Source: an uncultured Mucispirillum sp. (GTDB taxonomy: Bacteria > Chrysiogenota > Deferribacteres > Deferribacterales > Mucispirillaceae). From it: a stretch of 64,000 nucleotides of DNA. Under the pieces are notes generated by a model. The model ran no database searches. It was not told the origin of the DNA and saw only the letters and a program-made list of their open reading frames with translations. The DNA is taken from assembly GCA_944325215.1 (NCBI GenBank), contig CALUZC010000001.1, positions 62,001-126,000 on the forward strand, read 5' to 3'. Positions 1 through 64,000 of the stretch are shown piece by piece; position 1 is the first letter of the stretch; each line of letters begins with the position of its first letter. The translations under genes were made by a program, and so were the position numbers.

Positions 1-2
1 CT

Positions 3-1250
3 GCTTCTATGCTTGCTTACCCTGTATTTATGAAACCTGACGAAACAGCACAGTTTTTAATTGCAGGAAGAACAACATTAAAAGAAAGAGATAGAGATAG
101 TGTTACTGGTAAGCTTGAAGGTATAAAGTTAAATAATGCAGCTATGGACGATTTTGCAGCTTTTAATTTTGATGCAGCAAGGGTTAAATTTGAAAAAGCA
201 GCAGATGAACTTACAAATAATATTATTGTCCTTTATAACCTTGCACTTACTTATTTTAATTTAGGTGATAATGAAAAAGCTCAATCTATTATTGATAAAG
301 CTTTTGTTATAGATAAAAATAATGGTTATATCCACCTTATATCTGGTTTATTAAATTATAGAAAAGGTAACTATCCAGATGCTAAACTAAATTTTGACCA
401 GGCTAAAATTTATGCATCAAAAGTAATAAGTGAACAGTTAAACCCACGTGATGAAGATGTTATGCTTTTATACCTGGCAGTTTTAGCAGGGGAGAGAAAC
501 TCAAGAAGAAACGAAGCAGAAAGTATATTTAAAGATGAAAATAACGGCTTTGCAGCAACTATGGTTCTATTTATGGACTATTTTGATGATTATGACATTA
601 CTAAACTGGATAACCTTGAAAACTCGCCTATTTTTAGAGTAAGCCGAGTGAGAAATTTACTGGCATTAAGACATTTACCTGTTGAACAGTTTAAAGATGT
701 TGATGATGCTGATAGATATTATACTCTAGCATATAAATTTGCAATGCTGCAGCGTGGAGCAGCAAATGCTATACAGTTTAACTCGCGGTTTGCAAAAGAT
801 AAAGTTTATTTAAAAGATATGGTTTATTTTTCAATTTTTAAAAATGACAAAAATAATGGCTTGAAATATTTGCAGACTTTATCTAATATGGATTTTAGAT
901 ATTCTGAGCTTTATAAAGTATCCTTATATTATTTTACATGGCTTAGGGATTTTGTCAACGCTGAAGCATCATATGGCTCTCTTGATAGGCTTGGTTATAC
1001 TGACCAGACATCTTTTTTCTATATGCTTTTATATTTTCTTGTTAATTTTAACGAAACAAGGTTAAATAATTATTTGAAAATATATAATGATACATATGGG
1101 GCTGATTATAAATATGATTTAATAACTGCCTTAATGAATTTATATACTAAAAACATAAGCACATTTGATAGTATTATTAGGCGTCTTTTAAATCAAGACC
1201 CATATTTATTTGATAAAATGTTTATAGAGGTTAACTTTGAAAAATTTTAG
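3..1250 (+). CDS. TPR-repeat protein, 5' end outside the window
   Basis: The reading frame is open to the first bases of the window, so the apparent ATG at 9 is probably internal and the gene is 5'-truncated here. About 413 residues are visible. Residues 45-135 hold helical pairs with the spacing of tetratricopeptide repeats (for example 'LYNLALTYFNLGDNEKAQ'), and further helix-rich repeats continue to the C-terminus. TPR domains act as protein-protein scaffolds; nothing here names the partner. The next gene starts inside its last 14 bases, so the two are probably translationally coupled. No signal peptide can be judged because the N-terminus is missing. Confidence 0.75.
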   Translation, partial: ASMLAYPVFMKPDETAQFLIAGRTTLKERDRDSVTGKLEGIKLNNAAMDDFAAFNFDAARVKFEKAADELTNNIIVLYNLALTYFNLGDNEKAQSIIDKAFVIDKNNGYIHLISGLLNYRKGNYPDAKLNFDQAKIYASKVISEQLNPRDEDVMLLYLAVLAGERNSRRNEAESIFKDENNGFAATMVLFMDYFDDYDITKLDNLENSPIFRVSRVRNLLALRHLPVEQFKDVDDADRYYTLAYKFAMLQRGAANAIQFNSRFAKDKVYLKDMVYFSIFKNDKNNGLKYLQTLSNMDFRYSELYKVSLYYFTWLRDFVNAEASYGSLDRLGYTDQTSFFYMLLYFLVNFNETRLNNYLKIYNDTYGADYKYDLITALMNLYTKNISTFDSIIRRLLNQDPYLFDKMFIEVNFEKF

Positions 1251-1749
1251 AACAAATAAAACTTTTATAATATTACATATTTTTATTTTGGTTTTATTAA
1301 TTATTTATACCATTAATGATGTAAACAGGCAAAGTAATTTAAATGTAAAGCTCTTATCTGTGATGATAGTTATTGTTTTTGTAATGCTAATATCGTCATT
1401 ACTTAAAAAAGTTATTGTTACTGAAGATAATATTATTGTAAAAAGTTTATTTAAAACAACAACAATAGAAATTGATAAAATAGGCTATGGTTATGCAATT
1501 TCTGCAATGGGCAGGTTTGTATTAATTATAAATGATGGAACACATACTGCCATGATTTCATCATTAATGAATGGGTTTAATGAGATAGTAGCACTAGTGT
1601 CCAGTAAGATTGTTGAGGAAGAACGTAAAGCTTTTGATATTATCACAGAGAATTCTTTAAAAAGAAAGTATATAATATATACTTGTGTTATGCTTGTAAT
1701 AGTGGCACTTTTAATATACGGAAATATTACAAGTTATAATTTAATATAG
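1237..1749 (+). CDS. Small membrane protein with possible PH-like domain
   Basis: This is a 170-aa protein not recognised by name. Two hydrophobic segments near residues 8-26 and 38-56 form a hairpin, a soluble beta-rich stretch of about 80 residues follows, and a last membrane segment lies near residues 146-163. The arrangement resembles bacterial PH-domain membrane proteins, but that is inference. The start is a TTG at 1237 preceded by AGAGG six bases upstream; no ATG fits the conserved-looking N-terminus. It overlaps the TPR gene by 14 bases and probably shares its transcript. It converges on rsmI with about 34 bp between the stops. Confidence 0.6.
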   Translation: MKNFRTNKTFIILHIFILVLLIIYTINDVNRQSNLNVKLLSVMIVIVFVMLISSLLKKVIVTEDNIIVKSLFKTTTIEIDKIGYGYAISAMGRFVLIINDGTHTAMISSLMNGFNEIVALVSSKIVEEERKAFDIITENSLKRKYIIYTCVMLVIVALLIYGNITSYNLI

Positions 1750-1783
1750 ATAATTATTTTTTGAAGTTTTATAGTTATATATA

Positions 1784-2599
1784 CTACTTGTTTTGAACTT
1801 TATTTATAAGCTCATAGGCATCATTACGTTTAAGCCCTAAAGTTTTCATAACTTTTAATATATCTTTAGATGATAAACCATCACTTAATAATTCATTTAT
1901 TATCTTATTATAATCAAGTATTTGTTCATTATGCTGACTTGAATTATGCACTTTATTATTTACTACAATTACAAATTCACCCTTAATATTTACTTTTTCA
2001 ATATCTTCTTCATTATATATAAAAACAGTTTCTTCAAACATTTTTGTAGCTTCTCGTGTTACAGCAACAGGGGTAGGGAAGTAATTTAATAGCAATGTTA
2101 ATGTTTCTTTTACTCTATAGGGTGATTCATAAAATATAACTGGTGCATTAATAGATGTAAGTTCTTTTATTTCCTTCTCTTTATCATTTTTTTTATGTGG
2201 TAAAAACCCATGAAAATAAAAAGATGAACCACTAAATCCTGAAGCTATAAGCCCATGAATTAATGCTGTAGGACCTTGTATTATTTCATATTCCAGCCCA
2301 TTTTTTATTACTTCCTGTATGACAACAGCACCTGGGTCAGAAATACAGGGCATACCAGCTTCACTGATTAATGCAACATTATCACCATTTAAAAGGCATT
2401 CCATTAATGATTTTGAAGCCTGTTTTTCATTATCTTTATAGTATGATTTACATGGTTTTTTAATATTTAATGCATTTAAAAGGTTAAGGGCAGTTCTAGT
2501 ATCTTCAGCAAATATTACATTTGCTGAAGATAATGCATTAACTGCCCGTTTGGAAATATCTGATAAATTACCAATGGGAGTGCCAATAATATATAACAT
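1784..2599 (-). CDS. rsmI: 16S rRNA (cytidine-1402-2'-O)-methyltransferase RsmI
   Basis: RsmI methylates the ribose 2'-OH of C1402 in 16S rRNA, next to the decoding centre, using S-adenosylmethionine. The 271-aa product starts with the family signature 'YIIGTPIGNLSDIS' and has 'FAEDTRTALNLLN' near residue 30, 'ISEAGMPCISDPGA' near residue 80 and 'FYESPYRV' near residue 155, all typical of the tetrapyrrole-methylase fold in this family. Length is normal. It is the last gene of the minus-strand operon and starts one base after the trxB stop. The C-terminal 50 residues form the usual small helical domain. Confidence 0.95.
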   Translation of the reverse strand: MLYIIGTPIGNLSDISKRAVNALSSANVIFAEDTRTALNLLNALNIKKPCKSYYKDNEKQASKSLMECLLNGDNVALISEAGMPCISDPGAVVIQEVIKNGLEYEIIQGPTALIHGLIASGFSGSSFYFHGFLPHKKNDKEKEIKELTSINAPVIFYESPYRVKETLTLLLNYFPTPVAVTREATKMFEETVFIYNEEDIEKVNIKGEFVIVVNNKVHNSSQHNEQILDYNKIINELLSDGLSSKDILKVMKTLGLKRNDAYELINKVQNK

Positions 2600-2600
2600 A

Positions 2601-3557
2601 TTAAGCTTTTAGCTCTTCATTTATATATTTTTCTGCCATTTTAGCAGCAACTGCACCATCAGAAGCAGCAGTTACTACCTGCATAAGTCCTTTTTTACGA
2701 ACATCACCTGCTGCAAAAATACCTTCAATATTTGTTTTAGTATCTTCACCAGCTTTTATAAAGCCACCATTTGTAAGTTCTAAAAGGTCTGTAAAAATAT
2801 CGGTATTAGCGTCCCAGCCTATAAATTCAAAAATACCATCGCATTTATAGTCAACTATCTCACCAGTTTCTCTGTTTTCTAGTTTTACACCAGTTACAGT
2901 GTTTTCTCCAACCACTTCATTTACCACATAAGGTGTCATTAAATGGATTTTTTCATTTTCTTTTGCACGCTGTTGTATTATTTTTGCTGCACGAAACTCA
3001 TTTCTTCTATGAACTATTGTAACTTTTGAAGCAAATTTTGTTAAATATATTCCTTCTTCTAAAGCAGAATCACCACCACCAATAACTATAACTTCCTTAT
3101 TTCTAAAAAAACCACCATCACATGTGGCACAAAATGATATACCTCTGCCAATAAAATTTTGTTCGTTTTTAGCTTCTGTTTTTTTAGGTTTAGAGCCTGT
3201 TGCAATTATTAATGCTTTACATTTAATTTTTCTACCGTCTTCTAAAATAACAGTTTTCCATACACCTTCATCTATAACTTCTACGCAGTTGCCCTGCCTT
3301 AATATTGCTCCAAATTTTTGAGCATGTTTTACGAATTTATCTGTTATTTCATGACCTAGAACAGGTTCAGTAAAACCAGGGTAGTTTTCAATATGCTCAG
3401 TAATAGCCATATTGCCACCGGGGAAGTTTTTTTCTAAAATAAGCACAGAAAGGGCATCTCTTGCTGCATACATTCCAGCAGAGCAGCCTGCAGGCCCACC
3501 ACCAAGTATAATAACATCATAGCTTTCTGCTAAATCTTTGTTAAAAAAGTTTTCCAT
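2601..3557 (-). CDS. trxB: Thioredoxin reductase
   Basis: A low-molecular-weight flavoprotein that passes electrons from NADPH to thioredoxin. Two dinucleotide-binding motifs are seen, 'ILGGGPAGCSAGMYAA' near the N-terminus for FAD and 'VIGGGDSALEE' for NADPH, with the redox-active pair 'CATC' between them near residue 140. The C-terminal FAD motif is 'GIFAAGDV'. An in-frame ATG lies four codons upstream, but GGAGGG sits just before the chosen ATG at 3557, which also overlaps the preceding stop by one base (TAATG), so I prefer the 318-aa form. It lies between a cysteine-free thioredoxin-like gene and rsmI. Confidence 0.95.
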   Translation of the reverse strand: MENFFNKDLAESYDVIILGGGPAGCSAGMYAARDALSVLILEKNFPGGNMAITEHIENYPGFTEPVLGHEITDKFVKHAQKFGAILRQGNCVEVIDEGVWKTVILEDGRKIKCKALIIATGSKPKKTEAKNEQNFIGRGISFCATCDGGFFRNKEVIVIGGGDSALEEGIYLTKFASKVTIVHRRNEFRAAKIIQQRAKENEKIHLMTPYVVNEVVGENTVTGVKLENRETGEIVDYKCDGIFEFIGWDANTDIFTDLLELTNGGFIKAGEDTKTNIEGIFAAGDVRKKGLMQVVTAASDGAVAAKMAEKYINEELKA

Positions 3558-4111
3558 TAGTCCCTCCATAAAATTTGCTGCACTTTATCAGCACTGCCAA
3601 TTTTTGTTTCATAAATCACTCTATTATCAGAGCTAATAACATACAAATGTGGCCAGCTTCTTATCCCATAATCTTTACCAGCTTTTTTAGTATCAGCAGC
3701 AAATATTATATTTTTATAATTTAAATAATCTTCTTCCCCTAAAAGATTATTTAATTCTTCAACAGTATCATAACCTTGTGCTATTACTATAACTTGAGCA
3801 AGTCCTTTATCCTGCAGTATTTTAAACCCAGCAAGAGCTCGTTTATATGTAGTATTAATTATATAATTGGAGAAAAAAGTATGTTTTTTATAAAAAACTA
3901 CAACTTTTGCCCCCATTATTTCATTCATCTTAAAACTTTCCCCGTTATATGCATAAAGGGTAAGTTCTGGTGCCTGAGTACCTATTTCTAAAGGACTGTT
4001 AAGCCTGTATATATTTAAAGCAGCAAAAGCAATTGCAACAACAGCAAAAATATATACATTTTTGCCAGCAAATATTCTTCTAAAATACGGCTGCTTATTT
4101 TCAAATGCCAT
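3557..4111 (-). CDS. Membrane-anchored thioredoxin-fold protein without cysteines
   Basis: The 184-aa product has one N-terminal membrane helix (about residues 19-35) followed by a TlpA/peroxiredoxin-like sequence: 'GTQAPELTLYAYNGES' is the usual strand entry of AhpC/TSA-type domains, and 'SWPHLYVISSDNRVIYE' matches the cis-proline strand. Where the CxxC would follow the first core strand the sequence reads 'FYKKHTFFSNYI', and there is no cysteine anywhere in the protein. It therefore cannot be a dithiol oxidoreductase; a structural, binding or chaperone role is inferred. It sits between valS and trxB with one-base overlaps on both sides, so it is co-translated with trxB. Confidence 0.7.
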   Translation of the reverse strand: MAFENKQPYFRRIFAGKNVYIFAVVAIAFAALNIYRLNSPLEIGTQAPELTLYAYNGESFKMNEIMGAKVVVFYKKHTFFSNYIINTTYKRALAGFKILQDKGLAQVIVIAQGYDTVEELNNLLGEEDYLNYKNIIFAADTKKAGKDYGIRSWPHLYVISSDNRVIYETKIGSADKVQQILWRD

Positions 4112-6738
4112 TATTTTTGTAATCCTTTTAAAGCTTCATTTATTTTTTCAAGCCTAGCTTTAGCTTCTTCAAAAGTCTTTTTATCTTTTTCTATAACATG
4201 AGCAGGTGCTTTTGCTAAATAGCCTTGATTTTGAAGCTTTCCACCGTAAAGATTTACATCTTTTTCTACAGCTTTTCTCTCTTTTTCAAGCCTTGAAATT
4301 TCTTCTGCCACATTAACTGCACCTTCTAATGATACCATAACCTCAAAACCATTACCAACGCTTTTTGCACAGTCTTTTGGTGCTTCTTCATTATAAAACA
4401 CAGCTTCAGCTTTACCCATTTTCATAATTAATGGGCTTTCTGATTTAAAAAGTGATAATGCATTATTATCCTGCGTTGTTATATATATTTTTAAAAGAGC
4501 AGCAGGTGTAACATTATATTCACCTCTAATATTTCTTATTAAGTTAATAGCTTCAATAATTTTATCAATACCTTTTTCTTCATTTTCAAAATTGTATCCT
4601 AAATTATCAGGATAAGTTTCATACATTATTGTTTCTTTTCCTGTTAATGTTTGGTAAATATGCTCTGTTACAAAAGGAATATATGGGTGTAATGCTATTA
4701 ATGATTTTTCTAAAACATAGGCTGCAGTAGCAAGTGCCTGTTCTTTTTCTTCAATGCTTCCTTTAAACATTCTATCTTTTATTAACTCTAAATACCAGTC
4801 GCAAAATGTTAGCCAGAAAAACTGGTAAAGCTCGTTTGCACCTTCGTTAATACCATATGTATTAATTGCTTGAGATGCTTTTTTAGCTGCACTTTGAAGC
4901 TTCATTAATATCCATTTATCAACACTTGTAAGTTTGCTTTCATCAATTGCAGGGATATTATCGCCAAGATTCATAAGTATAAATCTTGATGCATTCCATA
5001 TTTTATTAATAAAGTTACGGTATCCCTCAACTCTATCAACATTCATTTTAATATCTCTGCCTTGTGCTGCAAATATGGCAAGTGTAAAGCGAAATGCATC
5101 AGCGCCATATTTATCAATTAAAATAAGTGGGTCAATAACATTACCTTTAGATTTAGACATTTTTTGCCCCTTTTCATCTCGCACAAGGGCATGCAGATAT
5201 ACATCTTTAAATGGAACATCGTCCATAAATTTAATACCCATCATCATCATTCTTGCAACCCAGAAGAATAGTATATCAAAGCCTGTAACAAGTGTAGAAG
5301 TAGGGTAGAATTTTTTAAGCAAATCAGTTTTTTCAGGATAACCCATTGTAGAAAATGGCCATAATGATGAAGAAAACCATGTATCTAACACATCTTCATC
5401 TTGAGATATATTAGTAGAGCCACATTTTTCGCATTTTTCCACATCGTTTTTTGCAACTGTAATATGAGAGCAGTCATGGCAGTGCCATGCAGGTATCCTA
5501 TGCCCCCACCATATTTGACGAGAAATACACCAGTCACGAATATTGTTCATCCATTCAAAAAATGTATTTTCCCATTGTTTTGGTATAAGCTTAATTTTAC
5601 CAGTTTGCACAGCTTCAACTGCTTTTTCTGCCAGTGGTTTTGTTTTTACAAACCACTGCATAGAAACCCTAGGCTCAATAGTAGAAGAACACCTGTAACA
5701 ACAGCCAACATTATGTTTTAATGGCTCTATTTTTTCTACTAATCCTAATTCTTTAAATTTTTCTATAACTTTTTTACGGGCATCTAAAATATCAAGTCCT
5801 TCAAATTCATCATAGAAATTGCCACATATTTTATTGTTTTCATCAATACAAACTATTTCTTCTAAATTGTGGCGTTTACCTGCTGCAAAGTCGTTTTGGT
5901 CGTGTGCTGGTGTAATTTTAACACAGCCTGTTCCATATTCAGTTTCCACAAATTCATCAGCAATAATAGGTATTTTTCTATTGATAAGTGGAAGAATAAT
6001 ATTTTTGCCTACTAAATGTTTATATCTTTCATCATCAGGGTGCACTGCAACAGCAGTATCACCAAGATATGTTTCTGGGCGTGTTGTAGCAATTTCTAAA
6101 AATTCATTACTATTTTCTATAGGGTATTTTAAATGGTATAAAAAGTCGTCCTTTTCTGTAAACTCTACTTCAATATCACTTAAAGCAGTGTGGCATCTTG
6201 CACACCAGTTTACCATGTAGTTTGACCTGTATATTAATCCTTCTTTATAAAGAGTATAAAAAACTTCCCTTACAGCCTGAGATAAGCCTTCGTCCATTGT
6301 AAAACGTTCTCTATCCCAGTCACAGCTAGAACCTAATGCTTTTAACTGGCTTATAATTGTGCCACCAGATTCTCTTTTTTGCTGCCATACTCTTTCAATA
6401 AATGCTTCTCTTCCAAGGTCATACCTAGTTTTACCTTCTTGTGCAATAATTTTTTCAACAACATTTTGTGTGGCAATACCAGCATGGTCAGTTCCAGGCA
6501 TCCATAAAACTTCATAGCCTTTCATTCTTTTATACCTTGCTAATATATCTTGTATAGTCTCATCAAGAGCATGCCCCATATGAAGCGAACCTGTAACATT
6601 TGGTGGCGGTATAACTATTGAATAAGGTTCTTTTTCAGAGTATTCATCTGCATGAAATAATTTTTTTTCTAACCAAAATTCGTATATACTCTTTTCATAT
6701 TCTGCAGGGTTTATTCTGCTTGACAATTCTTTTGCCAT
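4111..6738 (-). CDS. valS: Valyl-tRNA synthetase
   Basis: Class Ia aminoacyl-tRNA synthetase charging tRNA-Val, with an editing domain for mischarged threonine. The signature 'HMGH' appears near residue 55 and 'KMSKSKGN' near residue 525, together forming the ATP site. Cysteine pairs in the middle ('CARCH', 'CCYRC', 'CHDC', 'CEKC') look like zinc-binding modules. A C-terminal coiled coil (last 65 residues, 'EEISRLEKERKAVEKD') is the usual tRNA-binding arm. The start at 6738 is chosen over the ATG four codons upstream because GGAG lies six bases before it. Its stop overlaps the next ATG by one base. Confidence 0.95.
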   Translation of the reverse strand: MAKELSSRINPAEYEKSIYEFWLEKKLFHADEYSEKEPYSIVIPPPNVTGSLHMGHALDETIQDILARYKRMKGYEVLWMPGTDHAGIATQNVVEKIIAQEGKTRYDLGREAFIERVWQQKRESGGTIISQLKALGSSCDWDRERFTMDEGLSQAVREVFYTLYKEGLIYRSNYMVNWCARCHTALSDIEVEFTEKDDFLYHLKYPIENSNEFLEIATTRPETYLGDTAVAVHPDDERYKHLVGKNIILPLINRKIPIIADEFVETEYGTGCVKITPAHDQNDFAAGKRHNLEEIVCIDENNKICGNFYDEFEGLDILDARKKVIEKFKELGLVEKIEPLKHNVGCCYRCSSTIEPRVSMQWFVKTKPLAEKAVEAVQTGKIKLIPKQWENTFFEWMNNIRDWCISRQIWWGHRIPAWHCHDCSHITVAKNDVEKCEKCGSTNISQDEDVLDTWFSSSLWPFSTMGYPEKTDLLKKFYPTSTLVTGFDILFFWVARMMMMGIKFMDDVPFKDVYLHALVRDEKGQKMSKSKGNVIDPLILIDKYGADAFRFTLAIFAAQGRDIKMNVDRVEGYRNFINKIWNASRFILMNLGDNIPAIDESKLTSVDKWILMKLQSAAKKASQAINTYGINEGANELYQFFWLTFCDWYLELIKDRMFKGSIEEKEQALATAAYVLEKSLIALHPYIPFVTEHIYQTLTGKETIMYETYPDNLGYNFENEEKGIDKIIEAINLIRNIRGEYNVTPAALLKIYITTQDNNALSLFKSESPLIMKMGKAEAVFYNEEAPKDCAKSVGNGFEVMVSLEGAVNVAEEISRLEKERKAVEKDVNLYGGKLQNQGYLAKAPAHVIEKDKKTFEEAKARLEKINEALKGLQK

Positions 6739-6758
6739 TTTTTTCTCCATTTTACATA

Positions 6759-7175
6759 TTATTTCACAGTTATTGTTCTTGAATTATTACTGTTAACCTT
6801 GAAGTTTACTATTTTATAGTTTTTTATATATTTTTCAATATTAAATTTATCTGCCCATTCTATTAAAATGGTAGCATTTTCAGTTAATGTGTCATAGAAA
6901 CCTATCATATCAAGTTCAATTTCTTCCTGCATTCTGTATAAATCAAAGTGAATTATAAGCCCACTTTCTGTTTCATACCTGTTTTCAATTGAAAAAGTAG
7001 GGCTGCTTACATTATCATATAAACCACATGATTCTACAAAATATTTTGTAAATGTAGTTTTACCAGCACCAATTTCACCAATTAAAAAAATAATACTATT
7101 CTTTAAATCATTGACCAGCTTTTTAGCAATTTCTTTTGTTTCTTCTACATCATTTACAATAAACTCATTACTCAT
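6759..7175 (-). CDS. tsaE: tRNA t6A-biosynthesis ATPase TsaE
   Basis: TsaE is the small ATPase that works with TsaB and TsaD to put threonylcarbamoyl on A37 of ANN-decoding tRNAs. The 138-aa length is normal, with a Walker A 'GEIGAGKTT' near residue 33 and the family motif 'VSSPTFSIENRYE' near residue 57, followed by 'HFDLYRM' and 'LIEWADKF'. The start overlaps the nnr stop in an ATGA. Its partner tsaB is elsewhere in this window, at 28973. Confidence 0.93.
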   Translation of the reverse strand: MSNEFIVNDVEETKEIAKKLVNDLKNSIIFLIGEIGAGKTTFTKYFVESCGLYDNVSSPTFSIENRYETESGLIIHFDLYRMQEEIELDMIGFYDTLTENATILIEWADKFNIEKYIKNYKIVNFKVNSNNSRTITVK

Positions 7176-8647
7176 TTATACACCTTTTTATAATACTTGA
7201 TAATATCTGTAATTAAAAGGGAAGAAGGGTGATTTTTTTTAACTGCATATTCTGCTGCTTTACCTAGTGTATAAACAGCTAAAATACATGCATGCTCAAT
7301 TAAATATCCTTGAGCAATATATGAGGCAATAAGCCCAGTTAATGCATCACCACTGCCACCTTTTGAAAGTGCAGTATTACCTTTATTTAAAATATATATA
7401 TTTTTATTTGGTATGGCAATAATAGTATCTGCTGATTTTAATACAAGCGTAATATTATATTTATCTGCAAATTCTTTTGCCATACTTACTTTATTTTTAA
7501 TGATTTCTTCCACAGTGCAGTTTACAAGCTTTGCAAATTCTTTTAGGTGTGGTGTTATAACAGTATCTACTTTTATTCTAGATAAAATATCAAGGTTAAT
7601 ATTATTAATACCATCTGCATCAATTATTAATGGTTTATTTATATTATATATTACATCACATATAAATTCTTTAATATTTTCCTGCTGAGTCATACCATTA
7701 CCAATAGCAGCACATGATGCATTTGTATTAATAAATTCATATACTACATATGGGCAGTTATAATCAAATTCTTTCGTCATAACTTCTGGTATATCTGAAA
7801 TAAAGTTTCTATGTAGCTCATTAGGGTGCATAACTGTTACAAGCCCACAGCCTGATTTTAGTGCAGAAATAGCAGTAATTTTTACTGCTCCTGCCATATT
7901 AATAGAGCCACCAATGGATACAACTCTGCCAAATGTTCCTTTATGAGCATCTTTTTCCCGTTTTTTAAAGACTGGTATATTCTTTTTATTTATAAATATA
8001 CTATGTTCATATTTTTCAATATGCTTTTTAGGTATTGTAATATCTGCCACCTTAATTTTACCTGCATATTTTTTAGCAGGGTATAAACATAGGCAGTATT
8101 TTAAACATGAAAAAGTGACTGTATAATCAGCATTTATAACATTATTATCTACAAAAGCATTATCAGCATATAAACCTGATGGAATATCAATAGAAACTTT
8201 AACAGCTTTAGATTTATTTGCCATTGTAATGATTTTATCATAAATACCTTGAACTTCTCTTTTTAATCCAATACCAAAAAGACCATCTATAATAATATCA
8301 TACTCATCTAATGAATTAAGTTCTTCAAAGTTCCTTAATGGAATTTCAAAGTTTTTTAATATGTCAAGGTTTGTTTTAGATGATGATTTATAGTTATTAT
8401 CATCGCCAGTATAATATATATGGACATTGTAATTATTTTGCAGTAAATGTCTTGCCGTTGCAAAACCATCACCACCATTATTTCCAGGCCCTGCTAAAAC
8501 TGCTATTTTATCATATTTTTTGACTATTTTTTTTACTAAGTTATAAACAGCAGTGCCAGCATTTTCCATTAAAATATCTTCAGTGTAGCCAATCTCTTTT
8601 GCAGATTGTTCCATAGAGTATATTTCACTGCTTTTTAAAATATACAT
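7172..8647 (-). CDS. nnr: Bifunctional NAD(P)H-hydrate epimerase / ADP-dependent dehydratase
   Basis: Repairs hydrated NADH and NADPH. The N-terminal half (about residues 1-210) is the YjeF-N epimerase with 'VAGPGNNGGDGFATARHL'; the C-terminal half is the ribokinase-like YjeF-C dehydratase, with 'DADGINNI' and 'KGGSGDALTGLIASYIAQG', the latter being its nucleotide-binding and catalytic signature. The 491-aa length is typical of the fused form. The ATG at 8647 follows AAGGA. It follows a UPF0434 gene by a few bases and overlaps tsaE by four, so all belong to one transcript. Confidence 0.95.
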   Translation of the reverse strand: MYILKSSEIYSMEQSAKEIGYTEDILMENAGTAVYNLVKKIVKKYDKIAVLAGPGNNGGDGFATARHLLQNNYNVHIYYTGDDNNYKSSSKTNLDILKNFEIPLRNFEELNSLDEYDIIIDGLFGIGLKREVQGIYDKIITMANKSKAVKVSIDIPSGLYADNAFVDNNVINADYTVTFSCLKYCLCLYPAKKYAGKIKVADITIPKKHIEKYEHSIFINKKNIPVFKKREKDAHKGTFGRVVSIGGSINMAGAVKITAISALKSGCGLVTVMHPNELHRNFISDIPEVMTKEFDYNCPYVVYEFINTNASCAAIGNGMTQQENIKEFICDVIYNINKPLIIDADGINNINLDILSRIKVDTVITPHLKEFAKLVNCTVEEIIKNKVSMAKEFADKYNITLVLKSADTIIAIPNKNIYILNKGNTALSKGGSGDALTGLIASYIAQGYLIEHACILAVYTLGKAAEYAVKKNHPSSLLITDIIKYYKKVYK

Positions 8648-8650
8648 ATA

Positions 8651-8833
8651 CTATTCCTTTTCTATATCACAAGAATTTACAGCACTATCTATAAGCATAA
8701 TTGGCATATTATTATCGATTTTATAAGCAAGATGACAGTTATCACATATAATATACTCTTGATTTTTAGAAAGCCTTATTTCTCCCTTACACTTTGGGCA
8801 AATAAGTATATCAAGCAGTTCACTATCAAGCAT
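8651..8833 (-). CDS. UPF0434/Trm112-like zinc-ribbon protein
   Basis: A 60-aa protein of the YcaR/Trm112 type. 'LDILICPKCKGEI' is the family opening, with CxxC near residues 10-13, and a second CxxC, 'CDNC', lies about 20 residues later; both would hold zinc. 'AYKIDNNMPIML' matches the conserved ending '-YPI-dgIPvmL'. The ATG at 8833 has GGGAG nine bases upstream, so the seven-codon TTG-started extension is rejected. Trm112 proteins activate methyltransferases in eukaryotes and archaea; the bacterial role is less certain. It is the first gene of the minus-strand operon. Confidence 0.8.
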   Translation of the reverse strand: MLDSELLDILICPKCKGEIRLSKNQEYIICDNCHLAYKIDNNMPIMLIDSAVNSCDIEKE

Positions 8834-8871
8834 AAAAAAATACTCCCACATCAACAGGCTAATTTAGCCAA

Positions 8872-8901
8872 AATATATTTTATCAATACTGCATTTCTCA
8901 A
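8872..8901 (-). promoter_or_regulatory. Candidate sigma-70 promoter of the minus-strand operon
   Basis: Read on the minus strand, TTGAGA (8896-8901) and TATATT (8872-8877) are 18 bp apart, placing a start near 8865, about 30 bases upstream of the first ATG at 8833. No other gene lies between this and the tRNA. It is a match by eye in AT-rich DNA, so confidence is moderate. Confidence 0.4.
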
Positions 8902-8944
8902 GAAAGAATATCTTAAGTAGAAAGTTGTTGATAATAAAAAAGGA

Positions 8945-9017
8945 AGCGGGCAGCGGGACTTGAACCCGTGACCTAAAGCTTGGGAAGCTTCCACTCTACC
9001 AACTGAGCTATGCCCGC
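8945..9017 (-). tRNA. tRNA-Gly, anticodon CCC
   Basis: On the minus strand a full 73-nt cloverleaf folds. The acceptor pairs GCGGGCA with TGCCCGC, the D arm is GCTC-AGTTGGTA-GAGT, the anticodon arm is GAAGC-TTCCCAA-GCTTT with anticodon CCC at positions 34-36, and the T arm contains GGTTCAAGTCC. The first anticodon-stem pair and one D-stem pair are G-U wobbles. The 3' CCA is not encoded and must be added. It reads GGG, a rare codon in such an AT-rich genome. A run of seven T follows the 3' end. Confidence 0.95.
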
Positions 9018-9263
9018 AACTACAAAAATACAGTGTATAGTTCTATATAATATTTTTTTTAAAAATACAATAGAAAAGTTAATTAATTTAATAAATATAT
9101 ATTTTATTTCATAATATTATTGTGCTGTTATAAAGAATTGATTTAGTATTACCTAAAAATATAATTATTCCATAAAATTATTTTATATTTATATTGATAG
9201 TATTATAATGTATTATAATATAATATATTGATAAATAAGCATAATATTTATTAAAAAAATTTA
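9018..9263. other. AT-rich intergenic region with no recognisable gene
   Basis: The space between the tRNA and the large lipoprotein gene is about 310 bp. This part is almost pure A and T with repeated ATTATAAT/TAATAT words around 9190-9240. I see no open reading frame, RNA fold or terminator that I would defend. It probably holds the tRNA promoter (reading left) and upstream elements of the lipoprotein promoter (reading right). Curved, easily melted DNA is likely from the A and T tracts. Confidence 0.5.
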
Positions 9264-9292
9264 TTGACAAATCAAATAAAAAATACTATTGA
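9264..9292 (+). promoter_or_regulatory. Candidate promoter of the uptake island
   Basis: TTGACA at 9264-9269 is a perfect -35 box. With a 17-bp spacer the -10 would be TATTGA (9287-9292), which is weak, so an activator, or a repressor sitting on the overlapping palindrome, is plausible. The lipoprotein ATG follows at 9329 with AGGAG at 9318-9322. Confidence 0.5.
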
Positions 9293-9307
9293 TAAGTTAT
9301 ATCAATA
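9287..9307. promoter_or_regulatory. Palindromic operator, Fur-box-like
   Basis: TATTGATA and TATCAATA form a perfect 8-bp inverted repeat around a 5-bp centre. The inner 15 bases (9290-9304) match the 7-1-7 Fur consensus TGATAATnATTATCA at 11 of 14 defined positions. It overlaps the -10 region, where a repressor would block transcription. The downstream cargo, a TonB-dependent receptor with ExbBD-TonB, is a typical Fur target set. That Fur is the regulator is inference; AT-rich background makes chance matches easier. Confidence 0.4.
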
Positions 9308-9328
9308 AAAAAGTTTTAGGAGTTAACT

Positions 9329-12300
9329 ATGAAAAAATTTTCAGCATTAGTTGTATCACTTGCAGTTATTGCTGCTGGCTGCAGCAGTAGTGGTGGTAAT
9401 TCTGGTGGCAGTTCAGCTGCACCAGTAATGACTATTACAGGAAAAGTTAGTGACCCTGCTGTTGAAGGGGCAAAAGTAGAGTTGCTTGATAGTAGTAAAA
9501 ATATATATGGTAAATGTGGGGTTAATGGTAATTCATTATGTAATGTATGGAGCAAAAGTGATGGTTCTTTTGTAATCACATTACCACAAGGCACAGATGT
9601 AAGTAATTTCTCATTAAAATCAACAGGGGGAACAGATACTGCATATGGCACTGAAATAACTGTTTCTTATACTGCAGATATTAATAATTATGCAGGAAAT
9701 TACAGTAATATTATTCTTTCACCTATATCTTCGCTGTATACTAATCTTTTATTATCAAATACGCATGATAATGCAATAACTATATTATCCAGCTATTTTG
9801 GTCTTGCTAAAAATGTAGTACTTCTTAACCCAGAAAGTAATGGAGATTTACTAAAAATATCTTACATTATAAATCAAATCGCTTCAAATATTGGAAGTGA
9901 TGATGCTTTTAGTAAAATAGCCGCTTTAATTAAATCAACAAGTCAGTTTACTACTGATATTGATAATATGCTTGCTTCTTTATTTGCAAGTAATTCTCAA
10001 CTACAGGCATCACTAAAAGAAATGTACCAAAATGTATCCAGCATACAAAGTCAAGATGTATATACAGTGCTTTCTTCCATTCAAAATCTTGAAAAAGTGC
10101 GTATGTTTAAAAATGCTTATGTAAATATTTTTGAAGGTATAAGTGGGCAGGCATCAGCTGAAGCTTTAGCAAATATTGAGTCATTATATAATCAGTTAAA
10201 TAATAGAGTAGTAATACCTACAAGCCAGTTCCAAATAGAGCAAATTGTTAGGTTTGTTGCTTCTCAAACTGTTTTAACATCAAAAAAATTAAATGATTAT
10301 GCAAATTTTGATGTAGATGCTGCTTCTTTTCAAACTACATTAAATGCTGTTATTAGCGATGCTGCATTAATTGCAGATATTAAAACACTAGCTTCAGAAA
10401 CAGTTTATGCTGTAACTGTGCCACTTGACAGCCCACTTGGTTTAAGTGATAACCAAAAAAGGGTAGATTATTACTTTAATTCCACACAAGATGTAGGTTA
10501 TCAGGCAAGGCTTATTACTAAAAGAGTAACAAGTGATACTATAATTGATGAGATATATAAAAATATAACATCAACTTATGCTCAGTATGGGCTGGTTGAA
10601 AAAGCAAAAAAATTAGCAGATGTAAATATTGCAGATAATATGGCAAGAATAAATGCTGTTATTTCTATTGCAAGATATGCATCAGGCTATAACTTAACTT
10701 TAGCAAAAACATATATTGCAGAAGCAAAACAGTTACTAGATACTTTAAAGGGCAGTGGCTGGTCTGATATTAGTAATGATGTGGTAGATACTTATGTAAG
10801 CCTTGTGGGAGCTTACAGATATGCAGGAATGGTAAGTGAAGCAAATGTTTTAAAAAATGAGATTATTAATTTGATTAAAACTTCATCATCTTTAAATGAA
10901 AACAATAAGCAAACAAGATATTTAAGAATTGTATCTGCTTTTGGTAATGCAGCAGATGATTCCATGATACCAGCTTTAATATCACAAGGTAATTTAGAGC
11001 TGGCTTACAGCATGCTTCAAGAGTATAAATTACTAATAGATAATACTCCATGGAATAAAGCAAATGAAACATATAAAAATATGCAGGGAATGTATTATGT
11101 TTTTTATTTAAAATTTGCTTCAGATATTGTAGCAAAAGACAGCTCATATAAAGCAAAACTACAGTCTGATTTTACAACTGTTTATAGTACTGTAAAAAGC
11201 CTAATACAGACAGGAAGCACAACAACTAATGTTGCAAACTATTTAAAAGGAACAAGTGTGGCAGGTGATGCAATAATTTCAGCTTATAAATTTATTGGTG
11301 AAACTTCTGCCAATGAAATACTTGCTTTAATTACTGAAACAGATAAAGCTTATCCTTATGCAATAGGTGGTTTAGTTTTAGAAAAGGCTAAAAGTAATGG
11401 TTTTAATACTGCAAAAGATTATTATGAAAGAGAATACCTAATGGATAGCGAATATGCAAGATTAACAGAAACAAATGGATATGTGGATACTATAAAAAAT
11501 ATTGTAGAATATGCTCAAGATAGTAATAATACTACTCTTGCAAAAGAAGCTGTTGATTATTTAGCTAATCAAACAAGTCAGGCAGTAGATTATCTTGTTA
11601 CAAATAATAAAACTTTATCAAGATTAATATATATATCCATTGTAAGCTCAAACCCTCAGGGTAAATTTGTAAGTTTTTATGGCTTTAATGCAGTTGCAGA
11701 TATGTATATTGCTTTAGGTTATAATAATGAAGCATTAAGCATATTAGATAAAGCTAATACATATATTGAAAGCCTTAATCCTTCAATAGATAAATATACT
11801 GGTTATATATTAATGTCTTATATGGCTCAAAGGGCAGGCAGTGCAGATAAAGCTATACAATATTATAATAATGCAGTTGCTGTAGAATTAACTTCTGGAA
11901 CAGCTCAAAATATTAGTGATTTAAATATTCATAAAGCATCTGATACTTTATCGTTAAATATTGCAAATAAAGAAACATTATACCAAAATTACCTTATAAA
12001 AGCTGAAGAACAAGTGCTGTCAATGGATAGTTCCACTGATCCGAATAAAAATAAGCAGGTTAGCCAGTATACATATATAGCAAATGTTTATTATGACATT
12101 GCAAATATTACCGGCATAAAAAATATGTTAGTAAAAGCAGAAAACCATGCAAAAAACATAGGTGCAGCTGCAACTAAATTAACGGCTATGAAAAATATTG
12201 CAAAAAAATATGCCAGCTTTGAGATGGTTGATGAAGGGTTTAGTCTTGCAGAAAGAAACTACACATCATCTGCTGATATTTTTGCAATAGCACAGGAAAT

Positions 12301-12502
12301 GGCAGCATCTGTTTTAGATTCAACAAGTATAGATTCAGATATTGCATTTGTTGATACAGACAGGGACGGCAAACCAGATTTCTTCCTGCCAAGTGCAAAA
12401 CCTGAACAGATTACAGCATCAGGATTAACCCTTGATGATGATATTGATGGCGACGGTATAAAAGATGATACTGATTTGCTGCCTTATGTTGCAAATAATT
12501 AA
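9329..12502 (+). CDS. Large lipoprotein with helical repeats and C-terminal calcium-type motifs
   Basis: The 1057-aa product begins with a lipoprotein signal peptide; the lipobox is 'IAAGC' and the acylated Cys is followed by Ser, so outer-membrane sorting is expected if Lol rules apply. Residues 30-120 look like a small beta domain ('GKVSDPAVEGAKVELLD', a carboxypeptidase-regulatory-like strand pattern). Residues 400-960 are helical pairs resembling TPRs. The end carries two Asp-rich motifs, 'DTDRDGKPDFF' and 'DIDGDGIKDDTD', of the thrombospondin type 3/EF-hand style that bind calcium. The family is not recognised. AGGAG lies six bases before the ATG. Position in front of a TonB receptor suggests a surface or periplasmic partner of uptake. 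Confidence 0.75.
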   Translation: MKKFSALVVSLAVIAAGCSSSGGNSGGSSAAPVMTITGKVSDPAVEGAKVELLDSSKNIYGKCGVNGNSLCNVWSKSDGSFVITLPQGTDVSNFSLKSTGGTDTAYGTEITVSYTADINNYAGNYSNIILSPISSLYTNLLLSNTHDNAITILSSYFGLAKNVVLLNPESNGDLLKISYIINQIASNIGSDDAFSKIAALIKSTSQFTTDIDNMLASLFASNSQLQASLKEMYQNVSSIQSQDVYTVLSSIQNLEKVRMFKNAYVNIFEGISGQASAEALANIESLYNQLNNRVVIPTSQFQIEQIVRFVASQTVLTSKKLNDYANFDVDAASFQTTLNAVISDAALIADIKTLASETVYAVTVPLDSPLGLSDNQKRVDYYFNSTQDVGYQARLITKRVTSDTIIDEIYKNITSTYAQYGLVEKAKKLADVNIADNMARINAVISIARYASGYNLTLAKTYIAEAKQLLDTLKGSGWSDISNDVVDTYVSLVGAYRYAGMVSEANVLKNEIINLIKTSSSLNENNKQTRYLRIVSAFGNAADDSMIPALISQGNLELAYSMLQEYKLLIDNTPWNKANETYKNMQGMYYVFYLKFASDIVAKDSSYKAKLQSDFTTVYSTVKSLIQTGSTTTNVANYLKGTSVAGDAIISAYKFIGETSANEILALITETDKAYPYAIGGLVLEKAKSNGFNTAKDYYEREYLMDSEYARLTETNGYVDTIKNIVEYAQDSNNTTLAKEAVDYLANQTSQAVDYLVTNNKTLSRLIYISIVSSNPQGKFVSFYGFNAVADMYIALGYNNEALSILDKANTYIESLNPSIDKYTGYILMSYMAQRAGSADKAIQYYNNAVAVELTSGTAQNISDLNIHKASDTLSLNIANKETLYQNYLIKAEEQVLSMDSSTDPNKNKQVSQYTYIANVYYDIANITGIKNMLVKAENHAKNIGAAATKLTAMKNIAKKYASFEMVDEGFSLAERNYTSSADIFAIAQEMAASVLDSTSIDSDIAFVDTDRDGKPDFFLPSAKPEQITASGLTLDDDIDGDGIKDDTDLLPYVANN

Positions 12503-12512
12503 TTAAAATTTA

Positions 12513-12540
12513 ACCTGTGCCTTTTGGCACAGGTGTTTTT
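12513..12540 (+). terminator. Intrinsic terminator or attenuator between lipoprotein and receptor
   Basis: ACCTGTGCC and GGCACAGGT form a perfect 9-bp stem with a TTTT loop, followed by GTTTTT. It lies ten bases after the lipoprotein stop and ends twelve bases before the receptor ATG. Because there is no room for a promoter after it, transcription of the receptor must come from read-through or from within the lipoprotein gene. Confidence 0.85.
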
Positions 12541-12551
12541 AGGCTTAATTA

Positions 12552-15080
12552 ATGAATTATACCAATAGATATTTAAAAATAAAACTCATACTAATACTTA
12601 TACCTTGTTTGCTATTTTTAGCAGCAGCTGTTGTATTAGCTGATGAAAATATGGAACATGATAATATAGATAATGAAACATATATAGAAGATACATTTAT
12701 TATGGAAGATATGGACGTAATTGAAACTATTGGCGAAGGAGCAGATTCTGGGGTAACAGAAATACCTAGAGATATGATAGAGCTTATTCCCAGTGGTAAT
12801 CAAGGTGTTACAGATATTTTAAAAATTGCCCCGGGAGTTCAGTTTAGCGAAGAATACAGGGGAGCATCTTCTGCTGGTGAAATTTCACCGGGGCAAATAT
12901 CCATATCAGGTGCAGCTCCCTATGACAATTTATTTTTACTTGATGGAATGTCTAATTCAAGCTTATTAGACCCGGCGTCAAATAACCCTAATTTAGCAAG
13001 CGATGTGGCAGGTGACCCACAGAAGTTTTTTATAAGCCAGTGGTTAATTGATGATGTTACCTTATATGACAGCGATATTTCAGCTAAATATGATGGATTT
13101 CAAGGGGGTGTAGTTGATGTTAAAACAAGAAAACCTGGTTCAGAGTTTGGTGGTAATTTATCATACAGAGGTACAAACAACTATTTAACAAACTTTTTCT
13201 TAAATGATGATGCTTATAATAATTTTTTAAACAGTGACCAGTCTAATCAGCTTTATTTTGAAAAACATTTTTTAAGTGCAGCATTAGATATTCCAATAAA
13301 TAATAAGGGTGGCATATTATTAAGTTATAATAGAAACTGGTCTAAAATACCATTAATGAACTTTAAAAACTGGAAAAATCAAGAAAGAGTTTCAGAAAGT
13401 TATTATGCAAAAGGTTTATATAATATTAACAGTGCAAGCTATATTGAATCATCTTTTTCTTATTCGCCACATAATAACAAGTATTTTATAAAAAATACAT
13501 TAAACAGCGATTTTAATATAAAAGGTGGTGGGTATTTTGGTGCTTTAAATTACGTTAATGAAACAGGCGGACACAAAATAAAACTTCATGCTGATTATTC
13601 TTATTCAGAAAATAAAAAAATATCCCCAGATGATTATAAATCATGGGCTGCAACTTCTTTTAAACCATGGGGCTATGATTCATCTTCAACTTCTGAACAG
13701 CCTTTAAGTATGGAAGGTGGTTTTGGTAGTATTGATAAATATGAACACCAGGCAAAATTAAATTTTGACCACAATGTAAAACCATTAGATTTTTTTGGGG
13801 AACATAATATAAGTTATGGGGTATCATATTCTTTTGGTTATGGCAGGTATTTAAGGAAAAACGATGCTCACACATATAAAGATGCAATATTAAGCACAGG
13901 TGTTATATGTGGTGGAGATTTTGGAACATGTGTAGATGGTGACCAGTATTTTTCATCAAGATATACAACACCATCAAGTGATGTTAGTGCCATAATAAAT
14001 GAAGTTAGTGGATATATAGAAGAAGATTATCAAATAGAAAGGGTAAATTTAAGGGCAGGTTTAAGAGTAAGTTATGATGATTATATGACTAATGTAAATT
14101 TTTCACCACGTATACGTTTATCTATTGATTTATTAAATAATAAAAACACAATTTTAACTGGTGGATATGGCAGATATTATGCAGCATCTATGATGACTTA
14201 TAAATTAAGGGAAGGTAGAGCACCTAGCTTTTATGAAGAAAGATGGACTTCAAGAAATGAACTTCAAAATTGGCAGTTAAGCAGTGATAATGTGCGTTCT
14301 GCTTATAAGTTTGATAATTTAAAAACACCTTATAATGATGAATATACTGCAAGTATTAATCAAAAAATATTTGATAGTTATATAAATTTAAAATATGTGG
14401 AACGTCATGGAAAAGATGGTATAGCTTCATCAAGAAGTGTAAGCAGCAGCGATGGAATTTCTTATTATACATTTAACAATAATGGAACAAGCTTATACAG
14501 GGCTGTTCAATTAAAATGGAGCAAATCTTGGAAAAACCATAAATTACTTGCAAATTTAACATGGTCCATGTCTGAAACATCAAATGATTCATATGATGAT
14601 ACTTTTGATATAGAAGAAATGGAAGATATTATATACTACAATGGTAAGCAAATACATCTTTATGAACTTCCAAAAAGTAACTTTGCACGCCCAGTTATTT
14701 TAAATGTAGCTTATGTTGGCAGGTATTTTGACCATTTAAAAATATCTGTAGCTCTAAATTATAAATCTCCGTATGTAGCAATAGAACAAGTGGAAGATAA
14801 AAGCTATGGTTATCAAGAGGTAGATCCTGTTACAGGCGGCTTAGTCTCTAAAACAACATCATCTTATGAAGATGTGCAATACGGTCATAATTTTACAGTG
14901 GATTTAGGGCTTTATTGGGAACAGCCATTATGGAAAAATAATAAGCTTACAATATTTTGTGAAGTATATAATCTTTTTAATACTAAAAACATAATAGGTA
15001 AAAGGGTATATTCTTCCACTGATGCCAATGATTATGAATTAGGAACTCAGTTATGGGTTGGAGCAAATTATGAATTTTAA
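12552..15080 (+). CDS. TonB-dependent outer-membrane receptor
   Basis: The 842-aa protein has a signal peptide (hydrophobic to about residue 29, cleavage after 'VLA'), an acidic linker with a possible TonB box near 'EDMDVIE', then a plug domain (about residues 70-190: 'IPRDMIELIPSG', 'ISISGAAPYDNLFLLDGM') and a long beta barrel ending in aromatic Phe ('VGANYEF'). Ligand is unknown. A predicted extracellular loop has two cysteines seven residues apart ('ICGGDFGTC'), probably a disulfide. It starts right after a hairpin terminator with AGG at 12541-12543. The ABC ATPase start overlaps its end. The energiser genes exbB, exbD and tonB lie 3 kb downstream on the same strand, so import through this barrel is probably their main job. 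Confidence 0.9.
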   Translation: MNYTNRYLKIKLILILIPCLLFLAAAVVLADENMEHDNIDNETYIEDTFIMEDMDVIETIGEGADSGVTEIPRDMIELIPSGNQGVTDILKIAPGVQFSEEYRGASSAGEISPGQISISGAAPYDNLFLLDGMSNSSLLDPASNNPNLASDVAGDPQKFFISQWLIDDVTLYDSDISAKYDGFQGGVVDVKTRKPGSEFGGNLSYRGTNNYLTNFFLNDDAYNNFLNSDQSNQLYFEKHFLSAALDIPINNKGGILLSYNRNWSKIPLMNFKNWKNQERVSESYYAKGLYNINSASYIESSFSYSPHNNKYFIKNTLNSDFNIKGGGYFGALNYVNETGGHKIKLHADYSYSENKKISPDDYKSWAATSFKPWGYDSSSTSEQPLSMEGGFGSIDKYEHQAKLNFDHNVKPLDFFGEHNISYGVSYSFGYGRYLRKNDAHTYKDAILSTGVICGGDFGTCVDGDQYFSSRYTTPSSDVSAIINEVSGYIEEDYQIERVNLRAGLRVSYDDYMTNVNFSPRIRLSIDLLNNKNTILTGGYGRYYAASMMTYKLREGRAPSFYEERWTSRNELQNWQLSSDNVRSAYKFDNLKTPYNDEYTASINQKIFDSYINLKYVERHGKDGIASSRSVSSSDGISYYTFNNNGTSLYRAVQLKWSKSWKNHKLLANLTWSMSETSNDSYDDTFDIEEMEDIIYYNGKQIHLYELPKSNFARPVILNVAYVGRYFDHLKISVALNYKSPYVAIEQVEDKSYGYQEVDPVTGGLVSKTTSSYEDVQYGHNFTVDLGLYWEQPLWKNNKLTIFCEVYNLFNTKNIIGKRVYSSTDANDYELGTQLWVGANYEF

Positions 15081-15963
15081 TAATGTTGTTATTTCAGTTG
15101 CAAATTTAGAGCATAGTTACGGTTCTACAAAAGTATTAAACGGACTAAACTTTACCATAGAAAAAGGGAAAATATTTGGTCTTTTTGGTAAAAATGGAGC
15201 TGGTAAAACTACAACTATAAATATTTTAATGGGTTTTTTAACTCCAGAAAAAGGGGAGTGTATTATATATGGTGAAAAAGCAGCCAGTTTAAGTAATGAA
15301 AATAAAAGACGCATAGGACTTTTACATGAAGGTCATATTAGCTATGATTTTATGACTTTAGAGCAGACAGAAAAGTTTTATAAAGATTTTTTTCCAAACT
15401 GGGAAAGTAAAACATTTGCATATTTTATGGAAAAACTAGGGCTTCCAAAAAATAGAAAAATAAAACATATGTCTTGTGGGCAGCGTTCTCAAGTAGCGTT
15501 AGCTGTTTTAATGGCACAAGGGGCAGAAACCTTAATTTTAGATGATTTTTCTATGGGGCTTGATGCTGGGTATAGAAGGCTGTTTTTAGACCATCTAAAT
15601 CAGTTTGTAAAAGATAATAATAAAACCATATTAATTACTTCCCATATTGTGCAGGATTTAGAAAGGTTTGTTGATGAAGCGGTTATAATAAATAAAGGTC
15701 ACGTTTTGCTTTCAGCACCTCTTTCTAATATAAAAGATGGAATATATGGATATAAACTTCCACTAAATATAGATATAGAAAAGTTTAGAAACCATAAGGA
15801 TATTTTAGATATATCTATAACAAAAGAGCATTATGAGGTTATCTCAAAACTTACACTAGAAGAAAGTTTTAATTTATTTAAAGATACTGTTAAAAAGGAA
15901 CAGATTATTCCTTACACTGTATCTTTTGAAGATGCTTTTATTGCATTAACAGGCAAATATTAA
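15070..15963 (+). CDS. ABC transporter ATP-binding protein
   Basis: A single ATPase domain with Walker A 'FGKNGAGKTT' near residue 40, signature 'MSCGQRSQ' near 135 and the switch histidine in 'LITSHIVQDLE'. The Walker B reads 'LILDDFSMGLD': the usual catalytic Glu is Asp and the following 'PT' is 'FS', a departure that may slow hydrolysis. About 90 C-terminal residues after the domain are unrecognised, as in BcrA/YtrB-type ATPases. The ATG at 15070 lies inside the last codons of the receptor gene with GGAG six bases before it. It forms a unit with the two membrane proteins downstream. Confidence 0.85.
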   Translation: MNFNNVVISVANLEHSYGSTKVLNGLNFTIEKGKIFGLFGKNGAGKTTTINILMGFLTPEKGECIIYGEKAASLSNENKRRIGLLHEGHISYDFMTLEQTEKFYKDFFPNWESKTFAYFMEKLGLPKNRKIKHMSCGQRSQVALAVLMAQGAETLILDDFSMGLDAGYRRLFLDHLNQFVKDNNKTILITSHIVQDLERFVDEAVIINKGHVLLSAPLSNIKDGIYGYKLPLNIDIEKFRNHKDILDISITKEHYEVISKLTLEESFNLFKDTVKKEQIIPYTVSFEDAFIALTGKY

Positions 15964-15975
15964 ATGGGGAAATAT

Positions 15976-16635
15976 ATGAAAAGCATATTTTATAAAGAAT
16001 TTATAAAATTAAATCGTATTCTACTGGCTGTGTTTATTATAAATACGGCTGTGCTTATATATACTTTTTTTAGAGTAAGGCTTGGAATAATGATGAATGA
16101 ACCAAGTGGTATTTGGCTTGATATAATATTAAAAAATGGCATTTTTTACAGTAAAGTAGAAACTGCATTCTATATATCAGCCTTACTACTTGGTGTTATG
16201 CAGTTTTATCCAGAATTTGAGCGTAAAAGATTTCGTCTTGCATGCCACCTGCCAATAAATGAATATAAAATGATATTTTATACATCACTTTTTGGTTTTT
16301 TTGTAATAGCAGGTATCTGGATTTATAATACACTAGGTGTAGTTTTATTAGCTGCTCAATTTTTTCCTGCAGATATATATAAAGAAATACCTCTTATTAT
16401 TTTTTACTGGTTTTTAAATTCGTTGATTATTTATTCATTTGCTTCATCTATCACACTTGAAGCATCATGGAATGTAAAGCTAAGGCTTGTATTATTAATG
16501 GCAGGTTCTCTCGGTGCATTTAAAATGACAGTGTATAATAGTAATATTTTATATGCATTTACAGCCTTAATATTTGCTATAATCTATTTTTTTGCAATTT
16601 ATTTTCCTGCTTTAAGATTTAGGAAGGGGTTGTAA
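15976..16635 (+). CDS. ABC-2-like membrane permease
   Basis: A 219-aa integral membrane protein with about six hydrophobic segments and the N-terminal 'KSIFYKEFIKLNR' opening common in ABC-2-type permeases of the YtrB/BcrA class. It follows the ATPase stop with no gap; an ATG at 15964 is possible, but GGGGA lies just before the ATG at 15976, so I use that. The substrate is unknown. Exporters of this type often handle lipids, lipoproteins or antimicrobial peptides, or act as sensors. Location inside a TonB uptake cluster is unusual. Confidence 0.7.
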   Translation: MKSIFYKEFIKLNRILLAVFIINTAVLIYTFFRVRLGIMMNEPSGIWLDIILKNGIFYSKVETAFYISALLLGVMQFYPEFERKRFRLACHLPINEYKMIFYTSLFGFFVIAGIWIYNTLGVVLLAAQFFPADIYKEIPLIIFYWFLNSLIIYSFASSITLEASWNVKLRLVLLMAGSLGAFKMTVYNSNILYAFTALIFAIIYFFAIYFPALRFRKGL

Positions 16636-16636
16636 T

Positions 16637-17893
16637 ATGAAGCTTTATTCAAAATATTTAATTGTATTTATTGCTGTTTTTTCTTTCAGCATGATTATGC
16701 CTTATTTTTATTCCTTAATGTTTGTAAAAAATACAGATAAAGATTTTATTTATTACAGTGAAATAATAGATGATTTTGCCATAAGAACATATAATGCAGA
16801 TAGAAATAATATATACAAAGATAAAGCAGGTAATATTTACTCAGAACACGAGTTTAAGCAGATATTGCCACAAGTATATGCACGAGATTTATCATTAAAC
16901 AATAAATATACTGAAATTATTAACAATAAAATAGTAAGTGCAGAAGATATGATAAAATATAATTTTTATTTATCAACAACAGCCGATAAAATTGATGAAG
17001 AAAATATTAGAATAAAATTAATTCCAATATTTGAGTCACAAAGTGGCTCTGCAAGCTTAAGTATGCCTGTGGATTTAGCACGAATTGGTGAAAATATTAC
17101 TTTTATTAATGCAAGAACTAATAAAGTTGATACTGAAAAATCAAAGCTGTTTACCAGTGAACTTTTAAATAATGGTTTTGTTTTTCCTGTAAAAATATTT
17201 GGCTCTAATCCTGATGTTAGAAAATCTTTTGATGCTGGTATTTTTTTACTTGATAGTAATAATCAGTTATTCAACCTTAAAATGATAGAAAGTAAACCTG
17301 TTGTTGAAAAATATAAAGCTGATTTTAATAATGAAGAAATCGCTTTAATATCTATTAAAGAAAATCAATATGCCAATTTTTATGGTTTTGTGATTTCAAA
17401 AGCAGGAAATATTTATTTAATCAATAGGAATAGCACAGTAAACAAGTTCCTTATTGAAGATTATAACCCTTATAAAGATGGTCTAAGAATTAATATAAAT
17501 CCATTACACACTTTAATAAATGTAACAAAAGAAACAGAACAAACTAGTTATCTTTTTTATAATAACCAGTTAATAAAAAGCTATACTTTAGAAATAATAC
17601 CAACATTAAGCGGTGCAAGGTTATATTTTTATAATGTATTATTTCCATTTAGCATATATGGAAATATTTATACAGCTGCAGAATATTTAAAAGTAGAAAT
17701 CACCACAAATATACCAGCATCATTAATTTTTATTATAATTTTAATTATTATATACTTTATAATATGCAGATATTTTAAAAGCATATCAAAAACAACAATT
17801 ATAGATATGGCAGTAATTGCTTTAAGTGGGATATATGGTTTTACTGCACTATTATTATTACAAAATTATAAGAAGGATACGTTATGGGAATGA
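16637..17893 (+). CDS. Membrane protein linked to the ABC unit, possibly DUF4857-like
   Basis: The 418-aa protein has an N-terminal membrane helix (residues 7-29), a periplasmic domain of about 320 residues, and two or three C-terminal membrane helices ('ASLIFIIILIIIYFIIC' and 'IIDMAVIALSGIYGFTALLLL'). I do not recognise conserved motifs with certainty; size, topology and its place after an ABC ATPase/permease pair recall DUF4857 proteins. A periplasmic ligand-sensing or transport-accessory role is inferred. The ATG follows AGGAAGGGG closely, and its stop overlaps the exbB start by ten bases, binding this trio to exbB-exbD-tonB in one operon. Confidence 0.65.
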   Translation: MKLYSKYLIVFIAVFSFSMIMPYFYSLMFVKNTDKDFIYYSEIIDDFAIRTYNADRNNIYKDKAGNIYSEHEFKQILPQVYARDLSLNNKYTEIINNKIVSAEDMIKYNFYLSTTADKIDEENIRIKLIPIFESQSGSASLSMPVDLARIGENITFINARTNKVDTEKSKLFTSELLNNGFVFPVKIFGSNPDVRKSFDAGIFLLDSNNQLFNLKMIESKPVVEKYKADFNNEEIALISIKENQYANFYGFVISKAGNIYLINRNSTVNKFLIEDYNPYKDGLRININPLHTLINVTKETEQTSYLFYNNQLIKSYTLEIIPTLSGARLYFYNVLFPFSIYGNIYTAAEYLKVEITTNIPASLIFIIILIIIYFIICRYFKSISKTTIIDMAVIALSGIYGFTALLLLQNYKKDTLWE

Positions 17894-18315
17894 AACATTT
17901 AGTCGATTATGGTGTTATAGCAATACTTACTGCAATGAGTATTATTGCAGTAGCAGTAGCTATTGAACGGTTTAGGTTTTTTAAAAAAGTAGATATTGAT
18001 AACTACAAAACACTGGAACTTTTGGAATTAGAACTTACAAAACATATGCACATTATAGCAACCATAGGTTCAAACGCACCTTATGTGGGATTGCTTGGCA
18101 CAGTGCTTGGCATTATGTTTACATTTTCTGTTATGGGAACAGGAGCAGGCGCTAATGTTAATGATATTATGACAGGGCTTGCTCTTGCTCTTAAAGCTAC
18201 AGCCGCTGGGCTTTTAACTGCTATCCCTGCAATTATTTTATATAACATACTTCATAGAAAAGCTAATGAGCTACTGCTTTTAAAGGAGGACAGCCTTGAG
18301 AGAGAAAAGCTTTGA
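17884..18315 (+). CDS. exbB: TonB-system energiser ExbB
   Basis: ExbB forms the proton-channel pentamer that with ExbD energises TonB. The 143-aa product is the short form, with one N-terminal membrane helix and two more around residues 62-85 and 97-120. The MotA/TolQ/ExbB signature 'APYVGLLGTVLGIM' and 'GLALALKATAAGLLTAIPAI' is clear, including the channel threonines. The ATG at 17884 has AAGGA a few bases upstream. It overlaps both the preceding membrane protein and exbD. Confidence 0.93.
   Translation: MGMKHLVDYGVIAILTAMSIIAVAVAIERFRFFKKVDIDNYKTLELLELELTKHMHIIATIGSNAPYVGLLGTVLGIMFTFSVMGTGAGANVNDIMTGLALALKATAAGLLTAIPAIILYNILHRKANELLLLKEDSLEREKL
18282..18289 (+). promoter_or_regulatory. Strong ribosome binding site fixing a TTG start
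   Basis: AAAGGAGG is a near-perfect Shine-Dalgarno match lying inside exbB, six bases before the TTG at 18296. It settles that exbD starts with TTG rather than at a later ATG, which would remove the conserved N-terminus and membrane helix. Confidence 0.8.
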
Positions 18316-18679
18316 TTCAATTAATGTAGTCCCTTTTATTGATATTATGCTTGTACTTTTAACAATTGTGCTTGCAACAGCTACATTTATACAAACTGGT
18401 GCAATACCTGTTAAGTTACCAGAAACATCATCATCAACAGCTCAGCAGGTAGAAGGTGTGGTTGTTACTATTTCAAAAGATAGTAAAATATATGTAAATA
18501 ATAAGCAGGTAAACATAAATGAGATAGCAGCTATCCTTAAAGAGCATGATCCTAAAAATACTTTTATTACCATATGGGCAGATAAACAGGCAGCCATACA
18601 GCCACTGGCTGAATTAATGGGGTATTTAAAAGAACATAAGTTTGAAAAAGTAAACTTACAAATAGAGGTAAAAAAATAA
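18296..18679 (+). CDS. exbD: TonB-system protein ExbD
   Basis: ExbD inserts in the ExbB pore and couples proton flow to TonB. The 127-aa product has the single membrane helix with the essential aspartate: 'VPFIDIMLVLLTIVLAT' places it at residue 16, equivalent to Asp25 of E. coli. The periplasmic domain ('VVVTISKDSKIYVNNKQV') is the normal ExbD/TolR fold. The start is TTG at 18296 with an ideal ribosome binding site; it overlaps exbB by 20 bases. tonB follows one base after the stop. Confidence 0.93.
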   Translation: MREKSFDSINVVPFIDIMLVLLTIVLATATFIQTGAIPVKLPETSSSTAQQVEGVVVTISKDSKIYVNNKQVNINEIAAILKEHDPKNTFITIWADKQAAIQPLAELMGYLKEHKFEKVNLQIEVKK

Positions 18680-18680
18680 T

Positions 18681-19427
18681 ATGAAGCAGGCATTTACATA
18701 TTCATTTATTATACATTTTTCGTTTGCTGTATTAATAATACTTTTATCATCAATATCATTTCAAGTGGAAAAACCACAACATATACAGCTTTCTATGGAG
18801 ATATTTAATAATAACGAAGGAAGTGGGGCAGTGGCAAAAGGTATAGAAACATCTACTTCAAATGTAAATGTGAAAAGCAATGCAAATGCTGTTCAAAATT
18901 CACAAAATAATATGGTAGAGCAAAAAGAAATTAAAAAGATAGAAGATACTGCCTTAAAAACTGCAGCTGTTAAAAAAGAAGAAATTATTAAAGAAAAACA
19001 AAAAAAACAGGTTAATAAACAGGCATCTAAAGGTGCAGTTATGGCTGCAAAAGGTAAGGCTGCAGGAACTGGTGCAGGGAATAAGAGTATATCAGATGGT
19101 GCTCCAAAATCTAAAGGTGGAGCAGATGGAGTATATTCATTAAAAGAAGTGGATAATGTGCCCAAATCATTAAAAAGTGTACGCCCTGTATACCCAGAAT
19201 ATGCCAGGAATATGAGAATAGAAGGATTTGTACAGGTTAGATTTGTTCTAGATGATAAAGGAAAAATTGTTAACCCTAAAGTTGTTAAAGCAGAACCTGT
19301 TGATGTATTTGAAAATGCAGCATTAACTGCAGTTAATCAATGGAAATTTCAACCAGCTAAAAAAGATGGTAAAAATGTTAATGTTGCCATGGTTGTAAAA
19401 TTAAATTTTAAATTAGATGAACAATAA
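18681..19427 (+). CDS. tonB: Energy-transducing protein TonB
   Basis: TonB spans the periplasm to open receptors. The N-terminal helix contains the S-x3-H motif (Ser8, His12) needed for coupling to ExbBD. Residues 50-150 are a Lys/Ala/Gln-rich spacer rather than the usual Pro-rich one. The C-terminal domain (about 165-248) has 'VRPVYPEYARNMRIEGFVQV' and 'NAALTAVNQWKFQPAKKDG', typical of TonB family C-termini. It follows exbD directly and precedes the M16 protease. The nearby receptor is the likely client, but other receptors may share it. Confidence 0.93.
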   Translation: MKQAFTYSFIIHFSFAVLIILLSSISFQVEKPQHIQLSMEIFNNNEGSGAVAKGIETSTSNVNVKSNANAVQNSQNNMVEQKEIKKIEDTALKTAAVKKEEIIKEKQKKQVNKQASKGAVMAAKGKAAGTGAGNKSISDGAPKSKGGADGVYSLKEVDNVPKSLKSVRPVYPEYARNMRIEGFVQVRFVLDDKGKIVNPKVVKAEPVDVFENAALTAVNQWKFQPAKKDGKNVNVAMVVKLNFKLDEQ

Positions 19428-19443
19428 TTTTGGAGAAATATAT

Positions 19444-22266
19444 ATGAAGTTTACATTAAAAAAATCATTTTTCTTAATTTTAATACTACAGTTGTTACTG
19501 ATTACAAGCTGTAAGAAAGCTAATGAACAAAGTGCTCAAGAAGAGCTAATCCCATTTAGTGATAAAGTTGTAACAGGCGTGCTAGATAATGGCTTAAAGT
19601 TTTATATTAAGCAAAATGATTTTCCATCAGATAAAATAGAGTTAAGGCTAAATGTTAGAAGTGGCTCATTAAACGAAACAGAAGAGGAAAGGGGGCTTGC
19701 TCACTTTGTAGAACACATGGCATTTAATGGAACAAAAAATTTTAAAGGTAATGATGTTATAAACTTTATGGAAGAAGCAGGCCTTGTATTTGGTAAAGAT
19801 ACAAATGCATCAACTTCCACAGAATATACAAATTACCAGTTAACAGTTCCATATGATAATGACAGGCTTATAAATACAGCCTTTTTAATACTAAAAGACT
19901 GGGCAGTAAATATTACATTTGATAAGGAAGAAATAGAAAAAGAAAAAGGTGTAATTATAGAAGAATGGCGGGCAAGAAATGATGCAAGATACAGGCTTGG
20001 GGTAGAAAGTAGAAAACATACTCTTGCAGGTTCCTTATACCCAGAACGCGATCCTATTGGTATAATGGATATTGTAAAAGGTGCTAATAAAGAATTATTA
20101 GAAGGATACTATAAAAAATGGTATCGCCCTGATAATATGGCAGTAATTGTCGTAGGTAATATAGATATAGAAAGAGCTAAAAAGTTAATTATAGAAAATT
20201 TTGCAGATATACCAAAGTCGCAAATATATGAACCAGCCAGTAAAAATATTAATTATCCTAAAGGTATTCGAACAGCCGTAGTTAAGGATAAGGAAGCAAA
20301 AGGCATTTTTGCTACTCTTTATATATATCATAAGGGTAAAGAAACAAATACATATAATGAATTTAAAGAAGATGTACTTGAAATGGGTGCATTAAACATG
20401 TTTGCAAGAAGAATGATGCTTGATATTCAAGAAAAAAAATTAAACCTGCTTGCATTAAGGGGTAATGTTAATATTTCAGGTGATAATGCAAAAATTGTAA
20501 CCATATCTGGTTCATTTTTACCAAATACTTTTAATGCTTCACTTAAAAGTATGCTTCAAGAGATAGAAAGAGTGAAAAGATATGGGTTTACCAAAGATGA
20601 ATTAAATTACTTCAAAACTACACAAATGGCATTTTTAGATAAAGCTTCTAAAGAAGATTACAATTTTCCATCAAGCAAATATGCTGACCAATTAAGTGAT
20701 TTTGATACAAAGGGTGGTTATTTTACAGAGTTTCATCAAGATAAAAAACTCTTTGAAAAAGTATTTAATGAAACAAATATTACTAGTTTCAATAGAGCAT
20801 TTCAAAATATGATTGAATCAAATGATATGCTTTTATTAATATCAGCACCTGAAAATCAGTCATCAGATATAAATATATCAAATGATATTTTTAATAAAGT
20901 TTATGCAGAAATTCAAAAAGAACCTTTAAGCCCTGTAGAAGAAACGGCATATACTACTAAATTAATCGATGAAAATATTATAGACGGTAAAGTTATATCA
21001 AGAAAAGACAATAAAGCATTAGGTGTAACAGAAGTTGTATATGAAAACGGTGTAAAATTATATATAAAACAAAATAAAGAAGAGCATAATAAATTTGAAT
21101 TATCTGGTAAAAAACTAGGTGGTTTATCTATTTTATCTGATGATGAATATATTTATGCAGATACTATGACAAAAGTAATATCAAAAAGTGGTTTTCAAAA
21201 TATATCAAAAAGAAATCTTGATGAATTACTGGCTGGTAAAAATGTATCCATATCGCCTGCTGTATCAGAATATACTTTTGATTTTACAGGTGGTGGATTC
21301 AGCGATGATATTGAAAGTGGATTTCAGCTTATATATAAATATTTTACAGCACCAGTTATAGATAAAAACTTTTTAAGTGCTTATATTAATTCTATGATTA
21401 CAAAAATTGAACTTGATAAAAATGATGCTAAAATCCAGTTTGGTAGAAAAGCAACAGAAAAAATGTATAATAAAAATTATAGAAGAAATTATTTAATAGA
21501 AGATGACTTAAAAGAAATAAATGCAGATAAATTACTGGATATATATAATAATAACTATTTAGATATTAATAACTATACTTTTGCCATATCAGGTGATGTG
21601 GATGTGGAACAGGTTATAAAATTAGGTGCAAAATATCTTGGTTCTTTGAAAAAAATAGATAAAAAATCATATTTTAAAGATAGAAATGTATATTTACAAA
21701 GCAGTTATGCAGAATATGAAGCAAATGGAGATAGTGAACCAAGAACTACTTTAAATATAATCAAAATGACTAAGCCAAAGGCAAATGTGCAGGGCAGATT
21801 TATAGCAGGGCTTACAAGAAACATTTTAAGCATTAGAATGAGAGAAGCAATTAGAGAACAAGAAAGCGGTGCTTATTCTGTCTCTACATTTATCAGATAT
21901 ATAGAAGCCCCAAAAACAGAAGTTTTTACTAAAATTGCTTTCCCATGTGAACCATCAAGAAAAGATGAAGTTAGAGCAAAAACATTAAATGTATATGATA
22001 ATTTTATAACAAAAGGTATTACAAATGAAGAATTACAGGCTTCAAAATTAGTGCTAAAAAATAATTACAGCACAGCTTTTAAAGAAAATAAATACTGGAT
22101 AAATACATTAACATATAATAATTTAATGGGCTTAAAAGTTTATTCATTAGAAGAAATAAATAATATATATGATAAGTTAACTGTGGAAGAAGTGAATAAA
22201 TTTATTAATGATAATCTGCTTGGAGCAGATACTTTCATTAGTATTTTAAATCCGGAGCAGAAATAA
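19444..22266 (+). CDS. M16 zinc metalloprotease lipoprotein, FusC/PqqL-like
   Basis: The 940-aa protein carries two M16 halves. A lipoprotein signal peptide ends at 'ITSC' (Cys23) followed by Lys. The inverted zinc motif is 'HFVEH' (His87, Glu90, His91), with a downstream Glu in 'EEIEKEKGVIIEEWR'. The second half has the substrate-clamp sequence 'REQESGAYSV' near residue 800, as in PqqL. M16 clamshell proteases degrade peptides or small proteins inside a closed chamber; FusC and PqqL act with TonB receptors in ferredoxin or related uptake. The ATG at 19444 has GGAG eight bases upstream, so the ATG nine codons earlier is rejected. It overlaps yejA by one base. Confidence 0.88.
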   Translation: MKFTLKKSFFLILILQLLLITSCKKANEQSAQEELIPFSDKVVTGVLDNGLKFYIKQNDFPSDKIELRLNVRSGSLNETEEERGLAHFVEHMAFNGTKNFKGNDVINFMEEAGLVFGKDTNASTSTEYTNYQLTVPYDNDRLINTAFLILKDWAVNITFDKEEIEKEKGVIIEEWRARNDARYRLGVESRKHTLAGSLYPERDPIGIMDIVKGANKELLEGYYKKWYRPDNMAVIVVGNIDIERAKKLIIENFADIPKSQIYEPASKNINYPKGIRTAVVKDKEAKGIFATLYIYHKGKETNTYNEFKEDVLEMGALNMFARRMMLDIQEKKLNLLALRGNVNISGDNAKIVTISGSFLPNTFNASLKSMLQEIERVKRYGFTKDELNYFKTTQMAFLDKASKEDYNFPSSKYADQLSDFDTKGGYFTEFHQDKKLFEKVFNETNITSFNRAFQNMIESNDMLLLISAPENQSSDINISNDIFNKVYAEIQKEPLSPVEETAYTTKLIDENIIDGKVISRKDNKALGVTEVVYENGVKLYIKQNKEEHNKFELSGKKLGGLSILSDDEYIYADTMTKVISKSGFQNISKRNLDELLAGKNVSISPAVSEYTFDFTGGGFSDDIESGFQLIYKYFTAPVIDKNFLSAYINSMITKIELDKNDAKIQFGRKATEKMYNKNYRRNYLIEDDLKEINADKLLDIYNNNYLDINNYTFAISGDVDVEQVIKLGAKYLGSLKKIDKKSYFKDRNVYLQSSYAEYEANGDSEPRTTLNIIKMTKPKANVQGRFIAGLTRNILSIRMREAIREQESGAYSVSTFIRYIEAPKTEVFTKIAFPCEPSRKDEVRAKTLNVYDNFITKGITNEELQASKLVLKNNYSTAFKENKYWINTLTYNNLMGLKVYSLEEINNIYDKLTVEEVNKFINDNLLGADTFISILNPEQK

Positions 22267-24080
22267 TGGTAAAATTTTTAAGTGTATTTTTTATAATAAT
22301 TACTTTTAATACAGCATTTTCTCAAAATATTATTAAAACCCATGCAATATCTTTAACAGACAGCATAAAGTATAATGCAGATTTTAAACATTATGATTAT
22401 GTTAATCCAAATGCACCTAAAGGTGGAACTTTTCGCAGAGCTTTATATGGCACATATGACAGTTTTAATATGTTTGCCTTAAAAGGTGTATCCATGAATG
22501 GTTTGGGATATATCTATGATACTTTATTAACAAGCTCATCAGATGAGGCAGGAACGTATTATGGGCTTTTAGCAGAAAGTATTGAATATCCGGATGATTA
22601 TTCATGGGTTATATTTAATTTAAGAAAAAATGCATACTGGCATGATGGAAAACCTATTACAAGTGAAGATGTTGTATTTAGCTTTAATGAAATTACAAAA
22701 GTAAGTCCTTATTACAGAAATTATTATGCTTTAATAGAAAAAGCTGAAGCAGTTAATAAATATAGAGTAAAATTTATATTTAAAAAAGGTGAAAAAAGCA
22801 GGGAACTTCCACTTATTGCAGGGCAGCTTACAATTATCCCAAAACATTACTGGCAGACAAGGGATTTATCAAAAGCGACACTTGAAATTCCTTTAGGCAG
22901 CGGAGCATATAAAATTACAGATTATACAGCAGGTAAATCTGTAACCTTAAAAAGAGTTCCAAATTACTGGGGTAAAGATATACCAGTAAATAAGGGTATG
23001 GATAATTTTGATACTATAATCTTTGAATATTTTAGAGACCAGACAGTTGCTTTTGAAGCCTTTAAAGCTGGACAGTTTGATTTAATATCAGAAGGTTCTG
23101 GCAAAAGGTGGTATAGAGGTTATACTGGTAAATATTTTGATTTAGGTTACATAAAAAAAGAAGAAATACCTTTTCGTAATGGACAGGGCATGCGTGGTAT
23201 TTTTATGAATACTGCGAAATATCCACTAAATAATATAAATGTAAGAAAAGCTTTAAACTATGCTTATGACTATGAATGGATAAATAAAAATCTATATTTC
23301 GGCAACAATAAAAGATGCGACAGCTTTTTTTCAAACTCACCTTTATCAAGTGGTGTTGTTCCCTCTAGTGAAGTGCAGAAGATTATAAAACAAGTGAAAC
23401 CAAATGCTGATAAAGAGCTATTAACATCACCATTTTATTTTCCTAAAAATCAGGGCGATGCCACAAACAGAGCAAATTTAGTCGAAGCCGTTAAATTATT
23501 ACAGCAGGCAGGATATAAAAATATTAATGGCAAAATGGTTGATAAAAATGGAAAGCCTCTTGTTTTAGAAATTGGTCTTACATCAAAATCACTGGAAAAT
23601 GAGCTTGTTATTTTTCAAAAAGCATTGGAACGAATTGGTGTAGAGTTAAAAATTTTATTTTTAGATAACAGCCAGTATGCACAAAAAGTAAGAAATAAAG
23701 ACTTTATGCTAATATATGCTGGTATGAAACAATCTGAATCACCAGGCAATGAACAGCGTTCCATGTGGGGAAGTTATGCAGCACTTGAAAATGGCACTAG
23801 AAACTATGCTTCAGTTAGAGATGAATCTGTTGATAAACTTATAGATATGATAATACAAGCACCAAACCGTAAAGATTTAGTGTTATATACGCAAGCACTA
23901 GATAGGATACTGCTTTTTGGTTGGTATGTAATTCCTTCTGGTTTTTCTGATAAATACAGGCTTGCTTACTGGGATAAATTTGAAAAACCAGACATTACAC
24001 CATACTATAGTTTAAGTATTTCAAGCTGGTGGATAAATACTGAAAAAGAAGAAAAAATTAATAAAATGGTTATAAAATAA
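22266..24080 (+). CDS. yejA: Peptide-binding protein of YejABEF-type importer
   Basis: A 604-aa periplasmic family-5 solute-binding protein with a signal peptide ending near 'TAFS'. '[21 protein letters not shown]' shortened to its core '[11 protein letters not shown]' is the diagnostic YejA start, followed by '[16 protein letters not shown]', the family-5 signature. YejA binds oligopeptides and, in enterobacteria, microcin C. The whole yejABEF order and subunit sizes are kept. It starts in the TAATG at the M16 protease stop, so protease and binding protein are co-translated, which fits peptide capture after digestion. Confidence 0.9.
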
Positions 24081-24081
24081 T

Positions 24082-25182
24082 ATGAATGCATATATATTAA
24101 AAAGATTATTTTTAATAATTCCTACACTGCTTGGTATATTTACCATAAACTTTTTTCTAATACAGGCAGCTCCCGGTGGACCTGTAGATACTATGATTGC
24201 AAAAATTACAGGACAATCAGTAAGTATAGAAGATAGAGCACTAGGGAATGATTCATCAAATGAAAGGCTGGAATTATCAGAAGAAACAAATGACCTAGCA
24301 TCTAAATATGCTGGAGGGCAGTATCTTTCCCCTGAATTAATAAAAGAAATAGAAAAATTATATGGCTTTGATAAGCCAATTATAGAACGTTTTTTCTTAA
24401 CTTTAAAAAATTATTTATTATTTGATTTTGGTGATAGTTTTTTTACAGATAAAAGCGTTATGCAAATGATAAAAGAACGGCTGCCAGTATCAATTTCTCT
24501 TGGTGTCTGGAGCACAGTGTTAATTTATTTAATCAGCATACCACTTGGTATTAAAAAGGCAGTAAAACATGGCTCAAAGTTTGATGTTTGGAGCTCATTT
24601 TTTATAATATTAGGCTCTGCAATTCCTATATTTCTTTTTGCAGTAATTTTAATTATATTTTTTGCAGGCGGTAATTATTTTGCATGGTTTCCACTTCGTG
24701 GGCTTACATCAGAAGGATTTGAACATATGTCGTTAATAGGTAAAATTATGGATTACTTATGGCATATATTTCTACCAATATTTAGTATGGTTATAGGTGG
24801 CTTTGCTGGTCTTACTATGCTTACTAAAAATTCATTTCTTGATGAACTTCATAAGCAGTATGTTATTACTGCAAGAGCAAAAGGAATATCTGAAAAAAGA
24901 GTTCTTTATGGTCATATTTTTAGAAATGCTATGCTTATTGTTATATCAGGGCTTCCTGCAACTTTTATATCTATGTTTTTTTCAGGTTCATTACTTATTG
25001 AAGTTATTTTTTCATTAAATGGTATGGGGCTTATGGGGTTTGAAGCTGCTATTAATAGGGATTATCCTGTAATGTTTAGCACTTTATATATTTTTACATT
25101 AATTGGACTTTTACTTAATCTAATAAGCGATATTACATATACACTTGTAGACCCTAGAATATCTTTTAAAGCTGTAAATTGA
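24082..25182 (+). CDS. yejB: Peptide ABC transporter permease YejB
   Basis: A 366-aa inner-membrane permease of the DppB/OppB class. It opens with '[20 protein letters not shown]' and has about six helices; the cytoplasmic coupling loop '[24 protein letters not shown]' with its EAA-like Ala-Lys-Gly core is near residue 265. The insertion between helices 1 and 2 (about 90 residues) is typical of YejB. It begins one base after yejA and is followed seven bases later by yejE. Confidence 0.92.
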
Positions 25183-25189
25183 GGATAAT

Positions 25190-26203
25190 ATGAGTCCAAT
25201 ATTAAAAAGAAGATTAAAAAGATTTAAAAATAATAAAAGGGCATTTATTTCACTTATAATATTTCTAAGTTTATTTGTTATAAGTCTTTTTGCAGAAGTT
25301 ATTGCAAATGATAAACCAATTATTATGAAGTATAAAGACAAGTTTTATTTTCCTGTTTTTTTTACATACAGCGATAAAGAATTTAATGGTTTTTTTGATA
25401 CAGAAGCAAACTATAAAGATGAATTTACCCTAAATGAAATAACTAATAACGGTTGGATTATATGGCCTATTATTAAATACAGCTATGACACAATAGAATA
25501 CAACATGCCATCACCACCACCACTGCCACCAACTTTAAATAATCCATTAGGTATAGACGCTCAAGGCAGAGATGTTTTTGCAAGATTAATATACGGCTTT
25601 AGGCTTTCTGTTATTTTTGGTATATTACTCACCATTACAACATCAATTATAGGCATTATTGCAGGAGCACTGCAGGGATATTATGGTGGTAAAGTTGATA
25701 TTGCAGGTCAAAGATTTATGGAGATATGGTCAGGTATTCCAATGCTTTATTTGCTTATTATGATAAATAGTATTCTGCGGCCTGGTTTTTGGTGGCTGTT
25801 ATTTTTAATGACATTATTTGGCTGGATGAAACTTGTTGGTGTTGTTCGTGCTGAATTTTTAAAAGCTAGAAATTTAGAATACGTTCAGGCAGCAAAAGCT
25901 ATGGGAGTAAAAGACAGAGTTATTATTTTTAGACACATTTTACCAAATGCACTTGTAGCTTCTATCACTTTTTTACCATTTATTTTAAGCGGCTCTATTA
26001 CATCTCTTACTTCCCTTGATTTTTTAGGGTTTGGTATGCCTGCAGGTTCACCATCACTAGGCGAATTACTGTCGTCTGGTAAAGCAAATATTCATGCACC
26101 ATGGCTTGGAGTATCAGCTTTCGTTTTACTTTCACTACTTTTAAGCCTGCTGGTTTTTATTGGAGAGGGGCTGCGTGATGCATTTGACCCTAATAAAATA
26201 TAG
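25190..26203 (+). CDS. yejE: Peptide ABC transporter permease YejE
   Basis: The second permease, 337 aa, of the DppC class. 'SPILKRRLKRFKNNKRAFIS' is the usual cytoplasmic entry, and 'NPLGIDAQGRDVFARLIYGFR' marks the start of the transport domain near residue 117. The coupling motif 'YVQAAKAMGVKDRVIIFRHI' lies near residue 228. The proline-rich 'MPSPPPLPPTLNNPLG' stretch before the domain is characteristic of YejE. GAGG lies just before the ATG. Confidence 0.92.
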   Translation: MSPILKRRLKRFKNNKRAFISLIIFLSLFVISLFAEVIANDKPIIMKYKDKFYFPVFFTYSDKEFNGFFDTEANYKDEFTLNEITNNGWIIWPIIKYSYDTIEYNMPSPPPLPPTLNNPLGIDAQGRDVFARLIYGFRLSVIFGILLTITTSIIGIIAGALQGYYGGKVDIAGQRFMEIWSGIPMLYLLIMINSILRPGFWWLLFLMTLFGWMKLVGVVRAEFLKARNLEYVQAAKAMGVKDRVIIFRHILPNALVASITFLPFILSGSITSLTSLDFLGFGMPAGSPSLGELLSSGKANIHAPWLGVSAFVLLSLLLSLLVFIGEGLRDAFDPNKI

Positions 26204-26212
26204 GTGTAAAAT

Positions 26213-27781
26213 ATGCTTAAAGTTGAAAATTTAGAAATAGTTTTTAATACAGAATTAGGAAAAGTTGTTGCCGTTAAAGATTTCTCTTTTCATGTGAAAA
26301 AAGGGGAAATTATGGCTATTGTTGGAGAAAGTGGCTCTGGTAAATCAGTTTGTGCATTGTCTATTACAGCATTATTAAAAGAACAAGGTGCAATTATTAC
26401 AAAGGGAAATGTATATTTTAATAACCAAATTATAGACTATAACAATGAAAAGCAATTAAAAGAAATTCGTGGTGGAGAAATAGCTTATATATTTCAAGAA
26501 CCTATGGTTTCTTTAAATCCACTTCATACTATTGGCAGACAAATTACAGAAAGGCTTATTTATGTTGAGGGTGTTTCAAAAAATGAAGCTTTAGATAAGG
26601 CTGTAGAACTTTTATTACTATGTGGTATTAAAAATCCAAAAGAGAGGCTTAACGATTACCCACATAATTTTTCTGGTGGTGAAAGACAGAGAATTATGAT
26701 TGCATCTGCTCTTGCTTCTAATCCAAAATTATTAATAGCAGATGAACCAACAACAGCATTAGATGTAACTGTTCAAAAACAAATTTTAGATTTAATTAAA
26801 AGTTTAAAAGAAAGATTTAATATGTCTGTTTTATTAATAACCCATGACTTAAGAATAGTTAGAAAGTATGCAGATAATATTGTGGTTGTGAGAAATGGCA
26901 ATGTAATAGAGAAAGGAAGCTGTATAGATATTTTTTCTAATCCATTAGATGACTATACAAAATTATTAATTAATACAGAGTATGGCAAGCCTGTAAAAGC
27001 ATGCAGTAATAAAGAAATGTTTAAAGCAGAAAATATTAATGCTTACTATAAATTACCTAAAAAAATATTTAAAAAACAGCAGTATTTTTATGCAGCTAAA
27101 AACATTAATTTATCTATATTAGAGGGAGATAGTTTAGGCATTGTTGGAGAAAGTGGTTCAGGTAAATCAAGTCTTGTTAAAGCATTTCTTCATTTAATTG
27201 ATTTTACTGGCAACGTATATTTTGATAATATATGTTTTAGTCAGCTTAAAAAAGAACATCTAAGAAAGCAGCGCAGGAATATTCAAATTGTTTTTCAAGA
27301 CCCATTTGGTAGTCTAAACCCACGAATGACAGCTGAAATGATTATTAGTGAAGGTATTAAATCATGTGGATACAGCCAAAGTGAAATAAATAAACAAGTG
27401 GAAGAAATATTAATAAAAATAGGACTTCCAGAAAACAGTAAAAATAAATATCCACATGAATTTTCTGGAGGGCAAAGGCAGCGTATTGCTATTGCTAGAG
27501 CAGTAATTATGAAGCCAAAAATTATTATTTTTGATGAACCAACATCATCGCTTGATAAAAATGTTCAAATGCAAATACTAGATATGCTAAGAAATTTACA
27601 ACAGGAATATAAAATTACATATATTTTTATAAGCCATGACCTTCATGTAGTGCAATCTATTTGTAACAATATGGCAGTAATGAAAGATGGCGAGATAATA
27701 GAATATGGTAAAAGTAATGAGATTATTAATAACCCAAAACATAAATATACAAGACAGCTAATAGAAGCAGCTTGGATTTAA
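26213..27781 (+). CDS. yejF: Peptide ABC transporter fused ATPase YejF
   Basis: One 522-aa chain holds two ATPase domains. The first has 'GESGSGKS' near residue 40, signature 'FSGGERQR' near 155 and 'LLIADEPTTALD'. The second has 'GESGSGKSS' near residue 315, 'FSGGQRQR' near 425 and 'IIFDEPTSSLD'. Both carry complete catalytic Glu and His residues, unlike the ATPase at 15070. The fusion is the YejF/DppDF style and completes the importer. Confidence 0.93.
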   Translation: MLKVENLEIVFNTELGKVVAVKDFSFHVKKGEIMAIVGESGSGKSVCALSITALLKEQGAIITKGNVYFNNQIIDYNNEKQLKEIRGGEIAYIFQEPMVSLNPLHTIGRQITERLIYVEGVSKNEALDKAVELLLLCGIKNPKERLNDYPHNFSGGERQRIMIASALASNPKLLIADEPTTALDVTVQKQILDLIKSLKERFNMSVLLITHDLRIVRKYADNIVVVRNGNVIEKGSCIDIFSNPLDDYTKLLINTEYGKPVKACSNKEMFKAENINAYYKLPKKIFKKQQYFYAAKNINLSILEGDSLGIVGESGSGKSSLVKAFLHLIDFTGNVYFDNICFSQLKKEHLRKQRRNIQIVFQDPFGSLNPRMTAEMIISEGIKSCGYSQSEINKQVEEILIKIGLPENSKNKYPHEFSGGQRQRIAIARAVIMKPKIIIFDEPTSSLDKNVQMQILDMLRNLQQEYKITYIFISHDLHVVQSICNNMAVMKDGEIIEYGKSNEIINNPKHKYTRQLIEAAWI

Positions 27782-27791
27782 AGGAGTTATA

Positions 27792-28871
27792 ATGAAAAAA
27801 TTATTATATCTATTTTTATTTATATGTTTAAATTTTCAGATATCATATGCTATAGAATTAGAACATAATCACTTCAAATTTAATATATATTCAAATATTT
27901 ATGGAGATTTTTTTTATAAATATAATAAACCATCAAGTTATACTAATAATATAGACCATCAGTTTGCAAGCTATGCTTTTACAGGCTCATCAAATGCAGG
28001 TATTAGTATAGAATATGGAAAAACAGGTTTCGTATTTGAAGCGGGAATCTCTGATATTATACGTAAATATTATCTACAATATAATATAAACAAGGAAAAG
28101 AAACATTTTATTCTAATAGGTAGAGATACAACTATTGCCCATTTTACCTTTGGTCAAATATCAGACAATTTGGCAGGTTTAAGCAATTATGGAACATTAA
28201 TAGATAAAAACAGACGTTTGCAGATTCGCTATGGAATACTAGGTTTTCAAATAGCTTTTATTTTACCTTATTTAAGTAGCTGGAATCAAGAATATGTTAA
28301 TGATCCAGCATCTTTATATGATGGATTTATAAATATTCCACGTTTTGAGGTATCTTATGATTATTCAAATAAATATATGGAATTAAAAACTTATGCAGGT
28401 TATGGTGCTTATTTATATGACAAAAATATTTACAATAAAATTATTCATTCCGGCAATATTGGTGTGGGAAGTAAATTATTAGTAGACGAAAAATCATCTG
28501 TATATTTATCATTATTTTATGGCTATAACCTTAGTATGACAAACTCACTTACAAATATGAATACTATAACTTTAATTAATAATACTATAAATGTTACAAA
28601 TATTCATTCTTTTGGTGTTGCTGCTGGCTTTAAATATGATTATAATAAATATATAACAACACAAACTGGTCTAGGTTATACATTTAATTATGGAGAAACT
28701 TATGATAGTATTGACGATGCACTTGGTGCATATTTAAACGTTCAAATAAAAGTTAATAAATATTTCAGCATTATACCAGAGCTTTCTTTATTTAATAATA
28801 TGCAGTCAAATACAAAGCAGTCAGAAGGGTATAGTTTCATGGCAGGTATTTTAATGCTTCTACAAATATAA
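27792..28871 (+). CDS. Porin-like outer-membrane beta-barrel protein
   Basis: The 359-aa protein has a signal peptide ending near 'ISYA' and then alternating hydrophobic/polar strands rich in Tyr, Gly and Asn ('GISIEYGKTGFVFEAGIS', 'LGYTFNYGETYDS'), with an N-terminal 'NHFKFNIYSNIYGDFFYKY' strand as in porins. The last strand ends 'YSFMAGILMLLQI', without a terminal aromatic. The family is not recognised. AAGGAG precedes the ATG. It is ten bases after yejF and is the last gene of the island, so an outer-membrane channel for small products or peptides is a reasonable guess. Confidence 0.65.
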   Translation: MKKLLYLFLFICLNFQISYAIELEHNHFKFNIYSNIYGDFFYKYNKPSSYTNNIDHQFASYAFTGSSNAGISIEYGKTGFVFEAGISDIIRKYYLQYNINKEKKHFILIGRDTTIAHFTFGQISDNLAGLSNYGTLIDKNRRLQIRYGILGFQIAFILPYLSSWNQEYVNDPASLYDGFINIPRFEVSYDYSNKYMELKTYAGYGAYLYDKNIYNKIIHSGNIGVGSKLLVDEKSSVYLSLFYGYNLSMTNSLTNMNTITLINNTINVTNIHSFGVAAGFKYDYNKYITTQTGLGYTFNYGETYDSIDDALGAYLNVQIKVNKYFSIIPELSLFNNMQSNTKQSEGYSFMAGILMLLQI

Positions 28872-28936
28872 ATGACCTAAAGAAATAAATATAATATCCG
28901 ATGACTTATGATAGTGAAAAAAAATAATTATCATTC

Positions 28937-28966
28937 TTGACTTATTTTTTTAAAGTGATATATATT
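28937..28966 (+). promoter_or_regulatory. Candidate promoter of tsaB
   Basis: TTGACT (28937-28942) and TATATT (28961-28966) are separated by 18 bp, each one mismatch from consensus. The predicted start point falls at about 28973, which is the tsaB ATG itself, so the transcript may be leaderless. Confidence 0.45.
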
Positions 28967-28972
28967 AAAAGT

Positions 28973-29560
28973 ATGACACGTTTAATAATAGATACATCAA
29001 GTGATTATATTGTTATTGTAATATCTCAAGATAATGTAATCATAGCCAGTCATGTTTTATATGCTGGCAGGAAAATGAGTGAGTTGCTTTTAGAGCAGCT
29101 TGATAACTTACTAAAATCACTATCTATTGATATAAATAGCATAGATGAACTATATGCTGGTATTGGTCCTGGTTCATTTACTGGTGTTAGAATTGGTGTG
29201 GCTTTAGTTTTAGGGCTTTCTTCTGGGCTTAACAAGAAAGCATATGGTATATCTTCATTAGATGTGGAAGCTATAATATCTTGTAAGAATAATTTAAAAA
29301 CAGCATCGCTTTTAAAAGGCGATGTTTATGCTGTTAGGAACTATGATTTTTCTAACAATATTTTTTCGGAATATTATACAGAAGAAATTAGTCATAATAT
29401 AAATGATAACACCCTTGTAAATAGTGATAAATCGTATTTTCCTAATTTATCAAAAGCTGTTCAAAGTGGTAAATTGTGGGATTTTCGTGCAGAGTGTTTA
29501 CCAATTTACTTGAGGAAATCAGAAGCAGAGATTAATCTTGATAAGAAAGGCAACGCTTAA
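28973..29560 (+). CDS. tsaB: tRNA t6A-biosynthesis protein TsaB
   Basis: TsaB is the scaffold subunit of the t6A37 threonylcarbamoyl transferase complex. 'LIIDTSSDYIVIVIS' begins the actin-like fold and 'LYAGIGPGSFTGVRIGVALV' is the family hallmark near residue 65. At 195 aa it is shorter than many homologues (about 220-230), mainly in the C-terminal half. The start is the ATG at 28973; the upstream in-frame TTG coincides with the -35 box. rimI starts inside its last codons, a common pairing. Confidence 0.93.
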   Translation: MTRLIIDTSSDYIVIVISQDNVIIASHVLYAGRKMSELLLEQLDNLLKSLSIDINSIDELYAGIGPGSFTGVRIGVALVLGLSSGLNKKAYGISSLDVEAIISCKNNLKTASLLKGDVYAVRNYDFSNNIFSEYYTEEISHNINDNTLVNSDKSYFPNLSKAVQSGKLWDFRAECLPIYLRKSEAEINLDKKGNA

Positions 29561-29999
29561 AGATTTGGATAGTATATACAATATTGCATTAGCTTCTTTT
29601 GAAACCCCATGGGAAAAAGTATCAATTGAAGCAGAATTTTATAATGAACATGCAAGTATCTATGTATATGAAGTTGATGAACAAATAGCTGCATATATTA
29701 TTACATGGCTTATTGCCGATGAAGCTGAACTACTAACTATTGCAGTTGATGAAGGCTGGCGAAATAAGGGTATAGGTAAATCCCTTATAAATTATATGAA
29801 AGAGCTTTATGGTAATGATGTTATATGGCATTTAGAAGTGTCATGTAGTAATAAAAGTGCTATACATTTATATAAGAGTTATGGTTTTGAGATTAACTCT
29901 ATCATAGCTAATTATTATGGAACAGGAAAAGATGCATATAGAATGCTTCTTTATCCAAACTTAAGTATTAAAACAGGAGAATCAAATGTTGGAAGATAA
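29538..29999 (+). CDS. rimI: Ribosomal-protein-alanine N-acetyltransferase RimI
   Basis: A 153-aa GNAT acetyltransferase, annotated RimI for its homology and for its pairing with tsaB. 'IRKATLKDLDSIYNIALASF' is the usual opening and the acetyl-CoA loop 'DEGWRNKGIGKSLI' lies near residue 75; 'LEVSCSNKSAIHLYKSYGF' is the RimI-type C-terminal motif. The start is TTG at 29538, within tsaB, because the conserved N-terminus begins right there and no ATG fits. The ribosome binding site is weak, so coupling to tsaB translation is likely. Confidence 0.88.
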   Translation: MIRKATLKDLDSIYNIALASFETPWEKVSIEAEFYNEHASIYVYEVDEQIAAYIITWLIADEAELLTIAVDEGWRNKGIGKSLINYMKELYGNDVIWHLEVSCSNKSAIHLYKSYGFEINSIIANYYGTGKDAYRMLLYPNLSIKTGESNVGR

Positions 30000-30204
30000 G
30001 TTGGAGCTGTATGAACGCATTAGTAAGGAGAATATCGAGTTTAAAAGACTCTTTGATGAGCATATCCGTTTAGAGCAGGATTTAGAGGCACTATATAGCT
30101 TGAAGTATTTTCCACCTGAAGTTGAAGTGAAAATAAAAGAGATTAAAAAGAAAAAACTTTTGGGTAAAGATAAAATGGAGAAAATTATTTCTTCTTATCA
30201 ATAA
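29986..30204 (+). CDS. DUF465/YdcH-like small coiled-coil protein
   Basis: The 72-aa protein is mostly one long charged helical hairpin ('FKRLFDEHIRLEQDLEAL', then 'EIKKKKLLGKDKMEKII'), which is the DUF465 (YdcH) pattern: 'H-x-x-L-E' in the middle and 'LKKxKLxxKDxI' at the end. Function is not established for the family. AGGAG precedes the ATG, which overlaps rimI by 14 bases. metK follows after 35 bp. Confidence 0.8.
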   Translation: MLEDKLELYERISKENIEFKRLFDEHIRLEQDLEALYSLKYFPPEVEVKIKEIKKKKLLGKDKMEKIISSYQ

Positions 30205-30239
30205 TAATATAACACTATAATAAGGAGTGTGTAAGATTA

Positions 30240-31394
30240 ATGCATAATCGTAACTATTTATTTACATCAGAATCTGTTACAGAAGGTCACCCAGATAAAA
30301 TGGCAGATCAAATTTCTGATGCTGTTCTTGATGCAATGCTTAAAGATGATCCTTTTAGCCGTGTTGCATGCGAAACAATGTTAACTACTGGCCTTGTTGT
30401 TGTATCAGGTGAGGTTACAACAAAAACTTATGTGGATATACCAGCAATTGTTAGGGATACTATTGCGGGTATAGGATATACAAGAGCTAAATTTGGATTT
30501 GACTATGAAACATGTGGAGTGGTATCTACAATTAATCGTCAATCACCAGATATAGCAATGGGGGTTGATACTGGTGGGGCAGGTGACCAAGGTTTAATGT
30601 TTGGTTTTGCATGTGATGAAACACCAGAGCTTATGCCACTACCAATAATGCTTGCTCATAAAATTACAATGAAGCTTTCTGAGGTGAGAAAAAGTGGCGA
30701 GCTTGATTATCTTCGTCCAGATGGTAAATCACAAGTTACAATAGAGTATAATGGTTTTGAACCTGTAAAAGTGCATACTGTTGTAGTATCTTCTCAGCAC
30801 TCTGAAAATGTTTCAATGGATAAATTAAAAGAAGAAATCATTGAAAAAGTTATTAAACCAGTTATGCCAGAAAAGCTTTTTAATGAAAAGGAAACTATTT
30901 TCCATATTAACCCAACAGGCAGATTTGTTATTGGTGGCCCAATGGGTGACTGTGGTTTGACAGGTAGAAAAATTATTGTTGATACATATGGTGGAATGGG
31001 GCGTCATGGTGGTGGTGCTTTTTCTGGTAAAGATGCAACTAAAGTTGACCGTTCTGCAGCATATGGTGCAAGATGGGTTGCAAAAAACATTGTTGCAGCT
31101 GGTCTTGCAAAAAGATGTGAGGTTCAGCTTGCATATGCTATTGGTGTTAGCGAGCCTGTATCAATTATGGTAAATACTTTTGGAACAGGTATTGTAGATG
31201 ATGGTGAAATAGAAAAAATAGTTGAAAAAGTTTTTGATTTAACTCCAAAGGGACTTATTTCAGCTCTTGATTTAAGAAAACCAATATTTAAAAGAACTGC
31301 AAGTTATGGTCATTTTGGTAGAAATGAATTTGCTTGGGAAGATACTAATAAAGTATCTGATTTAAAAGATTTAGCAGGAAAATTAGGGAGCTAG
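30240..31394 (+). CDS. metK: S-adenosylmethionine synthetase
   Basis: MetK makes S-adenosylmethionine from methionine and ATP. The 384-aa product has '[19 protein letters not shown]' at the N-terminus, '[12 protein letters not shown]' near residue 118 and the phosphate-binding '[19 protein letters not shown]' near residue 258, all diagnostic. AAGGAG lies twelve bases before the ATG, a slightly long spacing. ahcY follows three bases after its stop, so the SAM-making and SAH-clearing steps are made from one message. Confidence 0.96.
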
Positions 31395-31397
31395 TAG

Positions 31398-32656
<1,259 letters not shown>

Positions 32657-32657
<1 letters not shown>

Positions 32658-34018
32658 TGAGTAAATCAGTTGATTATATTATTGTCGGTGCAGGTCCATC
32701 TGGGGCCTGTGCTGCCAATATTCTTTCAAAAAGTGGTAAAAAGATTTTATTAGTAGGTAAAGTATTAGGTGGTTCTCACTGCTCTATTAGCAGCACCTCT
32801 TCAGAAACTCTTATGAGTCTTTCTAAAACATTTGAAAAATTTAGAACAATTAATGATTCTTATGTATGTGATAATGTAGAAAGTATTTCTCTGGATTTTA
32901 AAAAGGTTAAAAAGCTTGTCGATAGTAATGCTAATAAATCTAAAAAGTCTTTTTTAGAAATTATGGAAGATTGTTCTGTTGAATTTATTGAAGGAACGGC
33001 TTGTTTTTCTGGGAGTAATATGTTAGATGTTACACTGGCAGATGGCAAGGTAGTGTCTTATAAGTTTAAAAAATGTCTTATTGCAACAGGTGCTGTTGCC
33101 CCAAAGACTTCATTATATAATAATAAGAAAAATATAGATGTGGCATCTTTTACAAACATGGAAGAACTGCCTGAAAGTGTTGCCATAGTAGGTGGTGGTG
33201 CATTAGGTGTTGAAGTAGCTTCTTTTTTTGCCCGTTTTGGTTCTAAAATAACTATAATTGAAAGAAATGATAGATTATTACCTTCAATAGATCCATATAT
33301 TTCTAAAAAATATGAAGATACATTAAAAAAACGTGGAGTATGTGTTGTTACAAACCATGATATAAAAAAAATAGAACGTGTAGGGCAAAAATATATTGCA
33401 TTATCTGATGCTGGCCCTATTGAAAGTGAAGAAATATTTTTATGTATTGGCAGAGTGCCTGCTGTTTCTGAATTGATGCTTGAAAGTGCAGGTATTAATA
33501 CAAATGATAAAGGTCATATTATATTTGGAAATAACTTGCAAACAGATAATAAAAATATATATGTTGCTGGCGATGTCTCTAATATCATGATGAATAGCAG
33601 CTGGGCATATTATTCTGCTGTAATAGCATCAAAAAATATGATGGGCGAAAATCTTTCATATGAACCTGAAATTCTTCCTGTTTATATAGATACAGATCCT
33701 GAAATTGCTCTTGTTGGGCTTTCTGAAGAACAAGCAAAAGAACGTGAATATGATTACGGAATTTTTAAATATGTTTTTGGTGATATTTATGGTTTTTTAA
33801 ATTCATCAGGCTCACAAACAGTTATCAAAACAGTATTTGATAAAAGTAATAAAACATTTTTAGGTATACAGGCTATGGGGCGTGGTGCAAATAATTTAAT
33901 TGCAGTATTTGCCCTTATAATTAAATTAAAATTAAGTATTGAACAAATTCCTGATTTTGTGTATATAGACCCTGTATTTAATGAGTTTTTTAATGAGGTA
34001 GCTGAAAAGTTATTATGA
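32657..34018 (+). CDS. Lipoamide-dehydrogenase-like flavoprotein lacking the redox disulfide
   Basis: A 453-aa protein with the complete fold of class I pyridine nucleotide-disulfide oxidoreductases: FAD motif 'IVGAGPSGACAAN' at the N-terminus, NAD motif 'IVGGGALGVEVASFFARFGS' near residue 175, second FAD motif 'NIYVAGDV' near residue 303, and a C-terminal dimer domain. The active site is gone: where family members read GG-x-C-x4-C, this has 'GGSHCSISSTSSE', with His41 and Ser46 at the two Cys positions, and the C-terminal catalytic His is Asp in 'YIDPVFNE'. It cannot do dithiol chemistry by the usual route. It starts in the TAATG of ahcY and overlaps plsC by four bases. Confidence 0.8.
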
Positions 34019-34731
34019 AAAAATTTATCGGATTTTTAAGATTTCTATTTGCAGTAGCATATGTTATGTTTTATGCAACAAATGCAACAATATTAAATAT
34101 TTTTGGAAAAGGAGAATCATATCTCCGTAAAAGAACAGGTCCTGCTGCAAAAAGGTTGATTAAATTAACTGGTGCAACTTATTCTATTGAAGGGCTTGAA
34201 AATATTAATCCTGATAAAACATATGTATTTACAGGTAACCATAGAAGCTATACTGATATTTTAATGCTTTTTATGATAGGTGGAGAAGCTAACTGTCAGT
34301 TTACTTTTATGGCAAAAAAAGAATTATTTAAGATACCTTTTTTAGGACCATCAATGAAAGCTATGAGAGTTATTGGTGTAGAGCGTGGTTCAACATCAAA
34401 AGCAATGAAAAGTCTTTTACAGGCAATTGATACAGTTAAACAAGGTGGAAGAAACCTAATTATATTTCCAGAAGGAACAAGAAGCAATGATGGTAAAACA
34501 TTAGGTTCTTTTAAAAAAGGTGCTTTTACTATTGCTAAACGAGCAGAACTTGATGTATTACCATTTGTTTTGGAAGGAACGGAGCAGTATATGCCAAAAA
34601 AAGGGTTTGGAATGTACCATGCTCATGTAAAAATTAAGTTTTTTCCTGCAATTTCTACAGCAGATAAAACTGATGCAGAAGTAATGAGAGAAACAGAAGA
34701 TTTAATAAAAGAAGCTTTATGTCAGAAGTAA
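34015..34731 (+). CDS. plsC: 1-acyl-sn-glycerol-3-phosphate acyltransferase
   Basis: A 238-aa PlsC-family acyltransferase, which adds the second acyl chain to make phosphatidic acid. The catalytic 'NHRSYTD' (H-x4-D) is near residue 76 and 'FPEGTRS' near residue 150, with an N-terminal membrane segment ('FLRFLFAVAYVMFYATN'). It overlaps the flavoprotein by four bases (ATGA) and folK by 13. The exact acyl acceptor cannot be read from sequence. Confidence 0.88.
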   Translation: MKKFIGFLRFLFAVAYVMFYATNATILNIFGKGESYLRKRTGPAAKRLIKLTGATYSIEGLENINPDKTYVFTGNHRSYTDILMLFMIGGEANCQFTFMAKKELFKIPFLGPSMKAMRVIGVERGSTSKAMKSLLQAIDTVKQGGRNLIIFPEGTRSNDGKTLGSFKKGAFTIAKRAELDVLPFVLEGTEQYMPKKGFGMYHAHVKIKFFPAISTADKTDAEVMRETEDLIKEALCQK

Positions 34732-35216
34732 TTTTAGGTATTGGTTCTAATATAGGAAATCCTGCTACGCAATTACAAAATGCTGTTAATAATCTCAAAC
34801 AGCATTTTTTTATTTTAAAATGCTCATATATATATAAAACTCAATCATTATTAAAAGATGAGCAGCCAGATTACTATAATATAGTTATAAGCTGTAAAAC
34901 AGATGAAAAACCATTAAAGATTTTAGAAATTACTCAAAATATAGAAAAAGATATGGGGCGTATTAAAACAAAAGTATGGGGCGAAAGAAATATTGATATC
35001 GACATTATAGATTATGATAATAAAATATTTGAGTATGATAATTTAGTAGTCCCACATATCCAAATGGCTAAAAGAAGTTTTGTTTTAAAACCAATGATGG
35101 ATATATGTCAAAATTATAAACACCCTAAAACAAACAAATCTCTTTATAATATGTATAGCGAACTGACAGATGATTTTAATATTATGGTGTGCGATAATTT
35201 TCAAATTAAAATATAA
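34719..35216 (+). CDS. folK: 2-amino-4-hydroxy-6-hydroxymethyldihydropteridine pyrophosphokinase
   Basis: HPPK transfers pyrophosphate from ATP to the pterin just before FolP in folate synthesis. 'ILGIGSNIGNP' is the family start, and 'WGERNIDIDIIDYDN' near residue 86 is its signature holding the metal-binding Asp pair. 'VPHIQMAKRSFVLKPMMDI' is the usual end of the core. At 165 aa it is the stand-alone form. The next step, folP, lies at 47314, not adjacent. Confidence 0.93.
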   Translation: MSEVILGIGSNIGNPATQLQNAVNNLKQHFFILKCSYIYKTQSLLKDEQPDYYNIVISCKTDEKPLKILEITQNIEKDMGRIKTKVWGERNIDIDIIDYDNKIFEYDNLVVPHIQMAKRSFVLKPMMDICQNYKHPKTNKSLYNMYSELTDDFNIMVCDNFQIKI

Positions 35217-35234
35217 AATTTTTGCATTTTTTTA

Positions 35235-35263
35235 TTGATAGAAAATAATTATTGTTTTATATA
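35235..35263 (+). promoter_or_regulatory. Candidate promoter of hisS-aspS
   Basis: TTGATA (35235-35240) with TATATA (35258-35263) at 17-bp spacing lies in the 74-bp gap before hisS. It is a by-eye match in AT-rich DNA. Confidence 0.35.
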
Positions 35264-35290
35264 TAACTTTTATATTAAAAATGGAAGGAT

Positions 35291-36550
35291 ATGGCTTTGT
35301 TACAGAAAGTAAAAGGTTTTAGAGATATTTTTGGTGAAGATATAAATTACTGGCATATAGCTGAAAAAAAAATTCAATCTTTTTTTAGAAGCTATGGTTT
35401 TAAAGAATTTAGACTACCTGTATTAGAAAAAACATCAGTATATAAACGTGGTATTGGTGAAACTACTGATATTGTAGAAAAAGAAATGTTTACTTTTACA
35501 GATAGTGATGAATTAGTGAGTCTTCGTCCAGAAGGCACAGCATCACTTATGAGAGCATATATTGAAAACAATCTGCATAATCCACCAGGTATAAAAAAAT
35601 ATTATTATCTTGGTAATATGTTTAGAAGGGAACGTCCACAAAAGGGCAGGTTTCGTCAGTTTAGTCAAATAGGTGTTGAAGTATTAGAAAGTGATGCTCC
35701 ATTACTTGATGCTGAAATTATTGGGCTTTTATACAATGTTGCATTTGAACTTGGGTTATCAGATTATGTTAATATGGAGATAAATTCCATAGGCTGCCCA
35801 ATATGTCGTCCAAAATATAAAGATGATTTAGTGAAATATTTCTCAAACCATAAAGATGAATTATGTGATGACTGTAAACGCAGGCTTGAAACAAATCCAT
35901 TAAGAATACTTGACTGTAAAGTTGAAAAATGTAAATCTATTGCAAAAGATGCACCAGTTATATTATCATATTTATGTGATGATTGTAATACTCACTTTGA
36001 AAGTGTAAAAGAATATCTTACTATGATGAATATACCATTTAAAATTAATCCTAAAATGGTTAGAGGGCTTGATTATTATGTAAAAACAGCTTTTGAACTG
36101 GTAACAGACAGGCTGGGAGCAGCAAGTGCAGTGGGAGCTGGTGGAAGATATGATGGGCTTGTAAAAAGTCTTGGTGGTAAAGATACACCGGGTATTGGTT
36201 TTGCTATAGGGCTTGATAGGATAGTTGAGTTATTAAAAGATGTTAAGCCTATGGAAGATAAAGGAGCTGATGTATTCATTATGGCTTTTGATAATGAAAG
36301 TTTGGCTCATTGTTTAAAATTTGTAAAAGAATTAAGAACTCAAGGGTTTATTGTTGAATATGATTACTCGCTGGCTTCAATGAAAAGTCAGTTTAAAAAG
36401 GCAGATAAAACAAATGCATCATATGCAGTTGTTTTAGGCAGTAATGAGCTTTCTGAAAGTAAAGCTGCTGTTAAAGATTTAGTAACAGGTGAGCAGGAAC
36501 TTGTTCAATTAAGTGAAGTTATAAATTATATAAAAAATAAATTAATCTAA
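35291..36550 (+). CDS. hisS: Histidyl-tRNA synthetase
   Basis: A class II synthetase of 419 aa. Motif 2 is seen in 'GNMFRRERPQKGRFRQFSQIGVE' (core 'FRRERPQKGRFRQF'), the histidine loops are 'MVRGLDYYVKTAFELV' near residue 256 and 'GGRYDGLVKSLGG', and motif 3 is 'TPGIGFAIGLDRI'. The C-terminal anticodon domain follows. A cysteine-rich insertion in the middle ('CPICRPKY', 'CDDCKRR', 'CDDC') looks like a zinc module. GGAAGG precedes the ATG. aspS follows directly. Confidence 0.96.
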   Translation: MALLQKVKGFRDIFGEDINYWHIAEKKIQSFFRSYGFKEFRLPVLEKTSVYKRGIGETTDIVEKEMFTFTDSDELVSLRPEGTASLMRAYIENNLHNPPGIKKYYYLGNMFRRERPQKGRFRQFSQIGVEVLESDAPLLDAEIIGLLYNVAFELGLSDYVNMEINSIGCPICRPKYKDDLVKYFSNHKDELCDDCKRRLETNPLRILDCKVEKCKSIAKDAPVILSYLCDDCNTHFESVKEYLTMMNIPFKINPKMVRGLDYYVKTAFELVTDRLGAASAVGAGGRYDGLVKSLGGKDTPGIGFAIGLDRIVELLKDVKPMEDKGADVFIMAFDNESLAHCLKFVKELRTQGFIVEYDYSLASMKSQFKKADKTNASYAVVLGSNELSESKAAVKDLVTGEQELVQLSEVINYIKNKLI

Positions 36551-36566
36551 TAAATTGGAGAAAGTT

Positions 36567-38357
36567 ATGTTAACAAATATGGCAGATTGGAGAAGAACAC
36601 ACAGTTGTGGAGTTTTAACCGATAAAAATATCGGGGAAGAAGTATTACTTATGGGCTGGGTTCAAAGAAGACGCGACCATGGTGGCGTTATTTTTATAGA
36701 TTTAAGAGACAGGGAAGGTATTACTCAAATAGTATTAAACGAAACAGCACCTACAGCTAGAGAAACAGGTGATGCAGTAAGAAGTGAGTATGTAATTGCA
36801 GTAAAAGGTAAAGTTGTTGCTCGTCCTGAAGGTATGATAAATCCTAATATTAAAACTGGTATGATAGATGTTATTGTTAGTGATATTAAAATATTAAATA
36901 ATGCTTTAACTCCTCCATTTATGATAGATGAATATACAGATGCTGCTGAAGATGTTCGTTTAAAATACAGATATTTAGACCTTCGTCGCCCACAGCTGCA
37001 AAAAAATATTATGATGCGTAATAATATTTATAAATCTATTAGAGAATATATGTGGGGCAATGGATTTATTGATATTGAAACTCCATTTTTAGGTAAAAGC
37101 ACGCCAGAAGGTGCAAGGGATTATCTTGTTCCAAGCCGTGTTAATGCTGGTAAATTTTATGCATTACCACAGTCGCCACAGCAGTTTAAACAGCTTTTAA
37201 TGGTTGGTGGCTTTGAACGTTACTATCAAATAGTTAAATGTTTTAGAGATGAAGATTTAAGGGCAGACAGACAGCCGGAATTTACTCAGCTTGATATTGA
37301 GATGTCATTTGTAGATAGAAATGATGTAATGGATATGATTGAAGGTTTAATCGTTAAACTTTTTAAAGATATTTTAGATATTGATGTTCCACGCCCATTT
37401 CCTACAATAAACTATAAAGATGCTATGGAGCTTTATGGTCATGATGCACCAGATACTCGTTTTGGACTTCATTTAAAAACTATTAATAATATGGTGGAAA
37501 ACTGTTCATTTAAAGTATTTTCTGATACTGTTAAAAATGGTGGTATTGTAAAAGCAGTTAATGCAAAAGGTGCTGGTAAAGTATTTAGCAGGAAAACATT
37601 AGACGAACTTGGTGAATATGTTGCAAGCCTTGGAGCAAAAGGTCTTGCATATATAAAAATTAATGAAGATGGTATCCAGTCACCACTTGTTAAAAATTTA
37701 GGTGAAGAATTAACTCATGAAATTATAAAAGTAATGGAAGGTATGCCTGGAGATATTATTTTCTTTGGAGCAGGTGAAGAAAGCCTTGTAAACCTTACAA
37801 TGTCAAAACTTCGTTTACGTTTGGGAAGTCTTTTAAATTTAATTGATAATAAACAGTATAATTTAGTATGGGTTTTAGAATTTCCACTTTTAGAATGGTC
37901 GCCTGAAGATAAAAGATATGTGGCTGTTCACCACCCATTTACTGCTCCAATGGACGAAGATATTGATAATTTATATAATGATCCAAAATCTGTTAGAGCA
38001 AAAGCTTATGACCTTGTATTAAATGGTTCAGAAATTGGTGGTGGAAGTATTAGGATACATAGAAGCGATATTCAGCAAAAAATGTTTGAAAGACTTGGTT
38101 TAGGCGAGGAAGAAATAAAAGAAAAATTTGGATATTTTGTTGATGCATTAAAATACGGCACACCTCCACATGGTGGTATAGCTTTTGGAATAGATAGAAT
38201 TGCATCAATATTTGCAGGGGCGGAATCTATTCGTGATGTTATAGCTTTTCCTAAAACACAAAAAGCGACTGATTTGATGAGTGGAGCACCAGATTTTGTG
38301 GAAGCAAAACAACTTAAAGAATTGCATATTAGGAGCGATGTTCCAGTTAATAAATAG
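36567..38357 (+). CDS. aspS: Aspartyl-tRNA synthetase
   Basis: A bacterial-type class IIb synthetase of 596 aa, with the N-terminal OB-fold anticodon domain ('VLLMGWVQRRRDHGGVIFIDLRDR' region), the catalytic motifs 'CFRDEDLRADRQPEFTQLDI' near residue 213 and 'GIAFGIDRIASIFAG' near the end, and the bacterial GAD insertion domain between about 290 and 410. The ATG at 36567 has GGAG upstream; the earlier in-frame TTG is rejected. Whether it is discriminating or also charges tRNA-Asn cannot be told here because no gatCAB is in the window. Confidence 0.95.
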   Translation: MLTNMADWRRTHSCGVLTDKNIGEEVLLMGWVQRRRDHGGVIFIDLRDREGITQIVLNETAPTARETGDAVRSEYVIAVKGKVVARPEGMINPNIKTGMIDVIVSDIKILNNALTPPFMIDEYTDAAEDVRLKYRYLDLRRPQLQKNIMMRNNIYKSIREYMWGNGFIDIETPFLGKSTPEGARDYLVPSRVNAGKFYALPQSPQQFKQLLMVGGFERYYQIVKCFRDEDLRADRQPEFTQLDIEMSFVDRNDVMDMIEGLIVKLFKDILDIDVPRPFPTINYKDAMELYGHDAPDTRFGLHLKTINNMVENCSFKVFSDTVKNGGIVKAVNAKGAGKVFSRKTLDELGEYVASLGAKGLAYIKINEDGIQSPLVKNLGEELTHEIIKVMEGMPGDIIFFGAGEESLVNLTMSKLRLRLGSLLNLIDNKQYNLVWVLEFPLLEWSPEDKRYVAVHHPFTAPMDEDIDNLYNDPKSVRAKAYDLVLNGSEIGGGSIRIHRSDIQQKMFERLGLGEEEIKEKFGYFVDALKYGTPPHGGIAFGIDRIASIFAGAESIRDVIAFPKTQKATDLMSGAPDFVEAKQLKELHIRSDVPVNK

Positions 38358-38374
38358 ATTTAAGGCAAAAACCC

Positions 38375-38403
38375 TTGACAATTACCTATTTTAATAATAT
38401 GAT
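38375..38403 (+). promoter_or_regulatory. Strong sigma-70-type promoter
   Basis: TTGACA (38375-38380), a 17-bp spacer and TATGAT (38398-38403) give eleven of twelve consensus bases. It lies 40 bp upstream of the LysM lipoprotein GTG and just after the aspS stop, and it is the best promoter match I see in the window. Confidence 0.7.
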
Positions 38404-38441
38404 ATTACTATGAAGTAATTTAATCACAAGGGGGATTTATT

Positions 38442-39218
38442 GTGAAAAAAAGTATAATTTTTATGAGTGCTGTAGTAATGTTATTAACGGCATGTGGTGG
38501 CAAATCTTCTTCTGAAAATTTAACTCCAGAGGAAATGGTAAGACAGGCATTGAATAATCCAAACAAAGCTTGTGTAGATAAACACTTACCAAAAACAAAA
38601 GCAAAAATGGCTGAAGCTGATAAATTAGCTAAATCTAATAATGCTGAAGGTGCTAAAAAAGCTGAGGGTGAAGCAGTTGAAATTTTCAAAAAAGAAGATG
38701 TAGCATTTAAAAATGCTGTTGATGCTGTTAATGCTCAAAGTGCTAGATATGATGAGACTGTTGCAAGAAAAAATAATATAGCTTCTCATCCTAATGCTGC
38801 AAAATCAAGCAAGTGGGCTCAAGTTAGTGCTAAAGTAGATAAACATTTGGCTAATGCAAAAAATGCACTTAGTAAATGTGATCCTAATAAAGCTAAGTCT
38901 GAACTTGATGCAGCAAATGCATTACTTGCAGAAATGGAGCAGCTTTTAGGTATTGGTGGTCAGGCAGCATCTACTGATGGTTCTGTTTATGTTGTTAAAA
39001 AAGGTGATAACCTTTGGTATATTGCTGGTAAACAATATTCAAACCCATTTATGTGGCCAATTATTTACTGGACTAACCAACAGAAAATTAAAGATCCAGA
39101 TTTAATTTTCCCAAAACAAGAATTTAATATCGTTCAAGATTCTTCTGCTGATGAAAAAGCAAAAGCAGAAAGGCTTGCTAAAACAAGAGGACCTTGGTCG
39201 CTTTACGATAATAAATAA
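38442..39218 (+). CDS. LysM-domain lipoprotein
   Basis: The 258-aa protein has a lipoprotein signal peptide with lipobox 'LLTAC' followed by Gly. Residues 35-165 are an Ala/Lys-rich helical region, probably a coiled coil, and residues 180-232 form a LysM domain ('YVVKKGDNLWYIAGKQYSNP'), which binds peptidoglycan. The start is GTG at 38442 with AAGGGGG upstream. It has its own strong promoter and a terminator, so it is a monocistronic, probably highly expressed, lipoprotein tying outer membrane to cell wall; this role is inferred. Confidence 0.85.
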   Translation: MKKSIIFMSAVVMLLTACGGKSSSENLTPEEMVRQALNNPNKACVDKHLPKTKAKMAEADKLAKSNNAEGAKKAEGEAVEIFKKEDVAFKNAVDAVNAQSARYDETVARKNNIASHPNAAKSSKWAQVSAKVDKHLANAKNALSKCDPNKAKSELDAANALLAEMEQLLGIGGQAASTDGSVYVVKKGDNLWYIAGKQYSNPFMWPIIYWTNQQKIKDPDLIFPKQEFNIVQDSSADEKAKAERLAKTRGPWSLYDNK

Positions 39219-39243
39219 GATGATTATTTAAAAAATATTAATG

Positions 39244-39270
39244 GCGGCTGCTTTTAGTAGCCGCTTTTTT
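39244..39270 (+). terminator. Intrinsic terminator after the LysM lipoprotein
   Basis: GCGGCTGC and GTAGCCGC form an 8-bp stem (one G-T pair) around a TTTTA loop, followed by six T. It ends eleven bases before the next ATG, so the LOG gene is probably reached by read-through or a promoter I cannot see. Confidence 0.9.
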
Positions 39271-39280
39271 GTGGTTGAAA

Positions 39281-39925
39281 ATGCATAAAGATGATGTAAT
39301 TTATAAAACTCCAGAGGGTTTTGATTTAATATCCTATATGGATAATATTGCTGATGAATTAAAAAGAGGGTTATCACTTTTTAAAAGCAGTGAAAAAAAA
39401 GTTGTAGTGTTTGGTTCTGCACGAGAAAAAGAAAATGATAAATATTATAAAATGAGTGTTGAACTTGGTAAAGAATTAGTAAGTAAAGGATATGCTGTTG
39501 TAACAGGTGGTGGGCCTGGTATTATGGAAGCAGCCCTTAAAGGTGCCTATGAAAATCATGGTGAAACATATGGAATAAATATAATATTACCCCATGAACA
39601 GCATAACAACAAGTATATTAAAAATAGTTATTTATGTGACCATCTATTTACACGGAAAGTTCTTCTTATTAGAGACATGAAGGCTTATATTGTAATGCCT
39701 GGTGGTTTTGGAACAATGGACGAACTTTTTGAAGTTCTCACATTAATCGCTACAAATATACAGCATCATGTTCCTGTAATTTTAGTGGGAAAAGATTTTT
39801 GGTCTGGTTTACTTATATGGATTAAAGAACAGCTGCTGCATAATCACAGCTTTATTAATCAAAATGAGTTTGATATGCTCAAATTAGCTGATACTGTTGA
39901 AGAGGCAGTAAGTTTCCTAAATTAA
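39281..39925 (+). CDS. LOG-family protein (Rossmann-fold nucleotide-binding)
   Basis: A 214-aa protein with the LOG/lysine-decarboxylase-like signatures 'VVTGGGPGIMEAALKGAYE' near residue 70 and 'VMPGGFGTMDELFEVLTL' near residue 138. Family members hydrolyse nucleoside 5'-monophosphates to bases (cytokinin-activating phosphoribohydrolases) or have related roles. The ATG at 39281 is chosen because earlier in-frame starts fall in the terminator T-run. The stop overlaps the convergent mobB stop by four bases. Confidence 0.85.
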   Translation: MHKDDVIYKTPEGFDLISYMDNIADELKRGLSLFKSSEKKVVVFGSAREKENDKYYKMSVELGKELVSKGYAVVTGGGPGIMEAALKGAYENHGETYGINIILPHEQHNNKYIKNSYLCDHLFTRKVLLIRDMKAYIVMPGGFGTMDELFEVLTLIATNIQHHVPVILVGKDFWSGLLIWIKEQLLHNHSFINQNEFDMLKLADTVEEAVSFLN

Positions 39926-40425
39926 TATGATTTTTTTATATAATCTATTAAAAATTCAGCGATTTTTTCATAATCATTAATATGAAATAAATTTGTTACG
40001 TTATTAAACTCATTAAAATCATCTGTTGCAACTGCAAGAATATTTTTCTCATTATTATATAAGTTAGGTTTGTTATTATCTTTTCTATGGACTAAGATTT
40101 TAGGTATGTCTTCATCTTTAAATCCTTCTCCAATTATTATATCTACATTTATTGGGATTTGTTTCATTAGCTCATGAAAGGATAATCTATCTTGAGTATC
40201 ACTTATTACTGCAAATTTGTTTTTAGAAGCTATTGCAACACATTCTGCTCCAGATGATTTCATTAAATATGTATCTTTTCCTTCCTTATCCATTTCAAAA
40301 TTATGACCATCATGTTTTAAAGCTGCTATTTTATAACCTTTATTTTTAAGATATTTTATTACTTTAACAACAAGGGTAGTTTTACCACTTCCTGAATATC
40401 CTGCAAAAGCTATATATGGCGTCAT
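39922..40425 (-). CDS. mobB: Molybdopterin-guanine dinucleotide biosynthesis protein MobB
   Basis: A 167-aa P-loop GTP-binding protein. Walker A is 'GYSGSGKTT' near residue 9, and 'KHDGHNFEMDKEGKDTYLMKSSGA' (core 'DKEGKDTYLM') is the MobB signature after strand 2. It assists attachment of GMP to molybdopterin for bis-MGD enzymes, suggesting molybdoenzymes such as respiratory reductases elsewhere in the genome. It is alone on the minus strand, divergent from the dinG-like gene, and AGGAG precedes its ATG. Confidence 0.88.
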   Translation of the reverse strand: MTPYIAFAGYSGSGKTTLVVKVIKYLKNKGYKIAALKHDGHNFEMDKEGKDTYLMKSSGAECVAIASKNKFAVISDTQDRLSFHELMKQIPINVDIIIGEGFKDEDIPKILVHRKDNNKPNLYNNEKNILAVATDDFNEFNNVTNLFHINDYEKIAEFLIDYIKKSY

Positions 40426-40514
40426 TATTTGCTCCTTTTACTGTTATTGTTACAAAACTATATACATATTAAAAATAATATATTATAACTATAAAAGAAA
40501 ATAAAGGGGACATT

Positions 40515-42329
40515 ATGCAGATATCTCATTTTTTTTTAGATGATAAATATTTAAAATCAATTATTCCAGATTATGTGCTAAGAAATACACAAGTTGATAT
40601 GGCAGAAATAGTAAATAATGCCCTTTCATCATACACTAATACATTTATAGAAGCTCCCACTGGTTCTGGAAAAACTATGGCATATTTAGTGCCATCATTT
40701 GCAAGTGATAATAAAATAATTATCTCTACAAAAACAAAACAGTTAATGAACCAGCTTTTATATAAAGATATACCTGTTGTGCAAAAAATTGTTGGTGGAA
40801 GTAAAAGTGTTCGCTCCTTAAAGGGAAGAAAAAATTATTTTTGTCCACATAGATATTATAAACATGTCCATTCAAAAGCTGCTTTTTACATTGATGCTGT
40901 ATCATGGTTTGAAAATAATATTACATACGGCTCTATTATTGAAGCACCCTGGGGCATACTTGATAATGATGTATGCTCTTTAATGACAGCAGACAGATAC
41001 CAGTGTGTTGGCAATAAATGTGCCTATTATGATGACTGCCCATTTTATATACAAAAAAAAGATGCAAATGCAGCGGATATTATAGTAACTAACCACTTTT
41101 TACTACTTTCTGATGTTGCAATGAAAAGTAAAGAATCATTTGGTTCTATATTTGACTATAGAGATAATATTATTTTTGATGAAGCTCATTCTGTTCCTGA
41201 TATTTTTTCACAGTATGCAGGGGTGGAGTTTACTGTATCATCATTAATGATTTTGGTATATGAAAATAAAGATATTATAAAAACTGAAAATGTTGATAAA
41301 ATATACAGGGCATACTTAAAGATTATTGATAAAATAAAAGAACCAAAAATATTATTTGAACCACTAAAGGAAGATTTTAATAAGTTTATAGAACTTGTAT
41401 CAAATATTATTTTATCTTTAGATGATGAAGAAATTAAAGATGAATATAATCAATATGTACTCATATATGAAGAATTTAACTGCAATAAAGAAGGTGTACG
41501 GATAATAGAAAAAACTATGCAGAAAAATAATGTATTTATATCATTAAAATTCATACCCTTTGAAACAGGAACTGATTTTGTAAAAGGGCTAAAAGATGCT
41601 GCAACATCTTCCATATTTGTAAGTGCAACACTAAGTTCTGGTGGTGATTTTGATTATATAATAAAAGAAACTGGAATGCAAAATATATGTGAAACATATA
41701 TTCTTGACAATGTATTTGATTTTAATATTCAGGGTAAACTTTTCGCCCCAAAAGTATATAATAATGATAATGAAACAAAAAATAAAATATATATAGACCT
41801 GCTAAGCCAAATGAATGGTTCAGTATTGATAATTTGCAATAGTATTGAAAGAATGCAGTTTATAGAAAAATTATTAAGAAATGCAAATATTAATAAAAAA
41901 ATATATACACAAGTTGGAGTAAATATAGGAGAGCTTGATTTTTGTGATGAAGATATGGTATTAATAGGAAGTGCCACTCTAAGAGAGGGAATAGATATTT
42001 CTGGTGGTGGGTTTAAGGCAGTTATATTAGACCAGCTTCCTTTTGAATTTCATAAGGATATAGTGCTGCAGTGTAAAGCTGAAAAAATTTCTGATGGTTC
42101 TGCAAACTCTTTTATTGATTTTTTCCTGCCACGTGCTGTATTATATTTTAAGCAGGCGGTAGGCAGGCTTATAAGACACGAAGAAGATAGTGGTATTTGG
42201 GTTGTGCTGGATTATAGAATAATTGATAAAAGTTATGGAAAGTATTTTTTAGATGTGATAAATAATGTAGAAATAGTGGAAAATATAGAGGATGCACTCT
42301 ATTTTATAAAGGAGGATATTCATGGCTAA
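40515..42329 (+). CDS. DinG/XPD-like ATP-dependent DNA helicase
   Basis: A 604-aa superfamily 2 helicase. Motif I is 'EAPTGSGKTMAY' near residue 50 and motif II 'DEAH' near 226; between them lie four cysteines ('FCPHRY', 'CVGNKCAYYDDC') expected to hold the 4Fe-4S cluster of XPD/DinG enzymes. Motif VI is 'QAVGRLIRHEED' near residue 555. There is no exonuclease domain. It starts after a divergent intergenic gap with AAAGGGG before the ATG. Its last eight bases overlap pgi, and a likely role is unwinding of damaged or RNA-paired DNA. Confidence 0.88.
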   Translation: MQISHFFLDDKYLKSIIPDYVLRNTQVDMAEIVNNALSSYTNTFIEAPTGSGKTMAYLVPSFASDNKIIISTKTKQLMNQLLYKDIPVVQKIVGGSKSVRSLKGRKNYFCPHRYYKHVHSKAAFYIDAVSWFENNITYGSIIEAPWGILDNDVCSLMTADRYQCVGNKCAYYDDCPFYIQKKDANAADIIVTNHFLLLSDVAMKSKESFGSIFDYRDNIIFDEAHSVPDIFSQYAGVEFTVSSLMILVYENKDIIKTENVDKIYRAYLKIIDKIKEPKILFEPLKEDFNKFIELVSNIILSLDDEEIKDEYNQYVLIYEEFNCNKEGVRIIEKTMQKNNVFISLKFIPFETGTDFVKGLKDAATSSIFVSATLSSGGDFDYIIKETGMQNICETYILDNVFDFNIQGKLFAPKVYNNDNETKNKIYIDLLSQMNGSVLIICNSIERMQFIEKLLRNANINKKIYTQVGVNIGELDFCDEDMVLIGSATLREGIDISGGGFKAVILDQLPFEFHKDIVLQCKAEKISDGSANSFIDFFLPRAVLYFKQAVGRLIRHEEDSGIWVVLDYRIIDKSYGKYFLDVINNVEIVENIEDALYFIKEDIHG

Positions 42330-43683
42330 ACTGATTTGTGATTACAATTTTGCCGCTTCCAAAAATATACTTGGTGGTATTTCTGAAGAAGACCTTGCAG
42401 TATATAAGAAAAAAGCAGAGCTAGGTTATGAAAGATTGCTAAAAATGGTTGAAGAGGGTAGTGTTGGTTTTCCAAAACTTCCAGAGTATGACACAACAGA
42501 ATTAAAGGATTTTGCAAAAGATGTAAAAACAAACTACAATGATTTGATTGTTGTAGGTATTGGTGGTTCAGCATTAGGTATTGAGGCTGTTGTTAATGCT
42601 ATTCTTCCCTATGGCTATAACGCTATGAGCTATACAGATAGAGGTTGTCTGCCTAGGGTTTGGGTTGCAGATAATGTAGACCCTTCTAAAATTCAATCTA
42701 TCTTAAAAATATGCACACCTGATGATACTTTAGCTGTTGTAATTTCAAAATCTGGTAATACTGTTGAAACAGCAGAAAATTACTCATTGATTTATAGCTG
42801 GTTTAAAAGTAAAGTTCAGGATATGAAAAAGCATATTGTTGTAGTTACAGACCCAGATAAAGGTCCATTAAGAGAGTATGCAAATAACAATGGTTTAAGA
42901 AGCTTTCCTATTCATTCATCAATTGGTGGAAGGTTTTCTGTAATGAGCCCTGTAGGTCTTGTTCCTGCTGTATTTTTGGGAATAGATATTGATAAAATGC
43001 TGCAAGGTGCAGACAGTATTACAAAAGATGGGCTTGAGCAGGTGCTTACATTGTCTGCAATTTATCTTTATTATATGGATAAAGGTAAAAGTATTAATGT
43101 ATTAATGCCATACAGTTCAAGGCTTGATAAGTTTGCTGAATGGTTTTGTCAGCTTTGGGGTGAAAGTCTTGGTAAGAAATATACTATGGACGGCCAAGAA
43201 ATTACATTTGGTACAACACCAGTAAGAACTGTTGGTGCTATTGACCAGCACTCACAAATACAGCTATTTAGAGAAGGACCACTTGATAAAGTTGTAACAT
43301 TTATTAGTCTTGAAACTCATGATAATGATGTTAGTGTTAAAGGCGATTTTTATGAAGCATTTAATTATTTAAATGGTTTACATTTAGGAAAATTATTAAA
43401 TTCAGAGTTAAAGGCTACAGAGGCTGCACTTTTAACATCAAAAGTTCCATCTGTTAAAATAGGTGTTAATATTTTAGATGAATACAGCCTTGGACAGTTA
43501 TTTATGCTGTTCCAATATATTGTACCTATTATTGGTTTATCTGTTAATATCAACCCATTTGACCAGCCAGGTGTTGAAGAGGCAAAAGAATATGCATATG
43601 GAATGATGAACAGGGCTGGATTTGAAAATAAGAAAACTCAATTTGAATCCATTTACCAAAAAGATGATGCATTTATTATTTGA
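42322..43683 (+). CDS. pgi: Glucose-6-phosphate isomerase
   Basis: Interconverts glucose-6-phosphate and fructose-6-phosphate. The 453-aa length is that of the shorter bacterial/archaeal-type PGI. 'VVGIGGSALGIEAV' near residue 76, 'VISKSGNTVETAEN' near residue 138, 'SIGGRFSVMSPVGLVPA' near 202 and 'DQHSQIQLFREGP' near 309 are family signatures with the catalytic Glu and His. GGAGG lies before the ATG. tilS starts inside its 3' end. Confidence 0.95.
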   Translation: MAKLICDYNFAASKNILGGISEEDLAVYKKKAELGYERLLKMVEEGSVGFPKLPEYDTTELKDFAKDVKTNYNDLIVVGIGGSALGIEAVVNAILPYGYNAMSYTDRGCLPRVWVADNVDPSKIQSILKICTPDDTLAVVISKSGNTVETAENYSLIYSWFKSKVQDMKKHIVVVTDPDKGPLREYANNNGLRSFPIHSSIGGRFSVMSPVGLVPAVFLGIDIDKMLQGADSITKDGLEQVLTLSAIYLYYMDKGKSINVLMPYSSRLDKFAEWFCQLWGESLGKKYTMDGQEITFGTTPVRTVGAIDQHSQIQLFREGPLDKVVTFISLETHDNDVSVKGDFYEAFNYLNGLHLGKLLNSELKATEAALLTSKVPSVKIGVNILDEYSLGQLFMLFQYIVPIIGLSVNINPFDQPGVEEAKEYAYGMMNRAGFENKKTQFESIYQKDDAFII

Positions 43684-44905
43684 GGAAATATTATTTAAAG
43701 AACTTGAAAAATATAAAAATAATAAAATCCTTGTCGCTTTTTCAGGCGGCAAGGATTCTCTTGCGTTGCTTGACTTTTTAAATAAGAAAAAAGATATACT
43801 ACATATTTTTGCAGGTGCATGCTATATTAACCATGGATTAAGAGAGACAGCATTAAGAGATGAAATCTTTTGCAGAGATTATTGTAATAAACATAGTATA
43901 GAATTTTATACATTTAATATATTACAGGAAATATTTAATGATAAAAGTTGTGGTGTAGAATCTGCTGCTAGAAAATATAGATATAAATATTTATTAGAAC
44001 TTGTATATAGTAAAAATTATGATTATCTTTTTACAGCTCATACTTATTCTGATAATATTGAAAACTTTTTTATAGATTTGTATACTGGCACATCTATTTA
44101 TACCATATCAGGCATTATGGAAGAAAATAATAAGGTCATAAGACCAATGCTTAATATTACAACAGAAATGGTAAATGCATATATAAATTATAATAACCTT
44201 ATACCTGTTTATGATGAAACAAATAGTGATATTAAATATGTTCGTAATAGAATTCGTCATAAGTTAATCCCTGTTTTATATGACTGTGGTGCTGAATTTG
44301 AAAAATCTGTATGCAGACTTCAAAAAGAATCGTTTAAGCTTAAAGAATATTTTAATAAAAAAACGCAATATGCTTTAAAATATATAGGTAACTTTGCAGT
44401 AATTGATAAAGATATATTTTTACAACTAGAAGATATAGAAAAAGAATTTTTACTGGGAAAGGTTTTTTCTACATTTTTTAGGGTTAGTAAAAATATTATT
44501 AATGAAACTTTGATTTTTTTTCGTGGAAGTTATTCAAAAAGACTTGATTTGCCAAATGGTTATATGGTAGAACAGTCTTTTAGAAATATTAGAATTTTTC
44601 CAAGAAGTATGGTGGAAGATTTTGCATATAAGAAGGAAGTTGCTGAAAATATATTAAAAACAGATGATTTTATAATAGAATTTAGTGGTGTTTACCTTAA
44701 TAAAGAACTTACCATTAGGAACAGAAGAAAAGGTGACAAATTAAAAAATAAAAAATTAAAAGATATTTTTATAGATAAACATATAGAGCTATTTGATAGA
44801 GACAGGGCTGTTGTTATAGAAGATAATGGTTTAATAATATGGGTTGAAAATATTACAAAAAATAATAATATATCAATTAATAGAAATGGAAAAGAACATG
44901 GATAA
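43664..44905 (+). CDS. tilS: tRNA(Ile)-lysidine synthase
   Basis: TilS converts the CAU anticodon C34 of one tRNA-Ile to lysidine so that AUA is read. The PP-loop 'VAFSGGKDSLALLDFL' is near residue 25, with 'GVESAARKYRYKYL' and 'TAHTYSDNIENFFIDLYTGT' following; 'RNRIRHKLIPVL' matches the conserved tRNA-contact helix. The 413-aa form starting at the ATG pair 43664/43667 overlaps pgi by about 20 bases and lacks a good ribosome binding site, so translation is probably coupled. The C-terminal TilS domain is present ('LTIRNRRKGDKL'). Confidence 0.92.
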   Translation: MMHLLFEEILFKELEKYKNNKILVAFSGGKDSLALLDFLNKKKDILHIFAGACYINHGLRETALRDEIFCRDYCNKHSIEFYTFNILQEIFNDKSCGVESAARKYRYKYLLELVYSKNYDYLFTAHTYSDNIENFFIDLYTGTSIYTISGIMEENNKVIRPMLNITTEMVNAYINYNNLIPVYDETNSDIKYVRNRIRHKLIPVLYDCGAEFEKSVCRLQKESFKLKEYFNKKTQYALKYIGNFAVIDKDIFLQLEDIEKEFLLGKVFSTFFRVSKNIINETLIFFRGSYSKRLDLPNGYMVEQSFRNIRIFPRSMVEDFAYKKEVAENILKTDDFIIEFSGVYLNKELTIRNRRKGDKLKNKKLKDIFIDKHIELFDRDRAVVIEDNGLIIWVENITKNNNISINRNGKEHG

Positions 44906-45416
44906 GATAGAAGAATTAATTTCTGAACAAGCAATTATAAAAAAAGTGGAAGAAATAGGAAATCAAATTAATAAAGATTTTCAAAATAATAAAGTTATGA
45001 TAGTGTCTGTTTTAAAAGGTAGTTTTATTTTTACAGCAGATTTAGTAAGATTTCTTAATTTTCCAGTTGAGATAGCATTTATTGCAGCTTCTAGTTATGG
45101 GGCTTCTACAGTATCCAGTGGTGAATTGAAAATTAGATATGATATTGATATACCAGTAAAAGATAAAAATGTTATACTAGTTGAAGATATTATAGATACA
45201 GGGCTTACAATTAGCAGATTAAAAGAATATTTATATGAACTTGGTGCAAAAGATGTAAGAATATGCACTATTTTTGATAAGCCGGATAGGCGTGAAAAAC
45301 AAGTATCCATTGACTATTGTGGATTTGTTATACCAAACGAATTTGTAGTAGGGTATGGGCTTGATTATAATAATAAATATAGAAATTTAAGAAATTTATG
45401 TAAAATTACCATATGA
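44898..45416 (+). CDS. hpt: Hypoxanthine phosphoribosyltransferase
   Basis: Salvages hypoxanthine and guanine to IMP and GMP. The 172-aa product has the PRPP loop 'VILVEDIIDTGLTISRL' near residue 97, the 'VSVLKGSFIFTADLVRFL' N-terminal strand and the 'VGYGLDYNNKYRNL' C-terminal motif. The ATG at 44898 is preceded by GGAAAAG and overlaps tilS by eight bases. tilS-hpt-ftsH is a common order in bacteria. Confidence 0.94.
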   Translation: MDKIEELISEQAIIKKVEEIGNQINKDFQNNKVMIVSVLKGSFIFTADLVRFLNFPVEIAFIAASSYGASTVSSGELKIRYDIDIPVKDKNVILVEDIIDTGLTISRLKEYLYELGAKDVRICTIFDKPDRREKQVSIDYCGFVIPNEFVVGYGLDYNNKYRNLRNLCKITI

Positions 45417-45428
45417 ATTGGAGGATAA

Positions 45429-47303
45429 ATGAACGGTGGTATTTATAAAAATCTTGCACTTTGGCTTGTTATTGCCTTAATGATGGTGCTTGTATTTAAT
45501 CTTTTTAACACAAATGCTCAAATTAATGAGAAAATTACTTATTCTGAATTTTTAGATAGTGTTGCAGATTCTGAAGTAAAAAAAGTAACTATTAAAGAAA
45601 ATAAAATTACAGGTGAGTATGCTGATAATCATACTCGTTTTGAAACATATGCACCAAGTGATGTAAATTTAATAAAAGAATTACGCGATTCTAATGTAGA
45701 TATAACAGCAACTCCGCCAGATACTACACCTTGGTATTTACAGCTTTTAATATCATGGCTGCCTATTATATTGCTGATTGCTATATGGATATTTTTTATG
45801 CGTCAAATGCAGGGTGGTAGTGGTTCTAAAGCTTTTTCTTTTGGTAAAAGTAGAGCAAAACTTTTAAATCAAGATAATTTAAAAGTAACATTTAAAGATG
45901 TGGCAGGTATTGAGGAAGCAAAAGAGGAGTTAACTGAGATAGTAGAGTTTTTAAAAGACCCTGCTAAATTTCAAAAACTTGGTGGTAGAATTCCTAAAGG
46001 TGTTCTATTAGTTGGTCCTCCAGGAACAGGTAAAACATTACTTGCAAAAGCTGTTGCTGGCGAAGCAGGTGTTCCATTTTACAGCATTAGTGGTTCTGAT
46101 TTTGTGGAAATGTTTGTTGGTGTTGGTGCTGCAAGAATTAGAGATTTATTTGAACAAGGTAAAAAGAATGCACCATGTATAATATTTATGGACGAAATAG
46201 ATGCAGTTGGACGCCATAGAGGTGCAGGTCTTGGTGGTGGTCATGATGAAAGAGAACAGACATTAAATGCATTGCTTGTTGAAATGGACGGTTTTGATTC
46301 CAATGAAGGAGTAATATTAATTGCTGCAACAAATAGACCAGATGTTTTAGACCCTGCATTACTTCGCCCTGGCAGGTTTGACAGGCAGGTTGTTGTCCCA
46401 CGCCCAGATTTAAAAGGCAGGTTACAAATATTAAAAGTTCATGCTGCTAAAATAAAAATGTCAGATAGTGTAGATTTAGAAATAATTGCAAAAGGTACAC
46501 CGGGTTTTTCTGGTGCTGATTTAGCAAATCTTATGAATGAATCAGCATTACTTGCAGCAAGAGCAAATAAAAATGAAGTAGATACATCTGATATTGAGTC
46601 AGCTAAAGATAGAGTAATAATGGGTGCTGAAAGGCGTAGTATGGTTATACCAGAAAAAGATAAGCGTGTTACTGCATTCCATGAAGCAGGCCATACAATT
46701 GTAGCTATTATGACAAAAGGTGCAGACCCTGTTCATAAAGTATCTATTATACCACGTGGTATGGCTTTAGGTGTTACAATGCAGCTTCCAAGTGATGATA
46801 GATATAATGAAACAAAAGACCATCTTTTAGGTATGATTAGAATAATGCTGGGTGGAAGAATTGCTGAGGAAGTAGTATTTAACTCTATGTCAACAGGAGC
46901 ATCAAATGATATAGAAAGGCTTACTTCTATTGCAAGAAAAATGGTAATGAGCTGGGGTATGAGTGAAAAACTTGGCACTATTTCTTTTGGTAAAAGAGAT
47001 GAAGCAATATTTTTAGGAAAGGAAATTTCAAGCCAGAAAGATTACAGTGAAAGAACTGCAGAATTAATAGATGATGAAGTAGAAAAAATTATTACAACAT
47101 GCTATAATGATGCAAGAAAAATTATTGAAGACAATAGAGTGCTTTTAGATAAAACTGCTGAAGCATTACTTGATAAAGAAACAATTGAAACACCAGAATT
47201 AAAAGGGCTTGTAAAAGAATATGCTGCAGCTGGCTATGAAGAAAATATGTTTTCTCAAAGCGAGGAAAAAGCGTCAGATAAAAGTGTTGATGTAGAAGCT
47301 TAA
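45429..47303 (+). CDS. ftsH: ATP-dependent zinc metalloprotease FtsH
   Basis: A 624-aa membrane AAA+ protease for quality control and regulated proteolysis. Two N-terminal membrane helices flank a small periplasmic domain; Walker A 'GPPGTGKT' is near residue 197, the second region of homology '[21 protein letters not shown]' near 300, and the zinc site 'HEAGH' near 418. GGAGG lies before the ATG. In many bacteria FtsH controls LpxC, fitting the LPS genes here. folP follows ten bases after the stop. Confidence 0.97.
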
Positions 47304-47313
47304 AGGTAAATTT

Positions 47314-48495
47314 ATGAATTTATATAAGCTTTCATCTGAATATGACAGGGTTTATAATGAATTAAAGCGTATCGGCGTTGACAGCTATGCTTTAAATATG
47401 GTTAAAAAAGGTGAAAGCTTAAATATAATGGTAAAGGATATATCATCTCCTGCTGCAAATATTTTAAAGCAGGAAAGTTTAGCTTCAGGAATGGATACTG
47501 CCGTTAAACGCGGGGTAGTTGCCTGTAGTGTTGATAAAAGTGATGTTTTACTTATGGGCAGTATTGCAGCATATTCAAGGCTTATTAAAAGGCTTGCTGT
47601 TCAACCTTTTGGGTTAAAAGGATTATCAGAAGATTTAAAGTCCTTGCTTGCACGAAAAGATGAACAGTTTATTACCTATAATAAAGGGGAAATAGAGTTA
47701 AATAAAACTCAGTGTATGTGCATTTTAAATACAACTCCAGATTCTTTTAGTGATGGTAATAAGTATGTTACTGAAGATGCAATAGCATCACAAATAGATA
47801 ATATGGCAGCTGCAGGTATTGATATTATAGATATTGGTGGTATGTCATCAAGACCTTATTCTGAGAGTATTTCTTATGAAGAAGAAATTAATAGAATAAA
47901 ATTTGCTCTTGATTACGTAAAACAATATGATATGGTAATATCAGTAGATACAAATAACTATAAAACAGCTGAGTATGCACTAAACCATGGGGCACATATT
48001 ATTAATGATATTTCAGGTATGGAAGATGATAATATGGTTAAACTTTGTGCAGATGCTAATTGTGCAGTGTGTATCATGCATATGAAAGGAACCCCTAAAA
48101 ATATGCAGGATAGCATAAATTACAACCATATCATATATGACATAAAAGATTTTTTTAGTAATCGTATAGAAAAATGTATGAATGCTGGTATTAAGTATTC
48201 ATCTATAATATTAGATGTTGGTTTTGGTTTTGGTAAGACACTGGAGCAAAACTATATTCTTTTAAAATATTTAAGAGAATTTAAGATTTTTGGACTGCCT
48301 ATATTGGCAGGTATTTCACGCAAATCTATTATTGGTAACGTTTTAAATAAAGAAGTGGATAAAAGACTTGCAGGAACAATTGCAGCAAATACAGCAGCCA
48401 TTTTAAATGGTGCAAATATTATTAGATTTCATGATATTAATGAAGGAATAGATACAGCCAAAATTGCTGATTTTATTCTAAAGGCGAATATATGA
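47314..48495 (+). CDS. folP: Dihydropteroate synthase with N-terminal extension
   Basis: FolP joins the pterin pyrophosphate to p-aminobenzoate. The catalytic core begins near residue 130 with 'CILNTTPDSFSDGN', then 'IIDIGGMSSRPYSE' (variant of the usual GGESTRP loop), 'SVDTNNYKTAEYAL', 'INDISGM' and 'DVGFGFGKT'; the core ends with 'RFHDI'. About 125 residues precede it ('GESLNIMVKDISSPAANILKQ'), an extension also known in some anaerobes, with no function I can name. It precedes cdaA with a four-base overlap. Confidence 0.92.
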   Translation: MNLYKLSSEYDRVYNELKRIGVDSYALNMVKKGESLNIMVKDISSPAANILKQESLASGMDTAVKRGVVACSVDKSDVLLMGSIAAYSRLIKRLAVQPFGLKGLSEDLKSLLARKDEQFITYNKGEIELNKTQCMCILNTTPDSFSDGNKYVTEDAIASQIDNMAAAGIDIIDIGGMSSRPYSESISYEEEINRIKFALDYVKQYDMVISVDTNNYKTAEYALNHGAHIINDISGMEDDNMVKLCADANCAVCIMHMKGTPKNMQDSINYNHIIYDIKDFFSNRIEKCMNAGIKYSSIILDVGFGFGKTLEQNYILLKYLREFKIFGLPILAGISRKSIIGNVLNKEVDKRLAGTIAANTAAILNGANIIRFHDINEGIDTAKIADFILKANI

Positions 48496-49268
48496 CAACT
48501 ATTTTAGAGTTTATTAAAAGTTATGTTAGTATTATTGATGTAATTGATGTAGCATTTATTAGTTATGTAATATACAGAATACTATTGTTACTTCGTGGTA
48601 CACGAGCTATATATATGCTTGTTACCATTATGATATTGTTATTAATCCTTAGTCTTTCTGATTTTCTTGGTTTGAGAGTTACAGGCTGGGTTTTAAGTAA
48701 TATGTCTGGTTATTTATTTCTTGCTTTAATAATAATTTTTCAACCAGAATTAAGGCGTGCTTTGGCGTTTATAGGTGAATCAAAGTTTTTTGAACGTTCT
48801 GTATCATTAAATTCTCAAATAGTAGATGAATTAGTTAGAACTGCAACTATTTTAGCAAACAGGCAGTTAGGTGCATTAATTATTATTCAGCGTAATACGG
48901 ATATTTCTCACTATGTTACATTGGGGCAAAAAATAGATTCTGTTGTTAGTAAGGATTTGCTGTTAAGTATTTTTATTCCATATTCACCACTTCATGATGG
49001 AGCTGTGTTGCTAGAGGGAACAAGATTAACATATGCTGGCTGTATATTACCACTTACAAAAAGAGAAGATATTGCCCAACAATATGGGACAAGGCATAGG
49101 GCAGCTATTGGTATTACAGAAGAAACAGATGCTGTTGCAATAGTTGTCAGTGAAGAAAGAGGGGAGATTTCTGTAACAGTTGGTGGAAAAATAATTCCTA
49201 ACCTTGATGCTAATACATTAAAAGAAACTCTTGCTGAAATAATAAAAATTAAAAAAGTGGAAGATTAA
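48492..49268 (+). CDS. cdaA: Diadenylate cyclase CdaA
   Basis: Synthesises cyclic di-AMP from ATP at the membrane. The 258-aa protein has three N-terminal membrane helices (to about residue 75) and a DAC domain with the 'HDGAVLLEG' and 'GTRHRAAIGITEETDA' signatures near residues 164 and 198, which hold the catalytic Asp and Arg-His-Arg. Directly followed by cdaR and glmM in the conserved cdaA-cdaR-glmM order, which links the messenger to wall precursor synthesis. Confidence 0.95.
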   Translation: MTTILEFIKSYVSIIDVIDVAFISYVIYRILLLLRGTRAIYMLVTIMILLLILSLSDFLGLRVTGWVLSNMSGYLFLALIIIFQPELRRALAFIGESKFFERSVSLNSQIVDELVRTATILANRQLGALIIIQRNTDISHYVTLGQKIDSVVSKDLLLSIFIPYSPLHDGAVLLEGTRLTYAGCILPLTKREDIAQQYGTRHRAAIGITEETDAVAIVVSEERGEISVTVGGKIIPNLDANTLKETLAEIIKIKKVED

Positions 49269-49269
49269 A

Positions 49270-50172
49270 ATGTTAAATAATAAAACATTATTAAAAATCG
49301 TTAGTGTTTTAATTGCACTTGGAATGTGGCTGGTAGTAGTTGCAGGGCATGAAGAAATGAAAGAAATGACAGTGCCTGTAAAACTTATTAATGTTCCCAA
49401 AGATTATATTGCAATGTCTGATTATACAAATGTAACTATTACTATCAAAGGTGCGGCAAGACTTTTACAAGGGTTAGAAAATTCTGATGTTTTATTAAAT
49501 ATTGATGTTGCCTCATTTCCTGAAGGCCATTCCATTAGAAAAATTCTTCCAGCAGACTTTAAGACGCCATTAAGAATGGAAGTAGTAGATGTTAAACCTA
49601 ATTCGTTGATTGTAACAATAGATAAACTAGCATCTAAAGAAGTGCGAGTATTGCCATCTGTTATTGGTGATGTTGATAGTGGGTATGAAGTAGAAAATAT
49701 TACTTTAAAACCAAATACAGCTGTTATTACAGGGGCATCAAGTGTTGTGTCCCATTTGGAAAATATTTCTACAATGCAAATTAATTTATCTGATAGAAGT
49801 GAAAACTTTGCATTAAATGTTTCTATGAAAGAGTATGATGGTATAACTAAAATAGAGCCAGACATGGTGGAAGTTCGTGTTAAATTAAAAGAAAAGCTTG
49901 TTGAACAGGATTTTAATAATGTTCCAGTAGAATGTATGAATTTAAAAAGTAATCTTCATGTTGTAAATACTCCATCACTTGATTTTGTAAAAGTTCGTGG
50001 AAGAGAAGATGTTATAGATACATTCTTAGATAAGGTTACTTTTGTAACAGACTGTTCACATATTAATTCAGCAGGAACATATACAGGTTCTGTTGCATAT
50101 AAAACAAATTTAATTGTAGATATATTAGAGTTAACACCACAAAAAATAAATTTAGAGATAAAAGAAAGATGA
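49270..50172 (+). CDS. cdaR: YbbR-domain regulator CdaR
   Basis: A 300-aa protein with one N-terminal membrane helix ('IVSVLIALGMWLVVVAG') and extracytoplasmic YbbR repeats; repeat cores such as 'VPVKLINVPKDYIA', 'VRVLPSVIGDVDSGYEVENI' and 'NVPVECMNLKSN' are visible. CdaR binds CdaA and modulates its activity in Firmicutes. One base separates it from cdaA and its stop overlaps glmM by four. Confidence 0.88.
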   Translation: MLNNKTLLKIVSVLIALGMWLVVVAGHEEMKEMTVPVKLINVPKDYIAMSDYTNVTITIKGAARLLQGLENSDVLLNIDVASFPEGHSIRKILPADFKTPLRMEVVDVKPNSLIVTIDKLASKEVRVLPSVIGDVDSGYEVENITLKPNTAVITGASSVVSHLENISTMQINLSDRSENFALNVSMKEYDGITKIEPDMVEVRVKLKEKLVEQDFNNVPVECMNLKSNLHVVNTPSLDFVKVRGREDVIDTFLDKVTFVTDCSHINSAGTYTGSVAYKTNLIVDILELTPQKINLEIKER

Positions 50173-51515
50173 GAAAATATTTTGGAACAGATGGCGTTCG
50201 TGGAAGGGCGAATATTGAACCATTAACAGCAGATTTTGCATTAAAGCTTGGCAGGGCAGCTGCAGGTTTATTTAAAAATAATGATACACATGGTAAAATT
50301 ATTATAGGAAAGGATACTAGATTATCCTGCTATATGTTTGAAAATGCGTTAGTTTCTGGCATATGTTCTGCAGGTATTGATGCGGTTATGGTAGGTGTTA
50401 TCCCTACTCCAGCAATTGCATTTTTAACGAAATCTATTAGGGCAGATGCAGGTGTAGTTATAAGTGCTTCACATAATCCTTATTATGATAATGGTATTAA
50501 ATTTTTTAACTCACAAGGTTATAAGCTGCCAGACATTACAGAACATGAAATAGAAAGAATGATAGAAAATAATGAACCGGCATTAGATCCAGATTCTATT
50601 GGTAAGGCATACAGAATAGAAGGTATTGGCAGATATGTAGAATTTGTAAAAAATACTTTTCCTAAAAATATAGATTTAAAAGGATTAAAAATAGTTCTAG
50701 ATTGTGCTAATGGTGCATCATACAAAGCAGCACCTTTAGCATTAAGAGAATTAGGTGCAGAACTAATATTACTTAATGTTGAACCAAATGGTATGAATAT
50801 TAATGACAACTGTGGTGCAGTTCACCCAGAAAATATGGCGAAGGCTGTTGTTGAATATAAGGCTGATGTGGGAATATCATTTGATGGTGATGCTGACAGG
50901 GTTGTATTTTCAGATGAACATGGTAACATTATAGATGGCGATAAAATTATGGGAATATGTGCCATAGATATGATGGAAAATGGTGTGCTGCATAATAATA
51001 CTATTGTTGCAACAGTTATGAGTAATTTAGGGTTTGAATACTCTATGAATAAAAAAGGTATATCTTTAATACGTTCTCAAGTTGGTGATAGATATGTTAT
51101 GGAAGATATGGTTAAAAATAACTGTAATCTTGGTGGAGAACAGTCAGGACATTTAATATTTTCTGATTTTAATACTACAGGTGATGGCTTAATTAGTGCT
51201 ATGCAGGTGCTTGCTTTAATGGTAAAAAAAGGTAAAGGACTTTTTGAGCTTTGTAATTTTATTGAAACATACCCACAAGTATTAAAAAATGTTATGGTGG
51301 AAAAGAAAGTTCCACTTGAAGAATTAGAAAAAACAAATAAATTAATAAAAACAGTTGAAAATGAATTAGGCTCTTCTGGCAGGCTTTTAGTGAGATATTC
51401 TGGAACAGAAAATAAACTAAGAGTTATGCTTGAAGGTAAAGATGAAAAACTTATATCAGATTATGCAGATAGTATTGCAGAACTGGCTGTTAAAGAAATA
51501 AAGGAAAAAATATGA
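50169..51515 (+). CDS. glmM: Phosphoglucosamine mutase
   Basis: Converts glucosamine-6-phosphate to glucosamine-1-phosphate on the way to UDP-GlcNAc. The 448-aa product has 'YFGTDGVRGRAN' at the N-terminus, the phosphoserine loop 'VISASHNPYYDNGIKFF' near residue 100, the metal loop 'SFDGDADRV' near residue 240 and 'VRYSGTENKLRVM' at the end. It overlaps cdaR and pdxJ by four bases each (ATGA), so the run is translationally coupled. Confidence 0.96.
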   Translation: MRKYFGTDGVRGRANIEPLTADFALKLGRAAAGLFKNNDTHGKIIIGKDTRLSCYMFENALVSGICSAGIDAVMVGVIPTPAIAFLTKSIRADAGVVISASHNPYYDNGIKFFNSQGYKLPDITEHEIERMIENNEPALDPDSIGKAYRIEGIGRYVEFVKNTFPKNIDLKGLKIVLDCANGASYKAAPLALRELGAELILLNVEPNGMNINDNCGAVHPENMAKAVVEYKADVGISFDGDADRVVFSDEHGNIIDGDKIMGICAIDMMENGVLHNNTIVATVMSNLGFEYSMNKKGISLIRSQVGDRYVMEDMVKNNCNLGGEQSGHLIFSDFNTTGDGLISAMQVLALMVKKGKGLFELCNFIETYPQVLKNVMVEKKVPLEELEKTNKLIKTVENELGSSGRLLVRYSGTENKLRVMLEGKDEKLISDYADSIAELAVKEIKEKI

Positions 51516-52225
51516 TTAAACTTGGTGTAAATATTGACCATGTTGCCACACTTCGTCAGGCAAGAATGGGAGCTGAACCAGATGTATTAGAGGCTGCTTT
51601 AATTGTAGAAAAAGCAGGGGCAGATGGGATTACTGTTCATTTACGGGAAGATAGGCGGCATATACAAGACAGTGATGTATATAATATTAAAAAACATATA
51701 TCACTTCCTTTAAATCTTGAAATGGCATGTAGTGATGATATTGTTAATATCGCTTGTGATATAATTCCTAACACCTGCACTATAGTGCCAGAAAAAAGAA
51801 TGGAAATAACTACAGAGGGTGGGTTAGATGCTGCAGGGCAGTATAGCACTGTTGCAAAAGTTGTAGAAAGACTGCAAAATAAAGGTATTAAAGTAAGCCT
51901 TTTTATAGAGCCTGATAACAGTCAAATAGATGCAGCTAAGCAAATGGGTGCAGAATTTATTGAAATCCACACAGGGCTTTATGCAAATACAGAAGGTGAA
52001 AAACAACTTCAGGAATTAGAAAGAATAAAAAATGCAGCAAATTATGCACATGGTATTGGTCTTATTGTAAATGCAGGACATGGGTTAAATTATACAAATA
52101 CTCAAAAAATGGCTGAAGTAGAGCATATGCATGAATTTAATATAGGACATTCTATTATTTCAAAAGCTGTATTTACTGGTCTTTATGAAGCTGTTGTAGA
52201 AATGAAAAAAATAGTAAGAAGATAG
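51512..52225 (+). CDS. pdxJ: Pyridoxine 5'-phosphate synthase
   Basis: The last ring-closing step of DXP-dependent vitamin B6 synthesis. 'KLGVNIDHVATLRQAR' opens the 237-aa TIM barrel, with 'GITVHLREDRRHIQDSDV' near residue 42, 'CTIVPEKR' near 90, and 'VNAGHGLNYTN' near residue 190. pdxJ followed by acpS is a frequent bacterial pairing. Confidence 0.96.
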   Translation: MIKLGVNIDHVATLRQARMGAEPDVLEAALIVEKAGADGITVHLREDRRHIQDSDVYNIKKHISLPLNLEMACSDDIVNIACDIIPNTCTIVPEKRMEITTEGGLDAAGQYSTVAKVVERLQNKGIKVSLFIEPDNSQIDAAKQMGAEFIEIHTGLYANTEGEKQLQELERIKNAANYAHGIGLIVNAGHGLNYTNTQKMAEVEHMHEFNIGHSIISKAVFTGLYEAVVEMKKIVRR

Positions 52226-52227
52226 AT

Positions 52228-52581
52228 ATGTTGGGCTGTGATATTATTGAAATAGACAGAATTGCAAAGACTATTGATAAGTTTGGATATAGTTTTTTAC
52301 GCCATATACTTTCAGAAAGTGAAATAGCACTTTATAATCAGAAGGGTAAAAAGGCAGAGTTTGCTGCAGGCAGGTTTGCTGCAAAAGAGGCTGTTTCTAA
52401 AGCACTAGGCACAGGTATTGGCAGAGGACATTCTTTTGTTGATATAGAAATAATGCCTGATGATTTAGGTAAACCACAAGTTTTTTTACATGGAGAAAAA
52501 GCAAATAATATAGAGATATCAATATCTCATTCTAAGTATAATGCTATAGCAGTTTGCATAATCAAAGAGGATAAAGAATGA
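52228..52581 (+). CDS. acpS: Holo-[acyl-carrier-protein] synthase
   Basis: Attaches 4'-phosphopantetheine to acyl carrier protein. 117 aa, with 'LGCDIIEIDRIAKTI' carrying the metal-binding Asp at the N-terminus and 'FAAGRFAAKEAVSKALGTGIG' near residue 45 with the catalytic Glu. 'EISISHSKYNAIAV' is the usual C-terminal strand. It overlaps kdsB by four bases. Confidence 0.94.
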   Translation: MLGCDIIEIDRIAKTIDKFGYSFLRHILSESEIALYNQKGKKAEFAAGRFAAKEAVSKALGTGIGRGHSFVDIEIMPDDLGKPQVFLHGEKANNIEISISHSKYNAIAVCIIKEDKE

Positions 52582-53309
52582 GTGCAGTAATAATACCAGC
52601 TAGATATGGTTCTACACGATTTCCAGGTAAAGTATTAGCAGATATTGATGGCAAACCAATGATTGTGCGTGTAGCAGAACAGGCAGTTCAAACTAATTGT
52701 GATAAAGTAATTGTTGTTACAGATAAAGAGCAGGTTTATAAAGTTTGTGAGAATTTAGAAAAAGTTACTGTAATGATGAGCCCTGAAAATTTATCTACAG
52801 GAACGGACAGGGTTGCATTTGCTGCTAAAAGTATTGATGATGATATAATTATTAATGTTCAAGGTGATGAGCCGTTTATTCCGCCTGCATTAATTAATGA
52901 ATTAATAGATGGTCTACAAAATGATAAATCATTAAAAATGATTACGGCTTGTGTTCCTTTTGGAGATATAAATAATTCAGAAAATCCGTCGGCTGTTAAA
53001 GTAATTCTTGATGAAAGTGATTTTGCTGTTTATTTTTCAAGATATCCTATTCCATACAATAGGGATAATATAGAAGATATTGTTAGATACCGTCATATTG
53101 GTATATATGGTTTTAGGCGTGATTATTTATTTGAATTTGCAACACAGGAAAGAACATTTTTAGAAAGATGTGAAAATTTAGAACAATTAAGAGCAATAGA
53201 AAAAGGTGTTAAAATAAAGGTTATTAAAACTGATTATAATCCTTTATCTGTTGATACGTATGAAGATTTACAGAATATATTAAAAATATTAGAAATGAGG
53301 AAAAATTAA
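52578..53309 (+). CDS. kdsB: 3-deoxy-manno-octulosonate cytidylyltransferase
   Basis: KdsB activates Kdo with CTP to CMP-Kdo for lipid A-core synthesis. 243 aa; 'VIIPARYGSTRFPGKVLADIDG' split around the nucleotide-binding loop, 'NVQGDEPFIPPALI' near residue 94 and 'YFSRYPIPYNRD' near residue 151 identify it. The CTP it uses is made by pyrG, which starts two bases downstream, and the Kdo pathway enzyme kdsD follows pyrG. Confidence 0.95.
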   Translation: MSAVIIPARYGSTRFPGKVLADIDGKPMIVRVAEQAVQTNCDKVIVVTDKEQVYKVCENLEKVTVMMSPENLSTGTDRVAFAAKSIDDDIIINVQGDEPFIPPALINELIDGLQNDKSLKMITACVPFGDINNSENPSAVKVILDESDFAVYFSRYPIPYNRDNIEDIVRYRHIGIYGFRRDYLFEFATQERTFLERCENLEQLRAIEKGVKIKVIKTDYNPLSVDTYEDLQNILKILEMRKN

Positions 53310-53310
53310 T

Positions 53311-54939
53311 ATGGCTAAGTATATATTTGTAACAGGTGGTGTATTATCATCATTAGGTAAAGGGATTACTGCAGCATCGCTTGGTGCATTACTTGAGTCG
53401 CGTGGTTATAAAGTTGCTTTAAGAAAATTTGACCCTTATTTAAATTATGGTCCTGGAACAATGAGCCCTTTACAGCATGGAGAAATATTTGTTACTGCAG
53501 ATGGTTGTGAAGGTGATTTAGATTTAGGTCATTATGAACGTTTTACAACTACTAATACTGACGAATTTTCTGATATTACTTCTGGTAAAATATACTATAC
53601 AGTAATTGAGAGAGAACGTCGTGGAGAATATCTAGGAGCAACTGTTCAGGTTATACCACATATTACTGATGAAATAAAAAAATGTATTTCAGCAGGTGCA
53701 GAAGACTATGATATTGTGATTACAGAAATTGGCGGCACTGTTGGTGATATAGAAGGGCTTCCATTTTTAGAAGCAATTAGGCAAATGAAATTTGATACTG
53801 ATGAAAATGATGTATTATTTTTACATGTTACATTAGTTCCATATATTAAAAGTGCAGGGGAATTAAAAACGAAACCAACTCAACATTCTGTAAGGCAGTT
53901 ACAGGAAATAGGTATCAGCCCTGATATTTTAGTGTGTAGAAGTGAGTATCCATTAAGTGAGAGCGTTAGAAATAAACTTGCACTTTTTTGCAATGTAGAA
54001 AAATCATCAGTTATTAACTGTATGGACGCAGCAACAATATATCAAGTTCCTATTATTTTAAATGAAGAAGGGCTTGATAGTGAGGTTATAAAAAAGCTTA
54101 ATTTAGAAGAAAGGGAATATGATTTATCTTTATGGCAGGATATTGTTCGTAGAATCAAGCAGCCAAAAGACAGCGTTACGATTGCTGTTGTAGGTAAATA
54201 TTTGGAAACTAAAGATGCATATTTAAGTTTAACAGAAGCATTGTTACATGGTGCTGTGGCAAATTATTTAAAAGCAGATATAAAATGGATTGATGCAGAA
54301 CTTTTAGAAAATAGAATGGCAAATGAATATTTAAATAATGTTGACGGTATTTTAATTCCTGCAGGATTTGGTGAGCGTGGTATGGAAGGCAAAATATCAG
54401 CAGTTAATTTTGCAAGAACGAAAGATATTCCTTTTTTTGGAATTTCTATGGGTTTACAGGCATCTGTAATAGAGTATGCTCGTAATGTTTTAAAATTAGA
54501 AGATGCAAAAAGTGCGGAAATGTCAAAACCTGCTGGCAGTAAAAATTTAGTTATTGATTATAAGCACGATGAACATTATAATGAAGAGATGGGTGCATCA
54601 ATGCGTCTTGGTTCTTATACTACATCATTACTTACTGGCAGCTTGGCTAAAGAAATATATAAGAATGAGGATACTATAACTGAAAGACACAGACACAGGC
54701 TTGAAATTAATAATGAATACAGGCAGCTTTTAGAATCAGCAGGAATGGTTATATCAGGTAACAATAATGATAGTGGATTTGCTGATATTATTGAACTTCA
54801 ATCACACAGGTGGTATATTGCTACTCAATTTTGTCCTGAATTTCAATCAAAACCATTTAACCCACACCCTTTATTTAATGCATTTATACAAGCTGCATAT
54901 AAATTTAAGCAGGATAGAAACAATATAGAAAAAGAATAA
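53311..54939 (+). CDS. pyrG: CTP synthase with degenerate glutaminase domain
   Basis: Makes CTP from UTP, ATP and a nitrogen donor. The synthetase domain (about residues 1-270) is recognisable: 'VTGGVLSSLGKGITAASLG', 'GTMSPLQHGEIFVT', 'EIGGTVGDIEGLPF'. The glutaminase domain keeps its fold ('GFGERGMEGKI', 'ERHRHRLEINN'), but the nucleophile elbow reads 'GISMGLQ' with Ser379 (TCT, 54445) in place of the catalytic Cys, and the dyad reads 'QFCPEF' with Cys508 (TGT, 54832) in place of His; Glu510 remains. Glutamine hydrolysis should be lost and ammonia used directly; this is inferred from known CTP synthase chemistry. Length (542 aa) is normal. It lies between kdsB and kdsD. Confidence 0.93.
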   Translation: MAKYIFVTGGVLSSLGKGITAASLGALLESRGYKVALRKFDPYLNYGPGTMSPLQHGEIFVTADGCEGDLDLGHYERFTTTNTDEFSDITSGKIYYTVIERERRGEYLGATVQVIPHITDEIKKCISAGAEDYDIVITEIGGTVGDIEGLPFLEAIRQMKFDTDENDVLFLHVTLVPYIKSAGELKTKPTQHSVRQLQEIGISPDILVCRSEYPLSESVRNKLALFCNVEKSSVINCMDAATIYQVPIILNEEGLDSEVIKKLNLEEREYDLSLWQDIVRRIKQPKDSVTIAVVGKYLETKDAYLSLTEALLHGAVANYLKADIKWIDAELLENRMANEYLNNVDGILIPAGFGERGMEGKISAVNFARTKDIPFFGISMGLQASVIEYARNVLKLEDAKSAEMSKPAGSKNLVIDYKHDEHYNEEMGASMRLGSYTTSLLTGSLAKEIYKNEDTITERHRHRLEINNEYRQLLESAGMVISGNNNDSGFADIIELQSHRWYIATQFCPEFQSKPFNPHPLFNAFIQAAYKFKQDRNNIEKE

Positions 54940-54956
54940 TGTTGCAGGTATAGCTT

Positions 54957-55928
54957 ATGGATAGAAAAACTATTATAAAAAATGGTAAACAAACATTTGA
55001 AATAGAAATAGATGCAATGAAAAAAGCAATGAACAGTCTTGGTGAAAGTTTTGCTGAAGCAGTGGAGATTATTCTTGGCTGCAAAGGCAGAGTGGTTGTT
55101 ATTGGTATGGGTAAGTCTGGCTTGATTGGTAAAAAAATAGCAGCAACTCTTGCAAGCACTGGCACACCAGCTTTTTTTATGCATCCTGCAGAAGGAATGC
55201 ATGGTGATTTGGGTATGCTTGTTAAAGGTGATGTTATCATAGGTATTTCAAACAGTGGTGAAACTGAAGAAATGAAAGTTTTACTGCCTTTAATTAAGCG
55301 ACTAGGTTCTAAACTTATATCTATTGTAGGCAGAGCAGATTCAACATTAGGCAGGGAAAGTGATTGTATTTTAGATGCATCTATTGATAAGGAAGCCTGC
55401 CCCTTAAATTTAGCACCAACAGCAAGTACAACTGTAGCTTTAGCAATAGGTGATGCATTAGCTGTTGCCTTAGTTGAGTGCAGGGGTTTTAAGGCAGAAG
55501 ATTTTGCTATGTTTCACCCATCAGGCTCTTTAGGTAAACGTTTGCTTACAACAGTAGATGATATTATGCACAAAGGTTCTGAAGTTCCTGTTATTAATGA
55601 GAATGATATAGTAGAAAAAGCAGTTGAAGAAATTAATAATAAAAAATTTGGCTGCACTGCTGTTATTAATGATAATAAAGAACTTGTGGGCATTATTACA
55701 GATGGAGATTTAAGAAGAGCAATTACAAAATATAGTGTAATAAACAGCTTAAAAGTATCAGAAATTATGACTTGTAATCCAAAAATGATAAAGAAAAATG
55801 AGCTGGCAGCAAAAGCTCTACATATTATGGAAGAATTTAAAATTTCATCTCTTTTTATTATTGATGAAAATAAAACACCAGAAGGAATTATTCATTTTCA
55901 AGATTTATTACAATACGGTTTAGTGTAG
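54957..55928 (+). CDS. kdsD: Arabinose-5-phosphate isomerase
   Basis: Converts ribulose-5-phosphate to arabinose-5-phosphate, the first step of Kdo synthesis. The 323-aa product has a SIS domain ('GMGKSGLIGKKIAATLASTG', 'HPAEGMHGDLGM', 'ISNSGETEEM') and two C-terminal CBS domains (from about residue 205, 'IMHKGSEVPVINENDIVEKA'). KdsD, lptC, lptA and lptB in a row form the conserved LPS synthesis-and-export block. Confidence 0.94.
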   Translation: MDRKTIIKNGKQTFEIEIDAMKKAMNSLGESFAEAVEIILGCKGRVVVIGMGKSGLIGKKIAATLASTGTPAFFMHPAEGMHGDLGMLVKGDVIIGISNSGETEEMKVLLPLIKRLGSKLISIVGRADSTLGRESDCILDASIDKEACPLNLAPTASTTVALAIGDALAVALVECRGFKAEDFAMFHPSGSLGKRLLTTVDDIMHKGSEVPVINENDIVEKAVEEINNKKFGCTAVINDNKELVGIITDGDLRRAITKYSVINSLKVSEIMTCNPKMIKKNELAAKALHIMEEFKISSLFIIDENKTPEGIIHFQDLLQYGLV

Positions 55929-55931
55929 TGT

Positions 55932-56495
55932 ATGTTACGTTTTTTAAATAAAAAAAGAATTATAAATATATTTATAGCACTATCTATTTTAATATTTTTA
56001 ATTGCAATATTTGTAATAATTTTACGTGATAATGATAATATGGTTACATATAAATCAGAACTTTTAGAAAATATTGTTAATTTGGAAAATATAGATTTAT
56101 TATATCTTATTGATAATGATACATATGTACTACTAAAATCAAAATCAGGTAGTGCTAATATAGTAAGTTATAATTTTAATCTTAAAGACTTAAATATAAA
56201 ATATAAAGGTATAGAATATTCAATAGATGCCTTTGCAGATAAAGGTTCTTACATTTCTCAAAGATTTATTAAAGCATATGATAATATAACTGGTTCTATG
56301 GATAATATGTCTTTTTATACAGGGAAAAATGGGATACTGGAATATGATTATAAAGAAGGAAAAGGTCATATTGTTAATAATGTGTTTGTATCACAAGGTC
56401 CTAATTCAATATCTTCAGATTCTGTTATTTTTGATGTAAATAATAACTATATTTTTTTTAAAGATAATGTTACAGTAACATATGTACCAGAATAA
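55932..56495 (+). CDS. lptC: LPS export system protein LptC
   Basis: The 187-aa protein has one N-terminal membrane helix ('NIFIALSILIFLIAIFVII') and a periplasmic beta-jellyroll of LptC type with weak sequence conservation ('FYTGKNGILEYDYKEGKGHI', 'DSVIFDVNNNYIFFKDNV'). Identification rests on this topology and on its exact place between kdsD and lptA. It would pass LPS from the LptB2FG complex to LptA. Confidence 0.85.
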   Translation: MLRFLNKKRIINIFIALSILIFLIAIFVIILRDNDNMVTYKSELLENIVNLENIDLLYLIDNDTYVLLKSKSGSANIVSYNFNLKDLNIKYKGIEYSIDAFADKGSYISQRFIKAYDNITGSMDNMSFYTGKNGILEYDYKEGKGHIVNNVFVSQGPNSISSDSVIFDVNNNYIFFKDNVTVTYVPE

Positions 56496-56516
56496 TATTA
56501 GGAGTATAAACTGCAA

Positions 56517-57005
56517 ATGATATGTATTAGTAGATATAAAGCATTAATATTTTTAATTTTAATTTTTTTTCCAATACTTCTTGGTGCAAAAAAAAATACA
56601 CCATCTTCCCCTGTTAAAGTGCAGGCTGATGAAATGCGTTACTTTGGAACTGAAAGAAAATCAACTTTTCATGGCAATGTTGTTGCTGTAAGTGATAATT
56701 ATACATTAACGGCTGATGATGTTACTGTTTTTTTAGATAAGACTAATGAAATATCAAAAATAAAATGTGTTGGTAATGTAAATTTTAGAAGTGAAGATAT
56801 TATTTCCATTTCTAAACGGGCAGATTTAGACCAGAAAAAGAAGATAGCAGTGATTACTGGCAATGTAAAAGTATGGCAGGGTGAAAATTATCTTGAAGGT
56901 GAAAAAGTTTTTATATATTATGAAGAAGAACGTATAGTTGTGGATAAAGGCACAGATAAACGTGTAACAATAATATTTAAACCAACAGATGAGGGCAAAA
57001 AATAG
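56517..57005 (+). CDS. lptA: LPS transport periplasmic protein LptA
   Basis: A 162-aa protein with a signal peptide (to about 'ILLGA') and an OstA/LptA jellyroll: '[21 protein letters not shown]' and '[19 protein letters not shown]' are the classical repeats, followed by '[20 protein letters not shown]'. It bridges the periplasm to the outer-membrane LptD. TTAGGAG lies upstream of the ATG with long spacing. The stop TAG overlaps the lptB GTG. Confidence 0.92.
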
Positions 57006-57724
57006 TGGCTTTAGAAGTTTTGGATTTAAAAAAATCATTTAAAAAAAGAACAGTTGTAAATGGTGTTTCTTTAAATGTTTCTAAAGGTGAAATAGTAGGA
57101 CTTTTAGGCCCTAATGGTGCAGGTAAAAGCACATCTTTTTATATGATAGTAGGGCTTTTAAAACCAGAAAATGGTAAAATATTATTAGATGGTGAAGATA
57201 TAACACATATGCCTATGCATAAAAGATGCCGTGCAGGTATAGGCTATCTTCCTCAAGAAGCATCTGTTTTTAGGAAAATGACTGTGTATGATAATATTAT
57301 GTCTGCTTTAGAATTTACTTTTGATGATGTAAAAATAAGAAAAGAAAGAGTGCAGATATTGATTGATGAATTTCATTTAAACCATGTAGTTAAAAGTTTT
57401 GGATATGCACTATCTGGCGGAGAAAGAAGAAGAGTTGAGATTGCCAGATGCCTTGCTACAGAGCCTGATTTTATTTTATTAGATGAGCCTTTTGCAGGTA
57501 TTGATCCAATATCTGTTGCAGATATTCAAGAAATGGTTCATTCATTAAAAGATAGGGGAATTGGTGTTTTGATTACAGACCACAATGTGAGAGATACATT
57601 GAAAATAACTGACAGAGGCTATATTATAACAGAAGGAAGAGTTTTAACACAAGGTTCACCTGAAGAAATTCTTGCAAATAAAGACGTTAGAGAAAAATAT
57701 TTAGGAAAAGGGTTTTCTATTTAA
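57005..57724 (+). CDS. lptB: LPS export ABC transporter ATPase LptB
   Basis: The 239-aa ATPase drives LPS extraction. Walker A '[18 protein letters not shown]' near residue 37, signature '[17 protein letters not shown]' near 138, Walker B '[19 protein letters not shown]'. '[20 protein letters not shown]' (core '[12 protein letters not shown]') is LptB-specific. The start is GTG at 57005, overlapping the lptA stop by one base. rpoN begins at its stop codon. Confidence 0.96.
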
Positions 57725-59220
57725 TGAATAATGTAAACCAAAATTTAGATATTAAAACATCGCTGCAAACAACCGTATTCATTACACCACAAATGAAGCA
57801 GTCTCTTGCTATTCTTCAGATGCCTATTTTAGAACTGGAGCAGGAAATATCTACCATATTAGAGGAAAACCCAATATTAGAAGTAGCAGAAGATGGTGGC
57901 GATGATTTTAATGATTTAGATGATTTAAATGATTATAATGATTTAGATAGTTCTAATAAAGATAATGCAGAAGATGATAATATAGCTGGTAATATAGAAG
58001 ATGATAACCTTAATAATTTAGTAGAAAAAGTGACAGGTGATGACTGGGACGAATATATTGGTTATGAAAAACTTGATGATATAAGCTATAAATCAAATAA
58101 TGATGATAATACATTTGATTTAGAGCAGGTAATAGGTGCAAAAGAATCATTATATGAACATTTAATGTATCAGTTAAATATAACTGTTACAGATGAAACA
58201 AAATGGAAAATAGGTGAGTATATAATTGGAAATTTATCCGAAGATGGATATTGTAGAATAGATATACAATCAGCCTGCGAAGAATTAAATGTTAGTGAAG
58301 ATTTATTTCATCAGGTATTATCTATAATAAAAACATTTACTCCATCAGGTATTGCATCATCATCATTACAGGAATGTATAATTACTCAGATAAAAGATAT
58401 GAATTGTGACGATGTTTATATTGAATTTGCAAATGAATTGTTAAGAGATTACTCATCAGAACTTGCAAGTTTTAAATATGATGATATACTAAAAGGTATG
58501 AGTATTGAAAGAGATACTTTTGATTATTTATTGATGCTTATAAAGAAAACAGACCCACGTCCCGGGCTTAATTTTACAGGTGGAGATACAAAATTTGTTA
58601 CACCAGATGTTTTTATAGTGCCAAATGAAGAAAATTTTGATATAATAGTAAATGATAAAGGCATACCAAACATTAGGCTTAATAATTATTATATAAAAAT
58701 GCTTCAAGGTTCTAATTTAGATGGTGAAGCCAAAAGTTATATTAAAGATAAAGTAAAGAATGCTGTATGGGTAATTGAAAGCCTGCAGAAACGTCAAAAA
58801 GCAATATATAAAGTGGTTAAAGCAATTGCAGATTTTCAGGGAGATTTTTTGCAAAATGGTATTACTAGCTTAAAACCTTTAAAATTAAAAGATATTGCTG
58901 AAGTTACAGGACTTCATGAATCTACAGTAAGCCGTGTTACATCTGGTAAATATGCTATGACAAAACACGGACTAATAGAATTAAAATCATTTTTCTCTAA
59001 AAGTTTGGAAAGTGATAGTGGTGATATGTCTATCGGTGTTATTAAACAAAAAATTAAAGAGCTAATTGATAACGAAGATAAATCAACATGTTTATCAGAC
59101 CAGCGTATAGTAGAGATAATGGAAGAAAAAGGAATAAAAATTGCTCGGCGAACTGTTGCAAAATATAGAGATGAAATGAATATTCCAACAATGTCGCAGA
59201 GAAGAAGGCTAAGGAGGTAA
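57724..59220 (+). CDS. rpoN: RNA polymerase sigma-54 factor
   Basis: Sigma-54 recognises -24/-12 promoters and needs AAA+ activators. The 498-aa protein has the Gln-rich activator-response region I ('TPQMKQSLAILQMPILELEQ'), an unusually Asp/Asn-rich region II (about residues 58-105), the core-binding region, the helix-turn-helix ('LKDIAEVTGLHESTVSRVTS') and the RpoN box 'ARRTVAKYRDEM' near the C-terminus. Its place after lptB is conserved across many Gram-negative bacteria. Confidence 0.96.
   Translation: MNNVNQNLDIKTSLQTTVFITPQMKQSLAILQMPILELEQEISTILEENPILEVAEDGGDDFNDLDDLNDYNDLDSSNKDNAEDDNIAGNIEDDNLNNLVEKVTGDDWDEYIGYEKLDDISYKSNNDDNTFDLEQVIGAKESLYEHLMYQLNITVTDETKWKIGEYIIGNLSEDGYCRIDIQSACEELNVSEDLFHQVLSIIKTFTPSGIASSSLQECIITQIKDMNCDDVYIEFANELLRDYSSELASFKYDDILKGMSIERDTFDYLLMLIKKTDPRPGLNFTGGDTKFVTPDVFIVPNEENFDIIVNDKGIPNIRLNNYYIKMLQGSNLDGEAKSYIKDKVKNAVWVIESLQKRQKAIYKVVKAIADFQGDFLQNGITSLKPLKLKDIAEVTGLHESTVSRVTSGKYAMTKHGLIELKSFFSKSLESDSGDMSIGVIKQKIKELIDNEDKSTCLSDQRIVEIMEEKGIKIARRTVAKYRDEMNIPTMSQRRRLRR
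59211..59218 (+). promoter_or_regulatory. Consensus ribosome binding site of hpf
   Basis: AAGGAGGT, a full anti-16S match, straddles the rpoN stop and sits six bases before the hpf ATG. It predicts strong hpf translation from the rpoN message. Confidence 0.8.
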
Positions 59221-59224
59221 TATT

Positions 59225-59764
59225 ATGAATATTACAGTGAACGCAAAACACACAACATTAACAGATGCTATTAAGGATTATTCTGAAAAGAAAATTCAAA
59301 AAATAGCAAAATATTTTGATGACCATATGGACGTTCATGTTAATTTAAATGTGGAAAAAAATATGCATATTGCAGAAATATTTGTTAATGTTAAAGGAAT
59401 GTTTTTAAAAGGTATAGAAAAATCAGAGGATATGTATGCTTCAATTGATATGGCAATGGATAAAATAGAAAGACAGGTTGTAAAATATAAAGAGAAGCTT
59501 CAAACTCGTAAAAGTGCCGAAAACAGAGCATCAATGGACGATTTAAAACTTAATGTATATGACTATAATGAAGATAGTGCCATTGATGAGCCAAAAATTG
59601 TTATTACAAAAAGTCTGCCTGCAAAACCAATGGATATAGAAGAAGCAATTATGCAGATGGATTTAATGAACAAAAACTTCTTTGTATTTCGTAATGCAGA
59701 AAACTCTGAAATAAACGTTGTTTATAAAAGAGATGATGGTAAAGTAGGTTTAATTGAATCATAA
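59225..59764 (+). CDS. hpf: Ribosome hibernation promoting factor, long form
   Basis: The 179-aa protein is the long HPF type: the N-terminal ribosome-binding domain (residues 1-95, 'NAKHTTLTDAIKDYSEKKIQ', 'DMYASIDMAMDKIERQVVKYK') plus a C-terminal dimerisation domain (about 120-179, 'KPMDIEEAIMQMDLMNKNFF'). Long HPF alone pairs 70S ribosomes into inactive 100S dimers. It is followed by a terminator. Confidence 0.94.
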   Translation: MNITVNAKHTTLTDAIKDYSEKKIQKIAKYFDDHMDVHVNLNVEKNMHIAEIFVNVKGMFLKGIEKSEDMYASIDMAMDKIERQVVKYKEKLQTRKSAENRASMDDLKLNVYDYNEDSAIDEPKIVITKSLPAKPMDIEEAIMQMDLMNKNFFVFRNAENSEINVVYKRDDGKVGLIES

Positions 59765-59775
59765 TAAAATATAAT

Positions 59776-59810
59776 ATACCTACCTATAGAATATGGGTAG
59801 GTATTTTTTT
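59776..59810 (+). terminator. Intrinsic terminator after hpf
   Basis: ATACCTACC and GGTAGGTAT make a perfect 9-bp stem with an 11-nt loop, followed by seven T (59804-59810). It ends twelve bases before the rapZ ATG, so rapZ and the PTS genes depend on read-through or on a promoter upstream of the hairpin. Confidence 0.88.
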
Positions 59811-59822
59811 AAGGATAAGTTT

Positions 59823-60671
59823 ATGAATAACCTTTCCATTGTAATTATTACAGGGCTTTCAGGAGCTGGTAAATCTCATGCAGCTAAAGTATTTGAAGAT
59901 TTAGGATACTATACAATAGATAATATGCCGCTGCCCATTTTAGATAAAGTAATTGAATTATTTTTTAATATTGATAGTGGCGTTGCAAAAGTTGCATTTG
60001 TTATAGATTCCAGATCAAAAGATACTAATTTAGTTTTTCAGTTCATAAAAATGCTTCGTGAAAAATATAATGCAACATCTATTTTTATGGACGCTTCTTT
60101 TGAAACACTTGTTAAACGCTATAAAGAAACTAGAAGAAAGCACCCATTAGGAAATGACCTGCAGGAAGCCATAAAAAAAGAAATATCTTTCATGGAAAAT
60201 GTTAAAGGTATATCTGATATTGTGCTTAATACAGATGGCAAGAATATTCATGATTTAACAAGAGAAATAGTAAGTATATTTAATCATCATATTAATGACT
60301 TTACTCTTACGTTACAATCTTTTGGTTTTAAAAATGGGCTTCCTCAAGATGCTGATATGGTAATGGACGTTCGATTTATGCGAAACCCTCATTTTGATGA
60401 TGGTCTAAGAACTATGACAGGGCTTAATGAAGAAGTTCAAGAGTATGTTAAGGCTGATGAAAATTATGATAATTTTATATTACAATTAAAAAATATAATA
60501 TTAATGCTTATATCTTTGTATATTAGTGAAGGTAAAAAATACTTTAATATTTCAATAGGTTGTACGGGTGGAAAGCATCGTTCTGTTACAGTAGTTGAGG
60601 ATTTATTAAAAATATTGACTGAAAATGGTATTCAAGATATTAGAGTGAAACATAGAGATATAGATAAATAA
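59823..60671 (+). CDS. rapZ: RNase adapter / P-loop nucleotide-binding protein RapZ
   Basis: The 282-aa product has an N-terminal P-loop 'ITGLSGAGKSHAAKVFEDLGY' (core 'GLSGAGKS') and the C-terminal RapZ domain with 'DVRFMRNPHFDDGLRTMTG' and 'SIGCTGGKHRSVTVVEDL'. In E. coli it targets the GlmZ small RNA to RNase E to control GlmS; its role outside enterobacteria is less clear. AAGGA precedes the ATG at 59823; an earlier in-frame TTG lies in the terminator. It heads the PTS cluster. Confidence 0.93.
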   Translation: MNNLSIVIITGLSGAGKSHAAKVFEDLGYYTIDNMPLPILDKVIELFFNIDSGVAKVAFVIDSRSKDTNLVFQFIKMLREKYNATSIFMDASFETLVKRYKETRRKHPLGNDLQEAIKKEISFMENVKGISDIVLNTDGKNIHDLTREIVSIFNHHINDFTLTLQSFGFKNGLPQDADMVMDVRFMRNPHFDDGLRTMTGLNEEVQEYVKADENYDNFILQLKNIILMLISLYISEGKKYFNISIGCTGGKHRSVTVVEDLLKILTENGIQDIRVKHRDIDK

Positions 60672-60690
60672 ATCATAAAGGAAAGAAAAT

Positions 60691-61092
60691 ATGGTAATTG
60701 TAATATTAACTCATGGCATATTTGGTGAAGAATTACTTAGATCTGCAGAAATGATTATAGGCAGGCAGGATAAAGTAGAAGTTATTTCCATTAATAGTGG
60801 CGAATTAATGGACGATGTGTATTCTAAAATGGAAAATATTTTAGTAAAATACCAAGATGAAAGTTGTTTATTATATACTGATATGTTTGGTGGAAGCCCA
60901 TCAAATATTTCTATGGCATATCTTGCAAAAGATAGCGTTGAGGTAGTTTCTGGTGTCAACCTTCCTATGTTGCTTAAAGCTTTCACTATGCGTATGGATA
61001 ATAACAATAGTTTATCTCAAATTGCAAAAGAATCAGCTGAGGCAGGAATTGCGAGCATAAAAGTTGCTGGGGAGTTGCTTAATAAAAAATGA
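60691..61092 (+). CDS. PTS mannose-family EIIA component
   Basis: A 133-aa EIIA(Man) domain. 'VIVILTHGIFGEELLRSAEM' places the phosphoryl-accepting His at residue 8, and 'LLYTDMFGGSPSNISMAYLA' near residue 66 is the family's second signature. It takes phosphate from HPr and passes it to the EIIB encoded next. It is a separate domain, not fused to EIIB, as in reduced PTS clusters of deltaproteobacteria. Confidence 0.92.
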   Translation: MVIVILTHGIFGEELLRSAEMIIGRQDKVEVISINSGELMDDVYSKMENILVKYQDESCLLYTDMFGGSPSNISMAYLAKDSVEVVSGVNLPMLLKAFTMRMDNNNSLSQIAKESAEAGIASIKVAGELLNKK

Positions 61093-61568
61093 AGCATATA
61101 ATATATAGAGTTGATGATAGGTTTATTCATGGTCAAGTACTTGAAGGGTGGGTAAATTATCTTAAAATAACAAATGTGATAATAGTTAATGATGTTATAG
61201 CTGGTGATAATGTTCGTGCGTCTATCTATGGCAGCACACTTCCTGCTAATTCAAAATTTTCTGTATATTCTATTCATGATTTTTGCTTCAAAAAACCATA
61301 TCTTAAAAATAAGAAAAAATATATGCTTGTAATAGTTGGTTCAATTGATGACCTTTTTAAAATAGAAGAAACTTTTTCAAATAATATTTATTTTAATATA
61401 GGCTGTATGACAGATGCTTCCCATGATGTTTGTATTAATGACAGCGTATTTTTATCTTTAAATGATTTTCATAAATTGCAAAACTTATCAGAATTATATG
61501 ATATTTATTTTCACAAGGTTCCTTGGGAAAAACCAGTAATTTTTTCAAACCATAATAGAAAAATATAG
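61089..61568 (+). CDS. PTS mannose-family EIIB component
   Basis: A 159-aa EIIB(Man) protein. The phosphorylation site is His14 in 'RVDDRFIHGQVLEGWV'. 'IIVNDVIAGDNVRASIYGSTL' is the usual following segment. It overlaps EIIA by four bases (ATGA). The intact His14 argues that the phosphorelay reaches the membrane components rather than ending at EIIA. Confidence 0.92.
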   Translation: MKHIIYRVDDRFIHGQVLEGWVNYLKITNVIIVNDVIAGDNVRASIYGSTLPANSKFSVYSIHDFCFKKPYLKNKKKYMLVIVGSIDDLFKIEETFSNNIYFNIGCMTDASHDVCINDSVFLSLNDFHKLQNLSELYDIYFHKVPWEKPVIFSNHNRKI

Positions 61569-61576
61569 GGTATAGT

Positions 61577-62257
61577 ATGGCTGAAATATCACTACAGCAA
61601 ATTATTTTTTTAATTTTATTTTCTGGTGCAATTTCTGTAGACAGGCTTGCTGGTTTTAATATTATGCTTTCCCGCCCTATAATTGTTTCAGGTGTTATTG
61701 GAATAGTTTTTGGAAATATATATGCTGCCTTAATGATGGGATTAATTTTTGAATTTATTGGTATGCTTGAAGTGCCAGTAGGCACAACTATCACTCATGA
61801 TGATACTTTTGGTGGCTATGCTTCATCACTGGCTATGGTATTAGGTGTTGCTAATGAAGATGCAATAAATATATTGGTTGCCATATTTATTACATCTTTA
61901 TTAATGTATCCCGTTACTTTTTCAGATAAGGTATTTAGGAATATTAATAAATATCTCGTAAAAAAAAGTATAAATCAAAATGCAACAGATAATGAAAACA
62001 GATTAATATTATTAGGTGTTATACTAGCATTTATTCGTGGTATTTTAGTTTATAATATTGGTTTTATAGCAATTTGCATATTCATGAAATATTTCAAATT
62101 AATTAATATAGATATAAATAATATATATGAGCCAATTTTGGCACTTACATTAATTGCAACCTTTATGGGTGGTTATTTGCTGCGTTTTTTAATAATTAAC
62201 AGGCTTCACAAAGTAATACTGCTTGGTTTAGGTCTCTTAATAGGGTGGTTATTATAA
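61577..62257 (+). CDS. PTS mannose-family EIIC permease component
   Basis: A 226-aa membrane protein with about seven hydrophobic segments. 'SRPIIVSGVIGIVFGNIYAA' and 'MMGLIFEFIGMLEVPVGTTI' (core 'LIFEFIGMLEVPVGT') match the EIIC(Man) family. It is shorter than typical sugar-transporting EIIC proteins (250-270 aa). The EIID gene begins at its stop codon. Confidence 0.85.
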   Translation: MAEISLQQIIFLILFSGAISVDRLAGFNIMLSRPIIVSGVIGIVFGNIYAALMMGLIFEFIGMLEVPVGTTITHDDTFGGYASSLAMVLGVANEDAINILVAIFITSLLMYPVTFSDKVFRNINKYLVKKSINQNATDNENRLILLGVILAFIRGILVYNIGFIAICIFMKYFKLINIDINNIYEPILALTLIATFMGGYLLRFLIINRLHKVILLGLGLLIGWLL

Positions 62258-62958
62258 TGAAAAATCTTGTTATATTGCCAACTTTGTTAAAAAGCATGTT
62301 TTACCAGGGTAACTGGAATATTACAAATATGCAGGGAACAGGTTTTAGATGGCTTGTTAAAGATTTTTTTAAGAATAATAATACAAAACTGCCTTCAGAT
62401 TTTGATTTATCCCCCATATATTATTTTAATACTAACCCATATTTAGTAACTTTCATTTTAGGTCTTTTATTAAAAGAAACTCAAATGCGTGGTAAAATAG
62501 GTGATTATGATAAAATTTATGCATCAGCACTAGCTGCTTTAGGTGATACTTTTTTTTGGCATTCACTGCGTCCTTTTGCTTTTTTTATTTCTTTATGGGC
62601 TATTTTAATTAATCCAATACTTGTTATCATATTATATTTTATAATATTTAATTTATTTAATATAGTATTTAGGGTATTAGGGTTTTATTATGGATATACA
62701 TTTGGTGCAAATGTTATGCAGTTATTTAATAAAATAAAATTTAATAAGTGGAGCAGAATATATGATGGCATTACAACATTTATGGCAGGAGTAGTGATTG
62801 CTTATGTTATTAATCATTATATATCTGATTCTATACATGTTATTAAATCAGTAGCGTTATTTATCGTTGGTATAATAGTTTCAAAATGGGTAAGAGGTCC
62901 ATTAGAGCTTATGATTGTAACAACGATTTTAGGTGTATTACTTTTATTTGGAGTGTGA
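62257..62958 (+). CDS. PTS mannose-family EIID component
   Basis: A 233-aa protein with the EIID(Man) sequence 'FYQGNWNITNMQGTGFRWLV' near residue 14 and 'ALAALGDTFFWHSLRPF' near residue 90. Typical EIID proteins are about 270-285 aa, so the family's C-terminal part is shortened. The start at 62257 overlaps the EIIC stop by one base. With EIIC it would form the membrane channel; the sugar cannot be told. Confidence 0.85.
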   Translation: MKNLVILPTLLKSMFYQGNWNITNMQGTGFRWLVKDFFKNNNTKLPSDFDLSPIYYFNTNPYLVTFILGLLLKETQMRGKIGDYDKIYASALAALGDTFFWHSLRPFAFFISLWAILINPILVIILYFIIFNLFNIVFRVLGFYYGYTFGANVMQLFNKIKFNKWSRIYDGITTFMAGVVIAYVINHYISDSIHVIKSVALFIVGIIVSKWVRGPLELMIVTTILGVLLLFGV

Positions 62959-62959
62959 A

Positions 62960-63235
62960 ATGGCCACTATTACTTTAGGTGCAATAATTACAAATAATGA
63001 AGGTATTCATGCACGAACAGCAGCTGCATTATTAAGAGTTATAAAACAATATAATGTGGAGGTTTTTATTAAGTATAAAGATAATATTGTAAATCTTAAG
63101 CACTTAATAGATGTAATTGCATTATCTATAAGTTGTGATGCATATATAGAGTTAATTATAGAAGGAGAAGATGCTATATCTTGCAGTGCAGAACTTTCTA
63201 AAGTGATAAAAAGTGATTTAGGAGAGATATCTTGA
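62960..63235 (+). CDS. ptsH: PTS phosphocarrier protein HPr
   Basis: A 91-aa HPr. The phosphorylated His17 lies in 'NNEGIHARTAAALLRV'. The regulatory serine (Ser46 in Firmicutes) would fall in 'VNLKHLIDVIAL', where the residue is His48, so HPr kinase control is not expected. GGAG lies upstream of the ATG at 62960, one base after the EIID stop. It overlaps ptsI by four bases. Confidence 0.9.
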   Translation: MATITLGAIITNNEGIHARTAAALLRVIKQYNVEVFIKYKDNIVNLKHLIDVIALSISCDAYIELIIEGEDAISCSAELSKVIKSDLGEIS

Positions 63236-64000
63236 TAATAAAAAAAGGAACAACTATTTCAAATGGTATAGCCATTGGTAAAGCATTGATTATATGCAGG
63301 GATAAAGTTAGTGTAAAAGGATATAAAATCCAAGATACTTCTTTTGAAATAGAAAAATTAAATTCGGCAGTTTCCCATACTTCTAAACTTTTAGACCAAA
63401 TGCAGCTAATAAGCAAAACGTATAAAGAATTATATGATGTTTATAAACTGCTTTTAACAGATGAGTCATTTATTGGAAAAGCTGTTTCCATAATAGAAGA
63501 AGAACAGGTCAATGCAGAATATGCATTAAAAAAAGTAACGGATAGCTTAATGAATAAGTTATCTCTTTCAGATAATGATTATTTTAAAGCTAGAATGCAT
63601 GATATTAAAGATATATATTTACGTTTAATTCGTTATATGTCAAATATTTTAGTGGAAAATTTAGATGATGCTGATGAAGATACAATTCTTGTTTTTAACG
63701 ATTTTGCCGTATCAGATATTGATGCAATGGTAAAGAAAAAAGTAAAAGGTTTTATTTCTGCAGTTGGCAATAAAATTTCACATAAAAGCATAATAGTGAG
63801 AGAATCAGGTATTGTAGCAGTTTCTGGTATAAAGAATGCAGATACTTTTATAAAAAATGGTGATGTATTGGTGGTCGATGGCTTTTTAGGATATGTTGCT
63901 ATAAATCCTGATAAAGCAAGCATGGAAAAATATGAAAAAAAGAAAGCCGATTATGAAAATTACCTTAACTCTGTAAAAAACGACCATGATACAAGCTGCA
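63232..64000 (+). CDS. ptsI: PTS enzyme I, 3' end outside the window
   Basis: Enzyme I starts the PTS relay by taking phosphate from phosphoenolpyruvate. Only the N-terminal domain (about 256 residues) is in the window. 'KGTTISNGIAIGKALII' is the usual opening and the active His is residue 184 in 'NKISHKSIIVRESGIVAV'; the flanking GGRT of common enzymes is replaced by 'VGNK'. The start is TTG at 63232 with AGGAG at 63220-63224, overlapping the HPr stop by four bases. The frame is open to the last base. Confidence 0.88.
   Translation, partial: MIIKKGTTISNGIAIGKALIICRDKVSVKGYKIQDTSFEIEKLNSAVSHTSKLLDQMQLISKTYKELYDVYKLLLTDESFIGKAVSIIEEEQVNAEYALKKVTDSLMNKLSLSDNDYFKARMHDIKDIYLRLIRYMSNILVENLDDADEDTILVFNDFAVSDIDAMVKKKVKGFISAVGNKISHKSIIVRESGIVAVSGIKNADTFIKNGDVLVVDGFLGYVAINPDKASMEKYEKKKADYENYLNSVKNDHDTSC

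Follow-up and report, generated by a model that had tools for sequence, protein, structure and literature searches.

The 64,000-nucleotide stretch of uncultured Mucispirillum DNA that we analysed (hereafter the window) carries an island of genes, from 9329 to 28871, that probably encodes a TonB-powered system for importing and digesting protein, of the FusA/YddB-PqqL kind, as judged from its gene content. It looks like an enlarged form of Fus, the ferredoxin-stealing system of plant pathogens. We propose that a large lipoprotein, probably at the surface, and a FusA-type receptor would capture a small, probably iron-bearing, protein; that ExbB-ExbD-TonB would energise its passage through the receptor; that an M16 protease would digest the protein once in the periplasm and so release a cofactor or metal; and that a Yej-type ABC importer would take up the peptides. 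A DUF4857-containing ABC trio would form a unit in the inner membrane, linked with the receptor and not with the protease, perhaps handling the released cofactor or presenting the lipoprotein. In this scheme we infer the substrate class, the direction and order of the steps, the roles of trio and lipoprotein, and control by iron; what the sequences show directly is which genes are there, the families they belong to, their conserved order, their joint presence or absence among genomes, and where the island begins and ends. An earlier note on this DNA had likewise read the island as taking in a protein or large peptide, digesting it in the periplasm, and importing the peptides; the family of the receptor, the linkage of protease and yej genes, and the conserved gene order all support that reading.

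The ORF list and profile searches place every island gene from 9329 to 28871 on one strand (+), and the receptor, ABC trio, exbB-exbD-tonB, M16, yej, and last genes are ORFs exactly as the earlier note described them. The overlapping or near-touching genes it reported from 12552 on are spaced between −23 and +10 bp apart, receptor through barrel gene (12552-28871). The whole island (9088-28924, +) is an insertion or loss unit between tRNA-Gly and tsaB. One genome of the same genus (G005, 57% complete) has tRNA-Gly, 113 bp, and then tsaB, which is an empty site; the ends of those 113 bp match, in alignment, window positions 9033-9087 on one side and 28925-28936 on the other, bounding the island unit at about 9088-28924. 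This empty site is visible in one of seven island-free genomes of the genus; in the other six, tRNA-Gly is absent from the fetched tsaB stretch. We found no credible target duplication at the island ends, where the longest exact direct repeat is 10 bases.

The receptor (12552-15080, +; 842 aa) was assigned to the FusA type by PDB matches and a tree. Its only PDB matches at E<=1 are FusA (4zgv, 2.6e-94) and YddB (6ofr, 7.6e-39), and the tree groups it with FusA of the Desulfuromonadales type and of Pectobacterium. We therefore dropped the idea of a siderophore or B12 receptor; membership of such a clade, which the earlier note had named as evidence against its reading, is not what these results show. 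In this tree, the eight receptors of family f1 form one branch, with a support of only 33. The receptor is 29-31% identical to those of four Pectobacterium loci and 23-27% identical to those of the Rhizobiales FusA loci L067, L068, L074, and L075. Receptor and FusA have in common a cysteine pair before a G[DE]QY motif, which does not show ferredoxin binding. As to multihaem cytochrome partners, no ORF with at least three CXXCH motifs was found in 11 Desulfuromonadales-type loci (L055 left out).

Directly behind the receptor lies the ABC trio: an ATPase of the exporter (ABC-2) type (15058-15963, +; PF00005), whose best NCBIfam relatives, PmtA, DrrA, and GldA, all score below cut-off; a 223-aa membrane protein (15964-16635, +), presumed to be its partner from its hydrophobic segments and conserved position, with no Pfam or NCBIfam match at E<=0.1; and a DUF4857 membrane protein (16637-17893, +; PF16149, 3.7e-69). 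The AlphaFold2 model of the last (mean pLDDT 87.9) has an N-terminal TM helix, a beta-rich, propeller-like domain that is presumably periplasmic, and C-terminal TM helices; its fold matches are generic, being partial WD40-propeller matches (best Z 9.3 over 168 residues, closely followed by many others), and no solved relative can be named. The trio was dropped as a FusD counterpart, having no SbmA_BacA or ABC_membrane_2 match at E<=0.1. A similar set is described in Bacteroides thetaiotaomicron, where, in the part of the source available to us, BT3625-BT3633 comprise a TonB-dependent receptor, other genes, an ABC ATPase, a hypothetical protein, and DUF4857, and the trio, which goes with the receptor, is induced 37-128 fold by iron depletion (PMC10434189). 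The likeness is by locus number and description, not by sequence, and the locus as described there differs from the island in naming no M16 or Yej and in having PepSY, DUF4876, and fimbrillin (PMC10434189).

The energiser consists of ExbB (17884-18315, +; TIGR02805, 153.8 bits, cut-off 135.35), ExbD (18296-18679, +; PF02472, 5.5e-25; 90.4 versus a cut-off of 123.45 for NCBIfam ExbD_2), and TonB (18681-19427, +; PF03544, 1.1e-22). TonB best matches ordinary TonB C-terminal domains in the PDB; of its 14 matches, the one to a TonB-ferredoxin fusion chain (9hi3) is weakest. The earlier note called this set dedicated; the genes are present, and the genome has four TonB_C proteins, so a dedicated TonB would be a matter of inference. 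Where the window has this energiser, G032, G038, and G040 carry a DUF3450/long ExbB/ExbB/ExbD/TonB/TPR block instead, and this in-place swap suggests that the TonB unit is a working part. A block of DUF3450, long and short ExbB, ExbD, TonB, and a TPR protein is the Vibrio-type TonB2/TtpC energiser; the window has instead one short ExbB, ExbD, and TonB, and such a block is found in G040.

The protease (19417-22266, +; PF00675/PF05193) is of the PqqL/FusC type, with best PDB matches to the M16 peptidase 9ldy (2.1e-101), then PqqL (2.4e-89), and then FusC (9.4e-41). Its HFVEH at 96-100 (HxxEH) is invariant in 8 of 8 aligned sequences. The earlier description of an M16 lipoprotein with an intact HxxEH holds for the motif and for the lipobox in the window; a lipobox is also present in G040, but none is clear in four of five relatives (G010, G011, G012, and G038), and lipoprotein status, as far as a lipobox can tell, does not hold for the family as a whole.

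At the protease stop codon starts the gene for a YejA-type peptide-binding protein (22266-24080, +; PF00496), 65% identical to that of G038, 64% to that of G032, and 56-58% to those of the same-family genus g2. It is followed by YejB (24082-25182, +; NF011712, 561.9 bits, cut-off 445), YejE (25190-26203, +; NF011596, 468.4 bits, cut-off 439), and a YejF-type double ATPase (26213-27781, +) whose best match is the YejF model NF011713 at 592.7 bits, below the strict cut-off of 834. All four genes of the complete yejABEF proposed earlier are thus present, with both permeases over their cut-offs; because YejF is not, we call the importer Yej-type rather than an exact equivalent. The binding protein also bears on an alternative that we consider unlikely, uptake of a metal complex or peptide metallophore, in which a methanobactin-like peptide would come in, be trimmed by the protease, and be carried by the Yej-type importer. 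Its match to Methylocystis MbnE (5icq, 5.4e-106) is not far from that to YejA (8fss, 3.2e-119), and the trio is iron-responsive in Bacteroides, by the available part of that report (PMC10434189). However, both YejA and 7z8e (4.1e-132) outscore MbnE, the receptor belongs to the FusA protein-import family, and a large M16 protease would not obviously be needed for a small peptide.

The last gene (27792-28871, +) encodes a 359-aa putative outer-membrane barrel, so called from the earlier reading, with no match in Pfam or NCBIfam and none in the PDB at E<=1. G001 and G007 also have it behind yejF (92-93%); in the corresponding stretch of G010, G011 (whose contig stops 793 bp beyond yejF), G012, G032, G038, and G040, no match was found at 1e-3. 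Contrary to the earlier inclusion of this porin-like barrel in the system, the gene, as judged from these stretches, lies within the island unit and outside the conserved system, and among the stretches examined it belongs to this genus only.

The first gene encodes a 1057-aa lipoprotein (9329-12502, +; N-terminus with an AAGC lipobox) with an N-terminal beta domain, long TPR-like helical repeats, and an acidic DxDxDGxxD motif at the C terminus. A fold search with its model (pLDDT 76.8, pTM 0.58) returned generic TPR/PPR repeat matches, and no solved relative could be named. Its gene is the next one upstream of the receptor in Deferribacterota relatives, at a distance of about 1 kb in G012-G014, and also lies upstream in 3 of 12 Desulfuromonadales-type loci. 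Between the two genes is a terminator-like hairpin with a T-run (12513-12534, +); the folding energy of 12503-12551 is −19.1 kcal/mol (z −4.8), a value that none of 200 shuffles reached, and lipoprotein and receptor may therefore be expressed at different levels. The hairpin is identical in G001 and G007, and G011, G012, and G013 have hairpins of other sequence; the gaps in G032, G038, and G040 (3-9 nt) are too short for one.

Among 50 Deferribacterota genomes, the lipoprotein, receptor, and DUF4857 share one set of 14, and 13 of those also have the protease. The protease-yej link that the earlier note expected in relatives was borne out: YejA adjoins the protease in 12 of these 13 genomes of the order, the two genes lying on different small contigs in G024, and within the order YejA (1e-40) is confined to the 13 genomes with the protease. 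Relatives in another family of the same order keep the gene order from lipoprotein to YejF (YejB and YejE being judged there by place and size) with proteins 26-65% identical, which argues that the arrangement is more than chance. One further genome, G048, has the lipoprotein, receptor, and trio genes, but neither M16 (at 1e-60) nor YejA (at 1e-40); at these cut-offs, the receptor part can exist without protease and YejA. G048 fits a reading to which we give little credence, two functions in one operon, whereby receptor, lipoprotein, trio, and TonB would take up iron or haem complexes while protease and Yej recycle unrelated periplasmic peptides, as does the iron-induced Bacteroides trio, which is accompanied by a TonB receptor and no protease named in the locus, as far as the available text goes (PMC10434189). 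Against it, no genome of the order was found, at our cut-offs, to have one half alone, as against 13 that have both; M16 also adjoins FusA in all 7 Pectobacterium/Yersinia/Symbiopectobacterium/Moraxella loci, and 8 of 9 Rhizobiales FusA loci have it as well. A point against the preferred reading is that no protease was found in the fetched stretches of 12 Desulfuromonadales-type loci, several of which are short. That the island is a relic or recent shuffle of neighbours without joint function is very improbable: the system is patchy in the genus (3 of 10 genomes, 3 of the 7 without it being <90% complete) and yejA of G007 has an in-frame stop, yet the order is kept across families at the identities given, the frames are open, and the energiser was replaced in place.

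We return to the preferred reading, protein import and digestion, and its nearest known counterparts. With Pectobacterium Fus (FusA, FusB, FusC, FusD) the island shares a FusA-type receptor, a TonB homologue, and an M16 protease; it differs in having its own ExbB-ExbD, an added lipoprotein and DUF4857 trio, a protease nearer to PqqL than to FusC, and a Yej-type importer in place of the FusD-type SbmA/BacA transporter. A scan of one Pectobacterium locus showed the protease gene to be followed by that of a FusD-type transporter with SbmA_BacA and ABC_membrane_2 domains, and these match no island protein at E<=0.1 (for the YejF-type protein, among its best 25 of 46 families). BacA and YejABEF, by the part of PMC10128002 available, are unrelated, yet both import peptides. 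For E. coli, whose gene order we take to be yddA-yddB-pqqL, receptor and protease are homologous to those of the island; the island receptor is nearer to FusA than to YddB, and the Yej-type importer, ExbB-ExbD, lipoprotein, and trio also differ. Counting against the preferred reading, PqqL and YddB do not support growth of E. coli in iron-limited LB, according to a section heading of a survey of such systems (PMC6793856). Four of nine Rhizobiales FusA loci (L067, L068, L074, and L075) resemble the island in having a SBP_bac_5-type (Opp/Dpp family) importer close to FusA and M16. The importer is arranged differently there, lying upstream or downstream on the opposite strand, and its Opp/Dpp make-up is a separate one; profile searches of the fetched Rhizobiales loci gave no lipoprotein, trio, or ExbBD-TonB. 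These loci apparently couple FusA/M16 to the uptake of peptides in a way of their own.

SusC/SusD glycan importers are similar in that a helical-repeat lipoprotein, the architecture of SusD, is encoded beside a TonB-dependent receptor; we rejected membership of a SusCD pair, since the lipoprotein has no SusD family match at E<=0.1 and the receptor is FusA-type. More speculatively, and we regard this as doubtful, there may be a phylum-wide class of importer in which the long helical-repeat surface lipoprotein is the capture arm or lid of the receptor, SusD-like but separately evolved, joined by a new DUF4857 ABC unit, with protease and Yej as a modular add-on by which a cofactor pirate would come to feed on the entire protein.

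To our knowledge, very few systems are known by which bacteria import whole proteins for nutrition. The survey's main text places FusA clusters in Proteobacteria and characterises protease-associated import systems by a FusA/YddB-group receptor and a FusC/PqqL-type M16 protease (PMC6793856), both of which the island, by its database matches, has. Additions to this published family are another phylum, a receptor-paired helical-repeat lipoprotein, a DUF4857 ABC trio, and Yej replacing FusD; the island is a fuller set of parts and suggests a fate for the peptides, via a Yej-type importer, not FusD. In a search of open-access papers by title and abstract, no Fus-type cluster in Deferribacterota was among the matches listed. 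One carrier of the system, G040, is apparently the free-living Denitrovibrio acetiphilus, which, if correct, argues against host peptides, among the candidate ligands named in the earlier note, as the general cargo, and comparison of a gut genus with an apparently free-living marine carrier could narrow the cargo down.

Upstream of the lipoprotein gene, a TTGACA hexamer (9264-9269) is followed by the palindrome TATTGATAAGTTATATCAATA (9287-9307), a candidate Fur-type operator; the two span 9264-9307 (+). The arms of the palindrome recur ahead of the lipoprotein gene in both G007 and G001, in the latter with a mismatch in one arm. A promoter scan was uninformative (133 found versus 131.4 expected). 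With at most one mismatch, the palindrome has 58 matches in the genome versus 41 for a control pattern; as it is not clearly enriched, it is a candidate only. The core occurs in five exact copies, one of them in the island, and no evident iron gene marks the other four: two are intergenic (C2 and C16), adjoining M24 peptidase and Band_7/radical SAM genes, and two are inside ORFs, one of them two genes ahead of nothing known and the other immediately in front of the gene for a 4Fe-4S protein. A copy with one mismatch starts 42 bp upstream of feoA.

An ORF check confirmed every gene that the earlier note had claimed for the island (~9088–28924, forward strand), each where it had been placed, in a window of ~30% GC from a genome of 2.55 Mb. 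From the receptor through the putative barrel gene, the gene joints measure −23 to +10 bp. Family scans returned the receptor (plug domain borderline), an ABC ATPase, an unnamed membrane protein, DUF4857, ExbB, ExbD, TonB, the M16 protease, a family-5 binding protein, two permeases, a double ATPase and an unnamed last protein; the 1057-aa lipoprotein matched no family above cut-off. The gene set is real, conserved and coherent; our preferred reading of the island is an enlarged form of protease-associated import, as opposed to Fus (Pectobacterium ferredoxin uptake) in the strict sense. FusA-type protease-associated clusters have been described in Proteobacteria (PMC6793856), and the main text of that paper contains no word starting 'Yej', 'ExbB' or 'Deferribacter'.

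The closest named receptors belong to Mucispirillum assemblies (97% and 96% identity). Against PDB sequences, the receptor matched FusA (2.6e-94), the receptor of Pectobacterium ferredoxin uptake (Fus), and its E. coli counterpart YddB (7.6e-39), with no other match at E ≤ 1. The FusA alignment covers residues 29–840 of 842, and a cysteine pair before a G[DE]QY motif is common to both proteins. The protease matched the M16 peptidase 9ldy (2.1e-101), E. coli PqqL (2.4e-89) and FusC (9.4e-41); its HFVEH is unchanged in 8 of 8 aligned sequences, and an E-rich stretch, which we take to be the expected site of the third zinc ligand, aligns with PqqL. In a tree of 42 receptors, built by a quick method with no bootstrap and with a tool warning of long branches and uneven composition, 13 Deferribacterota receptors formed one group (support 100), which joined 12 Desulfuromonadales-type receptors in a larger one (support 97). 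Next came seven sequences from Pectobacterium, Yersinia, Moraxella and related bacteria; one Vibrio and nine Rhizobiales receptors were distant and long-branched. Second M16 copies (1265–1287 bits) lie on other contigs of the four genomes searched from another genus of the same family (G010:C17, G012:C29, G013:C64 and G014:C80).

Among 50 genomes of the phylum, receptor, DUF4857 and lipoprotein each occurred in 14, and the genome sets were identical: the window's own genome (G000), G001, G007, G010–G014, G024, G032, G035, G038, G040 and G048. The lipoprotein is near full length in 12 of these and fragmentary in G024 and G035; G016, G023 and G041 gave weak N-terminal matches only. The protease (cut-off 1e-60) was found in 13 of the 14, and YejA (cut-off 1e-40) in the same 13 and in G047 and G049, members of another family of the phylum that have YejA without the protease. 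A second YejA copy is present in G011. In G007, yejA (L033:15490–17304) carries a single in-frame TAA that leaves 375 + 228 aa, through sequencing error or real decay. Protease and YejA are adjacent in 12 of the 13, the exception being G024, where they lie on separate small contigs. Nine genomes hold the full lipoprotein-to-YejA order on a single contig (G000, G001, G007, G011, G012, G014, G032, G038 and G040), and contig breaks fall within the set in G010, G013, G024 and G035. G024 and G035, which form family f4, have two DUF4857 genes each; the ATPase sits between DUF4857 and ExbB in G035 and is missing between receptor and permease in G024. The set is split in G048: one contig holds lipoprotein, receptor and ATPase, a second the permease, DUF4857 and a TonB block (L107, L029). 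This genome yielded no M16 protease and no YejA at those cut-offs. Upstream of its lipoprotein gene are FGE-sulfatase-domain and two-component genes.

A tRNA-Gly(ccc) at 8945–9017 stands at the left border of the island. In G005, a 57% complete genome of the same genus, tRNA-Gly is followed by 113 bp and then tsaB, and the gene on the far side of the tRNA is related (63%) to the NAD(P)H-hydrate dehydratase found in the window. Because window positions 9033–9087 and 28925–28936 align to opposite ends of these 113 bp, an empty site, the ~19.8-kb island, last gene included, appears to be gained or lost as a single unit within the genus. In six other island-free genomes of the genus, tRNA-Gly beside tsaB was absent from the fetched stretch; no clear direct repeat was found at the two island ends, and no recombinase among the island genes.

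For the peptide importer, YejB and YejE passed curated cut-offs and YejF fell below; the closest PDB chains to YejA were 7z8e and YejA chains. In one Pectobacterium locus (L059), SbmA_BacA and ABC_membrane_2 domains were found in the product of the gene behind the protease, the FusD position. Although BacA shares no ancestry with YejABEF, each imports peptides (PMC10128002), and we infer that Yej takes the role of FusD in the island. An SBP_bac_5-type importer lies near FusA and M16 in four of nine Rhizobiales FusA loci, and the pairing is therefore not unique to the island; an importer directly adjoining the protease on the same strand was found only in Deferribacterota among the loci fetched.

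A different block occupies the place of ExbB-ExbD-TonB in the three genomes of family f6, G032, G038 and G040 (L021:11137–15921, L022:4400–9272 and L027:4341–9213). It runs 248–249-aa protein, 447–452-aa ExbB, short ExbB, ExbD, TonB and 381–385-aa protein; Pfam gave DUF3450, MotA_ExbB twice, ExbD and TPR for G040; the TPR protein of G038 was covered by the scan too. The block presumably resembles the Vibrio TonB2/TtpC block. That one energiser has been exchanged for an unlike one in the same place points to a requirement for a TonB unit at this locus. The window's genome encodes four TonB_C proteins, so the island TonB, part of what the earlier note called a dedicated ExbBD-TonB, may not be exclusive to it.

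The ATPase of the ABC trio is of exporter type by family scan, and DUF4857 is modeled with an N-terminal transmembrane helix, a beta-rich domain like part of a propeller, and C-terminal transmembrane helices. DUF4857 occurred in one of 14 control genomes, Bacteroides ihuae. In B. thetaiotaomicron, BT3633 (receptor)–BT3627 (ATPase), BT3626 (hypothetical) and BT3625 (DUF4857) rise 37–128 fold on iron depletion (PMC10434189), and for this reason the trio seems to go with receptors and a demand for iron more closely than with the protease. On contig C9 of G048 (L026:8279–10923), at a distance from the receptor, a further ABC ATPase gene stands just ahead of an ORF of 580 aa that contains DUF4857.

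A palindrome at 9287–9307 is kept in G007 and nearly kept in G001, and a near copy, the Fur-box-like TTGATATTGATTATCAT, starts 42 bp upstream of feoA on another contig of the window's genome (L096:1965–2222, contig C9). Genome-wide enrichment is weak (58 matches versus 41 for the control) and none of the remaining exact copies stands at an evident iron gene; the motif thus suggests possible iron control of the island. As to cargo, G040 carries the lipoprotein-through-YejF set; if it is Denitrovibrio acetiphilus N2460, a free-living marine bacterium (PMC3035293), a mammalian host protein cannot be the cargo in general.

An AlphaFold2 model of the lipoprotein from 10 sequences (mean pLDDT 76.8, pTM 0.58) has an N-terminal beta domain and then a long run of helical hairpins, matching generic TPR/PPR proteins in the PDB at low TM-scores. 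Its C terminus bears an acidic DxDxDGKPDFF...LDDDxDGD motif, (nearly) invariant in the 10 sequences; motifs of the DxDxDG kind often bind calcium. The lipoprotein gene lies directly upstream of the receptor in three of 12 Desulfuromonadales-type loci (288–352 bits), whose receptors form one branch (support 96). The protein could act as a lid or capture arm at the surface. A hairpin with a T-run at 12513–12534, between the lipoprotein and receptor genes, may allow more lipoprotein than receptor to be produced; in the three f6 genomes, the gap between these genes is just 3–9 nt.

Follow-up and report, generated by a model that had tools for sequence, protein, structure and literature searches.

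Results

The pyrG1 locus and the residues of its glutaminase site

The window (the whole stretch of 64,000 nucleotides analyzed here) comes from contig C1 in a Mucispirillum-type genome of 2.55 Mb and carries a CTP synthase gene, pyrG1, whose product departs from E. coli PyrG at the catalytic residues of the glutaminase site. The genes, domains, and codons concerned are as follows:

52578..53309, + strand: kdsB (CMP-Kdo synthetase), which uses CTP and adjoins pyrG1; the kdsB-pyrG order is ancestral in the taxonomic order
53311..54939, + strand: pyrG1, native CTP synthase of 542 aa, glutaminase-dead (ORF; NCBIfam NF003792, 792.8 bits with a cut-off of 308; TIGR00337, 755.7 bits with a cut-off of 462.75)
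53311..54105, + strand: amidoligase (synthase) domain of PyrG1, about residues 1-265, with its catalytic residues intact (boundaries taken from E. coli 1-266; PMC9138612)
53449..53451, + strand: codon 47 (E. coli Asp48), Gly
53485..53487, + strand: codon 59 (E. coli Val60, the ammonia-tunnel gate; PMC9138612), Ile
54166..54915 (approximate limits), + strand: class I glutamine amidotransferase (GATase) domain of PyrG1, catalytically broken but folded
54361..54363, + strand: codon 351 (Gly351 of the oxyanion region), Ala (GCA)
54445..54447, + strand: codon 379, Ser (TCT) in place of the catalytic Cys, motif FFGISMGLQ
54832..54834, + strand: codon 508 (E. coli His515), Cys (TGT) in place of the catalytic His, motif TQFCPEF
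54957..55928, + strand: kdsD/kpsF-type arabinose-5-phosphate isomerase gene

The ORF is unbroken over 542 codons from its ATG start, and reading codons 379 and 508 gives the Ser and the Cys that the preliminary description had reported; its further statements that Cys379, His515, and Glu517 form the triad of E. coli PyrG (residues taken here from NC_000913) and that kdsB neighbors pyrG1 are likewise borne out. In 114 reference PyrG sequences, conservation is 97% or more at Cys379 and at His515 alike, which puts both replacements well outside chance variation. Besides Gly351, Asp48, and Val60, Leu380 is also replaced, by Met. With Ser, Cys, and Glu at the triad positions, PyrG1 lacks the triad required of a class I glutaminase, and by this sequence criterion it is a PyrG homolog that should not be classed as a glutamine-hydrolyzing CTP synthase.

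PyrG1 resembles E. coli PyrG (TIGR00337, EC 6.3.4.2) in its two-domain architecture, with 49% identity over the full length (structural match), and in its amidoligase catalytic residues and most residues of the GTP site, but differs from it at Cys379, His515, Gly351, Asp48, which lies before the L2 loop, and Val60. An AlphaFold2 model of PyrG1 (mean pLDDT 90.3, pTM 0.90) finds E. coli CTP synthase as its best PDB matches in Foldseek (TM 0.94), and PyrG1 is predicted from this model to keep the CTP synthase fold. The locus itself is the ancestral kdsB-pyrG-kdsD neighborhood, which is the same (with kdsA too in some) in outgroups whose PyrG has an intact Cys.

Distribution in the Mucispirillum family and its sister family

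The Ser379/Cys515 form is found in nine genomes of the Mucispirillum-type genus (g1), that of the window included, and its codons vary between species (TCT or TCA; TGT or TGC) while the amino acids are constant. Orthologs 98%, 94%, and 90% identical, from other assemblies that include a single contig of 2.35 Mb (G006), have the same residues in different synonymous codons, and a record of an uncultured Mucispirillum sp. (same contig as genome G004) encodes a protein 90% identical to PyrG1 of the window. A sequencing error at 54445 and 54832, which the preliminary description had named as a possible undoing of its reading, is excluded by these orthologs and their varied synonymous codons. More broadly, the idea that sequencing error, a pseudogene, or contamination lies behind the changes is already refuted by the independent assemblies with the same residues in different codons, the intact frames, and the single-contig genome, and we give it virtually no credence.

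Alignment of PyrG sequences from Deferribacterota makes the substitutions a trait of the lineage, with Ser379 and Cys515 in g1, Ser379 and a retained His515 in the sister genus g3, and Gly379 and a retained His515 in the four species of genus g2. The PyrG sequences read from other families of the same order have both Cys and His intact, except in the sister family f4 (two genera), in which G017 (95% complete) and G031 (87% complete) encode a PyrG with Ser379 and Leu515, the only one detected in each with two different queries. With the trait columns removed, the native copies of the Mucispirillum family (f1) group with these two from f4 in a single clade (bootstrap 97, SH-aLRT 96), and in all of them Asp48 is replaced by Gly, Ala, Ser, or Asn, which the tree accounts for with one change.

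This tree and residue parsimony would permit Cys379 to have been lost just once for f1 and f4 together, but we rejected this because the serine-379 codons, TCN in f1 and AGY in f4, are not one base apart and argue for at least two nucleotide paths. The Cys was thus probably lost by separate mutations in the two families, after an earlier shared change. The shared loss of Asp48 may be older than that of Cys379; residue 48 just precedes positions 50-55, which line the GTP cleft and extend toward the tunnel gate Pro54-His57-Val60 (PMC9138612), and we infer that its change weakened glutamine coupling first. In three further f4 genomes (G024, G035, and G037; L160, L161, and L162), only a distantly related intact PyrG was found, outside the kdsB-kdsD locus, as if the native glutaminase-dead copy had been replaced by a foreign PyrG.

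A second, intact pyrG

The preliminary reading had depended on there being no second intact pyrG elsewhere, and on this point it fails. The genome of the window has another CTP synthase gene, pyrG2 (G000:C14:17030-18589), whose product is about 50% identical to PyrG1. Unlike PyrG1, PyrG2 has the full Cys, His, and Glu triad, as glutamine-using enzymes do, and branches outside the PyrG clade of Deferribacterota; judging by this placement, it was acquired horizontally. Its gene lies between guaA and glmS in g1, g2, and g3, which indicates that its entry predates the split of the three genera. The guaA-pyrG2-glmS cluster (L112:3272-9250, G000:C14) sets three glutamine amidotransferase genes in a row, and the next gene, of 260 aa, has a weak match to endonuclease IV. 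pyrG2 occurs in every f1 genome that yielded a PyrG, the exception being the Mucispirillum-type G004 (96% complete, 80 contigs; L005, L227), where only the glutaminase-dead pyrG was detected and where the absence of pyrG2 may reflect either a gap in the assembly or a true loss.

By the sequence of PyrG2, the organism very probably also has a glutamine-dependent CTP synthase. The earlier claim of CTP synthesis from free ammonia is thus supported in part: its premise stands, a broken triad in an otherwise conserved enzyme, but as a statement on the CTP route of the organism it is not supported, because an intact pyrG2 exists. It is thereby narrowed to PyrG1, for which an ability to use ammonia only is the best explanation. 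We rejected the idea that class I glutaminases have been lost generally from the genome, since the three other class I GATases found keep their Cys (carA, GICLGHQ; guaA, GICYGAQ; hisH, GICIGMQ).

Cys-less PyrG outside the family

A first search of the collection gave two Bacillota records with Ser379 (L082 and L111), and a screen of 399 sampled Bacillota species, centered on G061, for a non-Cys codon in the motif, with confirmation by tblastn, yielded G061, G202, G431, G361, G265, G239, and G376. Residue 379 is Ser in PyrG of G060, G061, G202, G239, G376, and G431, and Gly in that of G265 and G361. At least 6 of the approximately 398 other sampled species, on several branches, thus have Ser or Gly at this position, a lower bound given the strict pattern, and the tree of the compared PyrG sequences requires at least five changes of state at residue 379. 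Other pattern hits (G452, G171, G251, G113, G189, and others, and all those from Acidobacteriota) were discarded as not PyrG by tblastn. Among 297 Acidobacteriota, one of the two patterns found no Cys-less PyrG; the same pattern gave 5 of 399 in Bacillota, a difference that is not significant (P ~0.075), and no habitat association is therefore claimed.

A second, intact PyrG is present in G202 and G431. In G431, which also carries a PyrG with Ser379 and Gln515, the intact gene lies in a region (G431:C29; L224:1953-12636) with genes that by sequence appearance are carA, carB, a NadE-like gene, and glmS, and this carAB-pyrG group near glmS resembles the Mucispirillum arrangement. The Cys-less PyrG is the only copy detected in G361, G265, G060, and G061 (two different queries) and in G239 (one query), and G376 has only a short, weak hit besides. 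The PyrG of G376 (G376:C155:2266-3852, L225), with Ser379, is far more degraded on its glutaminase side (Glu403 to Tyr, Arg356 to Pro, Arg440 to Cys), its amidoligase catalytic residues being intact. G361, with 2.76 Mb of its 2.8 Mb genome in one contig, is nearly closed and appears to depend on its Gly379 PyrG. As only a Cys-less PyrG was detected in G017, G031, G060, G061, G265, G361, and G239, such an enzyme is apparently sufficient for CTP, with the proviso that the status of only copy is unproven for most of the Bacillota genomes, whose completeness is not given. The strongest support for living on a Cys-less PyrG alone comes, by detection, from G017 and G031 of f4 and from G361 and G265 of Bacillota, and not from the genome of the window.

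Active sites of PyrG1 and selection on its gene

PyrG1 departs at only two (38 and 186) of the 27 amidoligase catalytic or contact positions tested, both changes being conservative and at positions variable in intact enzymes; the P-loop, K40, D72, E140, K187-Q192, and K223, among others, are all in place. The amidoligase catalytic residues are retained in the other Cys-less PyrGs too, and their glutaminase and GTP-activation residues are damaged differently from lineage to lineage. At the GTP site, PyrG1 keeps T51, M52, H57, E68, R105, L109, R356, R440, R468, and R470, with Glu for D107 and Ser for T438. This largely kept site in g1 would fit retained allostery as well as ammonia-only catalysis.

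Glu517, Gln383, Glu403, and Arg470 are retained as well, and the Cys that sits exactly at the former His position is conserved in 9 of 9 g1 genomes, both of which would suit an enzyme that still hydrolyzes glutamine by another arrangement, for example with Ser379 or the newly gained Cys508 acting as the nucleophile. We consider such an arrangement very improbable, since g3 and g2 of the same clade have a Cys at neither position, g1 has no His base for the nucleophile, the oxyanion Gly351 is altered too, and human CPS1, with its Ser, does not use glutamine (PMC4655335).

pyrG1 is under strong purifying selection in both domains. Its dN/dS within g1 (0.039 in the amidoligase domain and 0.078 in the GATase domain) equals that of pyrG2 (0.041 and 0.084, respectively), so that selection is not relaxed and the dead domain is as constrained as the live one. 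This result weakens the proposition that the native pyrG1 became redundant after the arrival of pyrG2 and is heading for loss by non-adaptive decay. A redundant intact copy is present and the positions lost are those required for glutamine use, as decay would have it; however, a dN/dS of 0.04-0.08 that matches the intact copy across many species, the occurrence of Ser379 also where no second copy was found, and the persistence of the native gene in its ancestral neighborhood make decay quite unlikely.

A further possibility is that PyrG1 makes little CTP and is a regulatory or structural paralog, a CTP-, UTP-, and GTP-binding subunit that would co-assemble with PyrG2 in mixed tetramers or filaments and tune its activity. 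The conservation of both copies together in nearly all f1 genomes, the retention of nucleotide-site residues in PyrG1, and the fact that CTP synthases are tetramers that form filaments (PMC9138612) speak for this role. PyrG1 nevertheless retains catalytic amidoligase residues that a pure regulator would not need, no partner is detectable for the Cys-less PyrG of f4 or for that of several Bacillota, and PyrG1 and PyrG2 are only about 50% identical; we hold this role to be unlikely, if less so than decay.

Discussion

The reading that we regard as probable, with reservations, is that pyrG1 encodes the native Deferribacterota CTP synthase turned into an ammonia-only enzyme, the glutamine route being left to PyrG2. 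PyrG1 would phosphorylate UTP with ATP, and NH3 would enter by the vestibule and tunnel and aminate the phosphorylated UTP, a route already used in ordinary CTP synthases; the dead glutaminase domain would persist in a structural role, supporting tetramer, tunnel, and GTP site. Glutamine-dependent CTP synthesis would fall to the horizontally acquired PyrG2, and we infer that the two copies split the substrates, ammonia for PyrG1 and glutamine for PyrG2. The E. coli G352P CTP synthase has no glutamine activity and almost full activity with NH4Cl (PMC9138612); exogenous NH3 is used by CTP synthases without the glutaminase, so loss of the Cys would leave the ammonia route. M. schaedleri reduces nitrate to ammonium, and ammonia assimilation is possible there by GdhA and GlnA (PMC5285517); in the genome of the window, an NrfA-family match exceeds the Pfam cut-off. 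Some points count against the ammonia-only reading. The genome has an intact PyrG2, so that pyrG1 need not make CTP at all; the GTP site, largely kept in g1, would suit retained allostery equally well; and the tunnel gate is altered by the Val60 to Ile change, which may be unfavorable; in E. coli CTP synthase, V60F blocks exogenous NH3 unless GTP is bound (PMC9138612).

A precedent for an ammonia-only enzyme of this kind is human CPS1, in which replacement of the catalytic Cys by Ser in a class I GATase domain explains the use of ammonia only (PMC4655335). PyrG1 likewise retains the domain with Ser in place of the Cys, but CPS1 is an ATP-grasp enzyme that makes carbamoyl phosphate, and the analogy is one of mechanism and evolution, not of membership. 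Reliance of bacteria on free ammonia within an ATP-dependent amidotransferase family is known from ammonia-dependent single-domain NadE (PMC3376133), although NadE of this type, unlike PyrG1, has no glutaminase domain at all. In its survey of 800 genomes, that 2012 paper listed 100% of CTP synthetases as glutaminase fusions and none without this component (PMC3376133); the survey scored domain presence and not catalytic residues.

CTP synthase has been treated as a universally glutamine-dependent enzyme, and a literature search of incomplete coverage found no published description of a naturally glutaminase-dead one. What is new is a variant of a known enzyme, with a mode of action already known from CPS1. 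The TIGR00337 equivalog, named glutamine hydrolyzing CTP synthase, accepts PyrG1 far above its cut-off, so that automated annotation misnames the protein and hides the change.

A broader proposition, which we can entertain nearly as readily as doubt, is that CTP synthases restricted to ammonia form a natural class that has arisen repeatedly in bacteria. The PyrG glutaminase would have been lost several times, the resulting ammonia-only enzyme serving as the sole CTP synthase in some lineages; in others it would share the work with an intact PyrG that uses glutamine, as in the guaA-pyrG2-glmS cluster of the Mucispirillum family and the carAB-pyrG group near glmS of one Bacillota genome, ammonia and glutamine being divided between the two. 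If Cys-less PyrGs run on ammonia, glutamine-analog inhibitors such as DON and acivicin should fail on them, the proteins would offer natural separation-of-function variants with which to study the ammonia tunnel and control by GTP, and the CTP supply of some gut and other bacteria would be tied directly to ammonia.
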